DNA from: Neoarius graeffei
Taxonomy: Eukaryota; Chordata; Actinopteri; Siluriformes; Ariidae
Length of the DNA: 64,000 nt
Assembly: GCF_027579695.1 (NCBI RefSeq)
Contig: NC_083577.1
Location: forward strand, 34,441,698-34,505,697
Direction: 5' to 3'
Shown here: positions 1-64,000 of the stretch, one piece after another
Position numbering within the stretch: position 1 is the stretch's first letter
Layout of the letters: each line of letters opens with the position of its first letter
Notes under the pieces: generated by a model
Told to the model about the DNA's origin: nothing
Databases searched by the model: none
What the model saw: only the letters and a program-made list of their open reading frames with translations
Translations under genes and position numbers: made by a program

Positions 1-199
1 GAATGAATTTATTTTTATTTCGAACATGTATAAAAAAAATGTAACTATCTGTACATACAAAAGAACGAAAACGAGAAATAAAAAAATAAATAAATAAAAT
101 AACAAAGAGCTAAGACATTACAAAACACCGCACATTGTTCGAAAGAGGAGTGGAAAGAAGTACAATACTTTTTTAATTTCCCACCTCTTTTTAACTACC
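1..199 (-). mobile_element. Possible 3' terminus of an L2/CR1-like LINE
   Basis: On the - strand this AT-rich stretch ends with a TGTTCGAAATAAA-like motif followed by A/T-rich repeats, a common form of fish non-LTR retrotransposon tail. The LINE C-terminal coding remnant at 5040-6526 has the same orientation and would place its 3' end here, once the minisatellite and the Tc1 element between them are discounted. That link is inferred from order and orientation, not from continuous homology. The left end lies outside the window. Confidence 0.35.
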
Positions 200-2488
200 C
201 CGAAATCCAAACTACATTAATACGCCTATAAAAATATATACCATATATACACTTCATGAATATCTACATAAATATATAATTACAAAAATATATACTACAT
301 ACCATATATATACACACACACACTTCATAAATATCTATATAAATATATACTACATACCATATATACACACTTCATAAATATCTATATAAATATATAATTA
401 CAAAAATAAATATATACTACATACCATATACACTTCATAAATATCTATATAAATATATAATTACAAAAAATTATATACACTATATACCATATATACACTT
501 CATAAATATCTATATAAATATATAATTAGGCGGCACGGTGGTGTAGTGGTTAGCGCTGTCGCCTCACAGCAAGAAGGTCCTGGGTTCGAGCCCCGGGGCC
601 GGCGAGGGCCTTTCTGTGTGGAGTTTGCATGTTCTCCCCGTGTCCGCGTGGGTTTTCTCCGGGTGCTCCGGTTTCCCCCACAGTCCAAAGACATGCAGGT
701 TAGGTTAACTGGTGACTCTAAATTGACCGTAGGTGTGAATGTGAGTGTGAATGGTTGTCTGTGTCTATGTGTCAGCCCTGTGATGACCTGGCGACTTGTC
801 CAGGGTGTACCCCGCCTTTCGCCCGTAGTCAGCTGGGATAGGCTCCAGCTTGCCTGCGACCCTGTAGAAGGATAAAGCGGCTTGAGATAATGAGATGAGA
901 TGAATATATAATTACAAAAATAAATATATACTACATACCATATATACACTTCATAAATATCTATATAAATATATAATTACAAAAATAAATATATACTACA
1001 TACCATATACACTTCATAAATATCTATATAAATATATAATTACAAAAATAAATATATACTACATACCATATATAGACTTCATAAATATCTATATAAATAT
1101 ATAATTACAAAATATATACTACATACCATATACACTTCATAAATATCTATATAAATATATAATTACAAAAAAATTATATACTATATACCATATATACACT
1201 TCATAAATATCTATATAAATATATAATTACAAAAATAAATATATACTACATACCATATATAGACTTCATAAATATCTATATAAATATATAATTACAAAAA
1301 TAAATATATACTACATACCATATATACACTTCATAAATATCTATATAAATATATAATTACAAAATATATACTACATACCATATACACTTCATAAATATCT
1401 ATATAAATATATAATTACAAAAAAATTATATACTATATACCATATATACACTTCATAAATATCTATATAAATATATAATTACAAAAATAAATATATACTA
1501 CATACCATATATACACTTCATAAATATCTATATAAATATATAATTACAAAAATAAATATATACTACATACCATATACACTTCATAAATATCTATATAAAT
1601 ATATAATTACAAAAATAAATATATACTACATACCATATACACTTCATAAATATCTATATAAATATATAATTACAAAAATAAATATATACTACATACCATA
1701 TATACACTTCATAAATATCTATATAAATATATAATTACAAAAAATATATATATACACTATATACCATATATACACTTCATAAATATCTATATAAATATAT
1801 AATTACAAAAATAAATATCTACTACATACCATATATACACTTCATAAATATCTATATAAATATATAATTACAAAAATAAATATATACTACATACCATATA
1901 TACACTTCATAAATATCTATATAAATATATAATTACAAAAATAAATATATACTACATACCATATATACACTTCATAAATATCTATATAAATATATAATTA
2001 CAAAAAATATATATATACACTATATACCATATATACACTTCATAAATATCTATATAAATATATAATTACAAAAATAAATATATACTACATACCATATATA
2101 CACTTCATAAATATCTATATAAATATATAATTACAAAAATAAATATATACTACATACCACATACACTTCATAAATATCTATATAAATATATAATTACAAA
2201 AATAAATATATACTACATACCATATACACTTCATAAATATCTATATAAATATATAATTACAAAAATAAATATATACTACATACCATATATACACTTCATA
2301 AATATCTATATAAATATATAATTACAAAAAATATATATATACACTATATACCATATATACACTTCATAAATATCTATATAAATATATAATTACAAAAATA
2401 AATATCTACTACATACCATATATACACTTCATAAATATCTATATAAATATATAATTACAAAAATAAATATCTACTACATACCTATCCC
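200..2488. repeat. AT-rich minisatellite, about 60-66-bp unit
   Basis: About 35 head-to-tail copies of a unit reading CTTCATAAATATCTATAT, then AAATATATAATTACAAAAAT, then AAATATATACTACATACC and ATATATACA. Unit length varies through small indels in the poly-A and TATA parts. Higher-order blocks recur, for example the ATATATATACACTATATACC variant near 1745, 2008 and 2331. One SINE interrupts the array at 529-902. Short related motifs (ATATACCATATATACC near 4940) reappear beyond the Tc1 at 2505-4911, so the array probably belonged to the LINE 3' region before that insertion. Confidence 0.93.
529..902 (+). mobile_element. tRNA-derived SINE, copy 1 (full length)
   Basis: Starts GGCGGCACGGTGGTGTAG. 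It carries a tRNA-like A box (GTGGTGTAGTGGTTAGCG, about 538) and a B box (GGTTCGAGCCC, 583-593), as expected of a pol III promoter, and ends in a GATAATGAGATGAGATGA tail. A 12-bp target duplication AATATATAATTA flanks it (517-528 and 903-914), so it inserted into the pre-existing minisatellite. The open frames inside it are not genes. Confidence 0.93.
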
Positions 2489-2918
2489 TGTAAATATGAA
2501 TATACAACCCCTGGCAAAAAGTATGGAGTCACCAGTCTTGGATGAGCACTCATTCAGACATTTTATTCTGTAGAACAAACTGAGATCACAAACATGATAC
2601 AATAATAAAGTCATTCCAAAGTGCACCTTCTTGGCCTTCAGGAAAAACTAAAATAAACGAAGAAAATACATTGTGATAGTCAGCAAATGTTACTTTTATA
2701 GACCAAGCACAGGGAAAAAAATATGGAATCACTCAATTCTGAGGAAAAAAATATGGAATCACTCAATTTTCAGGTAGAAAATAAGGACTCACCCAGTCAA
2801 TTTCCTTTCCCTAAATTGACACCTGCCTCAGATTAGATCTGCTCGTTAGTCTGCAGTTAGAAACAGCGCAGTTATCACACCTTGGAGGGCTGCTGGACCA
2901 AGTGGATTGGCAAGAATC

Positions 2919-4615
2919 ATGGCTCCAACAAGACAGATGTCTCTTGAAACAAAAGAGAGGATTGTCAAACTTCTTAAAGAAGGTAACTCTTCACACATGG
3001 TTGCCAAAGATGTGGGCTGTTCACAGTCAGCTGTATCTAAGATATGGACCAAGTACAAACAGCATGGGAAGGTTTTTAAAGCCAAGCGTACTGGTAGACC
3101 AAGGAAGACATCAAAGCGTCAAGACAAAAAACTTAAGGCCATATGTCTCGAAAACCGAAAAAGTACAACAAAACAAATGAAGCATAAATGGGAGGAAGCT
3201 GGAGTCAATGTACAAGTATGTGACCGAACCGTGAGAAATCGCCTAAAGGAAATGGGATTTTCATATAGGAAAGCTAAAAGAAAACCATCATTGACACCTA
3301 AACAGAAAAGAACAAGACTACAATGGGCTAAGGAGAAGCAATCATGGACTGTGGATGACTGGATGAAAAGTTATCTTCAGTGATGAATCACGAATCTGCA
3401 TTGGACAAGGTGATGATGCTGGAAGTTTTGTTTGGTGCCGTTCCAGTGAGATTTATGAAGAGGACTGCCTGAAGAAAACATCCAAATTTCCGCAGTCCTT
3501 GATGATATGGGGCTGCATGTCAGGCAAAGGCACTGGGGAGGTGGCTGTGGTTACTTCTTCAATAAATGCACAGGTTTACATTGACATTTTGGACAGTTTT
3601 CTTATCCCTTCAATTGAAAAGATGTTTGGGGATGATGAAATAATTTTCCAAGATGACAATGCATCGTGCCATAGAGCAAAAACTGTGAAAGCATTCCTTG
3701 GTGAAAGACGCATCCAGTCAATGTCATGGCCTGCAAATAGTCCAGATCGCAACCCAATAGAAAACTTGTGGTGGAAATTGAAAAAAATGGTCCACGACAA
3801 GGCTCCGGCCTGCAAAGCTGATCTGGCAACTGCAATCAAAGAGAGTTGGCACCAGATTGATGAAGAATACTGTTTGTCACTCACCAAGTCCATGCCTAAT
3901 GCCGCTTTTCCACTACAAACGCGGCTGAGTCGGGCTGAGCTGTGCCGTGCTGAGTCGGGCTGAGTCGAGCTGAGCGGGGCTGTTGGAGTTGCATTTCGAC
4001 TACAACCGCGCTGAACCGTGCTGGCTGGAAGTGGGTGGACACATTGGGTGGAGTTAGCGAAAGTGGGTGGACGTCAGGTGATGTCGTTAGGCGGCGCAAA
4101 CAGTGACATCAGTGATCTTTTAAGCGGTAGTCTCACAACCCGGATAGTAAACAATAAACATGGAGTCGTTAGTGTTGCTGGTCTTGGTGCTGTGGCTTGC
4201 TGTCACCGACAACGCCAACAGATACTGACAAGAGCGTATAGATGAGGCGAGGCGCATAAGGCTTCAGAAATTCTCGTAATTCATAATTCTTCTCCTTCCG
4301 GGTTTGCGGTGTTTACAGATCCCAGCGTGCTCGCGGGGCGTGTGTGGGCATGTGAGGACACTCCTCCTCACCAATCAGTGCACAGGGGAGTGTCTGCTCA
4401 CGCCCCCAGCCTCACTCGGCTCGCTTTAGCCCCACTTCAAAACGGTGCGAGTTTTAGGGGCTAAGCAGGGCTGAAGCGAGCTGAGTCGTGCTGTTTTTTG
4501 GTAGTCGAAACGCGAGCCGTGTCGGGCTGAAGCGAGCTGAAAAAGGGTAGTGGAAAAGGGCCTTAAGAGACTGCAAGCCGTTATAAAAGCCAGAGGTGGT
4601 GCAACTAAGTACTAG
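2919..4615 (+). pseudogene. Tc1 transposase pseudogene (element A)
   Basis: The ATG at 2919 opens an N-terminal paired-type helix-turn-helix region (SLETKERIVKLLKEG, then a GRPRK hook-like motif about residue 65). A one-base excess in the A run near 3367 shifts the frame just before the catalytic SDES motif. Downstream, in the new frame, come WGCMSGKG, the second catalytic motif QDDNASCHRA (about 3650) and SPDRNPIENLW (about 3740), consistent with a DD34E triad. Near 3897 the frame meets the nested MITE. The last codons (KRLQAVIKARGGATKY, then stop at 4613-4615) resume beyond it. Tc1 transposases cut and paste by binding the terminal repeats; this copy cannot make one. Confidence 0.9.
3900..4563. 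mobile_element. PIF/Harbinger-type MITE nested in Tc1 A
   Basis: A 664-bp insertion with imperfect terminal inverted repeats (TGCCGCTTTTCCACTAC and, from the other end, AGGCCCTTTTCCACTAC) and a 3-bp TAA target duplication (3897-3899, 4564-4566), as expected for PIF/Harbinger. Subterminal GCTGAGTCGGGCTGAGC repeats occur at both ends. Removing it with one TAA rejoins the transposase reading frame, which proves the insertion. A short open stretch from an ATG at about 4160 (MESLVLLVLVLWLAV) may be a relic of an element protein; I do not recognise it firmly. Confidence 0.85.
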
Positions 4616-5211
4616 TGATGTGTTTTGAATGTTCTTTTGTTTGTCTGTTTTTCATGATTCCATATTTTTTTTCCTCAGAATTGAGTGATTCCATATTTTT
4701 TTCCCTGTGCTTGGTCTATAAAAGTAACATTTACTGACTTCCACAATGCTTTTTCTTCATTTCTTTTAGTGTTTCTGAAGGCCAAGAAGGTGCACTTTGG
4801 AATGACTTTATTATTGTATCATGTTTGTGATCCGAGTTTGTTCTACAGAATAAAACGTGTGAATGAGTGCTCATTCAAGACTAGTGATTCCATACTTTTT
4901 GCCAGGGGTTGTATAAACTATCCCCATAAATAAATAAATATATACCATATATACCATATACAAAGTTAGTTCTAATATAACAAATCAACCCTATTCTATT
5001 TATCCCTCATCATCCTCCGTTAACATACTTCCTCTTCTATATACTTATTTAAAAATATTTTTTTGTACCTTATTTTAAACAGATTTATATTTGCACTTTG
5101 TTTTATTTCTGTCTCCAGTCTGTTCCATAAAGTCACCCCACAGCTCGATACGCACATGCTTTTCATATTTGTTCGAACCTTTGGTTTTTTTTAAATTTAG
5201 GTCTCCCCTTA

Positions 5212-6401
5212 GGGTACGCTGACACTTGCACGATTCCGTGGCACGCATTGGCACGACTCGAGTCGTGCCAGTGTGCAAACTAGTCGTAAACTGGCGTGAA
5301 GTGTGCGTAAACCCGTCGTGACTGCGTGCCATGTCGGGACGAGAATTTTGAAATGTTCAAAATTTTGGTCACGACAAAATTTCGCGACCGGGTCGTGAAC
5401 TATGCGCAAACTGTTCGTGATCTCGTCGTGAACTCGTCGGGACGATGCGGGAGGATGCGTGCCAGTGCGTGGAAGTGCGCGCCATGCCACGACTGTCACG
5501 AACTGCCACGAATAGTTCACGAACAGCTCACGTCGAGTTCACGAGTAGTTCACGACATGTTCACGAATTGGTGCACGTCGCAGCGTGGCCGTGCCTTCCC
5601 ACTGACACGGTCACGCATTGATGGCACGAGCAGTTCACGACTAGTTTACGCACTTCACGAACAGTTTGCGCATGGCACGAGCAGTTCACGACTACTGCGC
5701 GACAGTGGCGCTTGGGTCGGTGCGGGGGTATATATAGGGCTTCCCGGACACTTCTTGCCATTCGCAATTTTTTTTCTTGCTTTTTTCTTTAATGTCTTTT
5801 ATTTTCTATTCCTTCATGACTTTTTTTTTGGGGGGGGGGGGGGGAGTTTCGTTTCTTTTATTTCAAAAATGGAACAACTGTGGATGCAGCTCATGAAGCT
5901 ACTACCATTCTTTCTTGCCAAGGGACAGCACCAGCAGGGGACATGTAGTAATGTGACAGGTAGTCTCGCTGATCCTTTGCATCCTTCTGGGTATGATGGC
6001 CGGTTAGAGGCAGCAGCCCCTGCAGGTGTCGGTCAGTCCTCCATCCACCAGGGATCAGATCATGTGTGTCCGGATCTTCGCGGTCCACTTCTGAAATTGC
6101 GTGTGGGTATCTGATGAGGATGAGGTTGTGCATGACACAGGCGTGCCCAAGTCGGCACGACACCGTCCGAATTGCGCAAACTCGTCGTGCCAATGCGGGA
6201 AGTGCGTAAACTATGCGCAAACTATGCGTGAACTCGTCGTGCCAGTTCGTGAATGTGGACGGGCACGCATTCGTGAACTCGTCGTGAACTATGCGTGAAC
6301 TAGTCATGAACAGTGCGGGAGCCTCCCAGTTCGTGCCCCAAAATGGCATGACTTGCCACGACAAAATCGTGCCCAAAAGTCGTGCAAGTGTCAGCCTAGG
6401 G
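5212..6401 (-). mobile_element. PIF/Harbinger element, internally deleted
   Basis: Flanked by TTA duplications (5209-5211, 6402-6404). Its ends share GCTGACACTTGCACGA as inverted repeats, and the subterminal regions are packed with repeats of GTCGTGAACT and CGTGCCA in both orientations (5220-5700 and 6160-6390). In the middle lie a TATA-like sequence (GTATATATAGGGC, about 5729), a G-run (5829-5845) and a transposase C-terminal relic on the - strand. It disrupts the LINE remnant. Confidence 0.8.
5891..6151 (-). pseudogene. Harbinger transposase C-terminal relic
   Basis: The - strand reading frame gives CVMHNLILIRYPHAISEVD, then LIPGGWRTD, then AKDQRDYLSHYYMSPAGAVPW. This order (C-x-x-HN-x-I, G-x-W-R-x-D, QR-x-YL-x-x-Y-x-x-x-G-x-V-x-W) is the usual C-terminal end of PIF/Harbinger DDE transposases. 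The catalytic DDE core and the N-terminus are absent; upstream residues are only the subterminal repeats translated by chance. It is a fossil, not a working gene. Confidence 0.75.
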
Positions 6402-6526
6402 TTAGATTATATCCCCCCTCTCTCTCACTAAACAGTCCTTGTATATTTTTTGGCAATAGATTATTTCTCGCTTTGTACATTATTTGTGCTGTTCTGAATT
6501 TGACCAGATCCATAAATTTCAACATT

Positions 6527-6819
6527 TATACAGGTGTCAGTTTAAGACAGCTGTCTTTAATGCAGGTAACGAGTTGATTAGGAGTGTCTAACTGGTCTGT
6601 GGGAGCCAGAACTCTTAATGGTTGATAGGGGATCAAATACTTTTTTCACTCAACGAAATGCAAATCAATTTATATAAAATGTGATTTTCTTTTTGATATT
6701 CTCTCTCACTGTTAAAATAAACCTACCCTTAAAATTATAGACTGTTCATACGGTATCTTTGCCAGTGGGCAAACTTACAAAATCAGCAAGGGGTCAAATA
6801 ATTATTTCCTCCACTGTAT
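6527..6819. mobile_element. Solo terminal fragment of a Tc1-like element
   Basis: Contains GGGGTCAAATAATTATTTCC and ends ...TCCACTGTA, an end sequence I recognise from fish Tc1-like elements. Internal motifs include GATAGGGGATCAAATAC and a segment ending GTCAGTTTAAGACAGC. There is no second inverted end nearby, so this is a truncated copy that now abuts the LINE remnant on its left. Confidence 0.7.
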
Positions 6820-7306
6820 CAAGGGATATGCGTGTCAGGGCTTGAGATCTTGGGACCTGTCAAACACATTAAACATATATACAACCCTGCTTAGCCGATT
6901 CCATGTGTGTAGCTTATGAAATCTTTCTCCTACAGTAGCCAGTACTCTTCTAAATGAAGAAATATATAAATACATAATAGTAATTAGAAAAAAAATGTGA
7001 TCTATGTAACAATAGATAGATGAGCATTGATACATAAATACATGGGTTTAGAAGCTCAGGCGACAATTCCATATTTCAGTGCAAATCGCTAGCTGCTAAA
7101 CTTGGTCTACACAGGCTGTGCACTGAAACCGTGCAAAGCTCTCGCAGCCTGCTGGCGCTTCCGCACGTGACGTCTGACACGAATCTGGCTCCAGACTCCC
7201 TTGGGATTTTCCCAGACGCGTTTTGTTATTTTTTTCTGCTGTAGACAGATGGCCTTGTGCAAAATTACCCTTCTGGATGAGTGTGTAAAGGGACATTCTT
7301 TCATTA

Positions 7307-8909
7307 CAACCCCGATTCCAAAAAAGTTGGGACAAAGTACAAACTGTAAATAAAAACAGAATGCAATAATTTACAAATCTCAAAAACTGATATTGTATTC
7401 ACAATAGAACATAGACAACATATCAAATGTCGAAAGTGAGATATTTTGAATTTTCATGCCAAATATTGGCTCATTTGAAATTTCATGACAGCAACACATC
7501 TCAAAAAAGTTGGGACAGGGGCAATAAGAGGCTGGAAAAGTTAAAAGGTACAAAAAAGGAACAGCCGGAGGACCAAATTGCAACTCATTAGGTCAATTGG
7601 CAATAGGTTATTAACATGACTGGGTATAAAAAGAGCATCTTGGAGTGGCAGCGGCTCTCAGAAGTAAAGATGGGAAGAGGATCACCAATCCCCCTAATTC
7701 TGTGCCGACAAATAGTGGAGCAATATCAGAAAGGAGTTCGACAGTGTAAAATTGCAAAGAGTTTGAACATATCATCATCTACAGTGCATAACATCATCAA
7801 AAGATTCAGAGAATCTGGAAGAATCTCTGTGCGTAAGGGTCAAGGCCGGAAAACCATACTGGGTGCCCGTGATCTTCGGGCCCTTAGACGGCACTGCATC
7901 ACATACAGGCATGCTTCTCTATTGGAAATCACAAAATGGGCTCAGGAATATTTCCAGAGAACATTATCTGTGAACACAATTCACCGTGCCATCTGCCGTT
8001 GCCAGCTAAAACTCTATAGTTCAAAGAAGAAGCCGTATCTAAACATGATCCAGAAGCGCAGACGTCTTCTCTGGGCCAAGGCTCATTTAAAATGGACTGT
8101 GGCAAAGTGGAAAACTGTTCTGTGGTCAGACGAATCAAAATTTGAAGTCCTTTATGGAAATCAGGGACGCTGTGTCATTCGGACTAAAAAGGAGAAGGAC
8201 GACCCAAGTTGTTATCAGAGCTCAGTTCAGAAGCCTGCATCTCTGATGGTATGGGGTTGCATTAGTGCGTGTGGCATGGGCAGCTTACACATCTGGAAAG
8301 ACACCATCAATGCTGAAAGGTATATCCAGGTTCTAGAGCAACATATGCTCCCATCCAGACGACGTCTCTTTCAGGGAAGACCTTGCATTTTCCAACATGA
8401 CAATGCCAAACCACATACTGCATCAATTACAGCATCATGGCTGCGTAGAAGAAGGGTCCGGGTACTGAACTGGCCAGCCTGCAGTCCAGATCTTTCACCC
8501 ATAGAAAACATTTGGCGCATCATAAAACGGAAGATACGACAAAAAAGACCTAAGACAGTTGAGCAACTAGAATCCTACATTAGACAAGAATGGGTTAACA
8601 TTCCTATCCCTAAACTTGAGCAACTTGTCTCCTCAGTCCCCAGACGTTTACAGACTGTTGTAAAGAGAAAAGGGGATGTCTCACAGTGGTAAACATGGCC
8701 TTGTCCCAACTTTTTTGACATGTGTTGCCATGAAATTTAAAATCACCTAATTTTTCTCTTTAAATAATACATTTTCTCAGTTTAAACATTTGATATGTCA
8801 TCTATGTTCTATTCTGAATAAAATATGGAATTTTGAAACTTCCACATCATTGCATTCCGTTTTTATTTACAATTTGTACTTTGTCCCAACTTTTTTGGAA
8901 TCGGGGTTG
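7307..8909 (+). mobile_element. Tc1-like transposon B, structurally complete
   Basis: 1603 bp between TA duplications (7305-7306, 8910-8911). Inverted repeats start CAACCCCGATTCCAAAA and extend about 200 bp. The direct-repeat motif AAAAAAGTTGGGACA recurs at the outer end and again near 7503, mirrored near 8703, giving the IR/DR arrangement of transposable Tc1 elements. The transposase between them has no stop or frameshift. It ends 83 bp before a creb1 coding exon and is in the same orientation as the gene. Confidence 0.96.
7670..8692 (+). CDS. Tc1-family transposase, intact open frame (340 aa)
   Basis: Cut-and-paste transposase of the Tc1/mariner superfamily. It would bind the terminal inverted repeats in the nucleus and insert the element at TA. 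I start it at the ATG of [12 protein letters not shown], which gives the usual ~340-residue length; an in-frame ATG 54 bp upstream (7616) would add a non-conserved leader. A paired-like DNA-binding half comes first (helix-turn-helix at [16 protein letters not shown], about residues 35-51; GRKT basic hook about 65). The catalytic domain carries DD34E: the first Asp in [10 protein letters not shown], the second in [11 protein letters not shown], and the Glu in [11 protein letters not shown]. No premature stop is present. The other transposases in this window are frameshifted or truncated, so this is the youngest-looking copy. Whether it is expressed or active cannot be told from sequence. Confidence 0.95.
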
Positions 8910-8992
8910 TAAAAAAAAAACAAACACTAAATTGGTCCAAGATATGCACTTTAAAGTCCGCTAAAATCACCTTTTCGCTCGATATTCTCCAG

Positions 8993-9146
8993 CTGCGTCG
9001 GGAGATGTTCAGGCGTATCAGATCCGCACAGCAGCAGCGAGTACCATCGGCCCTGGAGTGGTCATGGCCTCATCGCCTGCTCTGCCCAGCCAAGGAGGTG
9101 CTGAGGAAGCCACGCGCAAACGAGAAGTGCGCCTCATGAAGAACAG
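8993..9146 (+). CDS. creb1: creb1 penultimate coding exon (partial gene)
   Basis: CREB1 is a nuclear bZIP transcription factor that binds cAMP-response elements and is activated by phosphorylation of its kinase-inducible domain. This 154-nt exon follows an acceptor (TATTCTCCAG) and ends at a GT donor (AACAG/GTACAG). It encodes ASGDVQAYQIRTAAAST, then IGPGVVMASSPALPSQ, then EEATRKREVRLMKNR. This is the end of the glutamine-rich Q2 transactivation region and the first half of the bZIP basic region. The exon starts in phase 2 and ends two bases into an Arg codon completed by the next exon. Residues match vertebrate CREB1 better than ATF1 or CREM. The upstream exons (KID, Q1, most of Q2) are outside the window. 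Teleosts often have two creb1 genes, and I cannot say which this is. Confidence 0.95.
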
Positions 9147-9409
9147 GTACAGGCGTTTATTCTCCTGCATGCACACACGGGAAAGTTTTCATACTTACAC
9201 GTAACATTAGCATGTCCTCCAGGAGGCGCCGTCACATCACACCGGAATGTAATGAAATCACACAGCGGAGAAGGGCCAAAAAACAACGCGTCTCATATTT
9301 CACTGGAGGAATAATAGAAGATTTAGTGTAAATACGCAGGTGATTATAGAAAATCGCGCACGCTGATTGGTCGAGCGATTCGGACTAGTTATTCGCTGAA
9401 GGTGACGTG

Positions 9410-10555
9410 AACGTCGGTGAATAATAACCAAGATAAAGTCGACGTTATTATTCACCAAGCCTGAGGTGGATAACTGTTTGAGTATAAAACCATAGGTGAT
9501 TTATTTAAAAACGATTTTTTTAAAAAAGTATTAAAAAATCTTTTTTTTCAAACTTCAAAAGCAACATGCAAATGTAATAAAGGTGCGGCGCAGACTTGTC
9601 TCACTTATCTACGCCGAGTCACATAAAATACTTCGTTTAGAAATCGATAAAATAAATCACAATCCCACCTGACCTTTGAATAGTTTTAGATCAAACTTCG
9701 TAGCATCTTTAGTGCTTTTAGGAACAGCATTTTCTGTCATCGTTTGTAATTCTTCCTCATGTACAGCGATTAGCCACCATTTTGCCGAGTCGCTCGAGGT
9801 GATTGGTTGTGAAATTCGGATTATTTCTCAATAATCAGCATGCACGATTTTCTATAAATCACCTGCGTATTTATACTCTCTCGATAATCGCCTAGAGCGA
9901 CTCGGCAAAATAGCAGCTAATCGCTTTGTCACCGTATGTGAGAAAGAATTACAGATTATGAAAGAAAATGCTGTTCCTAAAAGCATTGAAGATGCTATGA
10001 AGTTTGGTCTAAAACTATTTTATGTGACTTGGCGTAGATAAGTGAGACAAGTCTGCGCCGCACCTTTATTATGGCACGGTGGTGTAGTGGTTAGCGCTGT
10101 CGCCTCACAGCAAGAAGGTCCTGGGTTCGAGCCCCGTGTCCGGCGAGGGCCTTTCTGTGTGGAGTTTGCATGTTCTCCCCGTGTCCGTGTGGGTTTCCTC
10201 CGGGTGCTCCGGTTTCCCCCACAGTCCAAAGACATGCAGGTTAGGTTAACTGGTGACTCTAAATTGACCGTAGGTGTGAATGTGAGTGTGAATGGTTGTC
10301 TGTGTCTATGTGTCAGCCCTGTGATGACCTGGCGACTTGTCCAGGGTGTACCCCGCCTTTCGCCCGTAGTCAGCTGGGATAGGCTCCAGCTTGCCTGCGA
10401 CCCTGTAGAACAGGATAAAGCGGCTACAGATAATGAGATGAGATTTTAATATGATTTTTTTTTTAAATAAATCACCTGTGTATTTATACTAAAACAATTA
10501 TCCACCTCAGGCTCAGTGAATAATAACCTCAACTTCATCTCGGTTATTATTTAAA
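9410..10555. repeat. Foldback element with ~400-bp inverted arms
   Basis: Left-arm motifs reappear inverted on the right, in mirror order. GTGAATAATAACC (about 9417) and CCTGAGGTGGATAA (about 9461) pair with TTATCCACCTCAGG (about 10498) and GGTTATTATTTA. AATAAAGGTGCGGCGCAG (9578) pairs with CTGCGCCGCACCTTTATT (10053). AGGAACAGCATTTTCT (9720) pairs with AGAAAATGCTGTTCCT (9963). The fold centre lies near 9840. A SINE has entered the right arm. The coding capacity is nil; it is probably a non-autonomous DNA element, and the superfamily is unclear. Confidence 0.75.
10073..10446 (+). mobile_element. tRNA-derived SINE, copy 2
   Basis: Same family as the copy at 529: GGCACGGTGGTGTAGTGG head, B box GGTTCGAGCCC, and tail GATAATGAGATGAGAT. 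It sits in the right arm of the foldback. A few arm bases at the junction differ and I see no clean target duplication, so a small deletion may have accompanied insertion. Confidence 0.9.
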
Positions 10556-11650
10556 CAATATTGGCTGGCTTTGAGTGGTATATCAGATATATTCCATTCA
10601 GCGAGCATGATACTGAACGAGTCGAAGACGAGTAGCTGAATGAAATATATCTGATATACCACAAAAAAACAGCCATTATTATTATTATTATACATACACA
10701 TTCGATGGAACAATTATAGATTTTACAGAAAGTTAAGAACAGGGTGGTAACTGACCAATATTGAATGCTGATTCTGATCGAATGTAATTCAGTGTTCTGT
10801 CGATCCAATGTACAAAGTCAAAGTTCTAACAATAAAAATGGTACAAGTCCAAAAAGCCTGAACAACAACCCAACTTATATACAAGCTATATACAGGTTTA
10901 CGGTTCAAGTTCAGAGTTACTTTTGGTGGTAGTTAATTGTTCCGTTGCAGTTGTTCAAAATGAAAGGGCTTTGCTGAGTGAAGTCCATGAGCGAAGTCCT
11001 CTTGTAAAAGTCTCCGTCACTTTTCCTCACCTCCAAGTAGAACTTTGACAATTTTTCCACTATTGCTCTCTTTTCCAGTTTTTTTTTATGTCCATTGGTC
11101 TGTTTTTCTCTTGTAAATATGCGTGAATAATATCCAGTGAAGTTGTGGTAGCCTTTCGGGCGTTCAGTGCGTCTTTCTCTTTAAATCTTCCGCTTTTAAC
11201 GAGGCAAAGCTCGCAGTCATGTTTGTGTACAAACTGTCACAGTCACTTGCTAGCGCGGAAGTTTTACATCTTCGACGTGTCTCTTTTCCAGTTTTTCCGA
11301 TGTCCGTCGGGCTGTTTTTCCTCTTGTAAATATGCATGAAGAATATATAATGCAGTTTTGGTAGCCTTTCGGATGTCTTTAGTTTCAGTTTTCAGTTTAT
11401 TCAGTGCTTAATCCGAGCACTGAATTAACCCCGTCTTCCCTCTTTCCCAGCCGACAAAGAAATGATTGTGCGCATGCGCAACAGGAAAGTTTTATCATTG
11501 GATCTTCACATCAGCGCCGAAGTGTGACGTCATGTTGTCTTGAAAACGTGCAACATTATAACAATATTGCACGCTCATTCTCCATTGGGGAGAGCGACGT
11601 AATACAAGGAGGATAAGCGATATGATAACAATATCGCATGCCATCAATAA
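10556..11650. repeat. Dispersed repeat block with palindromic ends
   Basis: Opens with a hairpin: GTGGTATATCAGATATAT at about 10578 pairs with ATATATCTGATATACCAC near 10644. It contains an (ATT)n run at 10675-10690 and an internal ~100-bp direct duplication. It closes with AT-rich inverted motifs (CAATATTGCACGCTC, GATAACAATATCGCATGCC). The hairpin is clear; the exact borders and the element class are not. Confidence 0.45.
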
Positions 11651-11664
11651 ACCCACTCGAAGGA

Positions 11665-12465
11665 AATAGAATACATATATGTTATTTACCAGCTGGGAGG
11701 TCCGTATGGTGAAATACCGTGACCGAGGTCTTGAAAGTACTGAGCGAGGCCCTCTGGGCCGAGGTCAGTATTCAAGGCCAAGGTCACGGTATTTCACCAT
11801 ACGGACCGACCATAAGCTGGTAAATAATATATTTATTTTTTTCTTTACCAAATTCTAACAGAAAACGAGAGCGCCTGAAAGGGAAAACCGAGCCGAGCCG
11901 CCATTTCGAATCCTCATTCACGGCTGTAATGCAAATGGCTTCCTCCTCGGTATACAAGTGCACTTCCATGGCAGGAAAAAAAAAACAACTACATTTTGCC
12001 GCCTATGTAGTCCCCTATTTATACAAATAGGAGTCATTCAGGATTCAGCCATGTTTTTGCTCGGCGTTAGCAACAGTTACAGGTTTTTAGCTTTCTCCTG
12101 AAATGTTTTCTTTTATTTCTTCTTCCTCAGGGTAGTAAAACTCGCTTTCGCTGTGAACACTGTCGTTATCGCTATCCATGATGTAAAATTAATGCTATTC
12201 TCCTGAGAAATGCTGGCAAAAATTTAAAGATTTTTGATAATCTTATAAAAAAGATAAATGTTGACAAAAATTGCTACTATGTTTGTTGTTGTTGTGAACA
12301 AGCAAGTCACCAGAGGTCCGTATCTGGGGTCCGTATTGTAGGATACGGACCTGCTCACCAGCCAATCAGAGCGCAGGATTTGATGGAACCCAGACTGCGA
12401 AAAAAATAAATGGTTTTTATTCCATGGAAAAAGTGGCCCGTATGTAGAATAATCACCGATATTCA
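11665..12465. repeat. Dispersed repeat block with GGTCCGTATGG hairpin
   Basis: GGTCCGTATGGTGAAATACC at 11699 pairs with GGTATTTCACCATACGGACC at 11789, and TTATTTACCAGCT pairs with AGCTGGTAAATAA outside it, giving a hairpin of about 155 bp. GGTCCGTAT motifs recur inverted at 12315-12350. No protein is encoded. It is probably a non-autonomous DNA element; the borders are approximate. Confidence 0.5.
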
Positions 12466-12853
12466 TGTCACCTTTGGCGAATAATTGTTAAATAGCCTGG
12501 GCATAATATAATTAATTATAAACCAAGTGAATTCTCAGTTAACACATTTACAAATAGGCGCAACGTGTAGTGGGACATCTGTGTGCCAGCACGTGTCTGC
12601 GTGCCAAGTTTTCCCATAATCCCCTTCTCCACATTGCAGCACAAATACGTGTAAACACAGCGGTATGATGTATATTTTTTTCTTTTGTGCCCAATATCAG
12701 CAGGTTACTCTTCTCGTATGTCATTTTTAACTGATTGTAATGTTTGTGTAGTGTGCTTACAGGAAGGACTATAATTTCCACTAAACAGCGTTAGATGGAC
12801 AATCATCATCATTAATACACACTGACCGATTAGCGCTCCTTTTGTCTCTGCAG

Positions 12854-12998
12854 GGAGGCGGCCCGAGAGTGTCGTCGGAAGAAAAAGGAATACGTGAAGT
12901 GTCTGGAGAACCGCGTAGCTGTTTTGGAGAACCAGAACAAAACTCTCATTGAGGAACTGAAAGCTCTCAAAGACCTGTACTGCCATAAATCCGAGTAA
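12854..12998 (+). CDS. creb1: creb1 terminal coding exon (bZIP)
   Basis: Follows TCTCTGCAG and completes the split Arg codon. It then encodes EAARECRRKKKEYVK (second half of the basic region) and CLENRVAVLENQNKTL plus IEELKALKDLYCHKSE, ending at TAA (12996-12998). The leucine zipper repeats at L, V/L, L and L every seventh residue, and the basic-region residues that contact the CRE are unchanged from mammalian CREB1. The only terminal difference I note is a final Glu where human CREB1 has Asp. With the exon at 8993-9146 it makes a complete DNA-binding and dimerisation domain. Nothing suggests a pseudogene: the introns are kept and the frame is intact. Confidence 0.97.
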
Positions 12999-14770
12999 CG
13001 TCCTCATCCATGATTGTCCTCGTGGACTTCAGTGTACATGTACAGAGACCGTGTGTGAGCTCGCCCTGGAAGGAACGCATGTTTTCTAAATATACATTAA
13101 AAAAAAAAAAAAAAGGGCTTCAGACTGCCTGGAAATTCCCATGAACACACAGGGGTGTCAACCCCATGGCCAAACTGTCTGCACCAACGGATCACGTCTT
13201 TACAAATAAATCGGATGAAGCCGTTCGAGGACTTGAATAATTCCCCGACTCTTTTCTCTTGTGAAGCTCCCTGGGTCGGTTGGAAAACCCATAAATCATT
13301 AACGTTGATGTGTTAGTTTGGAAACACCTAAATGACAGAGTTCGGGAAGATTTTAACAAATCTGAATATATTGTAGGAGGTGCAAGCAACTCAGCTATGC
13401 GATTTAAATAGATCTAAACATCTCTGGACGTTGAGGGTCAGTTAGGAATGTATACGTTGCAATGAGAAACATTTTTCTTCAAGCATCAGATTTTGAGCTA
13501 TATTTGTCTGACTGTTACTAATATTTGGTGTTAAATGTTTGAGTTATTGTTTTTTTTTGCTTACCTACACACATTTCTACTGTAAAATATTGTTACATTT
13601 ACTTTCGATGCCTTATAAAATAACTGTATGAAAACAGATCAAGAGAATTTAAGGCATTTATAAATGAAATTATTTGTATTGTCTATAGGAAACTATTCCA
13701 GTCCTGTACATTCCGAGTTTAGTCGCTAACTGAATTTTGTTTCAGAAAGAAGTCTTGCTTCTATCCGATAGCGATCCACTGCACCGGATCCGGCTTCTCC
13801 CCTTCTTTTGGATATTAAACTTGTTCGAAATCAAGTTATTTTGCATTCCCAGTACCCTTCAGGATAAGCAAACACATTCCTCAGTGTCAAATTTTCTAGA
13901 ATTGAAGCAACTTTGCCTCTCGGATTCAAACCATATTTGCTAATATTGCTGCAAGTGCTGGTGCATCCGAGGGCGGACCATGAAGAGGCGACAGAAGAGG
14001 GAGAATGGTGACGTGTTTAATATGTGCAGGGTGGAAATAGCTACCGTAGGTTTGTCAGTGTGTGGTGACGGTGTAGAGGATCCAGGTGTGTTTGCTGAAA
14101 TCAAGGCGAAACGGACGCTGATGTACAGATCTGTTCTACCCAAGCACAAAGTGTTACAATGGGTTTAATTCGGGCATTTGTTTTGCATAAACAGTGAATA
14201 GATACGATGAAATATTATACAGGTTTTTAAATGTCATGGACTTGCATTCTTCTGCCATTTTTTTTTTATTTTAATACACACAGATATGTTAACTTTTGCT
14301 TCAGCAGTTGAATTAATGAATAGCATACTGTATAACAAGTATTATCTGTCATTACAGCATGTTTAAACTTGTTTAGTATATCATTTTTTTAACTTTGATA
14401 TTTTTGCATTATGTCACAATGGATATGGATTTGATGTCGTTGTGTTTGAGGCATCAACACATAAATAGAGGGTACAAATATATGTTGTTAGTCTATCATG
14501 ACTGTTGCATTTTTGGCAGCTATTTCATATAAAACAAGTGTGTGGAAACCATTTCTCTCTCATTTGTTCTTTTGTTTGTTTCCTGAAAAGTTCAAAATAT
14601 TACGTAAAACAGGACACGGCATGCTGCTTTAAAGAAAATAATCAGTGACGTGATGCAGTCTGATCCGAAGTGCATCCTGAAGTTGATTACTTTCCAGTTA
14701 TATCCCAAAGTGTTTTATTCCTCTTATACCACAGAAATTTACCAACTGTAAAACATTTTTATTGATTAAA
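12999..14770 (+). other. creb1: Presumed creb1 3' UTR
   Basis: Non-coding sequence after the stop codon. It is A/T-rich and lacks recognisable repeats up to the transposon at 14784, which fits a long 3' UTR. Candidate polyadenylation signals are AATAAA at about 13204 and ATTAAA at about 14764. An A-run at about 13099 follows another ATTAAA. Which signal is used cannot be read from sequence. Short open frames within it (for example 13737-13943) show no protein character. Confidence 0.45.
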
Positions 14771-14949
14771 AAGAACAACACTAGAGCGGCGGCTACAATT
14801 ATCGACACCTTAACGATCTTTTGGCCGTTGCAAAAGTAGAAAAGACTTTCAATATGTAAATTGCGCATGAATAATTACTCAAACTTCCACTGGGAAAAAA
14901 AAATGAGTTAATTCCCAATTACTTGGCGTATCAGCTCACGTGACACCGT

Positions 14950-16495
14950 TCCACAATTATCAACACCCTTGTCCACAGTTAGACACGCTTGTCCACAGTT
15001 AGGACACCTTTGTCCACAGACACCGTTCCGCAATTATCGACACCCTTGTCCACAGTTACAGACACCGTTCCGCAATTAGATACCCTTGTCCACAGTTAGA
15101 CACCTTTGTCCACAGACACCGTTCCACAATTAGACACCCTTGTCCACAGTTACAGACACCATTCCGCAATTAGATACCCTTGTCCACAGACACCATTCCA
15201 CAATTATCAACACCCTTGTCCACAGTTAGACACCGTTCCGCAATTAGACACACTTGTCCACAGTTAGGACACCTTTGTCCACAGACACCGTTCCACAATT
15301 ATCGACACCCTTGTCCACAGTTACAGACACCGTTCGCAATTAGATACCCTTGTCCACAGTTACAGACACCGTTCCGCAATTAGATACCCTTGTCCACAGT
15401 TAGACACCTTTGTCCACAGACACCGTTCCACAATTAGACACCCTTGTCCACAGTTACAGACACCATTCCGCAATTAGATACCCTTGTCCACAGACACCAT
15501 TCCCCAATTATCAACACCCTTGTCCACAGTTAGACACCGTTCCGCAATTAGACACATTTGTCCACAGTTAGACACCTTTGTCCACAGACACCGTTCCACA
15601 ATTATCGACACCTTTGTCCACAATTAGACACTGTTCCACAATTAGACACCTTTGTCCACAGTTAGGACACCTTTGTCCACAGACACCGTTCCACAATTAT
15701 CGACACCTTTGTCCACAGTTAGACACCTTTGTCCACAGACACCGTTCCACAATTAGACACCCTTGTCCACAGTTACAGACACCGTTCTGCAATTAGATAC
15801 CCTTGTCCACAGTTAGACACCATTCCACAATTATCGACACCTTTGTCCACAATTAGACACCGTTCCACAATTAGACACCTTTGTCCACAGACACCATTCC
15901 ACAATTATCGACACCCTTGTCCACAGTTAGACACCGTTCCGCAATTAGACACGCTTGTCCACAGTTAGGACACCTTTGTCCACAGACACCGTTCCACAAT
16001 TATGGACACCTTTGTCCACAGTTAGACACCTTTGTCCACAGACACCGTTCCACAATTAGACACCCTTGTCCACAGTTACAGACACCGTTCTGCAATTAGA
16101 TACCCTTGTCCACAGTTAGACACCATTCCACAATTATCGACACCTTTGTCCACAATTAGACACCGTTCCACAATTATCGACACCTTTGTCCACAGACACC
16201 ATTCCCCAATTATCAACACCCTTGTCCACAGTTAGACACCGTTCCGCAATTAGACACGTTTGTCCACAGTTAGACACCTTTGTCCACAGACGCCGTTCCA
16301 CAATTATCGACACCTTTGTCCACAGTTAGACACCTTTGTCCACAGACACCGTTCCACAATTGGACACCCTTGTCCACAGTTACAGACACTGTTCCGCAAT
16401 TATCAACACCCTTGTCCACAGTTAGACACCGTTCCACAATTACCAACACCTTTGTCCACAATTAGACACCGTTCCACAATTATTGACATCCAGAA
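14950..16495. repeat. Minisatellite of ~20-bp subunits
   Basis: Alternating ~20-bp subunits: CTTGTCCACAGTTAGACACC and GTTCCACAATTATCGACACC, with variants such as CTTGTCCACAGTTACAGACACC and GTTCCGCAATTAGATACC. They combine into irregular higher-order units of about 40 to 150 bp. The CACAATTATCGACACC subunit matches the adjoining terminal repeat of the host element (CTACAATTATCGACACC at 14794). Because stops are rare in some frames, spurious repetitive open frames appear on both strands. Confidence 0.93.
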
Positions 16496-16583
16496 TTTTT
16501 TTTTTAATATGTGGTGTTCAGTTAACAAAACTTAGTTTTTATTTAAAATTTGTTTTACGTACTCTTATATTTAGGACAAAATA

Positions 16584-16958
16584 TCTCATCTCATTATTTC
16601 TAGCCGCTTTATCCTGTTCTACAGGGTTGCAGGCAAGCTGGAGCCTATCCCAGCTGACTACGGGCGAAAGGCGGGGTACACCCTGGACAAGTCGCCAGGT
16701 CATCACAGGGCTGACACATAGACACAGACAACCATTCACACTCACATTCACACCTACGGTCAATTTAGAGTCACCAGTTAACCTAACCTGCATGTCTTTG
16801 GACTGTGGGGGAAACCGGAGCACCCGGAGGAAACCCACGCGGACACGGGGAGAACATGCAAACTCCGCACAGAAAGATCCTCGCCGGCCACGGGGCTCGA
16901 ACCCAGAACCTTCTTGCTGTGAGGCGACAGCGCTAACCACTACACCACCACGCCACCC
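16584..16958 (-). mobile_element. tRNA-derived SINE, copy 3
   Basis: Reverse-orientation copy running TCTCATCTCATTATTTCTAG ... CCACGCCACC. The B box appears as GGGCTCGAACCC. It lies just right of the minisatellite within the TA-flanked element. No certain target duplication was found. Confidence 0.9.
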
Positions 16959-18012
16959 TGGAAGTAATTCTAATGTTTGTAAACAAATGAACGGAATGTT
17001 TAACCTGTGTCAGAAAATCTTTTTGTTCCACTTTCTACCCACTTTAAGTATTTTCGTAGCTCACCTTTTATTAATCAATCATTCGTTGTTGTTTGTATTA
17101 ATTTCTAGTTTTGTAGTTTACCAATAAACCTCAACAGGCAATTAACACTGTAACCACATGAACATCCAGGTCAAAGGCCGCATGTCATTCCTCAAACCAA
17201 AACTTTATTTTTTTACCTCTAAAAATATAAAATGTCTAGCGATATTGTAATATGTGGGAGATATTTACAACAATCTAAATAACCAAAAAATTATTTTCTG
17301 AATGGAATAGAAAAATCTGAATATTTCAAGCATGTAATGTTTTATATGCTAGGAATTTAATTCTGATCTAATTCTATTTATTGCAATCGGATTCCAAATA
17401 CTCTATAAACATTCCATTCTGTTATGGATCAGAAAAAAAATTATAAAAATCACAGCACTTTTAAAGTACTTCATCTACTTCAACAATGTTACACAAAGAT
17501 CGATCCATAACAGTTGTAAATGTCACTTAATTCCACAGGGTGTCGATAATGGTGGACACCGGTGAAAGTGATCACTATTATCGACACCTCACGTGACTTC
17601 TCAAACGCACGTTTAAATACAAAATGGCGACTGTCAAATGAAAGAGTAAGAAACAAAGTAGGTTTCGACAAGGAGATCATGAAATATCGGTGAATTTGAT
17701 CAGTAAAAACACGTCCATCTTTCCACCATGCTTACCTGCGATGATAACGTCCGGGTTTTACTCAAATTGCTGATCATGCTGAAAAAAATTCCATCTCAGG
17801 TAACGAACTGTGTCATCAGACAACAAGATCAAAGGGTGAGGCGGGTCTTCTGGTTGATTAATTAACCAATAATAACTGTTATAACTGAAACTCACCTTTA
17901 CGAGATTGTTTTTATTGGTAAATCTGAAAAGGTGTCTAATTATGGACTGCCGATAATTGTAGCCGCCGCTCTACATACTTTTTAATCTGATTATAGTTAC
18001 ATGTACCATGTA

Positions 18013-19604
18013 CAGTGGTGCTTGAAAGTTTGTGAACCCTTTAGAATTTTCGATATTTCTACATAAATATGACCTTAAACATCATCAGATTTTCACACAA
18101 GTCCTGAAAGTAGATAAAGAGAACCCAGGTAAACAAATGAGAAAAATATTATACTTGGTCATTTATTTATTGAGGAAAATGATCCAATATTACATATCTG
18201 TGAGTGGCAAAAGTATGTGAACCTCTAGGATTAGCAGTTAATTTGAAGGTGAAATTAGAGTCAGGTGTTTTCAATCGATGGGATGACAATCAGGTGTGAG
18301 TGGGCACCCTGTTTTATTTAAAGAACAGGGATCTATCAAAGTCTGATCTTCACAACACATGTTTGTGGAAGTGTATCATGGCACAAACAAAGGAGATTTC
18401 TGAGGACCTCAGAAAAAGCGTTGTTGATGCTCATCAGGCTGGAAAAGGTTACAAAACCATCTCTAAAGAGTTTGGACTCCACCAATCCACAGTCAGACAG
18501 ATTGTGTACAAATGGAGGAAATTCAAAACCATTGTTACCCTCCCCAGGAGTGGTCGACCAACAAAGATCACTCCAAGAGCAAGGCATGTAATAGTCAGCG
18601 AGGTCACAAAGGACCCCAGGGTAACTTCTAAGCAACTGAAGGCCTCTCTCACATTGGCTAATGTTCATGAGTCCACCATCAGGAGAACACTGAACAACAA
18701 TGGTGTGCATGGCAGGGTTGGAAGGAGAAAGCCACCGCTCTCCAAAAAGAAGATTGCTGCTTGTCTGCAGTTTGCTAAAGATCACGTGGACTAGCCAGAA
18801 GGCTATTGGAAAAATGTTTTGTGGACGGATGAGACCAAAATAGAACTTTTTGGTTTAAATGAGAAGCGTTATGTTTGGAGAAAGGAAAACACTGCATTCC
18901 AGCATAAGAACCTTATCCCATCTGTGAAACATGGTGGTGGTAGTATCATGGTTTTGGCCTGTTTTGCTGCATCTGGGCCAGGATGGCTTGCCATCACTGA
19001 TGGAACAATGAATTCTGAATTATACCAGCGAATTCTAAAGGAAAATGTCAGGACATCTCTGTCCATGAACTGAATCTCAAGAGAAGGTGGGTCATGCAGC
19101 AAGACAATGACCCTAAACACACAAGTCATTCTACCAAAGAATGGTTAAAGAAGAATAAAGTTAATGTTTTGGAATGGCCAAGTCAAAGTCCTGACCTTAA
19201 TCCAATCGAAATGTTGTGGAAGGGCCTGAAGCGAGCAGTTCATGTGAGGAAACCCACCAACATCCCAGAGCTGAAGCTGTTCTGTATGGAGGAATGGGCT
19301 AAAATTCCTCCAAGCCGGTGTGCAGGACTGATCAACAGTTACCGCAAACGTTTAGTTGCAGTTATTGCTGCACAAGGGGGTCACACCAGATACTGAAAGC
19401 AAAGGTTTGCATACTTTTGCCACTCACAGATATGCAATATTGGATCATTTTCCTCAATAAATAAATGACCAAGTATAATATTTTTGTCTCATTTGTTTAA
19501 CTGGGTTCTCTTTATCTACTTTTAGGACTTGTGTGAAAATCTGATGATGTTTTCGGTCATAATTGTGCAGAAATATAGAAAATTCAAACTTTCAAGCACC
19601 ACTG
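18013..19604 (+). mobile_element. Tc1-like transposon C, full length but inactive
   Basis: 1592 bp between TA duplications (18011-18012, 19605-19606). Terminal repeats begin CAGTGGTGCTTGAAAGTT, and inverted similarity continues about 200 bp (GATAAAGAGAACCCAG at 18113 against CTGGGTTCTCTTTATC at 19501). The structure is complete; only the transposase is damaged. It lies between creb1 and ccnyl1. Confidence 0.95.
18378..19396 (+). pseudogene. Tc1 transposase pseudogene (element C)
   Basis: From the ATG at 18378 (MAQTKEISEDLRKSVVDAHQ) the frame covers the helix-turn-helix (HQSTVRQIVYKWR) and the GRPTK hook. It stops at 18792-18794 (a TAG where Lys is expected before PEGYWKNVLWTDETK). The catalytic half continues in the same frame to about 19070, then shifts by one base before QQDNDPKHTS and SQSPDLNPIEMLWKG, ending at HTRY and a stop. 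All DD34E positions are still recognisable. One nonsense change and one frameshift imply a fairly recent death. Confidence 0.93.
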
Positions 19605-19606
19605 TA

Positions 19607-20135
19607 TCTGCCAAACAAGTTATCACGTATGTTATTCTCTGAAACAGCCCCCCCGTACTTACTACGACAAAAAACATGCAACTTGTCATGTCGCTGAAAA
19701 ACGTCCTTCATTTTGAAGTCTTTCCCATGTGAGAAAATGTAAAGCTTTTCTTCTAACTGACTCTAAATAAGCATCTCCTCAAAAAAAAAGTCAACACATC
19801 AAAGGTTACATATTTTATCTGTTTATGTGGAGTGTGTGCCATCCAAGTCCCTGTCACTTACTACTAAAAAGGTAAGTGCATTAATATAAACCTTTGATTT
19901 GCCTCCTGTCAGTGCTGCTCTTATACAGAATAAATCAACACCGCCAGAATTCAACAGTGCTGCGGTAGAATAAAATACATCAAAGCTGGTTTGATCCGGC
20001 ACTTCTCTGTGGTTTGTACAGAGCAATGCCATTACCACATCAACAAATTTACTTGAAGTAGAAAGCCGTCACAGGAAAAAAAAAAAAGACAACAAAGAGT
20101 TTTATCCATGTGACATGTTTTTTGGGCTTTATTTT
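19607..20135. other. Intergenic stretch without recognised features
   Basis: AT-rich sequence between a Tc1 and a SINE. I see no exon, repeat unit or inverted structure in it. Confidence 0.5.
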
Positions 20136-20148
20136 TGCGCAATGATTT

Positions 20149-20528
20149 CTCATCTCATCTCATTATCTCAAGCCGCTTTATCCTGTTCTACAGGGTCGCA
20201 GGCAAGCTGGAGCCTATCCCAGCTGACTACGGGCGAAAGGCGGGGTACACCCTGGACAAGTCGCCAGGTCATCACAGGGCTGACACATAGACACAGACAA
20301 CCATTCACACTCACATTCACACCTACGGTCAATTTAGAGTCACCAGTTAACCTAACCTGCATGTCTTTGGACTGTGGGGGAAACCGGAGCACCCGGAGGA
20401 AACCCACGCGGACACGGGGAGAACATGCAAACTCCACACAGAAAGGCCCTCGCCAGCCACGGGGCTCGAACCCGGACCTTCTTGCTGTGAGGCGACAGCG
20501 CTAACCACTACACCACCGTGCCGCCCTC
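20149..20528 (-). mobile_element. tRNA-derived SINE, copy 4
   Basis: Full-length reverse copy. Target duplication TGCGCAATGATTT (20136-20148) and TGCACAATGATTT (20529-20541) shows one later substitution. It belongs to the same family and retains the same head and tail as the other copies. Confidence 0.93.
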
Positions 20529-20541
20529 TGCACAATGATTT

Positions 20542-21289
20542 ACAAAAAAAACAGAACAAAACCAGAACATTGATATTGTGTAATTAAGCAATGCTGTCTT
20601 ACCCAAGAAGCATAACTCTGATGGTATGCGAAAGTTCATGAGTTATAACTCGCTGCCACGGTTTACTCTTTCTCCCCGCAGTGTCTTTTGAACTACTGGA
20701 CTCAAGCACAACAAATTGTTGAAGTAATGCCTCAGCAGCAATCTTTCTCTGTACAGATTTGAGCACTCACCCCTTCAAAAAAAATAAAAAAGTATGCAAT
20801 TTGACACAGAACACCTTGAACCTGGTCTCATCCACAAAACCAATTATTTTCTGACAGGTGAACACTGAAGCTCCCTGAAGCCTACAGCTCGGGTTTCAGC
20901 ACTCTGCCGGAGAAATTGTTCGGTCCCTGCAGATAAAGATTAAATAACTGAACTTACTGTAGGATGAAGATGTCACTACTTATACATTTCACAGAATGCT
21001 TTCCTTCATTTCTCTGCATTGTTAATATGACAGGAAGTTAGATTATAGCCATTGTATTACCGTATTTACTCCAAGCATGCTCCCTTTGCAATTTTTCTAC
21101 CAGTCGAACGCTTTTTAAGATCTTCTTGTGAGCTTTCGTGGAAGAACTGTTCAACCTTTTCTATCGCCTTTATCACTAAGTCTCGTTCAAATATAGTGAT
21201 ATCAAGAAGAGACTTGTATATTTCTCAGAAAGCCAAGGCACTGGCGGTTTTTCCCCCTTTTTTTAAATCCAGTCACGCTTCTACTCCGT
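20542..21289. other. Intergenic stretch without recognised features
   Basis: No coding exon, tandem repeat or transposon end that I can recognise. Short open frames only. Confidence 0.45.
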
Positions 21290-21545
21290 GTTTGCATGTT
21301 CTCCCCGTGTCCGCGTGGGTTTCCTCCGGGTGCTCCGGTTTCCCTTACAGTCCAAAGACATGCAGGTTAGGCTAATTGGTGGCTCTAAATTGTCCGTAGG
21401 TGTGAATGCGTGTGTGTGAATGGTTGAGAGGAAAAAAACTCTATAATAATCCAGTAGAAGGCAATGGGAAACCAGTACTGTAATGTTCCCGAGACACTTT
21501 GATAGCTGAAGCCATCAGAGCGGCCACGTCACTGTAGTGATATGC
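21290..21545 (+). mobile_element. SINE, 5'-truncated copy 5 with variant tail
   Basis: Begins inside the family body (TTTGCATGTTCTCCCCGTG) without the tRNA head. It then switches to a different 3' part (CTATAATAATCCAGTAGAAG, GGCAATGGGAAACCAGTACTG), which recurs in the next copy at 21807. This marks a SINE subfamily with an alternative tail. A (GGAT)n run follows. Confidence 0.8.
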
Positions 21546-21550
21546 CAAAA

Positions 21551-21592
21551 TGGATGGATGGATGGATGGATGGATGGATGGATGGATGGATT
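21551..21592. repeat. (GGAT)n microsatellite
   Basis: About ten uninterrupted GGAT units, probably grown from the tail of the preceding SINE. Confidence 0.95.
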
Positions 21593-21600
21593 AGCAACTC

Positions 21601-21912
21601 GGTGGCATGGTGGTGTAGTGGTTAGCACTGTTGCCCCACAGCAAGAAGGTTCTGGGTTTGAGCCCAGCGGCCGACGAGGGCCTTTCTGTATGGAGTTTGC
21701 ATGTTCTCCCTGTGTCTGCCTGGGTTTCCTCCAGGTGCTCCGGTTTCCCCCACAGTCCAAAGACGTGCTAGGTTAACTGGTGACTCTAAATTGCCCCTAG
21801 GTGTGAAAACCTCTATAATAATCCAGTAAAAGGCAACGGGAAACCACTGCTGTAATTCTTCCCAAGAAATTGATGGCTGGAGCTGTCAGAGCAGTGATAT
21901 ACCAAATAGATA
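21601..21912 (+). mobile_element. SINE copy 6, variant tail
   Basis: Has the head GGTGGCATGGTGGTGTAG and a decayed B box (GGTTTGAGCCC). After TCTAAATTGCCCCTAGG it takes the same alternative tail as copy 5 (CTATAATAATCCAGTAAAAG), ending with GATA-type repeats. It is more diverged than the copies with the GAGATGAGAT tail, so probably older. Confidence 0.85.
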
Positions 21913-22968
21913 GATAGCTCTGATGATGATGATGGGATTAGATGTGGTCCAAAGCAGCACTAGATGCCATTAATCCTGATGAGACCAAAATGAGAAATCA
22001 ATGAGGTTCATCCCAGATAATATTTCACACCATTCCCATGAATATAGAACACATAATGGCAGCTTAGTTCAGTATTGCACATCTGAGTGAGTGGGCAGCT
22101 TTCCAAAAGGTCTTACTGTAATTGGCAAGAGACACTTCTGATAGAAAGCCTCTTCTTCTGGTTGCTCCTGATTAGGGGTCGCCACAGCGGATCTTTCGTC
22201 TCCATTGCTCCCTGTCTTCCGCAGCTTCCTCTACCACACCTGCCACTTTCACGTCCTCTCTCACCACATCCATGTATCTCCTCTTTGGCCTTCCTCGTTT
22301 TCGTGTGCCTGGCAGCTCCATCCTCAACATTCTCCTTCCAACATGCTCTGCATCTCTTCTCAGGATATGCCCGTACCATCTCAGTCTCATCTCTCTTAGC
22401 TTAATTCCCAAACTCTCCACATGTGCTCGTTCCTTATCCTATCCAACCTCGTCACTCCCATCGCAAACCTTAATATCCTCAACTCCACCACCTCCAACTT
22501 TGCCTCCTGTCTCTTCGTTAAGGGTACGGTCTCCAATCCATACATCACAGCTGGTCTCACTACTGTCTTATACATCTTACCTTTCACTTTTGCTGGGACT
22601 TTCCGATCACAAATGACTCCCGAAATCCTTCTCCACCCTGCCTGCACTCTCTTTCTCACCTCACTATCGCAGCCCCCATTTCCCTGCACAGTTGACCCCA
22701 GGTACTTGAATTCACCAGCTTTCTTTACGTCTACTCCTTATATCTTCACTACACTCATCTCCATTCTCATTGATGCACATGTATTCTGTTTTGCTCCTGC
22801 TCACCTTCATTCCTCTTCATTCCAATGCATACCTCCATCTCTCCAAACCCAACTCAACCTCCTTTCTACTCTCACCACATATCACATCATCATCCGCAAA
22901 CATCATGTTCCATGGTGACTCTTGCCTCACTTCGTCTGTCAAGCTATCCATCATTACGGGTAGTATCT

Positions 22969-23396
22969 CACTGGGCTGCGACAGTCCGTGACTAGTTGGA
23001 GACACAACAATTGCGATAAAAGACGAGAATTAGCGACAATTTTCACTTGGAAATCACACTGAATTGATATTTGCATATTTTACCGCAATTGTCGTGTCTC
23101 CAACTAGTCGCAGCCCGGCTTTCCCTTGGCAGGCAGGGAAGTAGAGGAAGCCTCACGGAAACTGACTGGAGAAGGGTTCGTGACGGCTTTGCGACACCAG
23201 CGACGCATTTGCAGCTATTTTGAGAGAAATTTTGTGGCACAAATTTTTTGAACATGTTCAAAATTTCAGCGACGAAGGAGCGACACTTTGCGACTCATGC
23301 GAGGAAACTGAGAAGCCCCGCGAATGTTTCAAGACACTTTTGAAACTCTCTCGTGAATGACGTTCGCAATTTGTCGCAAGCTGTCGCGGCCCAGTG
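22969..23396. mobile_element. 428-bp non-autonomous DNA element in the LINE
   Basis: Inverted ends CACTGGGCTGCGACAG and, from the other side, CACTGGGCCGCGACAG. It interrupts the reverse transcriptase between SPFLFAI and MDSLTDEV. A second inner inverted pair, GACTAGTTGGAGACAC at 22990 and GTGTCTCCAACTAGTC at 23093, suggests a hairpin or an element within an element. GCGACAA-type motifs are frequent. I could not define a target duplication, so the superfamily is open. Confidence 0.7.
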
Positions 23397-23719
23397 GCTT
23401 ATGGCAAACAAGAAAGGACTCAAAGCAGATCCTTGATGAAGTCCCACCTTCACCTTGAACCATTCAGTCGTTCCAACTGCACACCTCACTGCTGTTTCAC
23501 TGTTCTCATACATGTCTTGCACCATTCCTAATATACAGTGCTGAGCGTAAATGAGTGCACCCCCTTTGAAAAGTAACATTTTAAACAATATCTCAATGAA
23601 CACAAACAATTTCCAAAATGTTGACAAGACAAAGTTTAATATAACATCTGTTTAACTTATAACGGGAAAGTAAGGTTAATAATATAACTTAGATCACACA
23701 TTTTTCAGTTTTACTCAAA

Positions 23720-23948
23720 TTAGGGTGGTGCAAAAATGAGTACACCCCACAACAAAAACTACTACATCTAGTACTTTGTATGGCCTCCATGATTTTTAAT
23801 GACAGCACCAAGTCTTCTAGGCATGGAACGAACAAGCTGGCGACATTTTGCAACATCAATCTTTTTCCATTCTTCAACAACGACCTCTTTTAGTGACTGG
23901 ATGCTGGATGGAGAGTGATGCTTAACTTGTCTCTTCAGAATTCCCCAA
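23720..23948 (-). pseudogene. Inverted copy of Tc1 D transposase C-terminus
   Basis: The - strand frame reads LWGILKRQVKHHSPSSIQSL, then KIDVAKCRQLVRSMPRR and HGGHTKY, close to the C-terminal end at 24745-24926 in the same element. A few residues differ (K/E, V/A, R/H), so the duplication has aged. Confidence 0.9.
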
Positions 23949-24926
23949 AGAAAATAATTTCTTTCCACCACAAAGGTGAAGGCTACAAGAAGATCAGCAA
24001 AGCTTTACTTATCAGTCAGAATACTGGAGCAAAAGTGGTACAAAAATTTAAGAAAGATGGAACTGCAACCATCTCACAGAGACGTCCAGGTCATCCACAG
24101 AAGTTAACACCTCGACAGGAGCGTCTTCTGATGAGAAGGGTTGAAGAAAATCGGCATGCAAGTTCACTGCAGTTATCTAAAGAAGTAGAAAGCCAAACTG
24201 GGGTGACTATTTCCCGTGACACAATACGGCGTACACTGCAGAGGAATGGCATGCATGGATGCCGTCCATGAAAGAAGCCTCTCCTAAAGCCCAGGCACAA
24301 AAAAGCCCACCTAGAGTTTGCCAGGGCCCATGCTGACAAAGATGAAGACTACTGGGACTCTATACTCTGGAGTGATGAGACCAAGATAAATGTTTTTGGA
24401 ACTGATGGCTTCAAAACTGTATGGCGTTGCAAAGGTGAGGAATACAAAGAAAAACGCATGGTGCCTACAGTGAAACATGGTGGTGGCAGTGTCCTTATGT
24501 GGGGCTGCATGAGTGCTGCTGGTGTCGGGGAGCTGCATTTCATTGATGGTATCATGAATTCACAGATGTATTGCTCTATACTGAAAGAGAAGATGCTACC
24601 ATCACTCCGTGCTCTTGGTCGTCGTGCACTTTTCCAACATGACTAAACACACATCTAAGGCCACTGTTGGATTTCTGAAGAAGAACAGGGTGAAAGGGAT
24701 TCAGTGGCCAAGTACGTCTCCTGATCTGAACCCGATCGAACACCTATGGGGAATTCTGAAGAGACAAGTTGAGCATCACTCTCCATCCAGCATCCAGTCA
24801 CTAAAAGAGGTCGTTGTTGAAGAACGGAAAAAGATTGATGCTGCAAAATGTCGCCAACTTGTTCATTCCATGCCTAGAAGACTTGGTGCTGTCATTAAAA
24901 ATCATGGAGGCCATACAAAGTACTAG
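23949..24926 (+). pseudogene. Tc1 transposase pseudogene (element D)
   Basis: Lacks its start codon: the frame opens abruptly at FHHKGEGYKKISKALLIS because of the inverted duplication to its left. It continues through GTATISQRRPGHPQKLTPRQ to a TGA at 24269-24271 (where Arg is expected). The catalytic half contains LWSDETKINVF and WGCMSAAGVGELHF. Near 24643 about eight bases are missing after FQHD, removing the NDP that normally follows and shifting the frame. TSPDLNPIEHLWGILKRQ and the C-terminus HTKY with a stop follow. At least three independent defects. Confidence 0.9.
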
Positions 24927-25203
24927 ATGGAGTAGTTTTTGTTGTGGGGTGTACTCATTTTTGCACCACCCTAATTTGAGTAAAACTGAAAAAATGTGTA
25001 ATCTAAGTTTATATTATTAGCCTTACTTTCACGTTATAAGTTAAACAGATGTTATATTAAAAACTTTGTCTTGTCAACATTTTGGAAATTGTTTGTGTTC
25101 GTTGAGATATTGTTTAAAATGTTACTTTTCAAAGGGGGTGGACTCATTTACGCTCAGCACTGTACTTCTCATTCACTCCACACTTTCTCATCCAATACCA
25201 CGG

Positions 25204-25528
25204 GGCGGCACGGAGGTGTAGTGGTCAGCACGGTCGCCTCACAGCAAGAAAGCTCCGGGTTCGAACCCAGGGACCGGCGAGAGCCTTTCTGTGTGGACTG
25301 TGCATGTTCTCCCTGTGTCTGCGTGGGTTTCCTGCAGGTTTCCTCCACAGTCCAAAGACATGCAATTAGGTTGACGTGGGGCGGCCTTAGTCTGATGTGC
25401 CCTTGAGCAAGGTACCTGACCCCTGACTGCTCCCCGGGCGCTCTGGTGTGGCTGCCCACTGCTCTGGGTGTGTGTGTTCACTGCTTCAGATGGGTTGGAT
25501 GCAGAGGATAAATAATGTGACAAATAAA
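25204..25528 (+). mobile_element. SINE copy 7, subfamily with a different 3' body
   Basis: The head GGCGGCACGGAGGTGTAG and B box GGTTCGAACCC are as in the other copies. After TGCAATTAGGTTGACGTG it diverges into GCCCTTGAGCAAGGTACC, TGACTGCTCCCCGGGCG and a GATAAATAATGTGACAAATA tail. This is the common fish arrangement in which one tRNA head is joined to another 3' half. It replaces the 5' half of the RTE-like LINE. Confidence 0.8.
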
Positions 25529-25689
25529 GGTTTCTCCTCTTCTCTCTAAAATACCATAACTCAGATAGAAAGCCAGGAGATAAAAATATTAGCCTTACAT
25601 AGAACAATGCCATCATTTTGCAAATGTGTTAAAACATTGAGAGTAACTGTGTAATTTCTGTAAAGTCACTCACCATTATAGTCCTGCAC

Positions 25690-26060
25690 TGAAGAGGTGT
25701 TCAACGAGTCAATGACGATTCGAGACCGAATCGACTCATTGAATCGGTTCACTTAGGTGGAATTTAAGAGCCGACTCGCGTTCATTTGTAGCTCCGCCCC
25801 CTCCCTGCGACGTTTCTATCGCAGCGTTGTCATGGAAACATGTACAAGCAATGCTGTGTGTCAATAACAAATGTTTATTTGATTAAGTAGATTAAGATTT
25901 CATGAAACAATATGAGTCACAGCGAACAACCTCTGGTCAAAAACTTGGGTCCGGTTTCAATACAAATATCAATGAGCTGTTTCGGAGTCGACTCTTATTT
26001 AGTGAACTGAATCAAATGATGTGACTCACTGAAAAGAGTCGGGATCCCCATCGCAGCGCG
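25690..26060. repeat. Possible short inverted-repeat element
   Basis: GAGTCAATGACGATTCGAG-type motifs at the left and GAGTCGACTC/GAGTCGGGATC-type motifs at the right are roughly mirror-placed around AT-rich sequence, but the pairing is weak. It lies just upstream of the ccnyl1 promoter. It could equally be unrelated intergenic sequence. Confidence 0.25.
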
Positions 26061-26104
26061 CAGGGTCACTGAATGTAGAGTTTATGGGCAAAACCGTGGA
26101 CAAG

Positions 26105-26195
26105 CCAATGGACACAACTTTTTTTTTTTTTGAGTGGCAGAGACGTCAGCCAATAACAGGCACTGTTCTGGTTTTGTTATGACCATACAGCCAAT
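26105..26195 (+). promoter_or_regulatory. ccnyl1: ccnyl1 proximal promoter: three CCAAT boxes and a CRE-like half-site
   Basis: CCAAT occurs at 26105-26109, 26150-26154 and 26191-26195, all in the same orientation and spaced about 41-45 bp, as in NF-Y-dependent promoters. A GACGTCA half-site of a cAMP-response element lies at 26142-26148, directly before the second CCAAT. GC-rich sequence and the presumed start region follow. There is no clear TATA box; TTTTAAAAG at about 26210 is a weak candidate. Function is inferred from motif type and position only. Confidence 0.55.
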
Positions 26196-26224
26196 AGTAA
26201 TTGATGGAATTTTAAAAGAGGCGG

Positions 26225-27084
26225 GTCCCGGCGGCTTCAGTGGCGGAACAGATGGCGGCGGCGGCGGATTGCGATAGTGTCCGGTGGAGGAGGGGATAAC
26301 CGGAGGGAGCCGAGCATAAAGAAAGCCGCGGGGGCGAGGATTAGCACTTCGGGAAAGAAACGGTTAATTTCTCGTCGCACGAGCTTTTCCATTCATTTGT
26401 TCCGGAGCGGTAGAGCAGCGCGCGGACGGTGTGGGCAGAGGCCTCAGCGGGGGATCCGGTACCGAGCCCCGACTCTGGACCGGACTTTCCCGGTTGAAAG
26501 TGTCTGTTCTAGGGGCGAATAACCACATCTCTGCTCGGTGCTAACCGGCGTCTCCAAAGCGCGGCGGAGGTCAGAGCTTCCCTGTCGAGTCGGTTAAAGG
26601 GACGGACTGTAGCCGGCTAGCTGAGGCTAACTGACCGCCCATTCAGAAATAATGGCGAGTTGGCTAGCTGTATTAGCCTGCTAGGCTAAATAACAATGGG
26701 CAGATGAGCTGGTGGCCGTTCAGAGAGCTGTGAGAGAAACTGAAATGTAGCCTCCGGTTTGTATGGATCCGAGCACTGGGCTGAAGCGGCGGTAGTTGGG
26801 TAGGGCGTTAGCTGGATTAAGTTAGCTAGCTGTGTTTAGCCGGAGTGCCGCCCGCGCGCGCGCTCCCGTGCCGTGTCCGAATGAGAGCGCGCGCAGTCGC
26901 GTCCACACACGCCGGAGCCCCGTTCCGCCTGCTGGCCGCCTGCTGAGCGAGCAGCGACCCGACTGCGTCCGGTCTCTAACCCCGTCTCACTGCGCTTTCC
27001 GATGGGCCGCTGATGTGTGGAGTGAGCGCGGTGTGAATTTCACAGGACCTGGGTTTTGGGTCTCGACCCTGAGCGCGGTGCATC
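26225..27084 (+). promoter_or_regulatory. ccnyl1: ccnyl1 CpG island and 5' UTR region
   Basis: Sharply more G+C-rich and CpG-rich than its surroundings (for example GATGGCGGCGGCGGCGG at about 26251 and CGCCCGCGCGCGCGCTCC at about 26848). It leads without a break into the ATG at 27085. Such islands mark housekeeping-type vertebrate promoters. The exact start site and any 5' UTR intron cannot be fixed from sequence. The open frames within it (26277-26522, 26832-27188) are GC-driven and not supported. Confidence 0.75.
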
Positions 27085-27238
27085 ATGGGGAATACGGTGT
27101 CTTGCTGTGTGTCTCCCAGCGGAAGTCCGAAACTCCCGCGGCCCACCGAGCGCCTCGAGGACTACCAGATAAACGCGGACCTGAGTGAGGACACCGGGCC
27201 GTACCTGCAGCATATCAGCGACCGGGAACTGCCCGATG
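27085..27238 (+). CDS. ccnyl1: ccnyl1 coding exon 1 (N-myristoylation module)
   Basis: Encodes the N-terminus of cyclin Y-like 1: [20 protein letters not shown], then [18 protein letters not shown] and [12 protein letters not shown]. MGNTxSCC is the hallmark of the cyclin Y family: Gly2 is a myristoylation site and Cys7/Cys8 are likely palmitoylation sites, which together anchor the cyclin at the plasma membrane. LQHISDRE is also conserved. The ATG at 27085 is chosen because only it gives Gly at position 2, and it lies in the CpG island. The exon ends one base into an Asp codon at donor G/GTAGGT, which opens directly into a minisatellite. Cyclin Y proteins recruit CDK14/CDK16-type kinases that phosphorylate the Wnt co-receptor LRP6. 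Confidence 0.95.
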
Positions 27239-28388
27239 GTAGGTTCTGATTTACTCCACAGGTCTGGTTCTGATTTACTCCACAGGTCTGGTTCTGATTT
27301 ACTCCACAGATCTGGTTCTGATTTACTCCGCAGGTCTGGTTCTGATTTACTCCGCAGGTCTGGTTCTGATTTACCCCACAGGTTCGATATTGGTTTTGGC
27401 CATAGACCTGGTACTGACTTTCCCAACAGGTCAGGTATTGGTTTAAGCCATAGTTAAGTACTGATTTACCCCACAGGCTCAATCTTGGTTTAACCCAGTG
27501 GCTTGGCCCACAGGCCAGGCACTGATTTGCCTCTTAGACCCAGTACTTTGCCCCTTAGATTCGGTACTGACTTGCCTCTTAGACTTGGTACTGGTTTGCC
27601 CCACAGGCCAGGCACTGATTTGTCTCTTAGACTTGGTTCTGATTTGCTCCACAGGTCTGGTTCTGACTTGCCCCGCAGGTCTGGTTCTGATTTACCCTAC
27701 AGGTTCGATATTGGTTTTGGCCATAGACCTGGTACTGACTTTCCCAACAGGTCAGGTATTGGTTTAAGCCATAGTTAAGTACTGATTTACCCCACAGGCT
27801 CAATCTTGGTTTAACCCAGTGGTTTGGCCCACAGGCCAGGTACTGACTTGCCCCTTAGACTCGGTACTGACTTGCCCCACAGGCCAGGTACTGATTTGCC
27901 CCACAGACTCAGTACTGGTTTGCCTCTTAGACCCGGTACTGACTTGCCCCACAGGCCAGGTACTGGTTTTCCCCTTAGACTCGGTACTGACTTGCCCCAC
28001 AGGCCAGGTACTGGTTTTCACCTTAGACTCGGTACTGACTTGCCCCACAGGCCAGGTACTGGTTTTCACCTTAGACTCGGTACTGACTTGCCCCACAGGC
28101 CAGGTACTGGTTTTCCCCTTAGACTCGGTACTGACTTGCCCCACAGGCCAGGTACTGGTTTTCACCTTAGACTCGGTACTGACTTGCCCCACAGGCCAGG
28201 TACTGGTTTTCACCTTAGACTCGGTACTGACTTGCCCCACAGGCCAGGTACTGGTTTTCCCCTTAGACTCGGTACTGACTTGCCCCACAGGCCAGGTACT
28301 GGTTTTCACCTTAGACTCGGTACTGACTTGCCCCACAGGCCAGGTACTGGTTTTCACCTTAGACTCGGTACTGACTTGCCCCACAGGC
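27239..28388. repeat. Minisatellite at the ccnyl1 exon 1 donor
   Basis: Starts at the splice donor with ~24-bp units (GGTCTGGTTCTGATTTACTC plus CACA), about six copies. It then diversifies into units such as GGCCAGGTACTGGTTTTC plus ACCTTAGACTCGGTACTG and ACTTGCCCCACA, giving a 48-bp dimer that repeats about ten times from 27930 to 28385. A block of ~350 bp is itself duplicated (27380-27510 against 27700-27835). It creates long meaningless open frames on both strands (up to 204 codons). Confidence 0.94.
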
Positions 28389-28570
28389 CACATGTGAAGC
28401 ACAAGGCATTGCACAATTTATCATTTATTACTCATTAAATCAATATTATGATACCAGTATTGCACAAATGTACTGAATGTTCGCTTAACCAGTCACTCAA
28501 GCTGTTTCACACTCAAACCCTGGAGATTAACAGCATTATTGATCATGCAGAAGCTGTGTTCTTGGAGTCT

Positions 28571-28600
28571 TGTTTGTTTGTTTGTTTGTTTGTTTGTTTT
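28571..28600. repeat. (TTTG)n microsatellite
   Basis: Seven tandem TTTG units followed by T and A runs. Confidence 0.9.
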
Positions 28601-29797
28601 TACAAGGAGGTTTTTTTTTTAAATAAACAATTCCCTTTCACAAAAATGTTTGCACTCACCCTGAATCCTAGTGGTCCTTTCATTCCTGAACTGCTCCAAT
28701 GTTTTGTTTTGTTTTTAAATTCACTGACTTTACCTTTTTCTACTATTGTTGCATCACTGCGCAAACTGAAATCGACACTTTGTTGTACTCTTTCCCAGTA
28801 ATTTGTCAGTTTCTGTTCACACACAAGCTGTCCCAGTAATTTCCTCAAGAATTTCACAAGCTCTCATCATCGATCTGGTCATCACCTTTCCCAGGATTTC
28901 AACCCTGGCATACATGGCATGGCACTTAACTGTTTTCCAGTTAATTGTGATTTTAATTTTGGTGGAAATTATCCTGGCCAACATTTTAACCTGTGTAGTA
29001 ATATAAACGGCACATTCATACCGTACAGCCTCGGTGTGTGTTCTCTGGTGTCTTGTCATCTGTTCAAGTCTTACTTGACACACGGATATATTTTTCTTCA
29101 CCAGTTTGACTCAAGGTTCAAGTGGGTTCTGTTACTCAACAAAACTAACACCCAGCTACCAGGAAACGTTAGAACGTAGGCTCTTAAAAATCACCTGTAA
29201 GAGTGAGCTTCGTATAAGAAGACACATCTTTAGTTTCCTACTGGAGCCGTTTGCAGAGTTTACGCCTGTTTATTTTGCCCCCCTGGGGACATCCTGGACA
29301 GCCCCACAGAGGGGGATGCGCATTCCTGGCGTCGGGTTTGAGCATTAGTTTAAACACACGTTGCCGTGCATGTGCAGTTCACCAGTACAGCTGCTGTAAG
29401 TCTGTGTGATAAGGGCATTCCAGCCTGTTCCCCTGAGATAGCAAGAGAAGAACGGAAACGTGCAGCGAGTCAGACAAGACTCTCAAATATCTGCGCTATT
29501 CCTGACATTCCAGTGAAGTGATGATGGTTTCATCCTCGCCCTCCATCCTTCCTTCGCGCTATTCTAGAGAATTGGCTGGAACAGATATGTTAGATGGCAC
29601 TGGACTTGGAAGGCGACCCCAGAGGTGCGCACTCGGCTACTAAGATCGGGCCATTATTAAAAAAATGTTCTGTTTCCGGTCCACCGGCCGGGTGAGTGCC
29701 GTTTGTGCGGTTGAAATTTTTTTTTTTTTAACGCCGGTTTTTCGACATTATTTTCAGGTTTGTAAATCTAAAATCGAACTTGACATTTCCGCATTCC

Positions 29798-30583
29798 CAG
29801 GGCTTTCCACTAAGGCTCATACTAGCCAGCCATGACAAATAAGTAGCCAGCCGGGGGGGAGTAAACACAAAATAAACTCCTGTGCACGCAGTTCCCAGGA
29901 TTAAATGTATTTTCCACAGACCATTTATTTATTCACTTTACTCAAATACAAAGTAAAATGGCAGTAAATCTTCTTTCTTTTCTTGCATATTGCATCATGA
30001 GGCGTTCCTGGCTTGTAAATCTCTTATTTTCGGTGCATGACACATTCACGCAGCTGAGCATGCTATGAATTAACAACGACAACGGTCTGCAGTGGCGGCT
30101 ACACAAACACTCAGCGAACATTTCTCCATTTGTGTATGAAAACACACTCCAACCACTCAGTTTGGTTTCATTTACAACCAACGGTGTCTTTTGATGCCAG
30201 CACGTAATTGAACGAGAGAAGACTGGTTTACCGGAGACAAAATAAGCATCATCTCTGCTTCTGTTCCCTCCGACGGCCCCGACACACTACTGCCTCCACC
30301 GAGTGCGCGCACACACCACATGTCGGGGCCGTGGATGAGTTACTCTCCCTTGATCAATGAAGTCGGCGGGGAATTTGTGGTTATTATCGGTACAAACAGC
30401 GCGAATCACAACTTAAATGAGTGCGGTTCAGTTTGACATTGTCAGTCCGTTAGATAAACATTTTAATTTTATTAAAATCGAAAATTAATATTTAGAGCCT
30501 GTGGGCTGCAAAAATAATAGTCATTAAAGTAGCCGGCTGGACTTAATTGTGTAGTCGGCGGCCGGCGCTTGTGGAAAGCCCTG
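29798..30583. mobile_element. hAT-type non-autonomous element
   Basis: Ends are inverted: CAGGGCTTTCCAC on the left, and CAGGGCTTTCCACAAGCG read from the right. CAGGG...CCCTG ends are typical of hAT. The flanks share CATTCC (29792-29797, 30584-30589), extending to GCATTCC if one end base is counted in the duplication. Internal repeats resembling TAGCCAGCC/GGCTGGACT occur near both ends. There is no coding capacity. Confidence 0.65.
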
Positions 30584-31930
30584 CATTCCACGCAGAATAT
30601 AGAATTGAATCAGCTCTGCGCATGCGCCGTGCGGCACAAAAAAATGGCAGCCACCATGAAGGAAGCAGATCCGGAGTTTTCAAACATTTGCTTAAGTGTG
30701 AAATCGCAAAATGGTATTCTAGCGAACAACAAAATAGAAAAGATTCAGAAAAACAAATCATTCAGTGATCATTTTAATAGTGTAATTTCATCCGAACTAG
30801 GCCTAACGCTCGATTTAGAACTACAGAAAGTCCGTGTGTCGGACGTTTTAAGTACCTTTGTAAAAGTTTTGCAAATGTTGCAGTCAGCATTTAAAATGCT
30901 AACTTAAAGTTTTTGTACAAGTTTCAGTTGATTAAACCGTCATATTTTATTAAATGTGTCTGCTTTTGTAATAAAAAAGTACTGAAAGAAAAAGCAAACA
31001 CAGCATTGCGATTTCTTATCCATCCATATAGTAAAAAAAAAATCCCTCCCTCCCAACTGAACATTTTTTTGCTCACCCGGTGGACAGGAAACGGATTTTT
31101 TTTTAAGGATGGCCTCAGATACGAATCCCAGAGTTTATTTACACGCTCGTCTGGTGTTGCCTTGGTGAAATTGAGGAAGCCTGTTAATCAGAGAAGCGTG
31201 CCCATACCAAGCATACCTTGCATGTTGAACTTGGATATCTCTTCTCCTGTCGGAGCGTCCTGCTCCATCCCCCTCCCCGGGTTTATTTTTGACATGGCAG
31301 CATGGCACTCCCAGTTTAGCACGCTCAGCTGTTGAGAGATTGACCCTCTTTGAATGAAGTTGCATGTGCCAAAGCAGTGTGTTCGATGCATAAGATCAAA
31401 AACGCGACCTTCTAGATGCGTTCGTTAACAACGCTAATCAGCCATGAACCATAATAAGAGACTAGTTTTGCACGTGCTGTCTTTTGTGTCTTGCGCCCTG
31501 TTCACTGTTGAACAGCGGACACTACTAAATACAGGTGTGGATGGGGGCAGATGTGTCCAGGACATGTGCGGGTCCGTATTACGTTTGTAGTACGAATTGT
31601 AATGCATCCCAGACATCAAAACACCGTCGTCTTTTTGTTTTTGAAGAAAGCACATGAATAAATGTGATTGGCTGAGCAAAAGCTGCCCATAATGCTAGAC
31701 AATCAGTTGGCGGTCTAAGCATATTTGGCAGTTTGATTAGAAAATCATCCAGTGGCTAAATATAGGCTACTGGGGCAGGTTTTGAAGTGGCGTCATGTGA
31801 CTTTTGACAACGCCGCAAATTTTTTATCATCAAATTCTATTTCTCATTTAATTAAATATCGGAATGCATTTCTGATCGCTATTTTGTCGCTGCTATAGCA
31901 AGTTGAGTGTTTGAAATATGCTCTGTAATA

Positions 31931-32726
31931 CACTAAGTAACTTTAAAAACGCACATTTGATAAAACTTGCTGAATTCGTGCTGAGTTTATCTCAAGAAGA
32001 AAAGAAATATATCACAATGAAAAAATAACTTCGTTCCGCCCGAATAAGTTCCAAATCTGTGCTCAAATCAGAATTTAAGGGAGTTGTACTCAATAACGTA
32101 CAATATGACTCGGGTAGTCAATGACATGGACAGGCTTTAATTTTCAAACAAATTTTTCATACACTGTACACACACACACACAATCTTGCCTATAAATACC
32201 CGGGGGAAATGATGGGAAAATTGTCATTATTGAAGATGCCACGCCTAAGCCAAAATCAACGTGAACAGGCCATCGGGATGTTGCGTGCCGGAAGTACACA
32301 GACAGAGGTCGCCCGGCACTTCGGTGTTCATCATTCGACCATTTCCCGTTTGAGTCAGCGTTACAGACAGACAGGGAGCACCAGGGATCGTCCACGCCCT
32401 GGTCAGCCTCGAGTCACGACGCCAGTTCAGGATCAGCACATCAGGCTAGCTCACCTCCGTGACAGATTCCTGACACCCTCAGTCACTGCTGCTGAGACCC
32501 CTGGACGACACAGACCCAGAATCTCCAGCATGACGGTCCGAACATGGACCAGCTGTCACTTTGAATTTTTTTATTGTGAATTAATTCTTGAGTTTGGCAA
32601 TAAATGTCCTTTATCGATGTTTCAAGATGTGTGTGCATTACATACAATATCATAAATTTCAAATATATGCATGGATCTAAAGTGACATCGTGTTGAATTC
32701 CATTGTGCGTTTTTAAAGTTACTTAG
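31931..32726 (+). mobile_element. Tc1-like transposon E, internally deleted
   Basis: Inverted ends share ACTAAGTAACTTTAAAAACG (left from about 31933, right ending about 32726), with TA on both sides (31929-31930, 32727-32728). Only the N-terminal third of a transposase remains, so this is an ~800-bp deletion derivative. Confidence 0.75.
32236..32560 (+). pseudogene. Tc1 transposase N-terminal fragment (element E)
   Basis: From the ATG at 32236: MPRLSQNQREQAIGMLRAG, then a helix-turn-helix (VARHFGVHHSTISRLSQRY), a GQPRVTT hook, and LAHLRDRFLTPSVTAAETPG to RPRISSMTVRT. The frame then runs into non-homologous sequence. The whole catalytic domain is deleted. It belongs to a different Tc1 family from elements A-D, so several lineages invaded this locus. 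Confidence 0.85.
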
Positions 32727-33157
32727 TATACATCAGTCCATATGTCAAAGCAATGGCTGTAAACGAGGTTCGTCGAGACCTGTGCGAGACCTCGTAGGAT
32801 GGAAGTAAAACGTACAGCGGAAATCAAAGTCATCAACATTCCCTGTGTCTGAAATCACTCAGTTGTTCACTACTTCCTATATAGGGAATTACTATATAGA
32901 GGAAAAACCGCTTTCGGACACCAGTCCGTCACGCTGGTATTTACGTCATTACTGTCGCACAATTAAAATGTGCCAGATCAACCGGCTGGTAGTTTTCAAA
33001 ATAATAAACACATGCATGTATTTTTGTGATAAATCCGTATTATACTGAGCGCATTTCCCACATTAATCAATACAAAGTCCCTGCATCTTTCAGTTCTTTT
33101 TTTTTTTTAATCAAGGCTGAATACTTCCTTCTTTGCCGCTGCCTTTTATTTACGGAA

Positions 33158-33880
33158 GCCGAGAGAGGCCCTTCATATAATCCTTTTTTTTTTTTTTTTT
33201 TTTTTTTAATTCACCTTGTTATCCCGAGATAACGACATAACTAATTCAGGATCTCGAGAAAACAACATAACTAATTCGAGATCTCGAGGAAACAAAACCG
33301 TTATTCCGAGATAACATAATTAATTCAGGATCTCGAGAAAACAAAACCGTTATTTCGAGATCTCGAGAAAACAAAACAATTATTCAGTGATCTCGAGTAA
33401 ACAGCTGAGAAATGGTTCATTCAGGTGCGCCAAGAGACTTGTGATATGCTGACTTTGGGGCTGTTTCTCATTCTGTATAGACGCAACTTTGGTCATTAGA
33501 ATGTCTGGAATAATCGATCACCTAATAAGGCAATATTTTGATCAGGGGTTGACACAGGGAGAGATTGCATTAAGTCTTTTAATAAGGGATCATTTCAAAA
33601 TTAGTCCGCGGCACCTCCGCAGAAGACTGGCCCGCCAATTTCTAAGTCTTTGTTGTCTGACCCACAGGGGGCGCAGCTCTGCTAGAAATCTCAGCTGTTT
33701 TCTCGAGATCATGAAATAATTGTTTTTTCGAGATCACGGAATAACGGTTTTGTTTTCTCGAGATCTCGAATTAGTTGTTTGTTTTCTCGACATCCTGAAT
33801 TAATTATGTCGTTATCTCGGGATAACAAGGTGAATAAAAAAAGATTATATGAAGGGCCTCTCGTGGCTTCCGTATTTATT
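33158..33880. repeat. Nested foldback rich in CTCGAGATCTCGAGA motifs
   Basis: Outer arms GGAAGCCGAGAGAGGCCC...CTTCATATAATC (33158) and GATTATATGAAGGGCC...GGCTTCCG (33843) are inverted. Inside them, CGAGATAACGACATAACTAA, TCTCGAGAAAACAAAAC and their mirror forms repeat about four to five times per arm. A T-run of about 23 bases lies at 33185. It encloses one short open frame. Confidence 0.8.
33501..33719 (+). CDS. Short open frame in the foldback, possible transposon HTH protein
   Basis: 72 codons: MSGIIDHLIRQYFDQGLTQG, then EIALSLLIRDHFKISPRHLR and RRLARQF, after which the sequence degrades and the stop falls in the right-hand repeats. The first ~50 residues look like a small helix-turn-helix unit (a stretch ending HLRRRLAR) such as those at the N-terminus of element-encoded integrases. 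I recognise the style but cannot name the family. It is probably a truncated transposon gene rather than a host gene. Confidence 0.4.
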   Translation: MSGIIDHLIRQYFDQGLTQGEIALSLLIRDHFKISPRHLRRRLARQFLSLCCLTHRGRSSARNLSCFLEIMK

Positions 33881-35014
33881 AAATCAAATTTGAGACTTTT
33901 AATTTGATTTCTTTCAGCGTGATCGCAATGCATGATGGTATATATTGCTTTGGTTAGTGACCATCGTTGTACACTAATTTTCGTGATGCACTGTAGGATA
34001 CTTTTGAGTGCACTATATAGGGTGTAAATAATCCTCACTAAGGTTTCGGACAGCACTACAAAAAGGCGTCCTCACTATATAGCGCCCTATATAGTGAGTA
34101 GGGAGCGATTTCGGACACAGGTTCTCAAAAGACGCGCGCGCCCTCTTTCGAATGCTGACGTAATCAAGCCGGAAGTTTTGTTCGTTTTGATAGCAATCAG
34201 GAAAGTTTGAAAAAAGTAGGCAGTAATCGTCATTTAAACTCATTTCTGTGCAATACTTCGTTTGGAAAGCAGTTTTCAAAATGGCAGCACTGACACTACT
34301 CTACGTTTCGAAGTTTCGCACAAATCTCGTGAAGATCGCGCGGATAAGCGACGCCTGCCGTGGACCAAACGAACTAAATTCAACACGGCTAAAAACCGAA
34401 CCGGCCGATAAGGATAATATTTAATTGCAATTAGTTGCCAATACGAGTCACGATATAAGGTTACTAAAACCGAAAACGTAATTGAAGAACACGTTAATTA
34501 AGAAATGAAGCAAGTTTAGAAATGACTTCAGTTCCCCTTTAAACAGTGTTCTCCAACAAATCCAGGCTAAATATTTTTTGAAAAATTCCCAAGCCTTCTG
34601 TCCCGTTTGCCTCTGCAGAGATCAGAAAGTTAGCAAGCGAACACCAAACAAGCGTGCTAAGCTGCGACGAAAGCTGGACATTTCCATCTGTGTCTTCCAG
34701 ATGGTCAAAGGTCAGCGTTGTTCCTCACTCCTGCAGCGATTCTGCATCCCATTGATCAACAGTTAGCACAAATCAATGTGTTATCGAGTGCGCCTGTCGT
34801 CCACTGATGTCGTCATCTCGCTGTTCTGACGTGAATGTCATCAGTGAGTGAATGTCCTGCTCATAGGGAGAGGAGATTTGACCAAGTATGCAGACTCTAA
34901 TCTTCTGTAGGCTTCTTAATGGGTCTGGTTAAATCTCTCTTTAATCAGGAAGGGTTTAGCTCTCGTAGAAAGGTACTGAGAGGAGGAATCATGCACTGAT
35001 AGAGAAAGCAGTAA

Positions 35015-35546
35015 AGGCCAATTTATGCTGACAACCCAGTCCTCGCAGATAGCGTCGCAGACAGTGTCTGCGTAGCCCCCCCACCTTTGCAGACGCTCTG
35101 CGCGCACCTCCCAAAAATTGTGACCACCGCAGAAGCCTCGCAGACAGCGTCGCAGACAAGAGGGCTCTGATTGGTCCACTCTACATCTGCTGTACACGCA
35201 CTTCCGCTTCCCTACTTTCCCGGTTTGGTTTGTTTTCACGACCGGCATTTTTAAAAACACGAGCGAAGATGGAGCAGCACGAAGAGCGGTTGATTGAGGA
35301 AGTACGTACATCTATACGACTCCAGTTCTAGTCATTATAAAAAAAAAAGTTCTATTCATTATAAGTAACCGGAGGATAAACACTCCACTAACCACACCCA
35401 CCAACTACTCCTAGCGACTTCGCGCCCCCTTGCGTTGTGGCGGTGAATAACATCGCGCACGCCTATACTCCCCGCTCAACGATAAATTACAACTGTCTGC
35501 GAAAAGCTATCTGCGAAAGCCTTGTCGCAAGAGCATGCAGAGGCCT
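35015..35546 (+). mobile_element. PIF/Harbinger MITE with MADF-gene relic
   Basis: Flanked by TAA (35012-35014, 35547-35549). The ends share AGGCC...ATGC (AGGCCAATTTATGC and, inverted, AGGCCTCTGCATGC). Subterminal CGTCGCAGACA/GTCTGCG motifs repeat in both orientations. From the ATG at 35269 a 20-residue stretch reads MEQHEERLIEEVRTSIRLQF. This resembles the start of the MADF/Myb-like DNA-binding protein that autonomous Harbinger elements carry beside their transposase. The rest is deleted. Confidence 0.75.
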
Positions 35547-36028
35547 TAAGAGTCCCCAAAGTACGATTATGTGCTGTAATGGCAGCAGCTCCAGGCTCTT
35601 CCGTGTCGCTCTCTGTGGGGTGGTGGAGTCTCTCATGACGCAAAAGCAGCTCCATTGTGAAATGCTGCGCTCGCTCGCATATAAATACAGGGTTCCTCCT
35701 GGGGTCTGAAAAATATTCTCCACTTTCTTCCTTGAAAAATCAAGTCAAAGAAATTTTCTTCACCCAGTCTGTATTTTTTCTTAGTTACCGACGTATCAAA
35801 GTGGACTTTAATGCAGGTTTCTACCAACCAAACTGGCACAATTCAAATATTTGTACAGATACAGCTTGGCCTTTCCATTACATATCAAATTTGGGCTCCG
35901 CTCCAGCCTCTAATAAGAGAGATTTGATTTTGGGCCCCTGTGTGCCATCAAACTAAAATAACCCTCTTTAGTTTGAGCTTACTGAAAGTTATTTTAGCAC
36001 GAAATTATTCAAAAGAGATATTAGGACT

Positions 36029-37062
36029 GGCGGCACGGTGGTGTAGTGGTTAGCGCTGTCGCCTCACAGCAAGAAGGTCCTGGGTTCGAGCCCCGTGGCC
36101 GGCGAGGGCCTTTCTGTGCGGAGTTTGCATGTTCTCCCCGTGTCCGCGTGGGTTTCCTCCGGGTGCTCCGGTTTCCCCCACAGTCCAAAGACATGCAGGT
36201 TAGGTTAACTGGTGACTCTAAATTGACCGTAGGTGTGAATGTGAGTGTGAATGGTTGTCTGTGTCTATGCCCATGTTTACATTAGACCGTATCAGCGGAT
36301 CATCAGATTAACGTTTTTAAAACGATTCGCGTGCACACAGCAATGCCAATACACGGATACGCTCGGCTCCACAGGCATCCTGCGCTCCAAATCACTCCGC
36401 CCTGAACAGCGAGTGCCCTCTGGAGGGTGCGCACTCCGGCCCTGCGCAGCTCACAGAGCGCGCGAGTGAAGTGCACAAGCTGTGATTCGGGACTGAGCCG
36501 CTGTGTGTGTGATCCCAGCGCACATCACTTACCACTTGCAAGTGGAAGGATGGCAAGCCTAAAGACAATCATAACTACACAATGGGCAGTATTTGCATCA
36601 GTATTTGCAGTATTTTCATACTTTTATACTCTTTAATGAAAGGCGATACAAGGCGGAAGTCCGCGCCGTTTTTCAGCAGTCGCGTCACATGACCAACGCC
36701 AGCGAATCAGGAAGGTGGATGTCACAGTGACTTTGTCCAATGACGACGCCAGCTAGAGCTCAGCACAGCGTATCCGCGTATTCTCAATGTTTACACAGCA
36801 CCGGAGCTGACACGATCTGGATTGAATACGTGGACGCTGGCGGATTCCCGTTTCCAGGCAGTTTAATGTAAACGGACAGTGCATCCGCGAAGAAAACGAG
36901 ACAGATACGGTCTAATGTAAACTTGGCCTATGTGTCAGCCCTGTGATGACCTGGCGACTTGTCCAGGGTGTACCCCACCTTTCGCCCGTAGTCAGCTGGG
37001 ATAGGCTCCAGCTTGCCTGTGACCCTGTAGGACAGGATAAAGCGGCTAGAGATAATGAGATG
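36029..37062 (+). mobile_element. tRNA-derived SINE, copy 8, split by a MITE
   Basis: SINE parts 36029-36269 and 36929-37062 join to a normal full-length copy. The 13-bp target duplication AGATATTAGGACT/AGATATTAGGGCT lies at 36016-36028 and 37063-37075. The interrupting element entered after the SINE had landed. Confidence 0.93.
36270..36928. mobile_element. 659-bp MITE inside SINE copy 8
   Basis: Inverted ends share AGTTTACATTAGACCGTATC-type sequence (left CCATGTTTACATTAGACC; right, inverted, CCAAGTTTACATTAGACC). TATG is duplicated (36266-36269, 36929-36932). It contains GC-rich subterminal sequence and no protein. Because the SINE consensus is known from nine other copies here, the insertion point is exact. 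The superfamily is unknown. Confidence 0.85.
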
Positions 37063-37090
37063 AGATATTAGGGCTCCCTTTAGCCTTTAA

Positions 37091-37283
37091 GTCAAGTTTA
37101 TTTTTATAGTGCTTTTAACAGTAGGCATTGTCGCAAAGCAGTGTTACAGAATTTTAATGGCCCGAGCTAATTTTATCTCCAATGAGCAAGCCTGTGGCGA
37201 CAGTGGCAAGGAAAAACTCCCTCAGAGGACATGAGAAAGAAACCTTGAGAGGAACCAGACTCTAAAGGGAACCCATCCTCATT
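37091..37283. repeat. Dispersed repeat, copy 1
   Basis: Motifs TATAGTGCTTTTAACA, GCAAGGAAAAACTCCCTC, GAGAGGAACCAGACTC and GGGAACCCATCCTCATTTG recur, in the same order, at 58990-59198. It is a known-looking fish interspersed repeat without coding capacity; I cannot name the family. Confidence 0.8.
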
Positions 37284-38551
37284 TGTGTTGAATAACTTCA
37301 ACACACAACTTGATTTACAGTTGAACAGAGTTGAGAAGAGTTTTGGACCAGCCAACAGTGAAGGAATCTGAATTTGCCATCGATTTATGAACCGGACACA
37401 GAATGACACCACGTTTTGCATCATACGTCCGCTACGGGGACTCAACACACCACGACCCTGAAAAATGGAGCGCTTCTGTTGCTTGCCGGCTGACAGCACT
37501 TTGGCTGAGGGTTTAATTTTTTTTTTAAATTACACCGACCCCTGTAGAACTAACACTGTCCGATGTGCTCGGGGACGGTTGGGGCTCGAAGTGTGCGCCC
37601 CCCCCCCCCGGATGTTTCAGCCCTTTAATCATCTTCAGTGCTTGAAGAAGCTCACCCCAAAAAAACTTCGTCAGTTTAGGCCACACCATTGTTCGGTTCA
37701 CGCAGAGATAATTACACCACCACGCCAGGCCAATTTAAGACGCACTGCGATTGGTCAAAAACCTGGCGCTCCTTTGGTCATTGTGTCGTAGATTTTTATT
37801 GGTCACAAGCACGTTTGTTTTCATTGTTTACACTCCAGCTTCCTGCCGTCTCTTCACTGGGGTTGGATTTCAGTAAACGGACGGATTTCTATAAAAGATG
37901 ACCTATGGTAACGAGAAATATAACAAGTACATTTGTCACTATGACGACTGCTCGTAATTTTCTCTTCGTCACTGATGGATTATATTCGTCAGTGACGAGC
38001 ACCAGCGAGAACCCTGTAAACACTATTCCTGAGTGCAAGGTGAGCTGTGGTCATCTCTCTCCACAGCACCGTACTCGTGCCATGTCCTAGCTGTAATCTC
38101 TATAAACCGCGGGCCAGACTTTCATTCATCCATCTTCACGAAGCTCTTTGAGGACTCCAGACTTGCTGTTTCCACTGCTACTATGTGAGGAGCACAGCAT
38201 AAAGTTTAGGTGCACCACTTAAATCAACACGTGACCCAGCACAGCACGGTTTCATACTACATGTAGCCTTTAGCCTCCGCCAGCTTGTTGATTATATATT
38301 TTTCTTTGTGGGACTCTTGCCTATAAAATGCCACGTACTAAACATATCACCTGCTGAACTGATTGGTTCTCAAGTGTTTCTCGTTTGCATGAAGTTGAGA
38401 ATTCAGCATTTATAACTCGCCATCATAATAACAGAGATGCCTACTAGTACGGATTGGCCGTATTTTGTACGGAAAAGTTACGTAAATACGATGTTACGGC
38501 AAACAGTGTTATTCTGTACGGAATTATTATAAAGTCTTAAATTCCAGTGAG

Positions 38552-38990
38552 TTGTTTTTAAATGTCCAAGCGACTTTTTCAATCCATGCGCGATTCACGG
38601 CTAGGCTATTTATTTTTACGACAACCGCACATGCCGTGTGTGACATGCGCAGATTCCGCACATTTGTTCGCGCTATTTTCGATACGGTAGAATGGCCGTG
38701 CATTACACCCAGTCAAAAGGGCAATGGATATGCGCACTGCAAACTGTGTAGAACTGGCATTAACATCACTCATGGTGGCCGCGATGACTGCACGCGGCAT
38801 GTCAACTACAAAAAAAAAAACATATGGAGTATGCTGAAATGGCGAGTCAGGCGGAAAGTAAATCTGGGGGTTTCCAGCAGTTTTTTACGAAATCTGTGGA
38901 TGAAAAGACACGGAACGTGACACGTGCCGAAGCGGTGATGGTTGACCCGTGCTTGGAGTTGAATTTGCCGATTAGTGCCATGAAATGCGA
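38552..38990 (+). pseudogene. BED zinc-finger relic of the hAT element
   Basis: The + frame gives NGYAHCKLCRTGINITHGGR then DDCTRHVNYKK. C-x2-C...H-x-G...H is the BED finger core. The frame shifts in an A-run at about 38811. It continues as EYAEMASQAESKSGGFQQFF, then TKSVDEKTRNVTRAEAVMVD and LELNLPISAMKC, a sequence often following BED fingers in hAT-derived proteins. No dimerisation or RNase H-like domain follows, so it is dead. Confidence 0.75.
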
Positions 38991-39421
38991 GTTAAACTTA
39001 TTCAGTTTCTTTTTACATGTCTGATTTTTATTCACTGAAATATCAAACACTGGCTGTACTTCTTTAATTCAAAGTCTTTTCAGTGTTGCAAGTGCAAATG
39101 TACATGTAGTATGATCAAAAACAGAATTTTATGATTAGTGCTGTTGGGATTGTGGCAAAAAATTGATCATTCCACTGTTTTAAATACAATTATAAATGTC
39201 ATTTTATTCAATGTCTCTTCTGAAGCATTATGCTGAAGTATTTATATATTGGGACATTATCTTAATGTCGGACTCTCTTTGGCATGAAATAAGAAATTTT
39301 TTTTTAAATTTTATTAGAATCCGTTAACAGGTAGGACATTTTGCCAGGCAATATAATATAATACTTTTGAGGAGTTACATATGGTAGTCAACCGTAATGT
39401 CTGCAAACAGGGAACACTATT

Positions 39422-39794
39422 CTCTCATCTCATTATCTCTAGCTGCTTTATCCTTCTACAGGGTCGCAGGCAAGCTGGAGCCTATCCCAGCTGACTACGG
39501 GCGAAAGGCGGGGTACACCCTGGACAAGTCGCCAGGTCATCACAGGGCTGACACATAGACACAGACAACCATTCACACTCACATTCACACCTACGCTCAA
39601 TTTAGAGTCACCAGTTAACCTAACCTGCATGTCTTTGGACTGTGGGGGAAACCGGAGCACCCGGAGGAAACCCACGCGGACACGGGGAGAACATGCAAAC
39701 TCCGCACAGAAAGGCCCTCGCCAGCCACGGGGCTCGAACCCGGACCTTCTTGCTATGAGGCAACAGCGCTAACCATTACACCACCGTGCCGCCC
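39422..39794 (-). mobile_element. tRNA-derived SINE, copy 9
   Basis: Full-length reverse copy inside the hAT-like element. Perfect 13-bp target duplication AGGGAACACTATT (39409-39421, 39795-39807). Confidence 0.95.
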
Positions 39795-40787
39795 AGGGAA
39801 CACTATTGTATTTATAAAAATGTGATGTATTGTATGCTCTAGAAATTTGCTGAGTGGAAATTCAGTTGAGATGGCTGCTCGTGTTTTGTTTATTCAATTC
39901 ACACAAAACAGTACTTTTTAATAATTTAAATGTTAAACATATTGGTATATACACCTCTTTATAATGGAAGTGCGCATAAATTAATGTTACTGAAAGTCAT
40001 TCCAAAATACTGAAAAATGTTTTCAAGAATACTGAAATTCAAAATTTGGGGTAGGCATCTCTGTAATAACGAACGAGTCACACAATTGCTGAACTTAAAT
40101 GAGGGTTTATTTAACGCTGATGTATGCATCGTCTGCAAATAGACTTATTTTAAATAGAAAAATGTACCAACTTGATAAGTGTCCACACGTAAAAAAAGTT
40201 AACTTAAAAAAAAAAAGCTTATGAACGAATGTTAGCTATTATTGGGTTTATGGAAATTAGTTGGAGCCAATGAAATTTTATTTGTGTTATTTAGTGAGCG
40301 AGTGATTTGTTGGGTAGCTAGCTCGCTAGCTGACTAGCAAGATGGTGGTAATGAGCTCACAGTCACACGGTCCTCACCCCTGTTTGAAGTCTCTGTGTGA
40401 CCTCATTCAATATTTGTCGTTGTCCGCACCACCACCCCACACACACAATAGCAGCCCTGCCTAGTAACTTGCTTTTTGTCCCTATAATCAGAGAATGAAC
40501 AAGATACAGGCTGTCGTAACCTACTTGTTTTCTATCATGTCACTCACATGTAAACGTGTGTGTGTGTGGGGGGGGATATAATTTTATTTAGTTTATTATT
40601 TGGGACGGCACGGTGGTGCAGTGGTTAGCGCTGTCGCCTCACAGCAAGAAGGTCCGGGTTCGAGCCCCGTGGCCGGCGAGGGCCTTTCTGTGCGGAGTTT
40701 GCATGTTCTCCCCGTGTCCGCGTGGGTTTCCTCCGGGTGCTCCGGTTTCCCCCACAGTCCAAAGACATGCAGGTTAGGCTAATTGGT

Positions 40788-41848
40788 CAGACCCTCCAGG
40801 ATTTCGCGATTTGCAACTTCAACACACATTCAACCAATCCCCGTGAATTCAGGGCGGTGTTGCAATTATATCCAATCACCGCAATTTTCCTGCAAATTTG
40901 ACCAATCGTTGGCGTCGTCTTGAGGTGACGTCGACAAACTACCTTCCGCCTTACTTCCAGTGTTGCCAGATTGGGCAGTTTCCCGCCCAGTTGGGGGGTT
41001 TCAAGTGCATTTTGGCAGGTTTTGAACATATTTTGGGCTGAAAAACGTCAGCAGTATCTGGCAACACTGCTTACTTCCGTGTTTCCGTTCAAGAGAAGCA
41101 GCATGTGCGAGTCAGTGTTTCTGTAGGCTTAAATTCTGTTACTGAAAGTGTGTTATGTTTACAGTGAAGGACTGTGTGCACTTTACATTTTTTTTTTTTT
41201 TACTTAATACAAGAAATTAATGGATGCCAACATTTTTACCAAAATGGTATTTTATTTTCCATTGTTTAGGCAGCTTCAGCATCATACTGTGAGATTCTGT
41301 TCAAATTCTTTTTTTCTTCTATGAAGCCTGAGCCATTTATTTTATTAGTTTATAATTATTGTTTAATTTAGTCTTCAGGAGAGACTGCCTGCACACAGTA
41401 CTAGTATTAATAGTTTTTTTTTCCTTACATGAAAGCTGAGGCATTTATATTATATTTTAAGGTAACTTCATGTTGTGCTGTGAGGTTCTATGGACTTTAA
41501 CTTTTGAACCAACAGGTGCATTTGGATAAGTAAAGCCTATTTTTCTGCATTTTTGTAGTCCTGGTAATCTTTTATATTGGTGAAGTTGTTTATAGGACCA
41601 TTTCTCAGTGTCTTTGTTTTTTTTAATCAATAGTTTTTCAGTAATAACTTATCACTCAATTTTAATCACAAAAAGAGAAAATCGCAACAATTTCTCGCAA
41701 CTTTCACTTCCTCCCGCAATGTAATCGCAACAAAAACCTAAAAAACACCGCAACTTTTCATCACAATTTTTTGGAACCCCCCCCGCAACATCAGACATTT
41801 TAGCCCGCAACAATCACAAAAAAGGCCCGCGGAATCCTGGGGGGACTG
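40788..41848. mobile_element. hAT-type element inside SINE copy 10
   Basis: Inverted ends: CAGACCCTCCAGGATTTCGCG, and from the right CAGTCCCCCCAGGATTCCGCG, with shared subterminal runs of CGCAA. The flanks AATTGGT and ACTGGTG suggest a hAT-like duplication of about 8 bp with changes. It carries the mini-MITE at 40958-41069 and no protein. Confidence 0.85.
40958..41069. mobile_element. Mini-MITE (hAT type), copy 1
   Basis: 112 bp with ends CAGTGTTGCCAGAT...ATCTGGCAACACTG. Perfect 8-bp target duplication CTTACTTC (40950-40957, 41070-41077). Internal core AAGTGCATTTTGGC and TTGAACATATTTTGGGCTG. It carries about 20 bp extra (a duplicated GGGCAGTTTCCCGCCC region) compared with the three other copies. 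Confidence 0.95.
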
Positions 41849-42459
41849 ACTGGTGACTGTAGGTGTGAATGTGAATGGTTGTCTGTGTCTGTGTCAGCCC
41901 TGTGATGACCTGGCGACTTGTCCAGGGTGTACCCTGCCTTTCGCCCGTAGTCAGCTGGGATAGGCTCCAGCTTGCCTGCGACCCTGTAGAACAGGATAAA
42001 GCAGCTACAGATAATGAATGGATGGATAGTTTATTATTTTAATTAATTTATTTATTTTTTAAAATATAGTTTCTGCTTTTGACAGCTGTTTTTCACCGTC
42101 TTTCCTTGCAACACCATTGCGCAGCGCCACTTCCGGCTACTCATTGACCAGACAAATTTTGCCCAGTCAGAGAAAATTTCACTCCAATACAGCCTGAAGG
42201 AGGGCAAAACAAAATTCGCTGCAATGGAAATGCATGGATTAAAGTTTTCCGTCGCTACGACGGATTTCCGTCAACTGGGAGCGCTAGAGGTCAATAATGA
42301 GAGTGATGCAGATCCGAGGAAAAAAAAAGGGGGGGGTAGGCCCATAGGTCTGACACCGATGTGATTTTAGAACTTCACCAAGCTGCTGTGATTGCCTGTT
42401 GTTGAACCCTTTCTTGTGCTATGTTTGAGTATATGTAAAGGAATAAGTTGTTGCGCTAG

Positions 42460-42780
42460 ATAGGCCTAAATAAATAAATACAGCCTCCGCTACTGTCTAG
42501 TCCTGGGGAGGTTTGGCGTAGGCAGCAAGCCGCGGTGCTCGGCTTGAGTTTCGTTTCTATCGGCGGCTCCAGCCCGACTTTGGACGCTTGTAACTCGGCC
42601 AGGGGAGGTCCCAGCCTCTCCAAACTTGGCAGCCAGCGACCTCTGCCCTCTCCCCAATGAACCAGCGCTGCCAGAGCGGGCCAGCCCCGCACCTCGGGAC
42701 GCGATTCACCCCGAGGTGAGCTGCGGCGCTCCGCATCAGTTTCCTTTTAACGGCGGCTCCACTGATGAAACAATCTGGCT
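42460..42780. other. GC-rich block of unknown nature
   Basis: About 300 bp of sharply G+C-rich sequence in AT-rich intron, including CTTGTAACTCGGCCAGGG, GTCCCAGCCTCTCC, GACCTCTGCCCTCTCCCC and two near-identical GGCGGCTCCA(G/C) motifs (about 42563 and 42762). No terminal repeats or convincing reading frame. It may be an unrecognised retroelement or a captured sequence. Confidence 0.4.
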
Positions 42781-44689
42781 GTCCTACTACTAGGCAACTA
42801 CTTGCCTACCACTAATACTAGGCCTATTGTAGTAGTAATAATAATATTTGCCTATTGAAAGGCGATCAGGTGAAAAATCTAAACAGCCCCGTTGAAGCCG
42901 CAGCAAGACCTACGCTATTAAGCCTTTTGTAGGTTAAACAGGCTTCGGCAGACAGCGTTCTGGAAAGGCTGTGTTTTTCTTTGGTTTGATGAGCCTACGA
43001 TTTAATCTTTAAACATTATGGTTTCAGCAGTTCGCTTAAACATTGGAGGCTGCAGAGTCGGGCTGCAAGATTTCCCGACACTTGTTTAAGATGCCAAACT
43101 TCATAGTAAGGAGAAATAATTCCACAATATTTAGTGCCTCGTCAGTCTCAAAAATTAATAGTGAAAGACCAACGCGAATTAAGTCCCAAAAAACATTTCG
43201 TAGGCCTATATTTTACATTTTCAAAAAAGTCTGGAATTGGAAGTCAGTCAGTGGAGTGTAATGAAGTGTCTCATTCACTAAGCACAAAAGGTCGGAAAAC
43301 AGTGGAGAAAACAGCTATTGCTTAAATAGGCTACTAATGTTTTACATTAAATTACTAATGTATGTGACAAATAAATTCATTGATTAAATAGATAAAGAAG
43401 CGAATACTCCGAAGCTCAAAATTCAGGAAAGTGGCTCCGGTGTCGCAAGTGCACAAGAACAGTTATTTGAAAGTTAACCTGATGAATTTGTGCGTGCACG
43501 TGCGATTTCATGAAGAACCGGGACAATTGGCATTCGGTGAAAGATTCACACCTATTACTCATTATATTCGCGCGCGCCCTCTCGCCCACTGCTGCTTCGT
43601 TTTCCCCATTTACACGGGTGTCTGAAGATGGAGTTTTCAGAAATCTCCACTCTGCCCAGAGTTTGTGAAAGTAGCTGTTTTCAGTGACTGAAACCTCCAT
43701 ATAGGTGTGAATGAGCGGTGCAACCGAATAAATAAATATGCGTCTTTTTTATCCGGCTACATGTAGGCTATCACTGCGCAAAGCCTCTAATGCTGAAATG
43801 GTAGTAATATTTGTTAAAATAATAGTAGGCTAATTTCCACATTAATTGGTAAAATGGCACAAGGGATGTAATGGGGGGATGGCCGTTTTATAAGGGGGAT
43901 GATTTGAGATTTTTATTTCAGAAGGGGGATGCCTCCCCCCACATCCCCCCTCAACTCGAGTACTGTGTATAAGGCCATATTTCACCGGACATAGGCCCTT
44001 CGATTTCCATCACTAGAGCGCGTCAAATTACTTTCGGTTTTGCCAGCATGGACGTGCTTCTTTTAAATGAAGGCACAGATGTGTCAGACATCGACAGAAC
44101 AGTAAAGAATAAGTGGAGATGGGCTTGGCGAAATGAAATGGGCGATAATGGCAAGCTCCTGCTGCTGTGCCAAGGAAAAAGAAACAAAAACAGGCATCAG
44201 GTGTTGCCAAACTAGATGCCTTTGGCTTCACTGCGAAGAAGCAGAAAAAGTGAACTTTCACTTTACTTTTCTTGATTCCTGGCTTTATTTCAACAGATTT
44301 TCTTATTTTTCTTTCTGTTCCACTCTTTTGAAAGCATGGTTCAAGTTCGACTGCACTTGCACTTTTCTCTTAACCACTGTTGTGCATTACTAAAGTACTG
44401 TTGAAATAAATTTGCACTTTGCCCTGAAAACTTGATGTTTCATCATTTATAGCCAGTAAAGACAATGGTAAAGTTTTGCCTTAGCTTTAGTCATTGTTAA
44501 AATTATGTAAATGTACTATAAATAGGGGCCGAAGGGATAATGGATAACACGGCGTTTAAAATTTGACGCATCGCTGACGTGGTAGGGGCCGACGACATGG
44601 AGCTTTTTTTTTTTTCAGTCAGATGATTATTATTTATTTTATTTTATTTTTTTGCTTTAATCCATGGAAATGTACCACTCTCTGTCTCC

Positions 44690-44728
44690 TGTTTCTCTCT
44701 CTCTCTCACTCACTCACTCACTCACTCA

Positions 44729-44773
<45 letters not shown>

Positions 44774-44819
44774 CATCTTGCTCCTTCATGTGATGTATGA
44801 TGATGATGATGATGATGAT
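44690..44819. repeat. Compound microsatellite (CT)n(CTCA)n(CA)n and (ATG)n
   Basis: CTCTCTCTCT, then about six ACTC units, then about nineteen CA units, and after ~30 bp about seven ATG units. Confidence 0.95.
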
Positions 44820-44904
44820 TTACAAAAAAACAAAAATAAATGGGGGTATGTTTGCAAGTTGCACCGGTGGGCATAGATATAAAATTTACTTGGACTGTCT
44901 TCAA

Positions 44905-45184
44905 AACTAACTAGTTGCAGTCTGGAGCCCTGGCTTTATCCTGGTCAGGGTTGGGGTGGACCCAGAGCCTATCCGGGGAATGCAGGCTGGATCACCAGTT
45001 CATTGCAGAATACCGTGTGCAAACACTTCGACGCACTCATTCACGCCTGGAATCACCAGTCCACATACTGCAGCCCAGTAGAAACCCAAATGGGGAGAAC
45101 ATGCACAGAAATGCTAAACAGACCATAACCTGAGATCGGGATCGAATCGGAGACCCTGGAGCTGTGAGGTGGTCACGATTACCC
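44905..45184 (-). mobile_element. Old degraded SINE-like repeat
   Basis: Resembles the reverse of an old tRNA-headed repeat: GGCTTTATCCTGGTCAGGG, GAGCCTATCCGGGGAATG, CACTCATTCACGCCTGG, GGGGAGAACATGCACAG and GAGCTGTGAGGTGGTCACG, in the same order as the reversed SINE body. Much more diverged than the ten copies of the young family. It is interrupted at 45185 by a hAT element and resumes at 46469. Confidence 0.6.
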
Positions 45185-46468
45185 CAGCGCTCGAAACTAA
45201 CGGTGTCCCGACGTCCCGGGGACCATAAAAAATGTCATCGGGACACAAAATTATCATATCTGGGACAATCCCGGGACAATGGAAAAAAATAGATCTAGAA
45301 AAAAAGTTCTACATTAATATTATTTACAAAGCCGTAACACATATGTAGACATTCACCTAATTTGTTAATTTTAAAACGTTAACAGCGAAAAATACATAGT
45401 AGCTACACTTTCGATGCACCTGCATCCGTAGGCTACAGAGCAGCGCATTCTGTTCTAGAATCTTCGGCCGGAGTCCGCATTATATGGACTTGGAATGGAA
45501 TTGCTAGCGCACATGCTGCGCCGACTCTTGCCAGAACAAAAATGCTGAAGTGGTTGAAGCGGACCGACCGCAGGGAAGAAACTGAAAGCCCAGACATAAC
45601 GTCTCCGGGACCTTCAGGATCCAAAGTGTCATCGCCTGGTCTGCAGGCAACGCTAGCAACTGAATGAACTGAATGAACACTGTTAGACACGTTATAAAAT
45701 ACAACAGGAATGATGTGGATGATATTGACGGAAGATACCGTTCAACAGAATAAGTGAGTTTTCTTGGTGTCTTTCTAGTTCAGAAAGTTTAGTCAGTCAG
45801 CAGCACAACTAGGCTCGGACCTGCCACTATCAGTGTTGCCATATACTGCTGATGTTTTCCAGCCCAAAACGTATTCAAATCTGCCAAAATGCACTTAAAA
45901 CCGCCCAATCTGGCAACACTGGCCACTATGCTGATGTTGCTAACATTTGCACCTGGCAGCGAAAGTTCATAAAATGGATAACGGAAAGTTCATAAAACTG
46001 GATAACGGTAATGGTGAAAATGATAAGTTGGCCTTATAAGTGCCAACAGATATTCAAGGTATAAGTAGATGAAATGAACATAAAAGGGGTCTTATTTTCA
46101 GCTAAAGTGTACTGCAGATGTAGGGACTCGAAACATTTTCTGAATGAGCTAGTTGGCCCCTTTAAATAAACGGGTATCTATTCATACAGTGAGATCGCCA
46201 ACGTTTAATAAACTGAAAATGCAATAACTAATTTTGAAGTAGATGATGTATAGGACATGTGTCGCTTGTGACTTATTGTAAAAAATGATATAAAGGGTTC
46301 AAAATCGCATAGTTACAAATATAATAGTAACTTCATATGATAATATTAACCACTGGTTATTTCAGAGAGGAAAAAAATGGGGACACTATTGCTTCCATTT
46401 GGGACAATACAACACAGAATTCGGGACCACTGGGGGACACAAAGAAAAAAAGTTAATTTCGAGCCCTG
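45185..46468 (+). mobile_element. hAT-type element with perfect 8-bp duplication
   Basis: Ends CAGCGCTCGAAACTAAC and, inverted, CAGGGCTCGAAATTAAC. Perfect 8-bp target duplication GATTACCC (45177-45184, 46469-46476). A short frame from the ATG at about 45543 reads MLKWLKRTDRREETESPDIT, then SPGPSGSKVSSPGLQATLA, resembling the serine-rich start of hAT-like proteins; no further domain survives. Contains the mini-MITE at 45831-45921. Confidence 0.9.
45831..45921. mobile_element. Mini-MITE (hAT type), copy 2
   Basis: 91 bp, opposite orientation to copy 1, ends CAGTGTTGCCATAT...TCTGGCAACACTG. Perfect 8-bp duplication GCCACTAT (45823-45830, 45922-45929). Nested in the hAT element at 45185-46468. 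Confidence 0.96.
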
Positions 46469-46559
46469 GATTACCCGCTGCTCAAGCCAGATCTGAAGTT
46501 CAGACAGACGGGTTGAGACTAGAACTATGATTTAATTCTAACGTCCCAGGCTTCTTGTG

Positions 46560-46750
46560 GAAGCAAGAGAATTAAAAACGGAAGTAGTTCAGATGTCTAG
46601 ACGTTGGACTACTACTGATTTGGAAGGTGCGAATCCCAGCGCACCCAAGACACCACTGCTGGGCCCTTGAGCAAAGCCCTTCACCCTCGACTGCTCAGCT
46701 GGATAAATGGATAAAGGCGTCTGCTAATGTAATGCCGTTAATGTAAATGG
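46560..46750 (+). mobile_element. SINE-like remnant with AATGCCGTTAATGTAAATG tail
   Basis: GGGCCCTTGAGCAAAGCCC, CGACTGCTCAGCTGGATAAA and GGCGTCTGCTAATGTAATGCC form the conserved 3' part of another fish SINE family. The 5' part is diverged. The same GCCCTTGAGCAAG motif occurs in the SINE at 25204. Confidence 0.65.
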
Positions 46751-47490
46751 ATTTGATGTACGCTTCTGTTTGTCCCTCGTTTCCTGGTAGGCATGCTGTA
46801 GGAGGGCTGTAGAGAGTGATGGTACTGTGTTCTCGTCCGGTTCCACAATGCGCTCGTTGTGTCGCCCTCCTCCCCTCAGTACCACGGCTGGTGCGGGCAG
46901 CGGCAGCAATGCACTCTGTAGCAGGGGCCTGGATCACGGGACTCGGGCTCTGTCTCATCACACTTTTTATATTTGCAAGGCTCCAGTTTAAGTGTTTATT
47001 CAGATGTGTCTGTGTAGTGCAAGAGTGTTCTCACTTGGTACGATGGCCATTTATAAAATTACAAACCATCACAGCCCCTGAAGGCTTCGTCTCTTGTTCT
47101 GCGGAGACAGTGTTGCGACAGTCTGGGCTTGCTTCCTTCCTTATTTCATTTTATTGCTCTAAAACAACATTCATATATTAATGTTCTGCTCTCGTCTCAT
47201 TTCACACTAATTGCATTCAGTGTGGCGAGGGGATCACAAACACGTGTGACATGAAATGTTTTTTCCACTAATATTACGTGATGTTTCACGGTGTGTGCAG
47301 CTTTGTGACCTTGGCGTTTAAGTGCTTTTGAGAATTTAATTTTGTAGATTTAATATTGTAGAGAACGATTTGTGTTTACACTCTTGACGGAGAAATGCTT
47401 TCATCATATTTTATTATGAAATGAACTTTTACGTCTCCGTCTCACTTAACACGTTTTTTTGCTTGTGTTTTTTGTTTTTTTGTTTTTTAG

Positions 47491-47565
47491 ATCTAGCTTT
47501 AGAGTCCAATCCGTCAGACCATGCTCGTGCTAGCACTATCTTCCTCAGCAAGTCTCAAACAGATG
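47491..47565 (+). CDS. ccnyl1: ccnyl1 coding exon 2
   Basis: 75 nt after a strong pyrimidine tract and TAG acceptor, before donor G/GTGAGT. It completes the split Asp codon and encodes LALESNPSDHARASTIFLSK then SQTD. This block is nearly invariant in cyclin Y and CCNYL1 proteins and contains serine/threonine sites in the pre-cyclin-box region that binds partners. LALESNPSDH fits CCNYL1 better than CCNY (LNMEFNPSDH in human). It ends one base into a Val codon. Confidence 0.96.
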
Positions 47566-48137
47566 GTGAGTTATCAACAGCACACGGCAAAGAGTTTCAT
47601 TTGATTCTGCTTCTGCAATTAAGAATGGAACACAAGACCATGTTTTGATTGTTTATCTCCTCAGCTGCGGTTATTAATTCTCTCTTTACGCTCTGTGTTG
47701 CCATATTTTATTGGCAGAAACATTTAATTGCAGAGTTGGATGTTATTGTGTGTGCAGGTCACCGAGGCACTTGACATTTATAGACTGGTACCAAAATTCA
47801 AAAAAGTGCTTATTTAAGGAGTTAAAGGCATTTTTGAGACAAAGTCGGCAAACAGAATATAAGAATTTTGTCAATTTGGGTGTGCCGAATTCAAATCTGC
47901 AATATGCCGAGCTCTATCTGACCTCTGTTGACCTCTAGAGGTCATTGAACTTTGGGCCTGTAAACGTCTCAGCTGAACCCAGTTTCTCAGCTTTCTAAGG
48001 AATGAAATGTCCTAAAATGATTAATGAAGTTAGCAAATGGCCTTGTTTGTTAAATGTTTGGGTGCTGAATTCATTTTTCATTTGTAAAACGACATATGAC
48101 CTCTGATAACCTCAAGGTCATTAAACTTGGCCTATAG

Positions 48138-49572
48138 ACCCTTTTCACGTGACGTCACGACAAACGCGGCCGCCATTTTGGACATGTACTACGAGTAGTT
48201 TACCACAGCCAGCATTGAGGAACAGCAGCAAAGAAAGTGTTTATTTTCAGCAAGACTTCCATCATGCCACTATATTGTTGTGCACCTGGATGTAGTAACC
48301 ATCAACAAACAAGGCAAGGGTTATCATTTTATCGGATCCCGGTAGATGCTGACCGACGGAGAAAATGGATAGCGGCCATAAACAGGAAAGATTGGCAGCC
48401 CTCGGCATACCAGCGCTTGTGTAGTGACCACTTTGTTGGAGGTAAGACGAATAAAATTAGCCAGAAAAGGCATTACATTGCTGTTAACATTCTGTGGCGG
48501 CGAGTGTGTAACCAAACAGGCTAAAATAACCCATTGTAACCTCTTTGTTCTTCTGTAGTAGCTATTAGCTAACGACATTAGCTAGCGTTGTGTTCCTTTG
48601 CTGTTGGTAGACTGTAGGACAGATCAGAGGCAGTGTCCTACAAACGGGGGGAGCAAGCCGGAGCGCGCTCCGGAACCTCGGGCGTTGGCTCCGGCAGCTA
48701 TTTACACTGGATCCGGTGATCCGACACCTCTTTTGACTATGTAACAAAAAAAAAACAACAAATAATTAAATAAAAAAATGCAAGTTTATTTAGTGTTAAT
48801 GTCTGATTTTGATATCTGCCTTGTTGGTGATTTCTCTCATGAAACGATATCCACAAAATATCTGCAGATGAACTTAATTTGCAGTGTTATTACAAAACAT
48901 GCCCAGAAGCGCAGCGCCCCCCCCCCCCCCCCCCCCCTTTTTTTCCGCACCGGAGCCGCTCATCCTCTGCGCTCCGGGACCTCCCACTTTACAAATTAAG
49001 CACTGCCTACTAATAAGTGTTCAAAACAATAGGAGCATGTATTTGTCTCTTAAATCCAGGTCGTTCCCTGTAATCTGTAACAACGGTTGGAGAAAGTAAT
49101 GGCAAATAGTGAGTGCACAAACTGTAGAAGGTAAACTGTACACAGCGCCAGGGCAGTGTGATGGTATGTCTACTTTTAGATTGTGTTAGCTTATCAATGA
49201 ACACACTCGTCACTCGACGAGTTTCACGTCTTTACGACGGATACTTAAATGTGTGTTCGGTATTATTGTTGCAGTCTAAGCAGTCATTGTAGCAGCTAGA
49301 TGAGCGAGAACCGAAAAGGTCTGTGCCATAAACCGTTATTTCTGTACGGCGTTGCTAATGTGTCGTTACTGTTGTTATTTCTCCCTCTGCTCGCCCTGTA
49401 AATGCCCTACGTCGCTGGATAGCGAAGGTGTTTTCTGCATCTCGCTCCTTTTTTTTTTTCTTGTATGTTCTCCGTTTGTCGCCTTCCTCGCATTCAAACC
49501 AATTCGAGCCGAAGTCCGCTACATGTCCAAAATGGTGGTCGCGTTTACGAAGGTCACGTGACTGAAAAGGGT
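48138..49572 (+). mobile_element. THAP-coding DNA element inserted in the palindrome arm
   Basis: Ends are inverted: ACCCTTTTCACGTGAC and, from the right, ACCCTTTTCAGTCACGTGAC, followed by matching CGCGRCCRCCATTTTGGACA. CTATAG is present on both sides (48132-48137, 49573-49578). The intact right arm shows the empty target GGCCTATAGGCC, so the duplication is 4-6 bp. It contains a THAP zinc-finger exon. Superfamily open: P-like or another THAP-carrying group. Confidence 0.85.
48264..48441 (+). CDS. THAP domain exon of a DNA transposon
   Basis: Starts MPLYCCAPGCSNHQQTRQG, then LSFYRIPVDADRRRKWIAAI, then NRKDWQPSAYQRLCSDHFVG. This is a full THAP-type zinc finger: C-x4-C at CCAPGC, the invariant Trp in RKWIAAI, and C-x2-H in CSDHF. 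THAP fingers bind DNA and are found in P-element and Kolobok-type transposases and their host derivatives. The frame meets a GT donor (GGAG/GTAAGA) straight after DHFVG, as expected for the first exon of such a gene. The following exons are not recognisable in the remaining ~1.1 kb, so the element is probably internally deleted. Confidence 0.85.
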
Positions 49573-50576
49573 CTATAGGCCTATGCATTTAACGGCATTT
49601 TTAAACTGACTTTACTCCCCCAAAAAGAATATGAACAGACAAAAAACAAATAGAAAGGAACAAATACAACATTAAATGCCAGTCCATGTACATGTGACTT
49701 ACTTTTCACAATGAGAATGCCTAGGCGATCACCTTACATAACATTGCATTACATTTAGAGGTTATTGTTTATACAAAGCTACTGAAAAAAGGACAGATTC
49801 AGCAGCATACAAAATGTGGGGGCATACAGGGTATACAGCTTAATCAGGGTTAGTATATATGAGAGTTTTTTTCTTTGTTGTTTGTTTTTTGTAAAGGCTT
49901 TACCCCGTTTAAAACAAAAACAACAAAGAAAAAAACTCTCATATATACTAACCCTGATTAACCTGTATACCCTGTATGCCCCCACATTTTGTATGCTGCT
50001 GAATCTGTCCTTTTTTCAGTAGCTTTGTATAAACAATAACCGCTAAATGTAATGCAATGTTATGTAAGGTGATCGCCTAGGCATTCTCATTGTGAAAAGT
50101 AAGTCACATGTACATGGACTGGCATTTAATGTTGTATTTGTTCCTTTCTATTTGTTTTTTGTCTGTTCATATTCTTTTTGGGGGAGTAAAGTCAGTTTAA
50201 AAATGCCGTTAAATGCATAGGCCTATAGGCCAAGTTTAATGACCTTGAGGTTATCAGAGGTCATATGTCGTTTTACAAATGAAAAATGAATTCAGCACCC
50301 AAACATTTAACAAACAAGGCCATTTGCTAACTTCATTAATCATTTTAGTACATTTCATTCCTTAGAAAGCTGAGAAACTGGGTTCAGCTGAGACGTTTAC
50401 AGGCCCAAAGTTCAATGACCTCTAGAGGTCAACAGAGGTCAGATAGAGCTCGGCATATTGCAGATTTGAATTCGGCACACCCAAATTGACAAAATAAGAC
50501 TGTTTGCCGACTTTGTCTCAAAAATGCCTTTGGGTGTCACAGTTCTGGATTTTGGTACCAGTCTATTATATTTCCC

Positions 50577-52238
<1,662 letters not shown>

Positions 52239-53325
52239 ACGTTTTTTTTTTTTAAATGGTAAACCTATGATTTTCAGCTACTGCTGGTTATCAATGTACA
52301 CAGTGGCTCTCAAACTGAGGTCTGAGGAAGCGGTTCTCAAATATCCCTTTTCCACCAGCAGGGAATGGGTTCCGTTCTGATTCATGCACCAAATTTTGAA
52401 CCGTTCAGAGCATTTTGACCAAAAATAAACAGGTTCGGCCCCTGAAAACTTGGTTCCCAGGTGGAACCAAAGTCTCGCTGGTTTTTCCAGTGCAAGCCGT
52501 GATGACCTCAGTGGGCACGTCCTTAGTCTGGAGAGGAAGCAGAGCACAGGAATGCAGAACGCAACGGAAAAGGATACATCTGTAGACGAAAAATGGAACA
52601 AAAACGCACATCTGTCAAAACAGAACAAAAGCTTGCAGGTAATCGGTGCAGTCTGCCATCTTGCTGCTGTTTACTCCTGTTGTGAATTGTGCAACGCCCT
52701 CCGTTCTGGATTACAATAGCACTATTGTAATGGTAACCAGGCACCAAGGTTCAGAGAGTCCTGAACAGAGCCAGTTCAAGAACCTGTTCCCTATTGGTCA
52801 AAAAGCGGCTAATGTGGCGGCCATGACCAAGGGGTCCTTAGTTTTAAATAGTTGCAGTGGTGGAAATTGCGATCCACAATTTTCAAACTTATTATATTTA
52901 GGAGTCCAGAGCTTTGTAATAAAATGTTGTATTCATAAGAGTTAAGCTTATTTATTTATTTATTTATTTATTTATTCTCTCTCTCCCCACCTGTTTTAGG
53001 GCATGGAACAATTTTGTGTTTTCTTTTACTGTTTTTTTTTTTTTAATTGTATAAGCACATCCATGAAGTAGCCATCCACTATCAGTTCAGGAATAAGGCT
53101 CTATGGCTCATGTCACGTTTATAAAATAAATCCATGTTGAGTCGCTCTGTGAAATTTGTTTTACACTTAAAGGCGTCCCCACCTACAAAAAGTTTGGAAA
53201 TGATTGCTGAATCTGTCCTGAGAATCTGTATATATCTATCTGTTACACAAAATGTAGTGATGTGTGAGTTAAATGTGAGGGACTCTAACACCCCCCCCCC
53301 CCCCCCCCCCTTTTTTTTCTTTCAG

Positions 53326-53360
53326 TTCGGGACAAGAGGAAAAGCAATCATATAAACCAT
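53326..53360 (+). CDS. ccnyl1: ccnyl1 coding exon 3 (35-nt microexon)
   Basis: Acceptor TTCTTTCAG, donor CAT/GTAAGT. Completes a Val codon and encodes RDKRKSNHINH, the short basic segment that in human CCNYL1 reads REKRKSNHINH. The KSNHINH form is specific to CCNYL1 against CCNY (KSLFINH), which supports the paralogue call. Phase closes exactly at the donor. Confidence 0.94.
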
Positions 53361-53442
53361 GTAAGTCAGCTCAGTTTACTGCACTTCCAGTGAACTCGGA
53401 GAAAGCTCCTGTATGTGGACTTAGATTTGATTTTTGTCTCAG
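53361..53442 (+). other. ccnyl1: ccnyl1 intron 3 (82 bp)
   Basis: Minimal intron, GTAAGT...TTTGTCTCAG, the only short intron besides intron 5 (106 bp). No inserted element, in contrast to its neighbours. Confidence 0.92.
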
Positions 53443-53543
53443 GTCTCTCCTGGTCTCCTGTCCAAAAAATACAGCTCCTGCTCGACGATATTCATCGATG
53501 ATAGTACAGTCAGCCAGCCCAACCTGAAAAGCACAATAAAATG
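53443..53543 (+). CDS. ccnyl1: ccnyl1 coding exon 4
   Basis: 101 nt encoding [20 protein letters not shown], then [13 protein letters not shown], ending two bases into a Cys codon at [18 protein letters not shown] matches the cyclin Y segment with the conserved phosphoserine that recruits 14-3-3 in CCNY, and STVSQPNL precedes the cyclin fold. Residue identity with human CCNYL1 is high ([20 protein letters not shown] in human). Confidence 0.96.
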
Positions 53544-53761
53544 GTGAGTTGAATAACTGCTGCGGTGTGGAGGCTTTCTCACTGCTAGCTGTCTTTACTG
53601 TTGATGTGGTGCTCACATGTGATTGTGTGTGTGTGTACGCGCGCGCGAGTGTGATGAAACAATGAAGTTGAATTGCTGCCTTTTTTTTTTTTTCACTCCA
53701 TGGCACAGTCCACATAGTCACAGTTCCTCAAGATATAAAGCTAACAGCTGTGTGGTGTTGC

Positions 53762-55378
53762 AGTCGAGTCACCAAACCTCAAGTCCGAGTCCACAGTGTT
53801 CAAGTCTGAGTCATTAAAGAAAATTTCAAGTCGAGTCCGAGAACAAGACTCCACCCGTGCCATGTGACGGTGCCTGTTGCTGCCTTTATGTGAAAGTGTC
53901 TCTGCTACTGTGTCGGACTAACGTTCCTGCTCGACCGCCCCGTTTTAGTTAATAGTCTACAGATAAAAAGCTTGTTCATTGCTCAGCAAGTAAGCCCCGC
54001 CCACTATCAACAGGGCAAATAACATGAGAGAGGGTTAACACTAGCTAGTTCATCGCTCAGCAAGTAGGCCCCGCCCACTATCAACAGGGCAAACATGAGA
54101 GGGTTAACACGAGCTAGTTCATCACTTAGCAAGCCCCGCCTACTATCAACAGAGCAAGTAACATGAGAGGGTTAACACGAGTTAGTTCATCACTCAGAAA
54201 GCAAGCCCCGCCCACTATCAACAGGTCAAATAACATGAGGGAGGGTTAACACTAGCTAGTTCATCGCTCAGCAAGTAAGCCCCGCCCACTATCAACAGGT
54301 CAAATAACATGAGGGAGGGTTAACACTAGCTAGTTCATTGCTCAGCAAGCCCCGCCCACTATCAACAGGGCCAATAACATGAGAGAGGGTTAACACTAGC
54401 TAGTTCATTGCTCAGCAAGTAAGCCCTGCCCACTATCAACAGGGCAAATAACATGAGAGGGTTAACACTAGCTAGTTCATCGCTAGCAAGCCCCGCCCAC
54501 TATCAACAGAGCAAGTAACATGAGGGGGTTAACATGAGTTGGTTCATCACTCAGCAAGCAAGCCCCACCCACTATCAACAGGTCAAATAACATGAGGGAG
54601 GGTTAACACTAGCTAGTTCATTGCTCAGCAAGTAAGCCCCGCCCACTATCAACAGGTCAAATAACATGAAGGAGGGTTAACACTAGCTAGTTCATTGCTC
54701 AGCAAGTAAGCCCCGCCCACTATCAACAGGGCAAATAACATGAGAGAGGGTTAACACTAGCTAGTTCATCGCTCAGCAAGCAAGCCCCGCCCACTATCAA
54801 CAGGGCCAATAACATGAGAGAGGGTTAACACTAGCTAGTTCATTGCTCAGCAAGTAAGCCCTGCCCACTATCAACACAGCAATGAACATAGCATGTCACT
54901 TCCTTCTCTGGGTGGAGTTTTGCCAAATGACGAGCGAAGTTCGAGGTCGTCCCCGTCGTCTCCTCGATAGTTCTTCTACATATGGAACACATAGCAGTGC
55001 ATTTTTTCCCACTGCACGAGGAGTCTGTATAAGCAAAGCGGACAATCCTCGGGGCTTCTCTCCAGGCATTTTAGCGCCATTAATGCTAGTTTGTTCCTGA
55101 ACATGATGTATGAACAGATGAATGTGCATTCTCTTGCACAAAATTAGTATAAAAATTAATGTAGATATAAATATCTTGCGCCAAATTATTATATTGTGTT
55201 ACAAAAAAAAATAAAGAAAAAATCCGAGTCCTCATCTCCAATTTACGAGTCCGAGTGCAGTTAACGTACGAGTCCGAGTCATTAATGCTCAAGTCCAAGA
55301 CAAGTCACTAGTCCTTAAAATTAGGGCACGAGTCGGACTCGAGTCAGAGTCCTGGACTTGAATATTACAAGCCTGACT
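53762..55378. mobile_element. Possible element with GAGTCCGAGTC ends around a minisatellite
   Basis: CAAGTCCGAGTCC-like repeats cluster at 53767-53850 and again at 55222-55362 on both sides of the 74-bp array, and CAGTC appears at both extremes in inverted form. No target duplication could be matched, so the borders are tentative. Confidence 0.4.
53960..54895. repeat. 74-bp minisatellite, about 12.5 copies
   Basis: Unit: GCTAGTTCATTGCTCAGCAA, GTAAGCCCCGCCCACTATCA, ACAGGGCAAATAACATGAGA, GAGGGTTAACACTA. Copies differ by point changes and small deletions (for example loss of GTAA, or GAGAGA to GAGGGA). It lies in ccnyl1 intron 4. Confidence 0.96.
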
Positions 55379-55469
55379 GTTCTCATACAATATAACAAGT
55401 CACACCACAATTACTTATAAACTGCCTTGATTTATTGTGTTTTTTTTTTTTCTCTCTCTGTCTCTCCAG

Positions 55470-55505
55470 TGTTACTTTAGCAATATATTACCATATTAAA
55501 AACAG
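55470..55505 (+). CDS. ccnyl1: ccnyl1 coding exon 5 (36 nt)
   Basis: Acceptor TCTCTCCAG, donor AACAG/GTATGT. Completes Cys and encodes VTLAIYYHIKN plus two bases of Arg, identical to human CCNYL1 here. This helix leads into the cyclin fold. Confidence 0.96.
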
Positions 55506-55611
55506 GTATGTCACAGTTTATGCAACCTTTTTTTTAAATGAAAAAATTGCCGATTGTGCACGAGATATTACTGTGTTAATATGGGAATCATCCTCGCTTG
55601 TATATCTACAG

Positions 55612-55663
55612 GGACTCTGACAGATCACTGGACATATTTGATGAGAAGAAGCATCCTCTGTCT
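55612..55663 (+). CDS. ccnyl1: ccnyl1 coding exon 6 (52 nt)
   Basis: Acceptor ATCTACAG, donor TCT/GTAAGT. Completes Arg and encodes DSDRSLDIFDEKKHPLS. RSLDIFDE is the CCNYL1 form. Phase closes at the donor. Confidence 0.96.
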
Positions 55664-56564
55664 GTAAGTGCGTCCTCCTGTGAGCCGCTCCAGTGGACCA
55701 GAGACTGACAGATGGTTTAGTTTGTTTGCTTGTGCTCACTAAAAGTCAGCCTGAGATTACACTTTATCTCCATCTGCTATATTTAAAGCATATCAGTACG
55801 TGAGGCTGGGCAAGACGTAATCTGTCACTCAACTCAAGATAGAAATCATCTGATGTAGCGCTGTTTTTACAGCTCATTTTCTCCATTTTTGTGACACTCT
55901 TTTTATGAAAAGGGAAAATTATTTTTACCAGCAGAAGGTTTGAGCATATTTAACAGTTATTCCACAAAATCAAGTCGTACATGAGCTGATGGCTGACGAG
56001 GTGCGTAGCGCTGAGTCGGCTGTAAGCCGTGTACGACGAGATTGAGTGGAATAACTGTTTTATTCTATCCACATTCACTGGATTTTGAGAAACGGAGCAT
56101 TTTTATTTTTTGCAAATTTGATTTAACTTTTTTTTTTTATACAAAACGTCCAACAAAGTAATTTCTGCTTAGAACAGGGTTTCCGCGGAGTCTTAAAAAG
56201 TCTAAAATTTGATAATCCTAATTTAAGGCCTTAAAAAGTCTAAAATACGAGCATATTTTGCATTGTAGGTCTTAAATGTAATTTTGTGAAGTCTTAAATC
56301 CTTACGTCCATTTACCCCATTCGTTTTTTTTTTTTTTTTTGTTAAATGCGTTGGTGATATTCATAATTAGTTATATAGGCTAGGCCTACTTAGTATCAGT
56401 AGGCTACGCTGCAAACTACAAATGAGACACAGTGGAATCCGGCGTCTAGCCCAGTTGGCATGGTGATGCACAGGGCATGGTACGCACGCATTTAGACAGT
56501 AGAGCCTCAAAGAAGCGAGGGAGATTGTCACGGTTTGTAGCAAAATGGGCAAATGCAAGTTTAA

Positions 56565-57451
56565 AGGAGTACGCCACCCCCAGGTGAAATTGAGTCAGTC
56601 CCTGCAGTCCCTAGAGTTGGATGAGTGAGCCAAAGCGTTTAGTAGCCGACCCAGCCATTGCCCTGATCTAGAAACGCCCCGGTTAGCTTTAGCTTAGCGT
56701 AGTCGCTGTAATCCGGCGTGTCCAGCTAGCATTGTCGTTGCAAAAGTGAATCAAATAACTCAAGATTTTTTATAATTATTTCTCATGACCTGTACATTCA
56801 CATCGAGTACACATATCAATGCAAATTAACACGAAGGGATTTACTAGACCAATTTATATATGGAACTATTTTCGGCCACAGCACAGGCAAAGCACCGCTG
56901 CAGGCGCAAAGACACCACGCAGCACCTGAAAACTCTCAACTTCCGTCAATACACCAGCGTGACTACTAAGTTCTCTGCTACTAGCAGTGTTGCCAGATAC
57001 TGCTGACGTTTTCCAGCCTAAAATATGTTCAAAACCCACCAAAATGCACTTGAAACCGCCCAATCTGGCAACACTGGCTACTAGGCTGACACTGACAGGT
57101 GCTGCGTGGTGTCTTTGCGCCTGCAGCGGTGCATTGCCTGTGCTGTGGCCGAAAATAGTTCCATATATAAATTGGTCTAGTAAATCCCTTCGTGTTAATT
57201 TGCATTGATGTGTACTCGATGTGAATGTACAGGTCATGAGAAATAATTATAAAAAATCTTGAGTTATTTGATTCACTTTTGCAACGACATGCTAGCTGGA
57301 CACGCCGGATTACAGCGACTAAGCTAAAGCTAACCGGGGCGTTTCTAGATCAGGGCAATGGCTGGGTCGGCTACAAAACGCTTTGGCTCACTCATCCAAC
57401 TCTAGGGACTGCAGGGACTGACTCAATTTCACCTGGGGGTGGCGTACTCCT
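56565..57451. mobile_element. Foldback element with TTAA duplication
   Basis: 887 bp between TTAA copies (56561-56564, 57452-57455). Ends AGGAGTACGCCACCCCCAGG are inverted, and the arms pair over about 400 bp (CTAGAAACGCCCCGGTTAGC at about 56670 against its inverse at 57331). TTAA duplication indicates the piggyBac or Kolobok group. The loop carries the mini-MITE at 56985-57076. Removing it restores the BED-finger frame. Confidence 0.92.
56985..57076. mobile_element. Mini-MITE (hAT type), copy 3
   Basis: 92 bp with ends CAGTGTTGCCAGATAC...TCTGGCAACACTG. Perfect 8-bp duplication GCTACTAG (56977-56984, 57077-57084). Same orientation as copy 2. It sits near the fold centre of the TTAA foldback, making four levels: intron, hAT, TTAA foldback, mini-MITE. 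Confidence 0.96.
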
Positions 57452-58562
57452 TTAACGACTGCTGGCTTGAACGCAATGATTCCGTAGACTGGTTAAAACG
57501 TGTACCAAACAATCCGTTTGAGGCATACTGCACATTGTGCAAAAGAACACTCAAACTCGGCACCCTGGGTGTAAAGGCACTGGAGTCGCACGCGAAAGCG
57601 GAGAGGCACCAGGCTGCCCATAAAAGTCTGCAACAATCGCATGCCATCACTCAATTTTGTTCACCGTTGTCAGGTCCAAGCACATCTCCAGACGGTGTAT
57701 CAGCTAACTCCGTGCGAACTGTAACGTTACAACAAACAAACCGTACGGAATCGGATGCCTCATCCTCAAGTGATTTGCGGGATGTCTTTGGCTCCACTGC
57801 AACTTTAGTTCCTCATTAATGCAAGAGCGCACCCTAGGGATGTAAAGAGTTCATTGGTGAGTGATGATAAATTTTGTTATTTTGAAAGTAATTCAGGCTC
57901 TCCCAATTTTCTTTATTTTTTTTGTGCGGCATAAGTCTTAAATTTAACCTGTTATGGTCTTAAAAAGGTCTTAAGTCTTAAATTGAACTTGTTCAAGCCT
58001 GCAGAAACCCTGTTAGAATGTAAACAAACTGGCAAAATGACAGGAGCAATTTGTAAAAAAATGTGATAATAATAATTCTTTAAAAATAAAAAGATGTCGT
58101 GTTCCCATCAGATAGTTTTTATTCCATATTTTGTTGCTTTTTTTTTTTTTTTGTATTTTTCAGGGGCTTTTGTTTTCAAGTAGAGGTTTTATTTTGTCCT
58201 CGGTTGGTTCAGCAACACGCTCTGCCATTTTCTTCTTCTTTGCTTTTTTTTTTTTGGTGGTTGGCAAACCAACTTAAAGGTGCATTACCGCCACCGACTG
58301 GGCTGGAGTGTAGAATGGGAGGTATTTGAGTGGGGGGGTTCTATTCTTTTAGCTATTTCTGTTTCTTTTAAATACTTGATGATAAAGTGGTGCATCTGAC
58401 TTGATGCGTTCCGCCATGGTTTTTCTCTACTCGCGGTATGTGAGCTGATATCCTAGTAGTAGAGTAGCCAATCGGAGTGCACGATTGCTCATATCCAGTG
58501 GATGGAATGGTGTTTTAGTATTTAGTAGTGATCTTTCATTTACTGCGATTTGCACTAAAATG

Positions 58563-58986
58563 CACTTTCATGATGTCTACTGCAAAGCTTTTGATAGTAT
58601 CAATCACCAGACGATGTTTGCAGTTCTCAAAGCCTGTAGCATACCCAACCGTCTAGTCTGCGCAATCCAGAAAACCTGAAAGCAAAGGTCCTTACTCCCG
58701 ATGGCGAAACAGGACTTTTCTCAAAATTCATGCAGGAGTTACGCAAGGTGACGCCCTAGCACCATTTCTCTTTGTCGTTGTGCGAGATTGTGCTCTTTGG
58801 AAAGCCGTTCAGGGTAAGGAAGTAGATTTTGGATTCACCCTGCACCCTCGTGCTGGCACCAGAAGAAGGTCAATTCCTGCAACAACCATTTGTGATTTGG
58901 AATTTGCTGATGACATTGTGTTGCTGTCGAATGAAATCGCCCAAGCTTGCCAACTACTTCATGTTGTTGAATCAGAGTGTCAAGTC
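58563..58986 (+). mobile_element. LINE reverse-transcriptase fragment, part 1
   Basis: Encodes FHDVYCKAFDSINHQTMFAV then LKACSIPNRLV. After frameshifts come HAGVTQGDALAPFLFVVVRD and RSIPATTICDLEFADDIVLL then SNEIAQACQLLHVVESECQ. GVxQGDxLAPFLF and FADD are RT palm motifs. It is + strand, unlike the RTE-like LINE at 22150, and of a different family. The protein resumes at 61378. Confidence 0.85.
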
Positions 58987-59420
58987 AAGGTTGTTTGTAT
59001 AGCGCTTTTAACAATTGACATTGTCCCAAAGCAGCTTTACAGAATCTGAATGACCCAAGACATGAGCCAGTTTTATCCCTAATCTATCCCCAATCAGCAA
59101 GCCCGTGGCTACGGCAGCAAGGAAAAACTCCCCCAGACGACATGAGGAAGAAACCTCGAGAGGAACCAGATTCAAAAGGGAACCCATCCTCATTTGGGCA
59201 ACAACAGACAACATGACTATAACATTAACAGTTTTAACATGAAGTCAGTTTCGTTGATGTTATAAACTCTTCACTGATGGAAACTTGAGTGCAAAACTGT
59301 TCATGACAACTGCAGTCCTAAAGTTAGCAAGTCAACTGTCGTCCTCAGCCATAAAAGCATTACTGTAAGAGTCCAGAGCGTCCTCCAAGTGTGACTTTCA
59401 ACTGTCCGTATGCGGCCGTA
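58987..59420. repeat. Dispersed repeat, copy 2, inserted in LINE
   Basis: The first ~210 bp share the motif series of 37091-37283 (TATAGCGCTTTTAACA, GCAAGGAAAAACTCCC, GAGAGGAACCAGATTC, GGGAACCCATCCTCATTTG). The remainder to 59420 is unique. Its right part probably resumes at 60033-60135 beyond the palindrome. Confidence 0.75.
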
Positions 59421-59522
59421 CATGGATGCAAACGACGCGCCTTTTGGCGGATGCCGCCTTTTTCACGGCTGTCTGGGGGACTTGTGTGAATCGTGCAGAT
59501 CCGATGAGTTGTTTTTAATTTT

Positions 59523-59553
<31 letters not shown>

Positions 59554-60032
59554 CGTTGGAGTGTCTGATTATAATTTCATCAAAGTAAATTCTGTATTAA
59601 AATTACTAAATAAGCAAATGCCGTTACAGTCCATGAAACATAGGAAGTACAAGTATGAGAAGAAAACAGTAAATCAGAAAGCTGTGCACGTAAAGCCAAT
59701 TACGTAACTTGCGTTGGACTGATGGAAATCCTTGCGCATGCAGTGAAGTGCAGCCAGCAGCAGATAATGGCGTGCAGCCAATTGGCTTTACATGCGCAGC
59801 TTTCTGATTTACTGTTTTCTTCTCATACTTCCTATGTTTCATGGACTGTAACGGCATTTGCTTATTTAGTAATTTTAATACAGAATTTACTTTGATGAAA
59901 TTATAATCAGACACTCCAACGCCCCCCTCCAAAAAAAAAAACAACTCATCGGATCTGCACGATTCACAGAAGTCCCCCAGACAGCCGTGAAAAAGGCGGC
60001 ATCCGCCAAAAGGCGCGCCGTTTGCATCCATG
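59421..60032. repeat. Foldback palindrome, ~275-bp arms
   Basis: Left arm CATGGATGCAAACGACGCGC ... pairs with the right arm ending ...GCGCGCCGTTTGCATCCATG. Inner pairs include CAGACACTCCAACGCCCCCC (right) with its inverse at 59550, and AAGCCAATT/AATTGGCTT at the loop edges. The loop is about 60 bp (59708-59775). Poly-T (left) and poly-A (right) runs mirror each other. No gene. Confidence 0.9.
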
Positions 60033-60139
60033 CCTACAGGAGCGATGTGATGAGAGACTCCAACCAGACGTATGGCATCAGGATGGATCAGGCAGGTCCG
60101 AGGAGCAGAAGAGGTCAGCATCTCTTTTGAGTGCCTTAA

Positions 60140-61374
60140 AGGTCCCATGGCATGGTGGTTTGTTGATGCTTTAAACGGGCTCGTGGAGGTTTCCGGATGT
60201 TATATCCGCAGCCTTTCTCGAAATGAACCCTCGGCACGTAGATGTAGCCTCCTGGGAGAAAGCCCCATTTCAGCGCTTTTCCCAGTGCGTCGTTTTGCTA
60301 ATGAGAAGCAGGAGGCGGGGAAGGGTAGAGGGTGGGGGCGGGTCTTATCATTAATATTTATGACATGTAAACGTGTTACCTCTGATTGGCTAACAGCACT
60401 GTGACGCTACCTCCAGTGGGTCAGAACAAGCGGATGTGGGTGTCTTACTATGGCGAGAGAGAAGGAACAAACCGCGAAGGGAAAAATACCGCGAGCTGAC
60501 GTCATTAAGGTGCGACGCGAGGAAATAAAATAAATTCAACAAATGTTTGGGTTTTTACTGAACAAACAAACAAATAAAATGAACGAGTGACTTAAAAAAA
60601 AGAATGTGGGTGTCTTTGTAAAAACTGTTTTGATTGGCTATTATAACAGAGCATGCTGCATGCTTTTTGGTTTTGTAGCGCAGAGTACCTGGCTAACTGC
60701 AGGAAGCGGTTAGCTGCACAGCTAATGTAGCCATTGCAAGGCTAACGTGGCATCGATTTTAAAACACGGCAAAACGACTTAACAGTTATACGCTTACTTG
60801 TTCGGTGTTTGTTGCTGATGCGGCAGGGATGCTTGGTACGGACCCAGGCTTCAGTGACAGTTGATGTGCAAAACCTGCCCTGTACTGTCCCAAGTTGTGG
60901 AAGCATTCCTCAGGAAAACGCTTCCGACAAACATACACCGTCTTAGGTAGACTCGACGGCGTATTATTGGAGTAAATAAAATTAAGCCACTGCGTCTTCA
61001 GGGGCTCTCCCGTCGGCAGTAAAAACAGACTCTTTTCTGTGTTGTCACATCCATGTACAGCGCAACTTCCATGTTTCGCTCGCTTAGGTGGTGCCATGTT
61101 GTTGTGTCCTCTATGGTCTCCTCACTACAACTGGGCAGGCAATTCATACAGTGGGTGGGAATCCAGAGGGGGGGCGTGGGGATCATCTCCCTTGCTGACG
61201 TAGTAAAGGGAAGAGCTTATCAACGCGCCGTTTTGACGCGCCATTCTCAAATGTTGGGCATAGTTTGGTTTACACATTATGAAATTTCTAGCCACTGGGG
61301 TGACTTAAGAAGGTCAGAGGAACTCATTTTAACGTTAAAAAACCTCAAAGTGAAAATTTCATGCCATGGGACCT
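60140..61374 (-). mobile_element. Kolobok-like element with TTAA duplication and THAP exon
   Basis: Inverted ends AGGTCCCATGGCATGG, with TTAA on both sides (60136-60139, 61375-61378). Kolobok elements combine TTAA duplications with THAP-finger proteins, and the - strand here encodes such a finger. The transposase itself is not recognisable in 1.2 kb, so this is a deletion derivative. It separates LINE parts 1 and 2. Confidence 0.85.
60789..61097 (-). CDS. THAP-like finger exon of the Kolobok-like element
   Basis: Starts MAPPKRAKHGSCAVHGCDNT, then EKSLFLLPTGEPLKTQWLNF, then YSNNTPSSLPKTVYVCRKRF and PEECFHNLGQYRAGFAHQLS. C-x4-C (CAVHGC), the Trp (KTQWLNF) and C-x2-[H] spacing are THAP-like, but the final zinc ligand is Arg in CRKRF where His is expected, so the finger is probably dead. 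A GT donor (GAACAA/GTAAGC) follows TNTEQ at about 60795, consistent with a spliced transposon gene. Confidence 0.75.
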
Positions 61375-61377
61375 TTA

Positions 61378-61964
61378 AAGTCTGCTTGAGGATCAATTCG
61401 GGCAAGACAAAATCAATGTACTTCGACATGGATGTTCAACCATTGCACACTATGGATGGGTTGCATATAAATCAAGCCTTGACTGAGGGTGGTGATCAAG
61501 ATTTTAAATACCTTGGCTGTTGGTGCAACAAAGAGAGAGAGATGTATACCGGTACTTGCAAAGCCCTTGCCTGGAAATCTCTACACAAGCTCAACAAAAT
61601 CTGGACTCGTGATGTGCCGAATATCATCAAGATGCAGTTATTCCAAGCAACTGTTGAAACGATCCTTCTGTATGGAAGCTTCACTTGGTCGCTGACCAAG
61701 CAGGAAGAGATGTCTCTAGATGGCACCTATACCCGCATGTTGAGGAAGGTTCTACATTTTAGCTGGAGGGACAGAGTTGACAAGAAGACGCTATATGGTA
61801 AATTACCAAAAGTCTCTGATGCTATTCGAATCCGTAGACTCAATCTTGCTGGTCACGTGTTTGGAGACAAGTCGTTGCCTGTCCACCACACAGTCACTTG
61901 GCAGCCAACCCACGGTTCCTCGTCACATGGAAGACCACGGTCAACATTCGTCAACACGCTCCTC
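61378..61964 (+). mobile_element. LINE reverse-transcriptase fragment, part 2
   Basis: Continues the LINE of 58563: LRINSGKTKSMYFDMDVQPL, then FKYLGCWCNKEREMYTGTCK, then ALAWKSLHKLNKIWTRDVPN, LLYGSFTWSLTKQEEMSLDG, YTRMLRKVLHFSWRDRV and RIRRLNLAGHVFGD, to HGRPRSTFVNTLL. This is the thumb/C-terminal domain after the RT. One open frame of about 190 codons survives. Confidence 0.88.
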
Positions 61965-61967
61965 ATA

Positions 61968-62689
61968 AGGGGTGTTCACACGGCAGCTTTTACTCCGGTG
62001 TAGCACCGGGGCTGCCCCGGTAGAGCGTTCACACGGTACAAAGTTATCCCGGTGTAGCCCCTGAAAGCTGCTTAAACCGGTGCAAATCTAACCCTGCTCG
62101 GGAGGGGGTTTAAGAAATTTACTCCGGAGTAAATGCTAGTTTGCGGGGCAGCACCGATATAAAATGGGACGTCTGAACGCTACAGGGGTAGACTCGCTAC
62201 ACGTGAGGAGAGTTGATTACATACGGGCATTGCATAATTTGCATCCTGGTATTTTGCGCTTCCAAAATGGCGAATATCAACAACAACAGAACTGCGTGTC
62301 TTCCAGTGTTGCCAGATTGGGCGGTTTTAAGTGCATTTTGGCGGATTTGAACATATTTTGGGCTGGGAAACGTCAGCAGTATCTGGCAACATTGGTGTCT
62401 TCATCCACGTTGTTTTCCCGGCGCTTGGTGATGCCATGACAACCGGGAAAAGGAAGTACATTTTCACGCATGCACATATTTCATTTTCGCATTATTACTA
62501 TCGTATAGCACGGTCGCAAAAACTGCTGTGTGACCGCAAGTGGGGCTGCACCGGTGCTAACACGCTTCTCTCTAGTAAGCAGGTTTGTGACGTGTGAACG
62601 CTCCACAAAATTTACACCGCTGTAAGATATATCGCAACAAAATACATCGGTGCAGCATTGATGCAGATATGTGCCGTGTGAACACCCCT
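61968..62689. mobile_element. 722-bp MITE splitting the LINE C-terminus
   Basis: Ends AGGGGTGTTCACACGGCA (left and inverted right) with ATA on both sides (61965-61967, 62690-62692). Removing it with one ATA rejoins NTLL with IDTGLQHIDELEP. It contains the mini-MITE copy 4. Confidence 0.9.
62304..62394. mobile_element. Mini-MITE (hAT type), copy 4
   Basis: 91 bp, same orientation as copy 1. The left end is CAGTGTTGCCAGATTGGG; the right end ATCTGGCAACATTG has one change (ACACTG to ACATTG). Perfect 8-bp duplication GTGTCTTC (62296-62303, 62395-62402). Third level of nesting: LINE, 722-bp MITE, mini-MITE. Confidence 0.96.
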
Positions 62690-62692
62690 ATA

Positions 62693-62790
62693 GACACAGG
62701 CCTGCAACACATCGACGAGCTGGAACCTAGCATGTTGGATACGAACGTTTGGCGTTATCATTCTCGTTGTCCTGAGACATCGACCTGAGT
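62693..62790 (+). mobile_element. LINE reverse-transcriptase fragment, part 3
   Basis: C-terminal end of the LINE protein, DTGLQHIDELEPSMLDTNVW then RYHSRCPETST, and a stop near 62788. It joins in frame to part 2 when the MITE is removed. Confidence 0.8.
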
Positions 62791-62925
62791 GGTAGTGGTA
62801 TGTCTCGTGGTGTTTCACATACTGTGTTGTACATTTTCTATTACCTCAAACCTTAAAAAGTTCACTCCCAGGTGTTCATGAAATTCTTTACACTTTAACA
62901 TCCGTTTAAAATGTGTCATTTGCAG

Positions 62926-63045
62926 AGGGAGCAAGTTCCTGACGACTACTCGCGCACAGACCCTGAACACAAACTCATCTACCGGTTTGTCAGGACGCTG
63001 TTCAGCGCGGCTCAGCTCACCGCCGAGTGTGCCATCGTCACACTG
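62926..63045 (+). CDS. ccnyl1: ccnyl1 coding exon 7 (start of the cyclin fold)
   Basis: 120 nt, acceptor CATTTGCAG, donor CTG/GTAAGA, phase 0 at both ends. Encodes [20 protein letters not shown], then [40 protein letters not shown] is the first helix of the cyclin box and is invariant in cyclin Y proteins; it contributes to the kinase interface. The seven exons found give 191 codons in one frame with no defect. The rest of the cyclin box and the C-terminus lie beyond the window. Confidence 0.97.
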
Positions 63046-63446
63046 GTAAGAGCGCTACCAGTATACAGCACACGGTCCAAGTCCCACATGATCAGTGAGC
63101 GAGAACAACAGGAAGTGATGATAAGCACATAGTAACTGAGTAAACATACTGCGAGCGAGTTTAAGACAAACCCAATAGTATACGATAAGAAGCAGAGGAT
63201 TGGTTTCTCACACAGGTTATGCACGTTGCAGAGTGTGTAATCTAAAACGAGATGTTCATTTAAAACCCAGTTTGGTCCATTGGTTGGGTTCGTTCCATCA
63301 TTACGGATATGAAATTTAAATCGCGTTTCACTGTAGATGGGCGGGCATCTGTGCAGTTGCAGGGTCATGTAATCTTTCATGGCGAACACAGCTAGGATTT
63401 GAAAGAAACATTCACGCACACTTTTATCGTACAAAGATATCCTGTG

Positions 63447-63484
<38 letters not shown>

Positions 63485-63794
63485 CAAACATTATTATGGG
63501 AGAGAGAGAAAATAAATAAATAAATGTCTGATATCTTTTTCAAGAAAATTTACTGTTATGAGTGTGAAAGTGTTATAGGTTTATAGACTGCATGAAATCA
63601 CACAGCTGTATGATTCATACGAATTTGATGTAGACCAAAGAAGGAACCTGGTTAATTATATACCGGTGCCTTTTTTTTTTTTTTTTTCCTTGAGAAAGAT
63701 AAATATTTACACCTAATTGCTTTACAGAGAAACTGTCCACAAGTCAACTTTTTCTTACAACCCATTACAGTTTTGTATTGTGGTGGTTTCTGGA

Positions 63795-63829
<35 letters not shown>

Positions 63830-63940
63830 TTTTTTAAAACAGATGCTGCCGATGTCCACTAGAGGGCAGCAGATTGTCATTATCAGAGCAGGCCAGATTG
63901 TCTCAGTATTGGAAGCATGACAGGAAATGGACACACAATC
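63046..63940 (+). other. ccnyl1: ccnyl1 intron 7, first part
   Basis: Intron with a long T run (63449-63481), a second T run (63672-63687) and an (ATT)n microsatellite (63797-63823). Otherwise nothing recognised. Confidence 0.8.
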
Positions 63941-64000
63941 CCTGTCTGAAATCACTCACTGTATAGTGGACTATATAGTGAGTTCGCCATTTTGTAGTGC
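63941..64000. mobile_element. Left end of a second CCTGTGTC-family MITE, cut by window edge
   Basis: CCTGTCTGAAATCACTCACT, then GTATAGTGGACTATATAGTG, matches the terminal and subterminal structure of the element at 32842-34121 (a few bases deleted in the first ten). The remainder is outside the window. Confidence 0.75.

What the first reader, a model, noticed from the sequence alone, without database searches (positions are those of the whole stretch)
40958..62394. Four copies of a ~91-112-bp palindromic hAT mini-MITE, each with a perfect 8-bp target duplication
Copies at 40958-41069, 45831-45921, 56985-57076 and 62304-62394 share CAGTGTTGCCAGAT...ATCTGGCAACACTG ends and the internal core. 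Their flanks are exact 8-bp repeats: CTTACTTC, GCCACTAT, GCTACTAG and GTGTCTTC. Every copy lies inside another transposon, which suggests late, perhaps recent, amplification with a preference for repeat DNA or simply tolerance there. Such a tiny element with such clean ends is a good model for the minimal substrate of a hAT transposase.
Basis: seen in the sequence. Interest (0 to 1): 0.75.

Follow-up and report, generated by a model that had tools for sequence, protein, structure and literature searches.

The report
Tiny curved hAT mini-transposon, mostly hitchhiking
A 91-112-letter non-coding jumping-DNA element occurs thousands of times in this animal genome, but many copies, including three of the four seen here, were multiplied by larger transposons they had landed in; its sequence also looks pre-bent, which might explain how so short an element can bring its two ends together.

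Summary
In detail: four copies (112, 91, 92, 91 bp) lie at the stated coordinates with 14-bp inverted ends and perfect 8-bp target duplications. Genome-wide there are 7,198 places with both ends intact. The features fit a non-autonomous hAT MITE, in a genome rich in hAT transposase domains; no autonomous partner was identified.

"Late amplification" is only partly right. Three of the four copies (c1, c3, c4) sit at one fixed site, with the same target duplication, in many copies of three different host repeats: 14 of 20, 22 of 30 and 19 of 20 host copies read. GTGTCTTC alone precedes 1,474 copies. These were multiplied by their hosts. Only c2 looks private (0 of 20 host copies read).

The 112-bp form loses 21-bp units in place, yet a short form with the same diagnostic bases also sits at several distinct sites, so short forms appear mobile. 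A/T runs repeat every ~10.5 bp, predicting a bend of about 90-110 degrees. I propose this bend helps so short an element pair its ends; that step is inferred.

The parts
40958..41069 (+). MITE copy c1, long (112-bp) form
   Evidence: the same 8-mer (at most 1 mismatch) on at least one side in 30 of 30 read relatives
40950..40957 (.). left target duplication CTTACTTC of c1
41070..41077 (.). right target duplication CTTACTTC of c1
40788..41848 (+). host repeat of c1 (about 1.06 kb, ends CAGACCCTCCAGGATT / AATCCTGGGGGGACTG; about 6-bp target duplication), inside another repeat that looks like a SINE (label recalled)
45831..45921 (-). MITE copy c2, 91-bp form, private insertion as far as sampled
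   Evidence: 0 of 20 host copies read carry it
45823..45830 (.). left target duplication GCCACTAT of c2
45922..45929 (.). right target duplication GCCACTAT of c2
45185..46468 (+). host repeat of c2, hAT-like (ends CAGCGCTCGAAA / CAGGGCTCGAAA, perfect 8-bp duplication GATTACCC)
56985..57076 (-). MITE copy c3, 92-bp form
56977..56984 (.). left target duplication GCTACTAG of c3
57077..57084 (.). right target duplication GCTACTAG of c3
56565..57451 (.). host repeat of c3, long foldback element flanked by TTAA (ends AGGAGTACGCC)
62304..62394 (+). MITE copy c4, 91-bp form
62296..62303 (.). left target duplication GTGTCTTC of c4
62395..62402 (.). right target duplication GTGTCTTC of c4
61968..62689 (.). 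host repeat of c4 (ends AGGGGTGTTCAC, flanked by ATA)

Best explanation
The four copies belong to one family of non-autonomous hAT-type MITEs, mostly 91-113 bp, with 14-bp inverted ends and 8-bp target duplications. Shown: copies stand at different sites with 8-bp duplications; several of those sites lay inside other repeats, which then multiplied and carried the MITE along, in one case at two nesting levels. So the copy number is a mix of own jumps and host-driven copying. Also shown: the interior of the long form is built on ~20-21-bp steps (TTGG at 14, 34, 55, 76), units of about 21 bp are lost in place, and a short form with the same diagnostic bases sits at several distinct sites. Inferred: an unidentified hAT transposase of this genome acts in trans, and the helically phased A/T runs give the DNA a built-in bend that helps an element about as short as DNA's bending persistence length to pair its two ends; loss of 21 bp (two helical turns) keeps that phase.
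For: 8-bp duplications: 25 of 40 hits of the 91-bp query and 27 of the 30 read (of 40) hits of the 112-bp query match at 7-8 of 8 positions; 42 cross-class pairings of flanks give 3-8 mismatches. 7,198 places with both ends intact, reversed-pattern control 0. Host carriage, filled/empty: 14/6 of 20 (c1), 22/3 of 30 with 5 unclear (c3), 19/1 of 20 (c4), 0 filled of 20 (c2). 1,474 and 382 left ends preceded by GTGTCTTC and CTTACTTC, of 15,128; about 0.2 expected for a given 8-mer at equal base frequencies. Second nesting level: 21 of 28 c1-host left ends fall into two shared outer contexts. In-place unit loss: c3 hosts carry both lengths at one site, and the short ones are not one clade (AU p 0.007). 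Short form mobile: the 91-bp diagnostic bases at c2 and at c4 and several other sites. Phased A/T runs and curvature. hAT domains abundant: 150 scored of 11,558 candidates.
Against: 'Empty' hosts could in principle be precise excisions. The curvature is predicted from wedge parameters recalled from memory, not measured; the second, AA/TT-only model is a toy. A role of the bend in transposition is untested, and the Mos1 study reports that in-silico analysis found no correlation of curvature or flexibility with transposition efficiency (PMC2642840, passages). With the period scanned, phasing is less striking (16 of 1,259 shuffles for the 91-bp form), and the autocorrelation of the interior is not significant over all lags (0.10). 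15 of 40 copies lack a usable duplication. The c3-host tree is star-like, so the number of separate losses is soft.
Confidence: 0.8

Rival explanations
1. All copies are independent recent insertions by the MITE's own transposition, with a preference for repeat DNA.
For: Distinct 8-bp duplications for the four window copies; c2 private as far as sampled; ten different duplicated 8-mers among the relatives read.
Against: c1, c3 and c4 occupy one fixed site in many copies of each host, with flanks that align over 510-738 bp for the c4 class; 1,474 and 382 copies share two 8-mers.
Confidence: 0.08
2. The phased A/T runs serve nucleosome wrapping or are a by-product of the ~21-bp internal units, and play no part in transposition.
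For: 10-11 bp A/T periodicity is described as a nucleosome-positioning signal (PMC3940949, start of abstract seen); the interior is built on ~21-bp steps, which would carry one phase along.
Against: In the 112-bp form two of the six runs (54.5 and 75.5) fall half-way between the 20-22-bp series of the others, so a second, helically placed run per unit is also needed; a separate 92-bp subfamily is predicted to be as curved. Neither excludes this rival.
Confidence: 0.4
3. The TTGG-containing units are binding sites for the transposase zinc finger (subterminal repeats), and their loss or gain tunes transposition.
For: hAT transposases bind short subterminal repeats, in Hermes through BED zinc fingers (PMC10368747 and PMC3143072, passages); four TTGG at 20-21 bp spacing, reached by 1 of 2,000 shuffles for that period and 4 of 500 for any period 10-30.
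Against: No cognate transposase is known, so binding is untested; units may be only deletion-prone repeats.
Confidence: 0.35

Closest known systems
hAT-superfamily MITEs
   Same: Ends begin CAG (hallmark recalled), short inverted ends, 8-bp target duplications, too short to code, high copy number.
   Different: Very short (87 of 99 listed places are 88-96 bp), with an interior on ~21-bp steps; partner transposase unknown. Whether the family is already in a repeat database could not be checked.
Hermes / Tol2 / Tag1 / Ac (autonomous hAT elements)
   Same: hAT elements (superfamily); here too the left and right ends differ inside the 14-bp inverted repeats, as Hermes ends differ.
   Different: These need about 220 bp of both ends, 200 and 150 bp, about 100 bp of both ends, and at least 200 bp of both ends (PMC10368747, passages and section 15); the present element is 91 bp in all.
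CMITE-IN of corals and V-SINE/MER6 composites
   Same: A MITE inserted in a proto-element, or a SINE part inside a MITE, spread as part of the new composite (PMC2872659 abstract and section 13; PMC6887750 abstract).
   Different: Here one MITE rides in three hosts with different ends in the same genome, one of them nested again in larger repeats.
80-120 bp mariner MITEs tested with Mos1 transposase
   Same: Same physical puzzle of pairing the ends of an element about as short as DNA's bending persistence length (PMC2642840, passages).
   Different: There the transposase itself bends each end by ~90 degrees; here the bend is predicted to be in the DNA, and the superfamily is hAT.

Membership tests
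hAT-type MITE | 8-bp target duplications at distinct sites | tested here: met
   the 10 empty host copies of c1, c3 and c4 have a single 8-bp copy, as do 11 of 20 for c2, the other 9 having small variants there
hAT-type MITE | short terminal inverted repeats beginning CAG (feature recalled) | tested here: met
   14-bp perfect ends CAGTGTTGCCAGAT
hAT-type MITE | repeated, near-uniform length, too short to code | tested here: met
   pattern covered 91-121 bp; 87 of 99 listed places are 88-96 bp; lack of coding inferred from length
hAT-type MITE | autonomous hAT element with the same ends in the genome | tested here: inconclusive
hAT-type MITE | mobilised by a hAT transposase | not testable with these tools
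   needs an excision/integration assay
host-carried passenger | same insertion with homologous flanks in many places | tested here: met
   met for c1, c3, c4; not met for c2 (0 of 20)
intrinsically curved DNA | A/T runs phased at the helical repeat and a strong predicted bend | tested here: met
   prediction only
intrinsically curved DNA | measured curvature (gel mobility, cyclisation) | not testable with these tools
   needs a bench assay

The most novel reading that the evidence does not exclude
A hAT transposon can shrink to 91 bp, well under the end lengths that tested hAT elements need, because its interior is a pre-bent spring: five A/T runs in helical phase bend the DNA by about 90 degrees so that both ends can enter one transposase complex, and ~21-bp units can be lost in two-turn steps without breaking the phase. 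In the same genome it then multiplies further by hitchhiking inside other transposons' interiors.
Probability: 0.3. Interest if true: 0.72.

Novelty: new variant of a known kind. Interest (0 to 1): 0.5.

Why it matters
MITE copy numbers are usually read as a record of the element's own activity. Here the same 8-bp duplication recurs in hundreds to more than a thousand copies, so counting copies, or counting perfect duplications, overstates how often the element itself jumped. The element also makes a concrete test case for how very short DNA transposons pair their ends: about 90 bp is stiff DNA, tested hAT elements need roughly 100-220 bp at each end (PMC10368747, passages), yet this one sits at many sites. 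A phase-shift experiment on a 91-bp substrate would test that directly.

Tried and rejected
An exact 26-bp right-end pattern in IMG/VR contigs gave 0 matches. The literal 14-bp end in papers gave 0 papers; the 10-bp prefix together with 'hat' anywhere in a word gave 84 papers, of which the 20 listed titles look unrelated. A search on MITE and DNA-curvature terms gave 169 papers holding at least 2 of 5 terms, 15 listed; one (PMC4895274, wheat VRN1 promoters) names MITEs once and was not read.

First thought that the 112-bp form is the common one, because of the larger first-look candidate number (1,484 against 142). Rejected: an end-to-end pattern shows that 91-92-bp copies dominate the listed sample. 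Considered that 91-bp copies arise only by loss from the long form in place; rejected because one diagnostic 91-bp form sits at several distinct sites. Considered a single internal deletion in c3 hosts; rejected by two other deletions (L040, L054) and the AU test. misread host status through a range error and was redone; one search used unoriented loci and was redone; the grouping was redone. An earlier count gave 29 left ends; a recount gives 28. Target-site consensus: a base count of the duplications is dominated by one class, and I draw nothing from it.

Not obtained: the count of the CTAGTAGC class (c3) and of 195-225-bp palindromic relatives, because the search machine stayed busy.

Full report
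What was checked. The 14-bp end occurs 9 times in the window at up to 2 mismatches against 0.42 expected; 8 of the 9 are the ends of these copies. Two of the eight ends carry one mismatch each. Only the 14-bp ends are inverted repeats; the whole is not a palindrome (41% self-complementary).

Copy number. A pattern requiring a perfect 17-bp left end and a perfect 14-bp right end, 91-121 bp in all, occurs at 3,608 + 3,590 = 7,198 places; the reversed control pattern at 0. The left end alone (17 bp) occurs 7,664 + 7,464 = 15,128 times, control 0. Of the 99 distinct places listed (all at the start of contig C1), 87 are 88-96 bp, 10 are 105-114 bp and 2 are longer. The 91-92-bp form is thus the ordinary one in that list, and the 112-bp form a minority.

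Host carriage. All 40 scored hits of the 91-bp query were read (L001-L030 and L151-L160; the search had 142 first-look candidates). Twenty-five have flanks equal at 7-8 of 8 positions, but the 8-mers recur: GTGTCTTC in 13 copies, three other 8-mers in 3-4 copies each (two of those copies damaged on one side), and 9 copies in one class without a duplication. Flanks of the other 12 GTGTCTTC copies align with L001 over 510-738 bp at 94.9-97.4%, the MITE included. Of 40 scored hits of the 112-bp query (1,484 candidates), 30 were read; all 30 have CTTACTTC (at most 1 mismatch) on at least one side, 27 on both. Genome-wide, GTGTCTTC directly precedes the left end 1,474 times and CTTACTTC 382 times; at equal base frequencies a given 8-mer is expected about 0.2 times among 15,128 ends. 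In the 99 listed places, 16 and 5 belong to these two classes.

To avoid choosing by the MITE itself, I searched with each copy's right flank and looked at what lies upstream. c1: 20 of 40 hits read, 14 filled, 6 empty. c3: 30 of 47 matches read (window copy included), 22 filled, 3 empty, 5 unclear (L037 shows a MITE end short of two bases; L059 is the other arm of L045's host; L053, L057 and L060 match one arm only). c4: 20 of 40 read, 19 filled, 1 empty. c2: 20 of 40 read, none filled. The 10 empty copies of the c1, c3 and c4 hosts have one copy of the 8-mer, as a pre-insertion site should; at the c2 site 11 of 20 do, and 9 have small variants. So c1, c3 and c4 are each one old insertion multiplied by its host, and c2 is a private insertion as far as sampled. 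All hits are the best-scoring ones, so these fractions are not genome-wide estimates.

The hosts differ. c2's host is hAT-like (ends CAGCGCTCGAAA, duplication GATTACCC); c3's is a long foldback between TTAA; c4's has ends AGGGGTGTTCAC between ATA. c1's host is about 1.06 kb with a ~6-bp duplication (GTATTA, GTAAAG; ATTGGT/ACTGGT with one mismatch in the window). c1's host is nested again: of 28 left ends found among L061-L090, 12 and 9 share two outer contexts and 7 stand alone; of 19 right ends, 10 and 5. In the four window hosts the MITE sits in the interior and leaves the host's ends intact, which would let the host go on multiplying (inference).

Unit structure and in-place shortening. In the 112-bp form TTGG occurs only at 14, 34, 55 and 76; a four-mer chain of four at period 21 appears in 1 of 2,000 shuffles, and in 4 of 500 when any period from 10 to 30 is allowed. 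Overall autocorrelation is weaker (lag 21 alone, 0.003 of shuffles; best lag, 0.10). In c3 hosts long (112-113) and short (91-94) forms share the same site and mostly the same diagnostic bases; two short ones, L040 and L054, have other breakpoints; the short ones are not one clade (AU p 0.007, tree star-like). Loss in place therefore probably happened more than once. The other short lineages carry different diagnostic bases (TTTTAAG, and GGATTTGAAC or GCAGATTTGAA in the 91-bp lineage) and are found at several separate sites: c4, c2, and the AGCAGAGC, GCGGTATC and ATGACGAG sites, plus the class without a duplication (in the AGCAGAGC and GCGGTATC classes only 1 of 3 copies each has the full diagnostic). 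That is best explained by transposition of the short form itself.

Curvature. Runs of three or more A or T in the 91-bp form are centred at 23.5, 34.5, 44, 54.5 and 65.5, in the 112-bp form at 23, 43, 54.5, 64.5, 75.5 and 86.5: vector strength 0.98 and 0.96 at 10.5 bp, reached by 2 of 2,460 and 1 of 2,281 dinucleotide shuffles; with the period scanned from 9 to 12, 16 of 1,259 and 6 of 1,145. A wedge model gives bends of 90-110 degrees for the four copies; 0, 2, 0 and 4 of 400 shuffles reach this for c1-c4, and 5 of 400 for the 91-bp form. Of 6,316 non-MITE 91-bp windows, 0, 13, 6 and 20 are as bent as c1-c4; c1 is longer than those windows, overlapping windows are not independent, and c1's left flank is itself curved (93.7 degrees). 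Parameters were recalled from memory; a second, AA/TT-only model gives 95-122 degrees and 0, 2, 2 and 6 windows.

How it works, in steps. Shown: 8-bp duplications at different sites; fixed sites in multiplied hosts; both lengths at one host site; one short form at separate sites. Inferred: a hAT transposase in trans (hAT domains abundant; partner not found); the bend helps end pairing. Context from papers: Hermes needs about 220 bp of each end and unlike ends beyond the first 50 bp; Tol2 200 and 150 bp; [quoted passage not shown] Ac at least 200 (PMC10368747, passages and section 15). Mariner MITEs of 80-120 bp transpose in vitro, explained by ~90-degree bending of each end by the transposase; the same paper found no in-silico correlation of curvature or flexibility with efficiency (PMC2642840, passages). 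Composite spread has precedent in CMITE-IN (PMC2872659, abstract and section 13) and MER6 (PMC6887750, abstract).

Novelty. I found no paper with the literal 14-bp end, and a search for MITE + DNA curvature + transposase + bend gave only the Mos1 paper. These searches cover open-licence papers only; repeat databases were not available, and the family may well be catalogued there. The element meets the hAT-MITE features that could be tested; the predicted bend and the heavy host-borne copying are the parts worth following.

Noticed in passing
L017-L019, L157, L159, L160, L061-L090 (host of c1): Three separate insertion sites (CTTACTTC, CATGTGCG, TGTGCGAG) lie within about 45 bp of one host element; the last two overlap. 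L062 and L067 have the left flank of the first site and the right flank of the second, as if two MITE copies had recombined.
   Followed up: partly
G000:C1, e.g. 216169-216378, 3123482-3123691, 3198398-3198607, 3213566-3213775, 3941889-3942098: Twelve convergent pairs of left ends at most 230 bp apart among the first 100 listed left ends (0.09 expected), five of exactly 210 bp: longer relatives with the left-type end on both sides. Wider pairs (1,003, 2,064, 2,383 and 3,400 bp) may be chance.
   Followed up: partly
G000:C1:5723816-5723922: A 107-bp copy that matches the pattern on both strands, apparently a palindrome of two left arms.
   Followed up: no
G000:C1, one search list: By eye, 26 of 84 printed copies belong to a distinct 92-94-bp subfamily (AGGTGCTTTTTGGCTGG, mostly ending GTTAGCAATAT); its host context was not read.
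   Followed up: no
G000:C1 0-28.5 Mb: Intact copies are dense near the start of the contig: 42, 28, 10, 6, 6 and 7 per 5 Mb (the last bin is incomplete).
   Followed up: no
L014, L022, L028-L030, L151-L153, L158, L024: A class of nine copies flanked by GGAACTGC / CTGATAAC without a target duplication, and L024 inserted a few bases away in the same host.
   Followed up: partly
L111-L130 at the c2 site: The c2 insertion point is variable in length among host copies (GGACCTGC, GGACCTGCTGG, GGACCTGG, GGACCTG before CACTATG), and L125 and L126 show a different insertion there.
   Followed up: no
window 2850-3963 and 7607-8692: Open frames that look like Tc1/mariner-type transposases (label recalled, not searched).
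   Followed up: no
window 50566-52300: About 1.7 kb of degenerate CT/GT-rich repetitive sequence, giving long spurious open frames.
   Followed up: no
window 49570-50231 and 47824-50531: Two near-perfect long inverted repeats, one lying within the other's interval.
   Followed up: no
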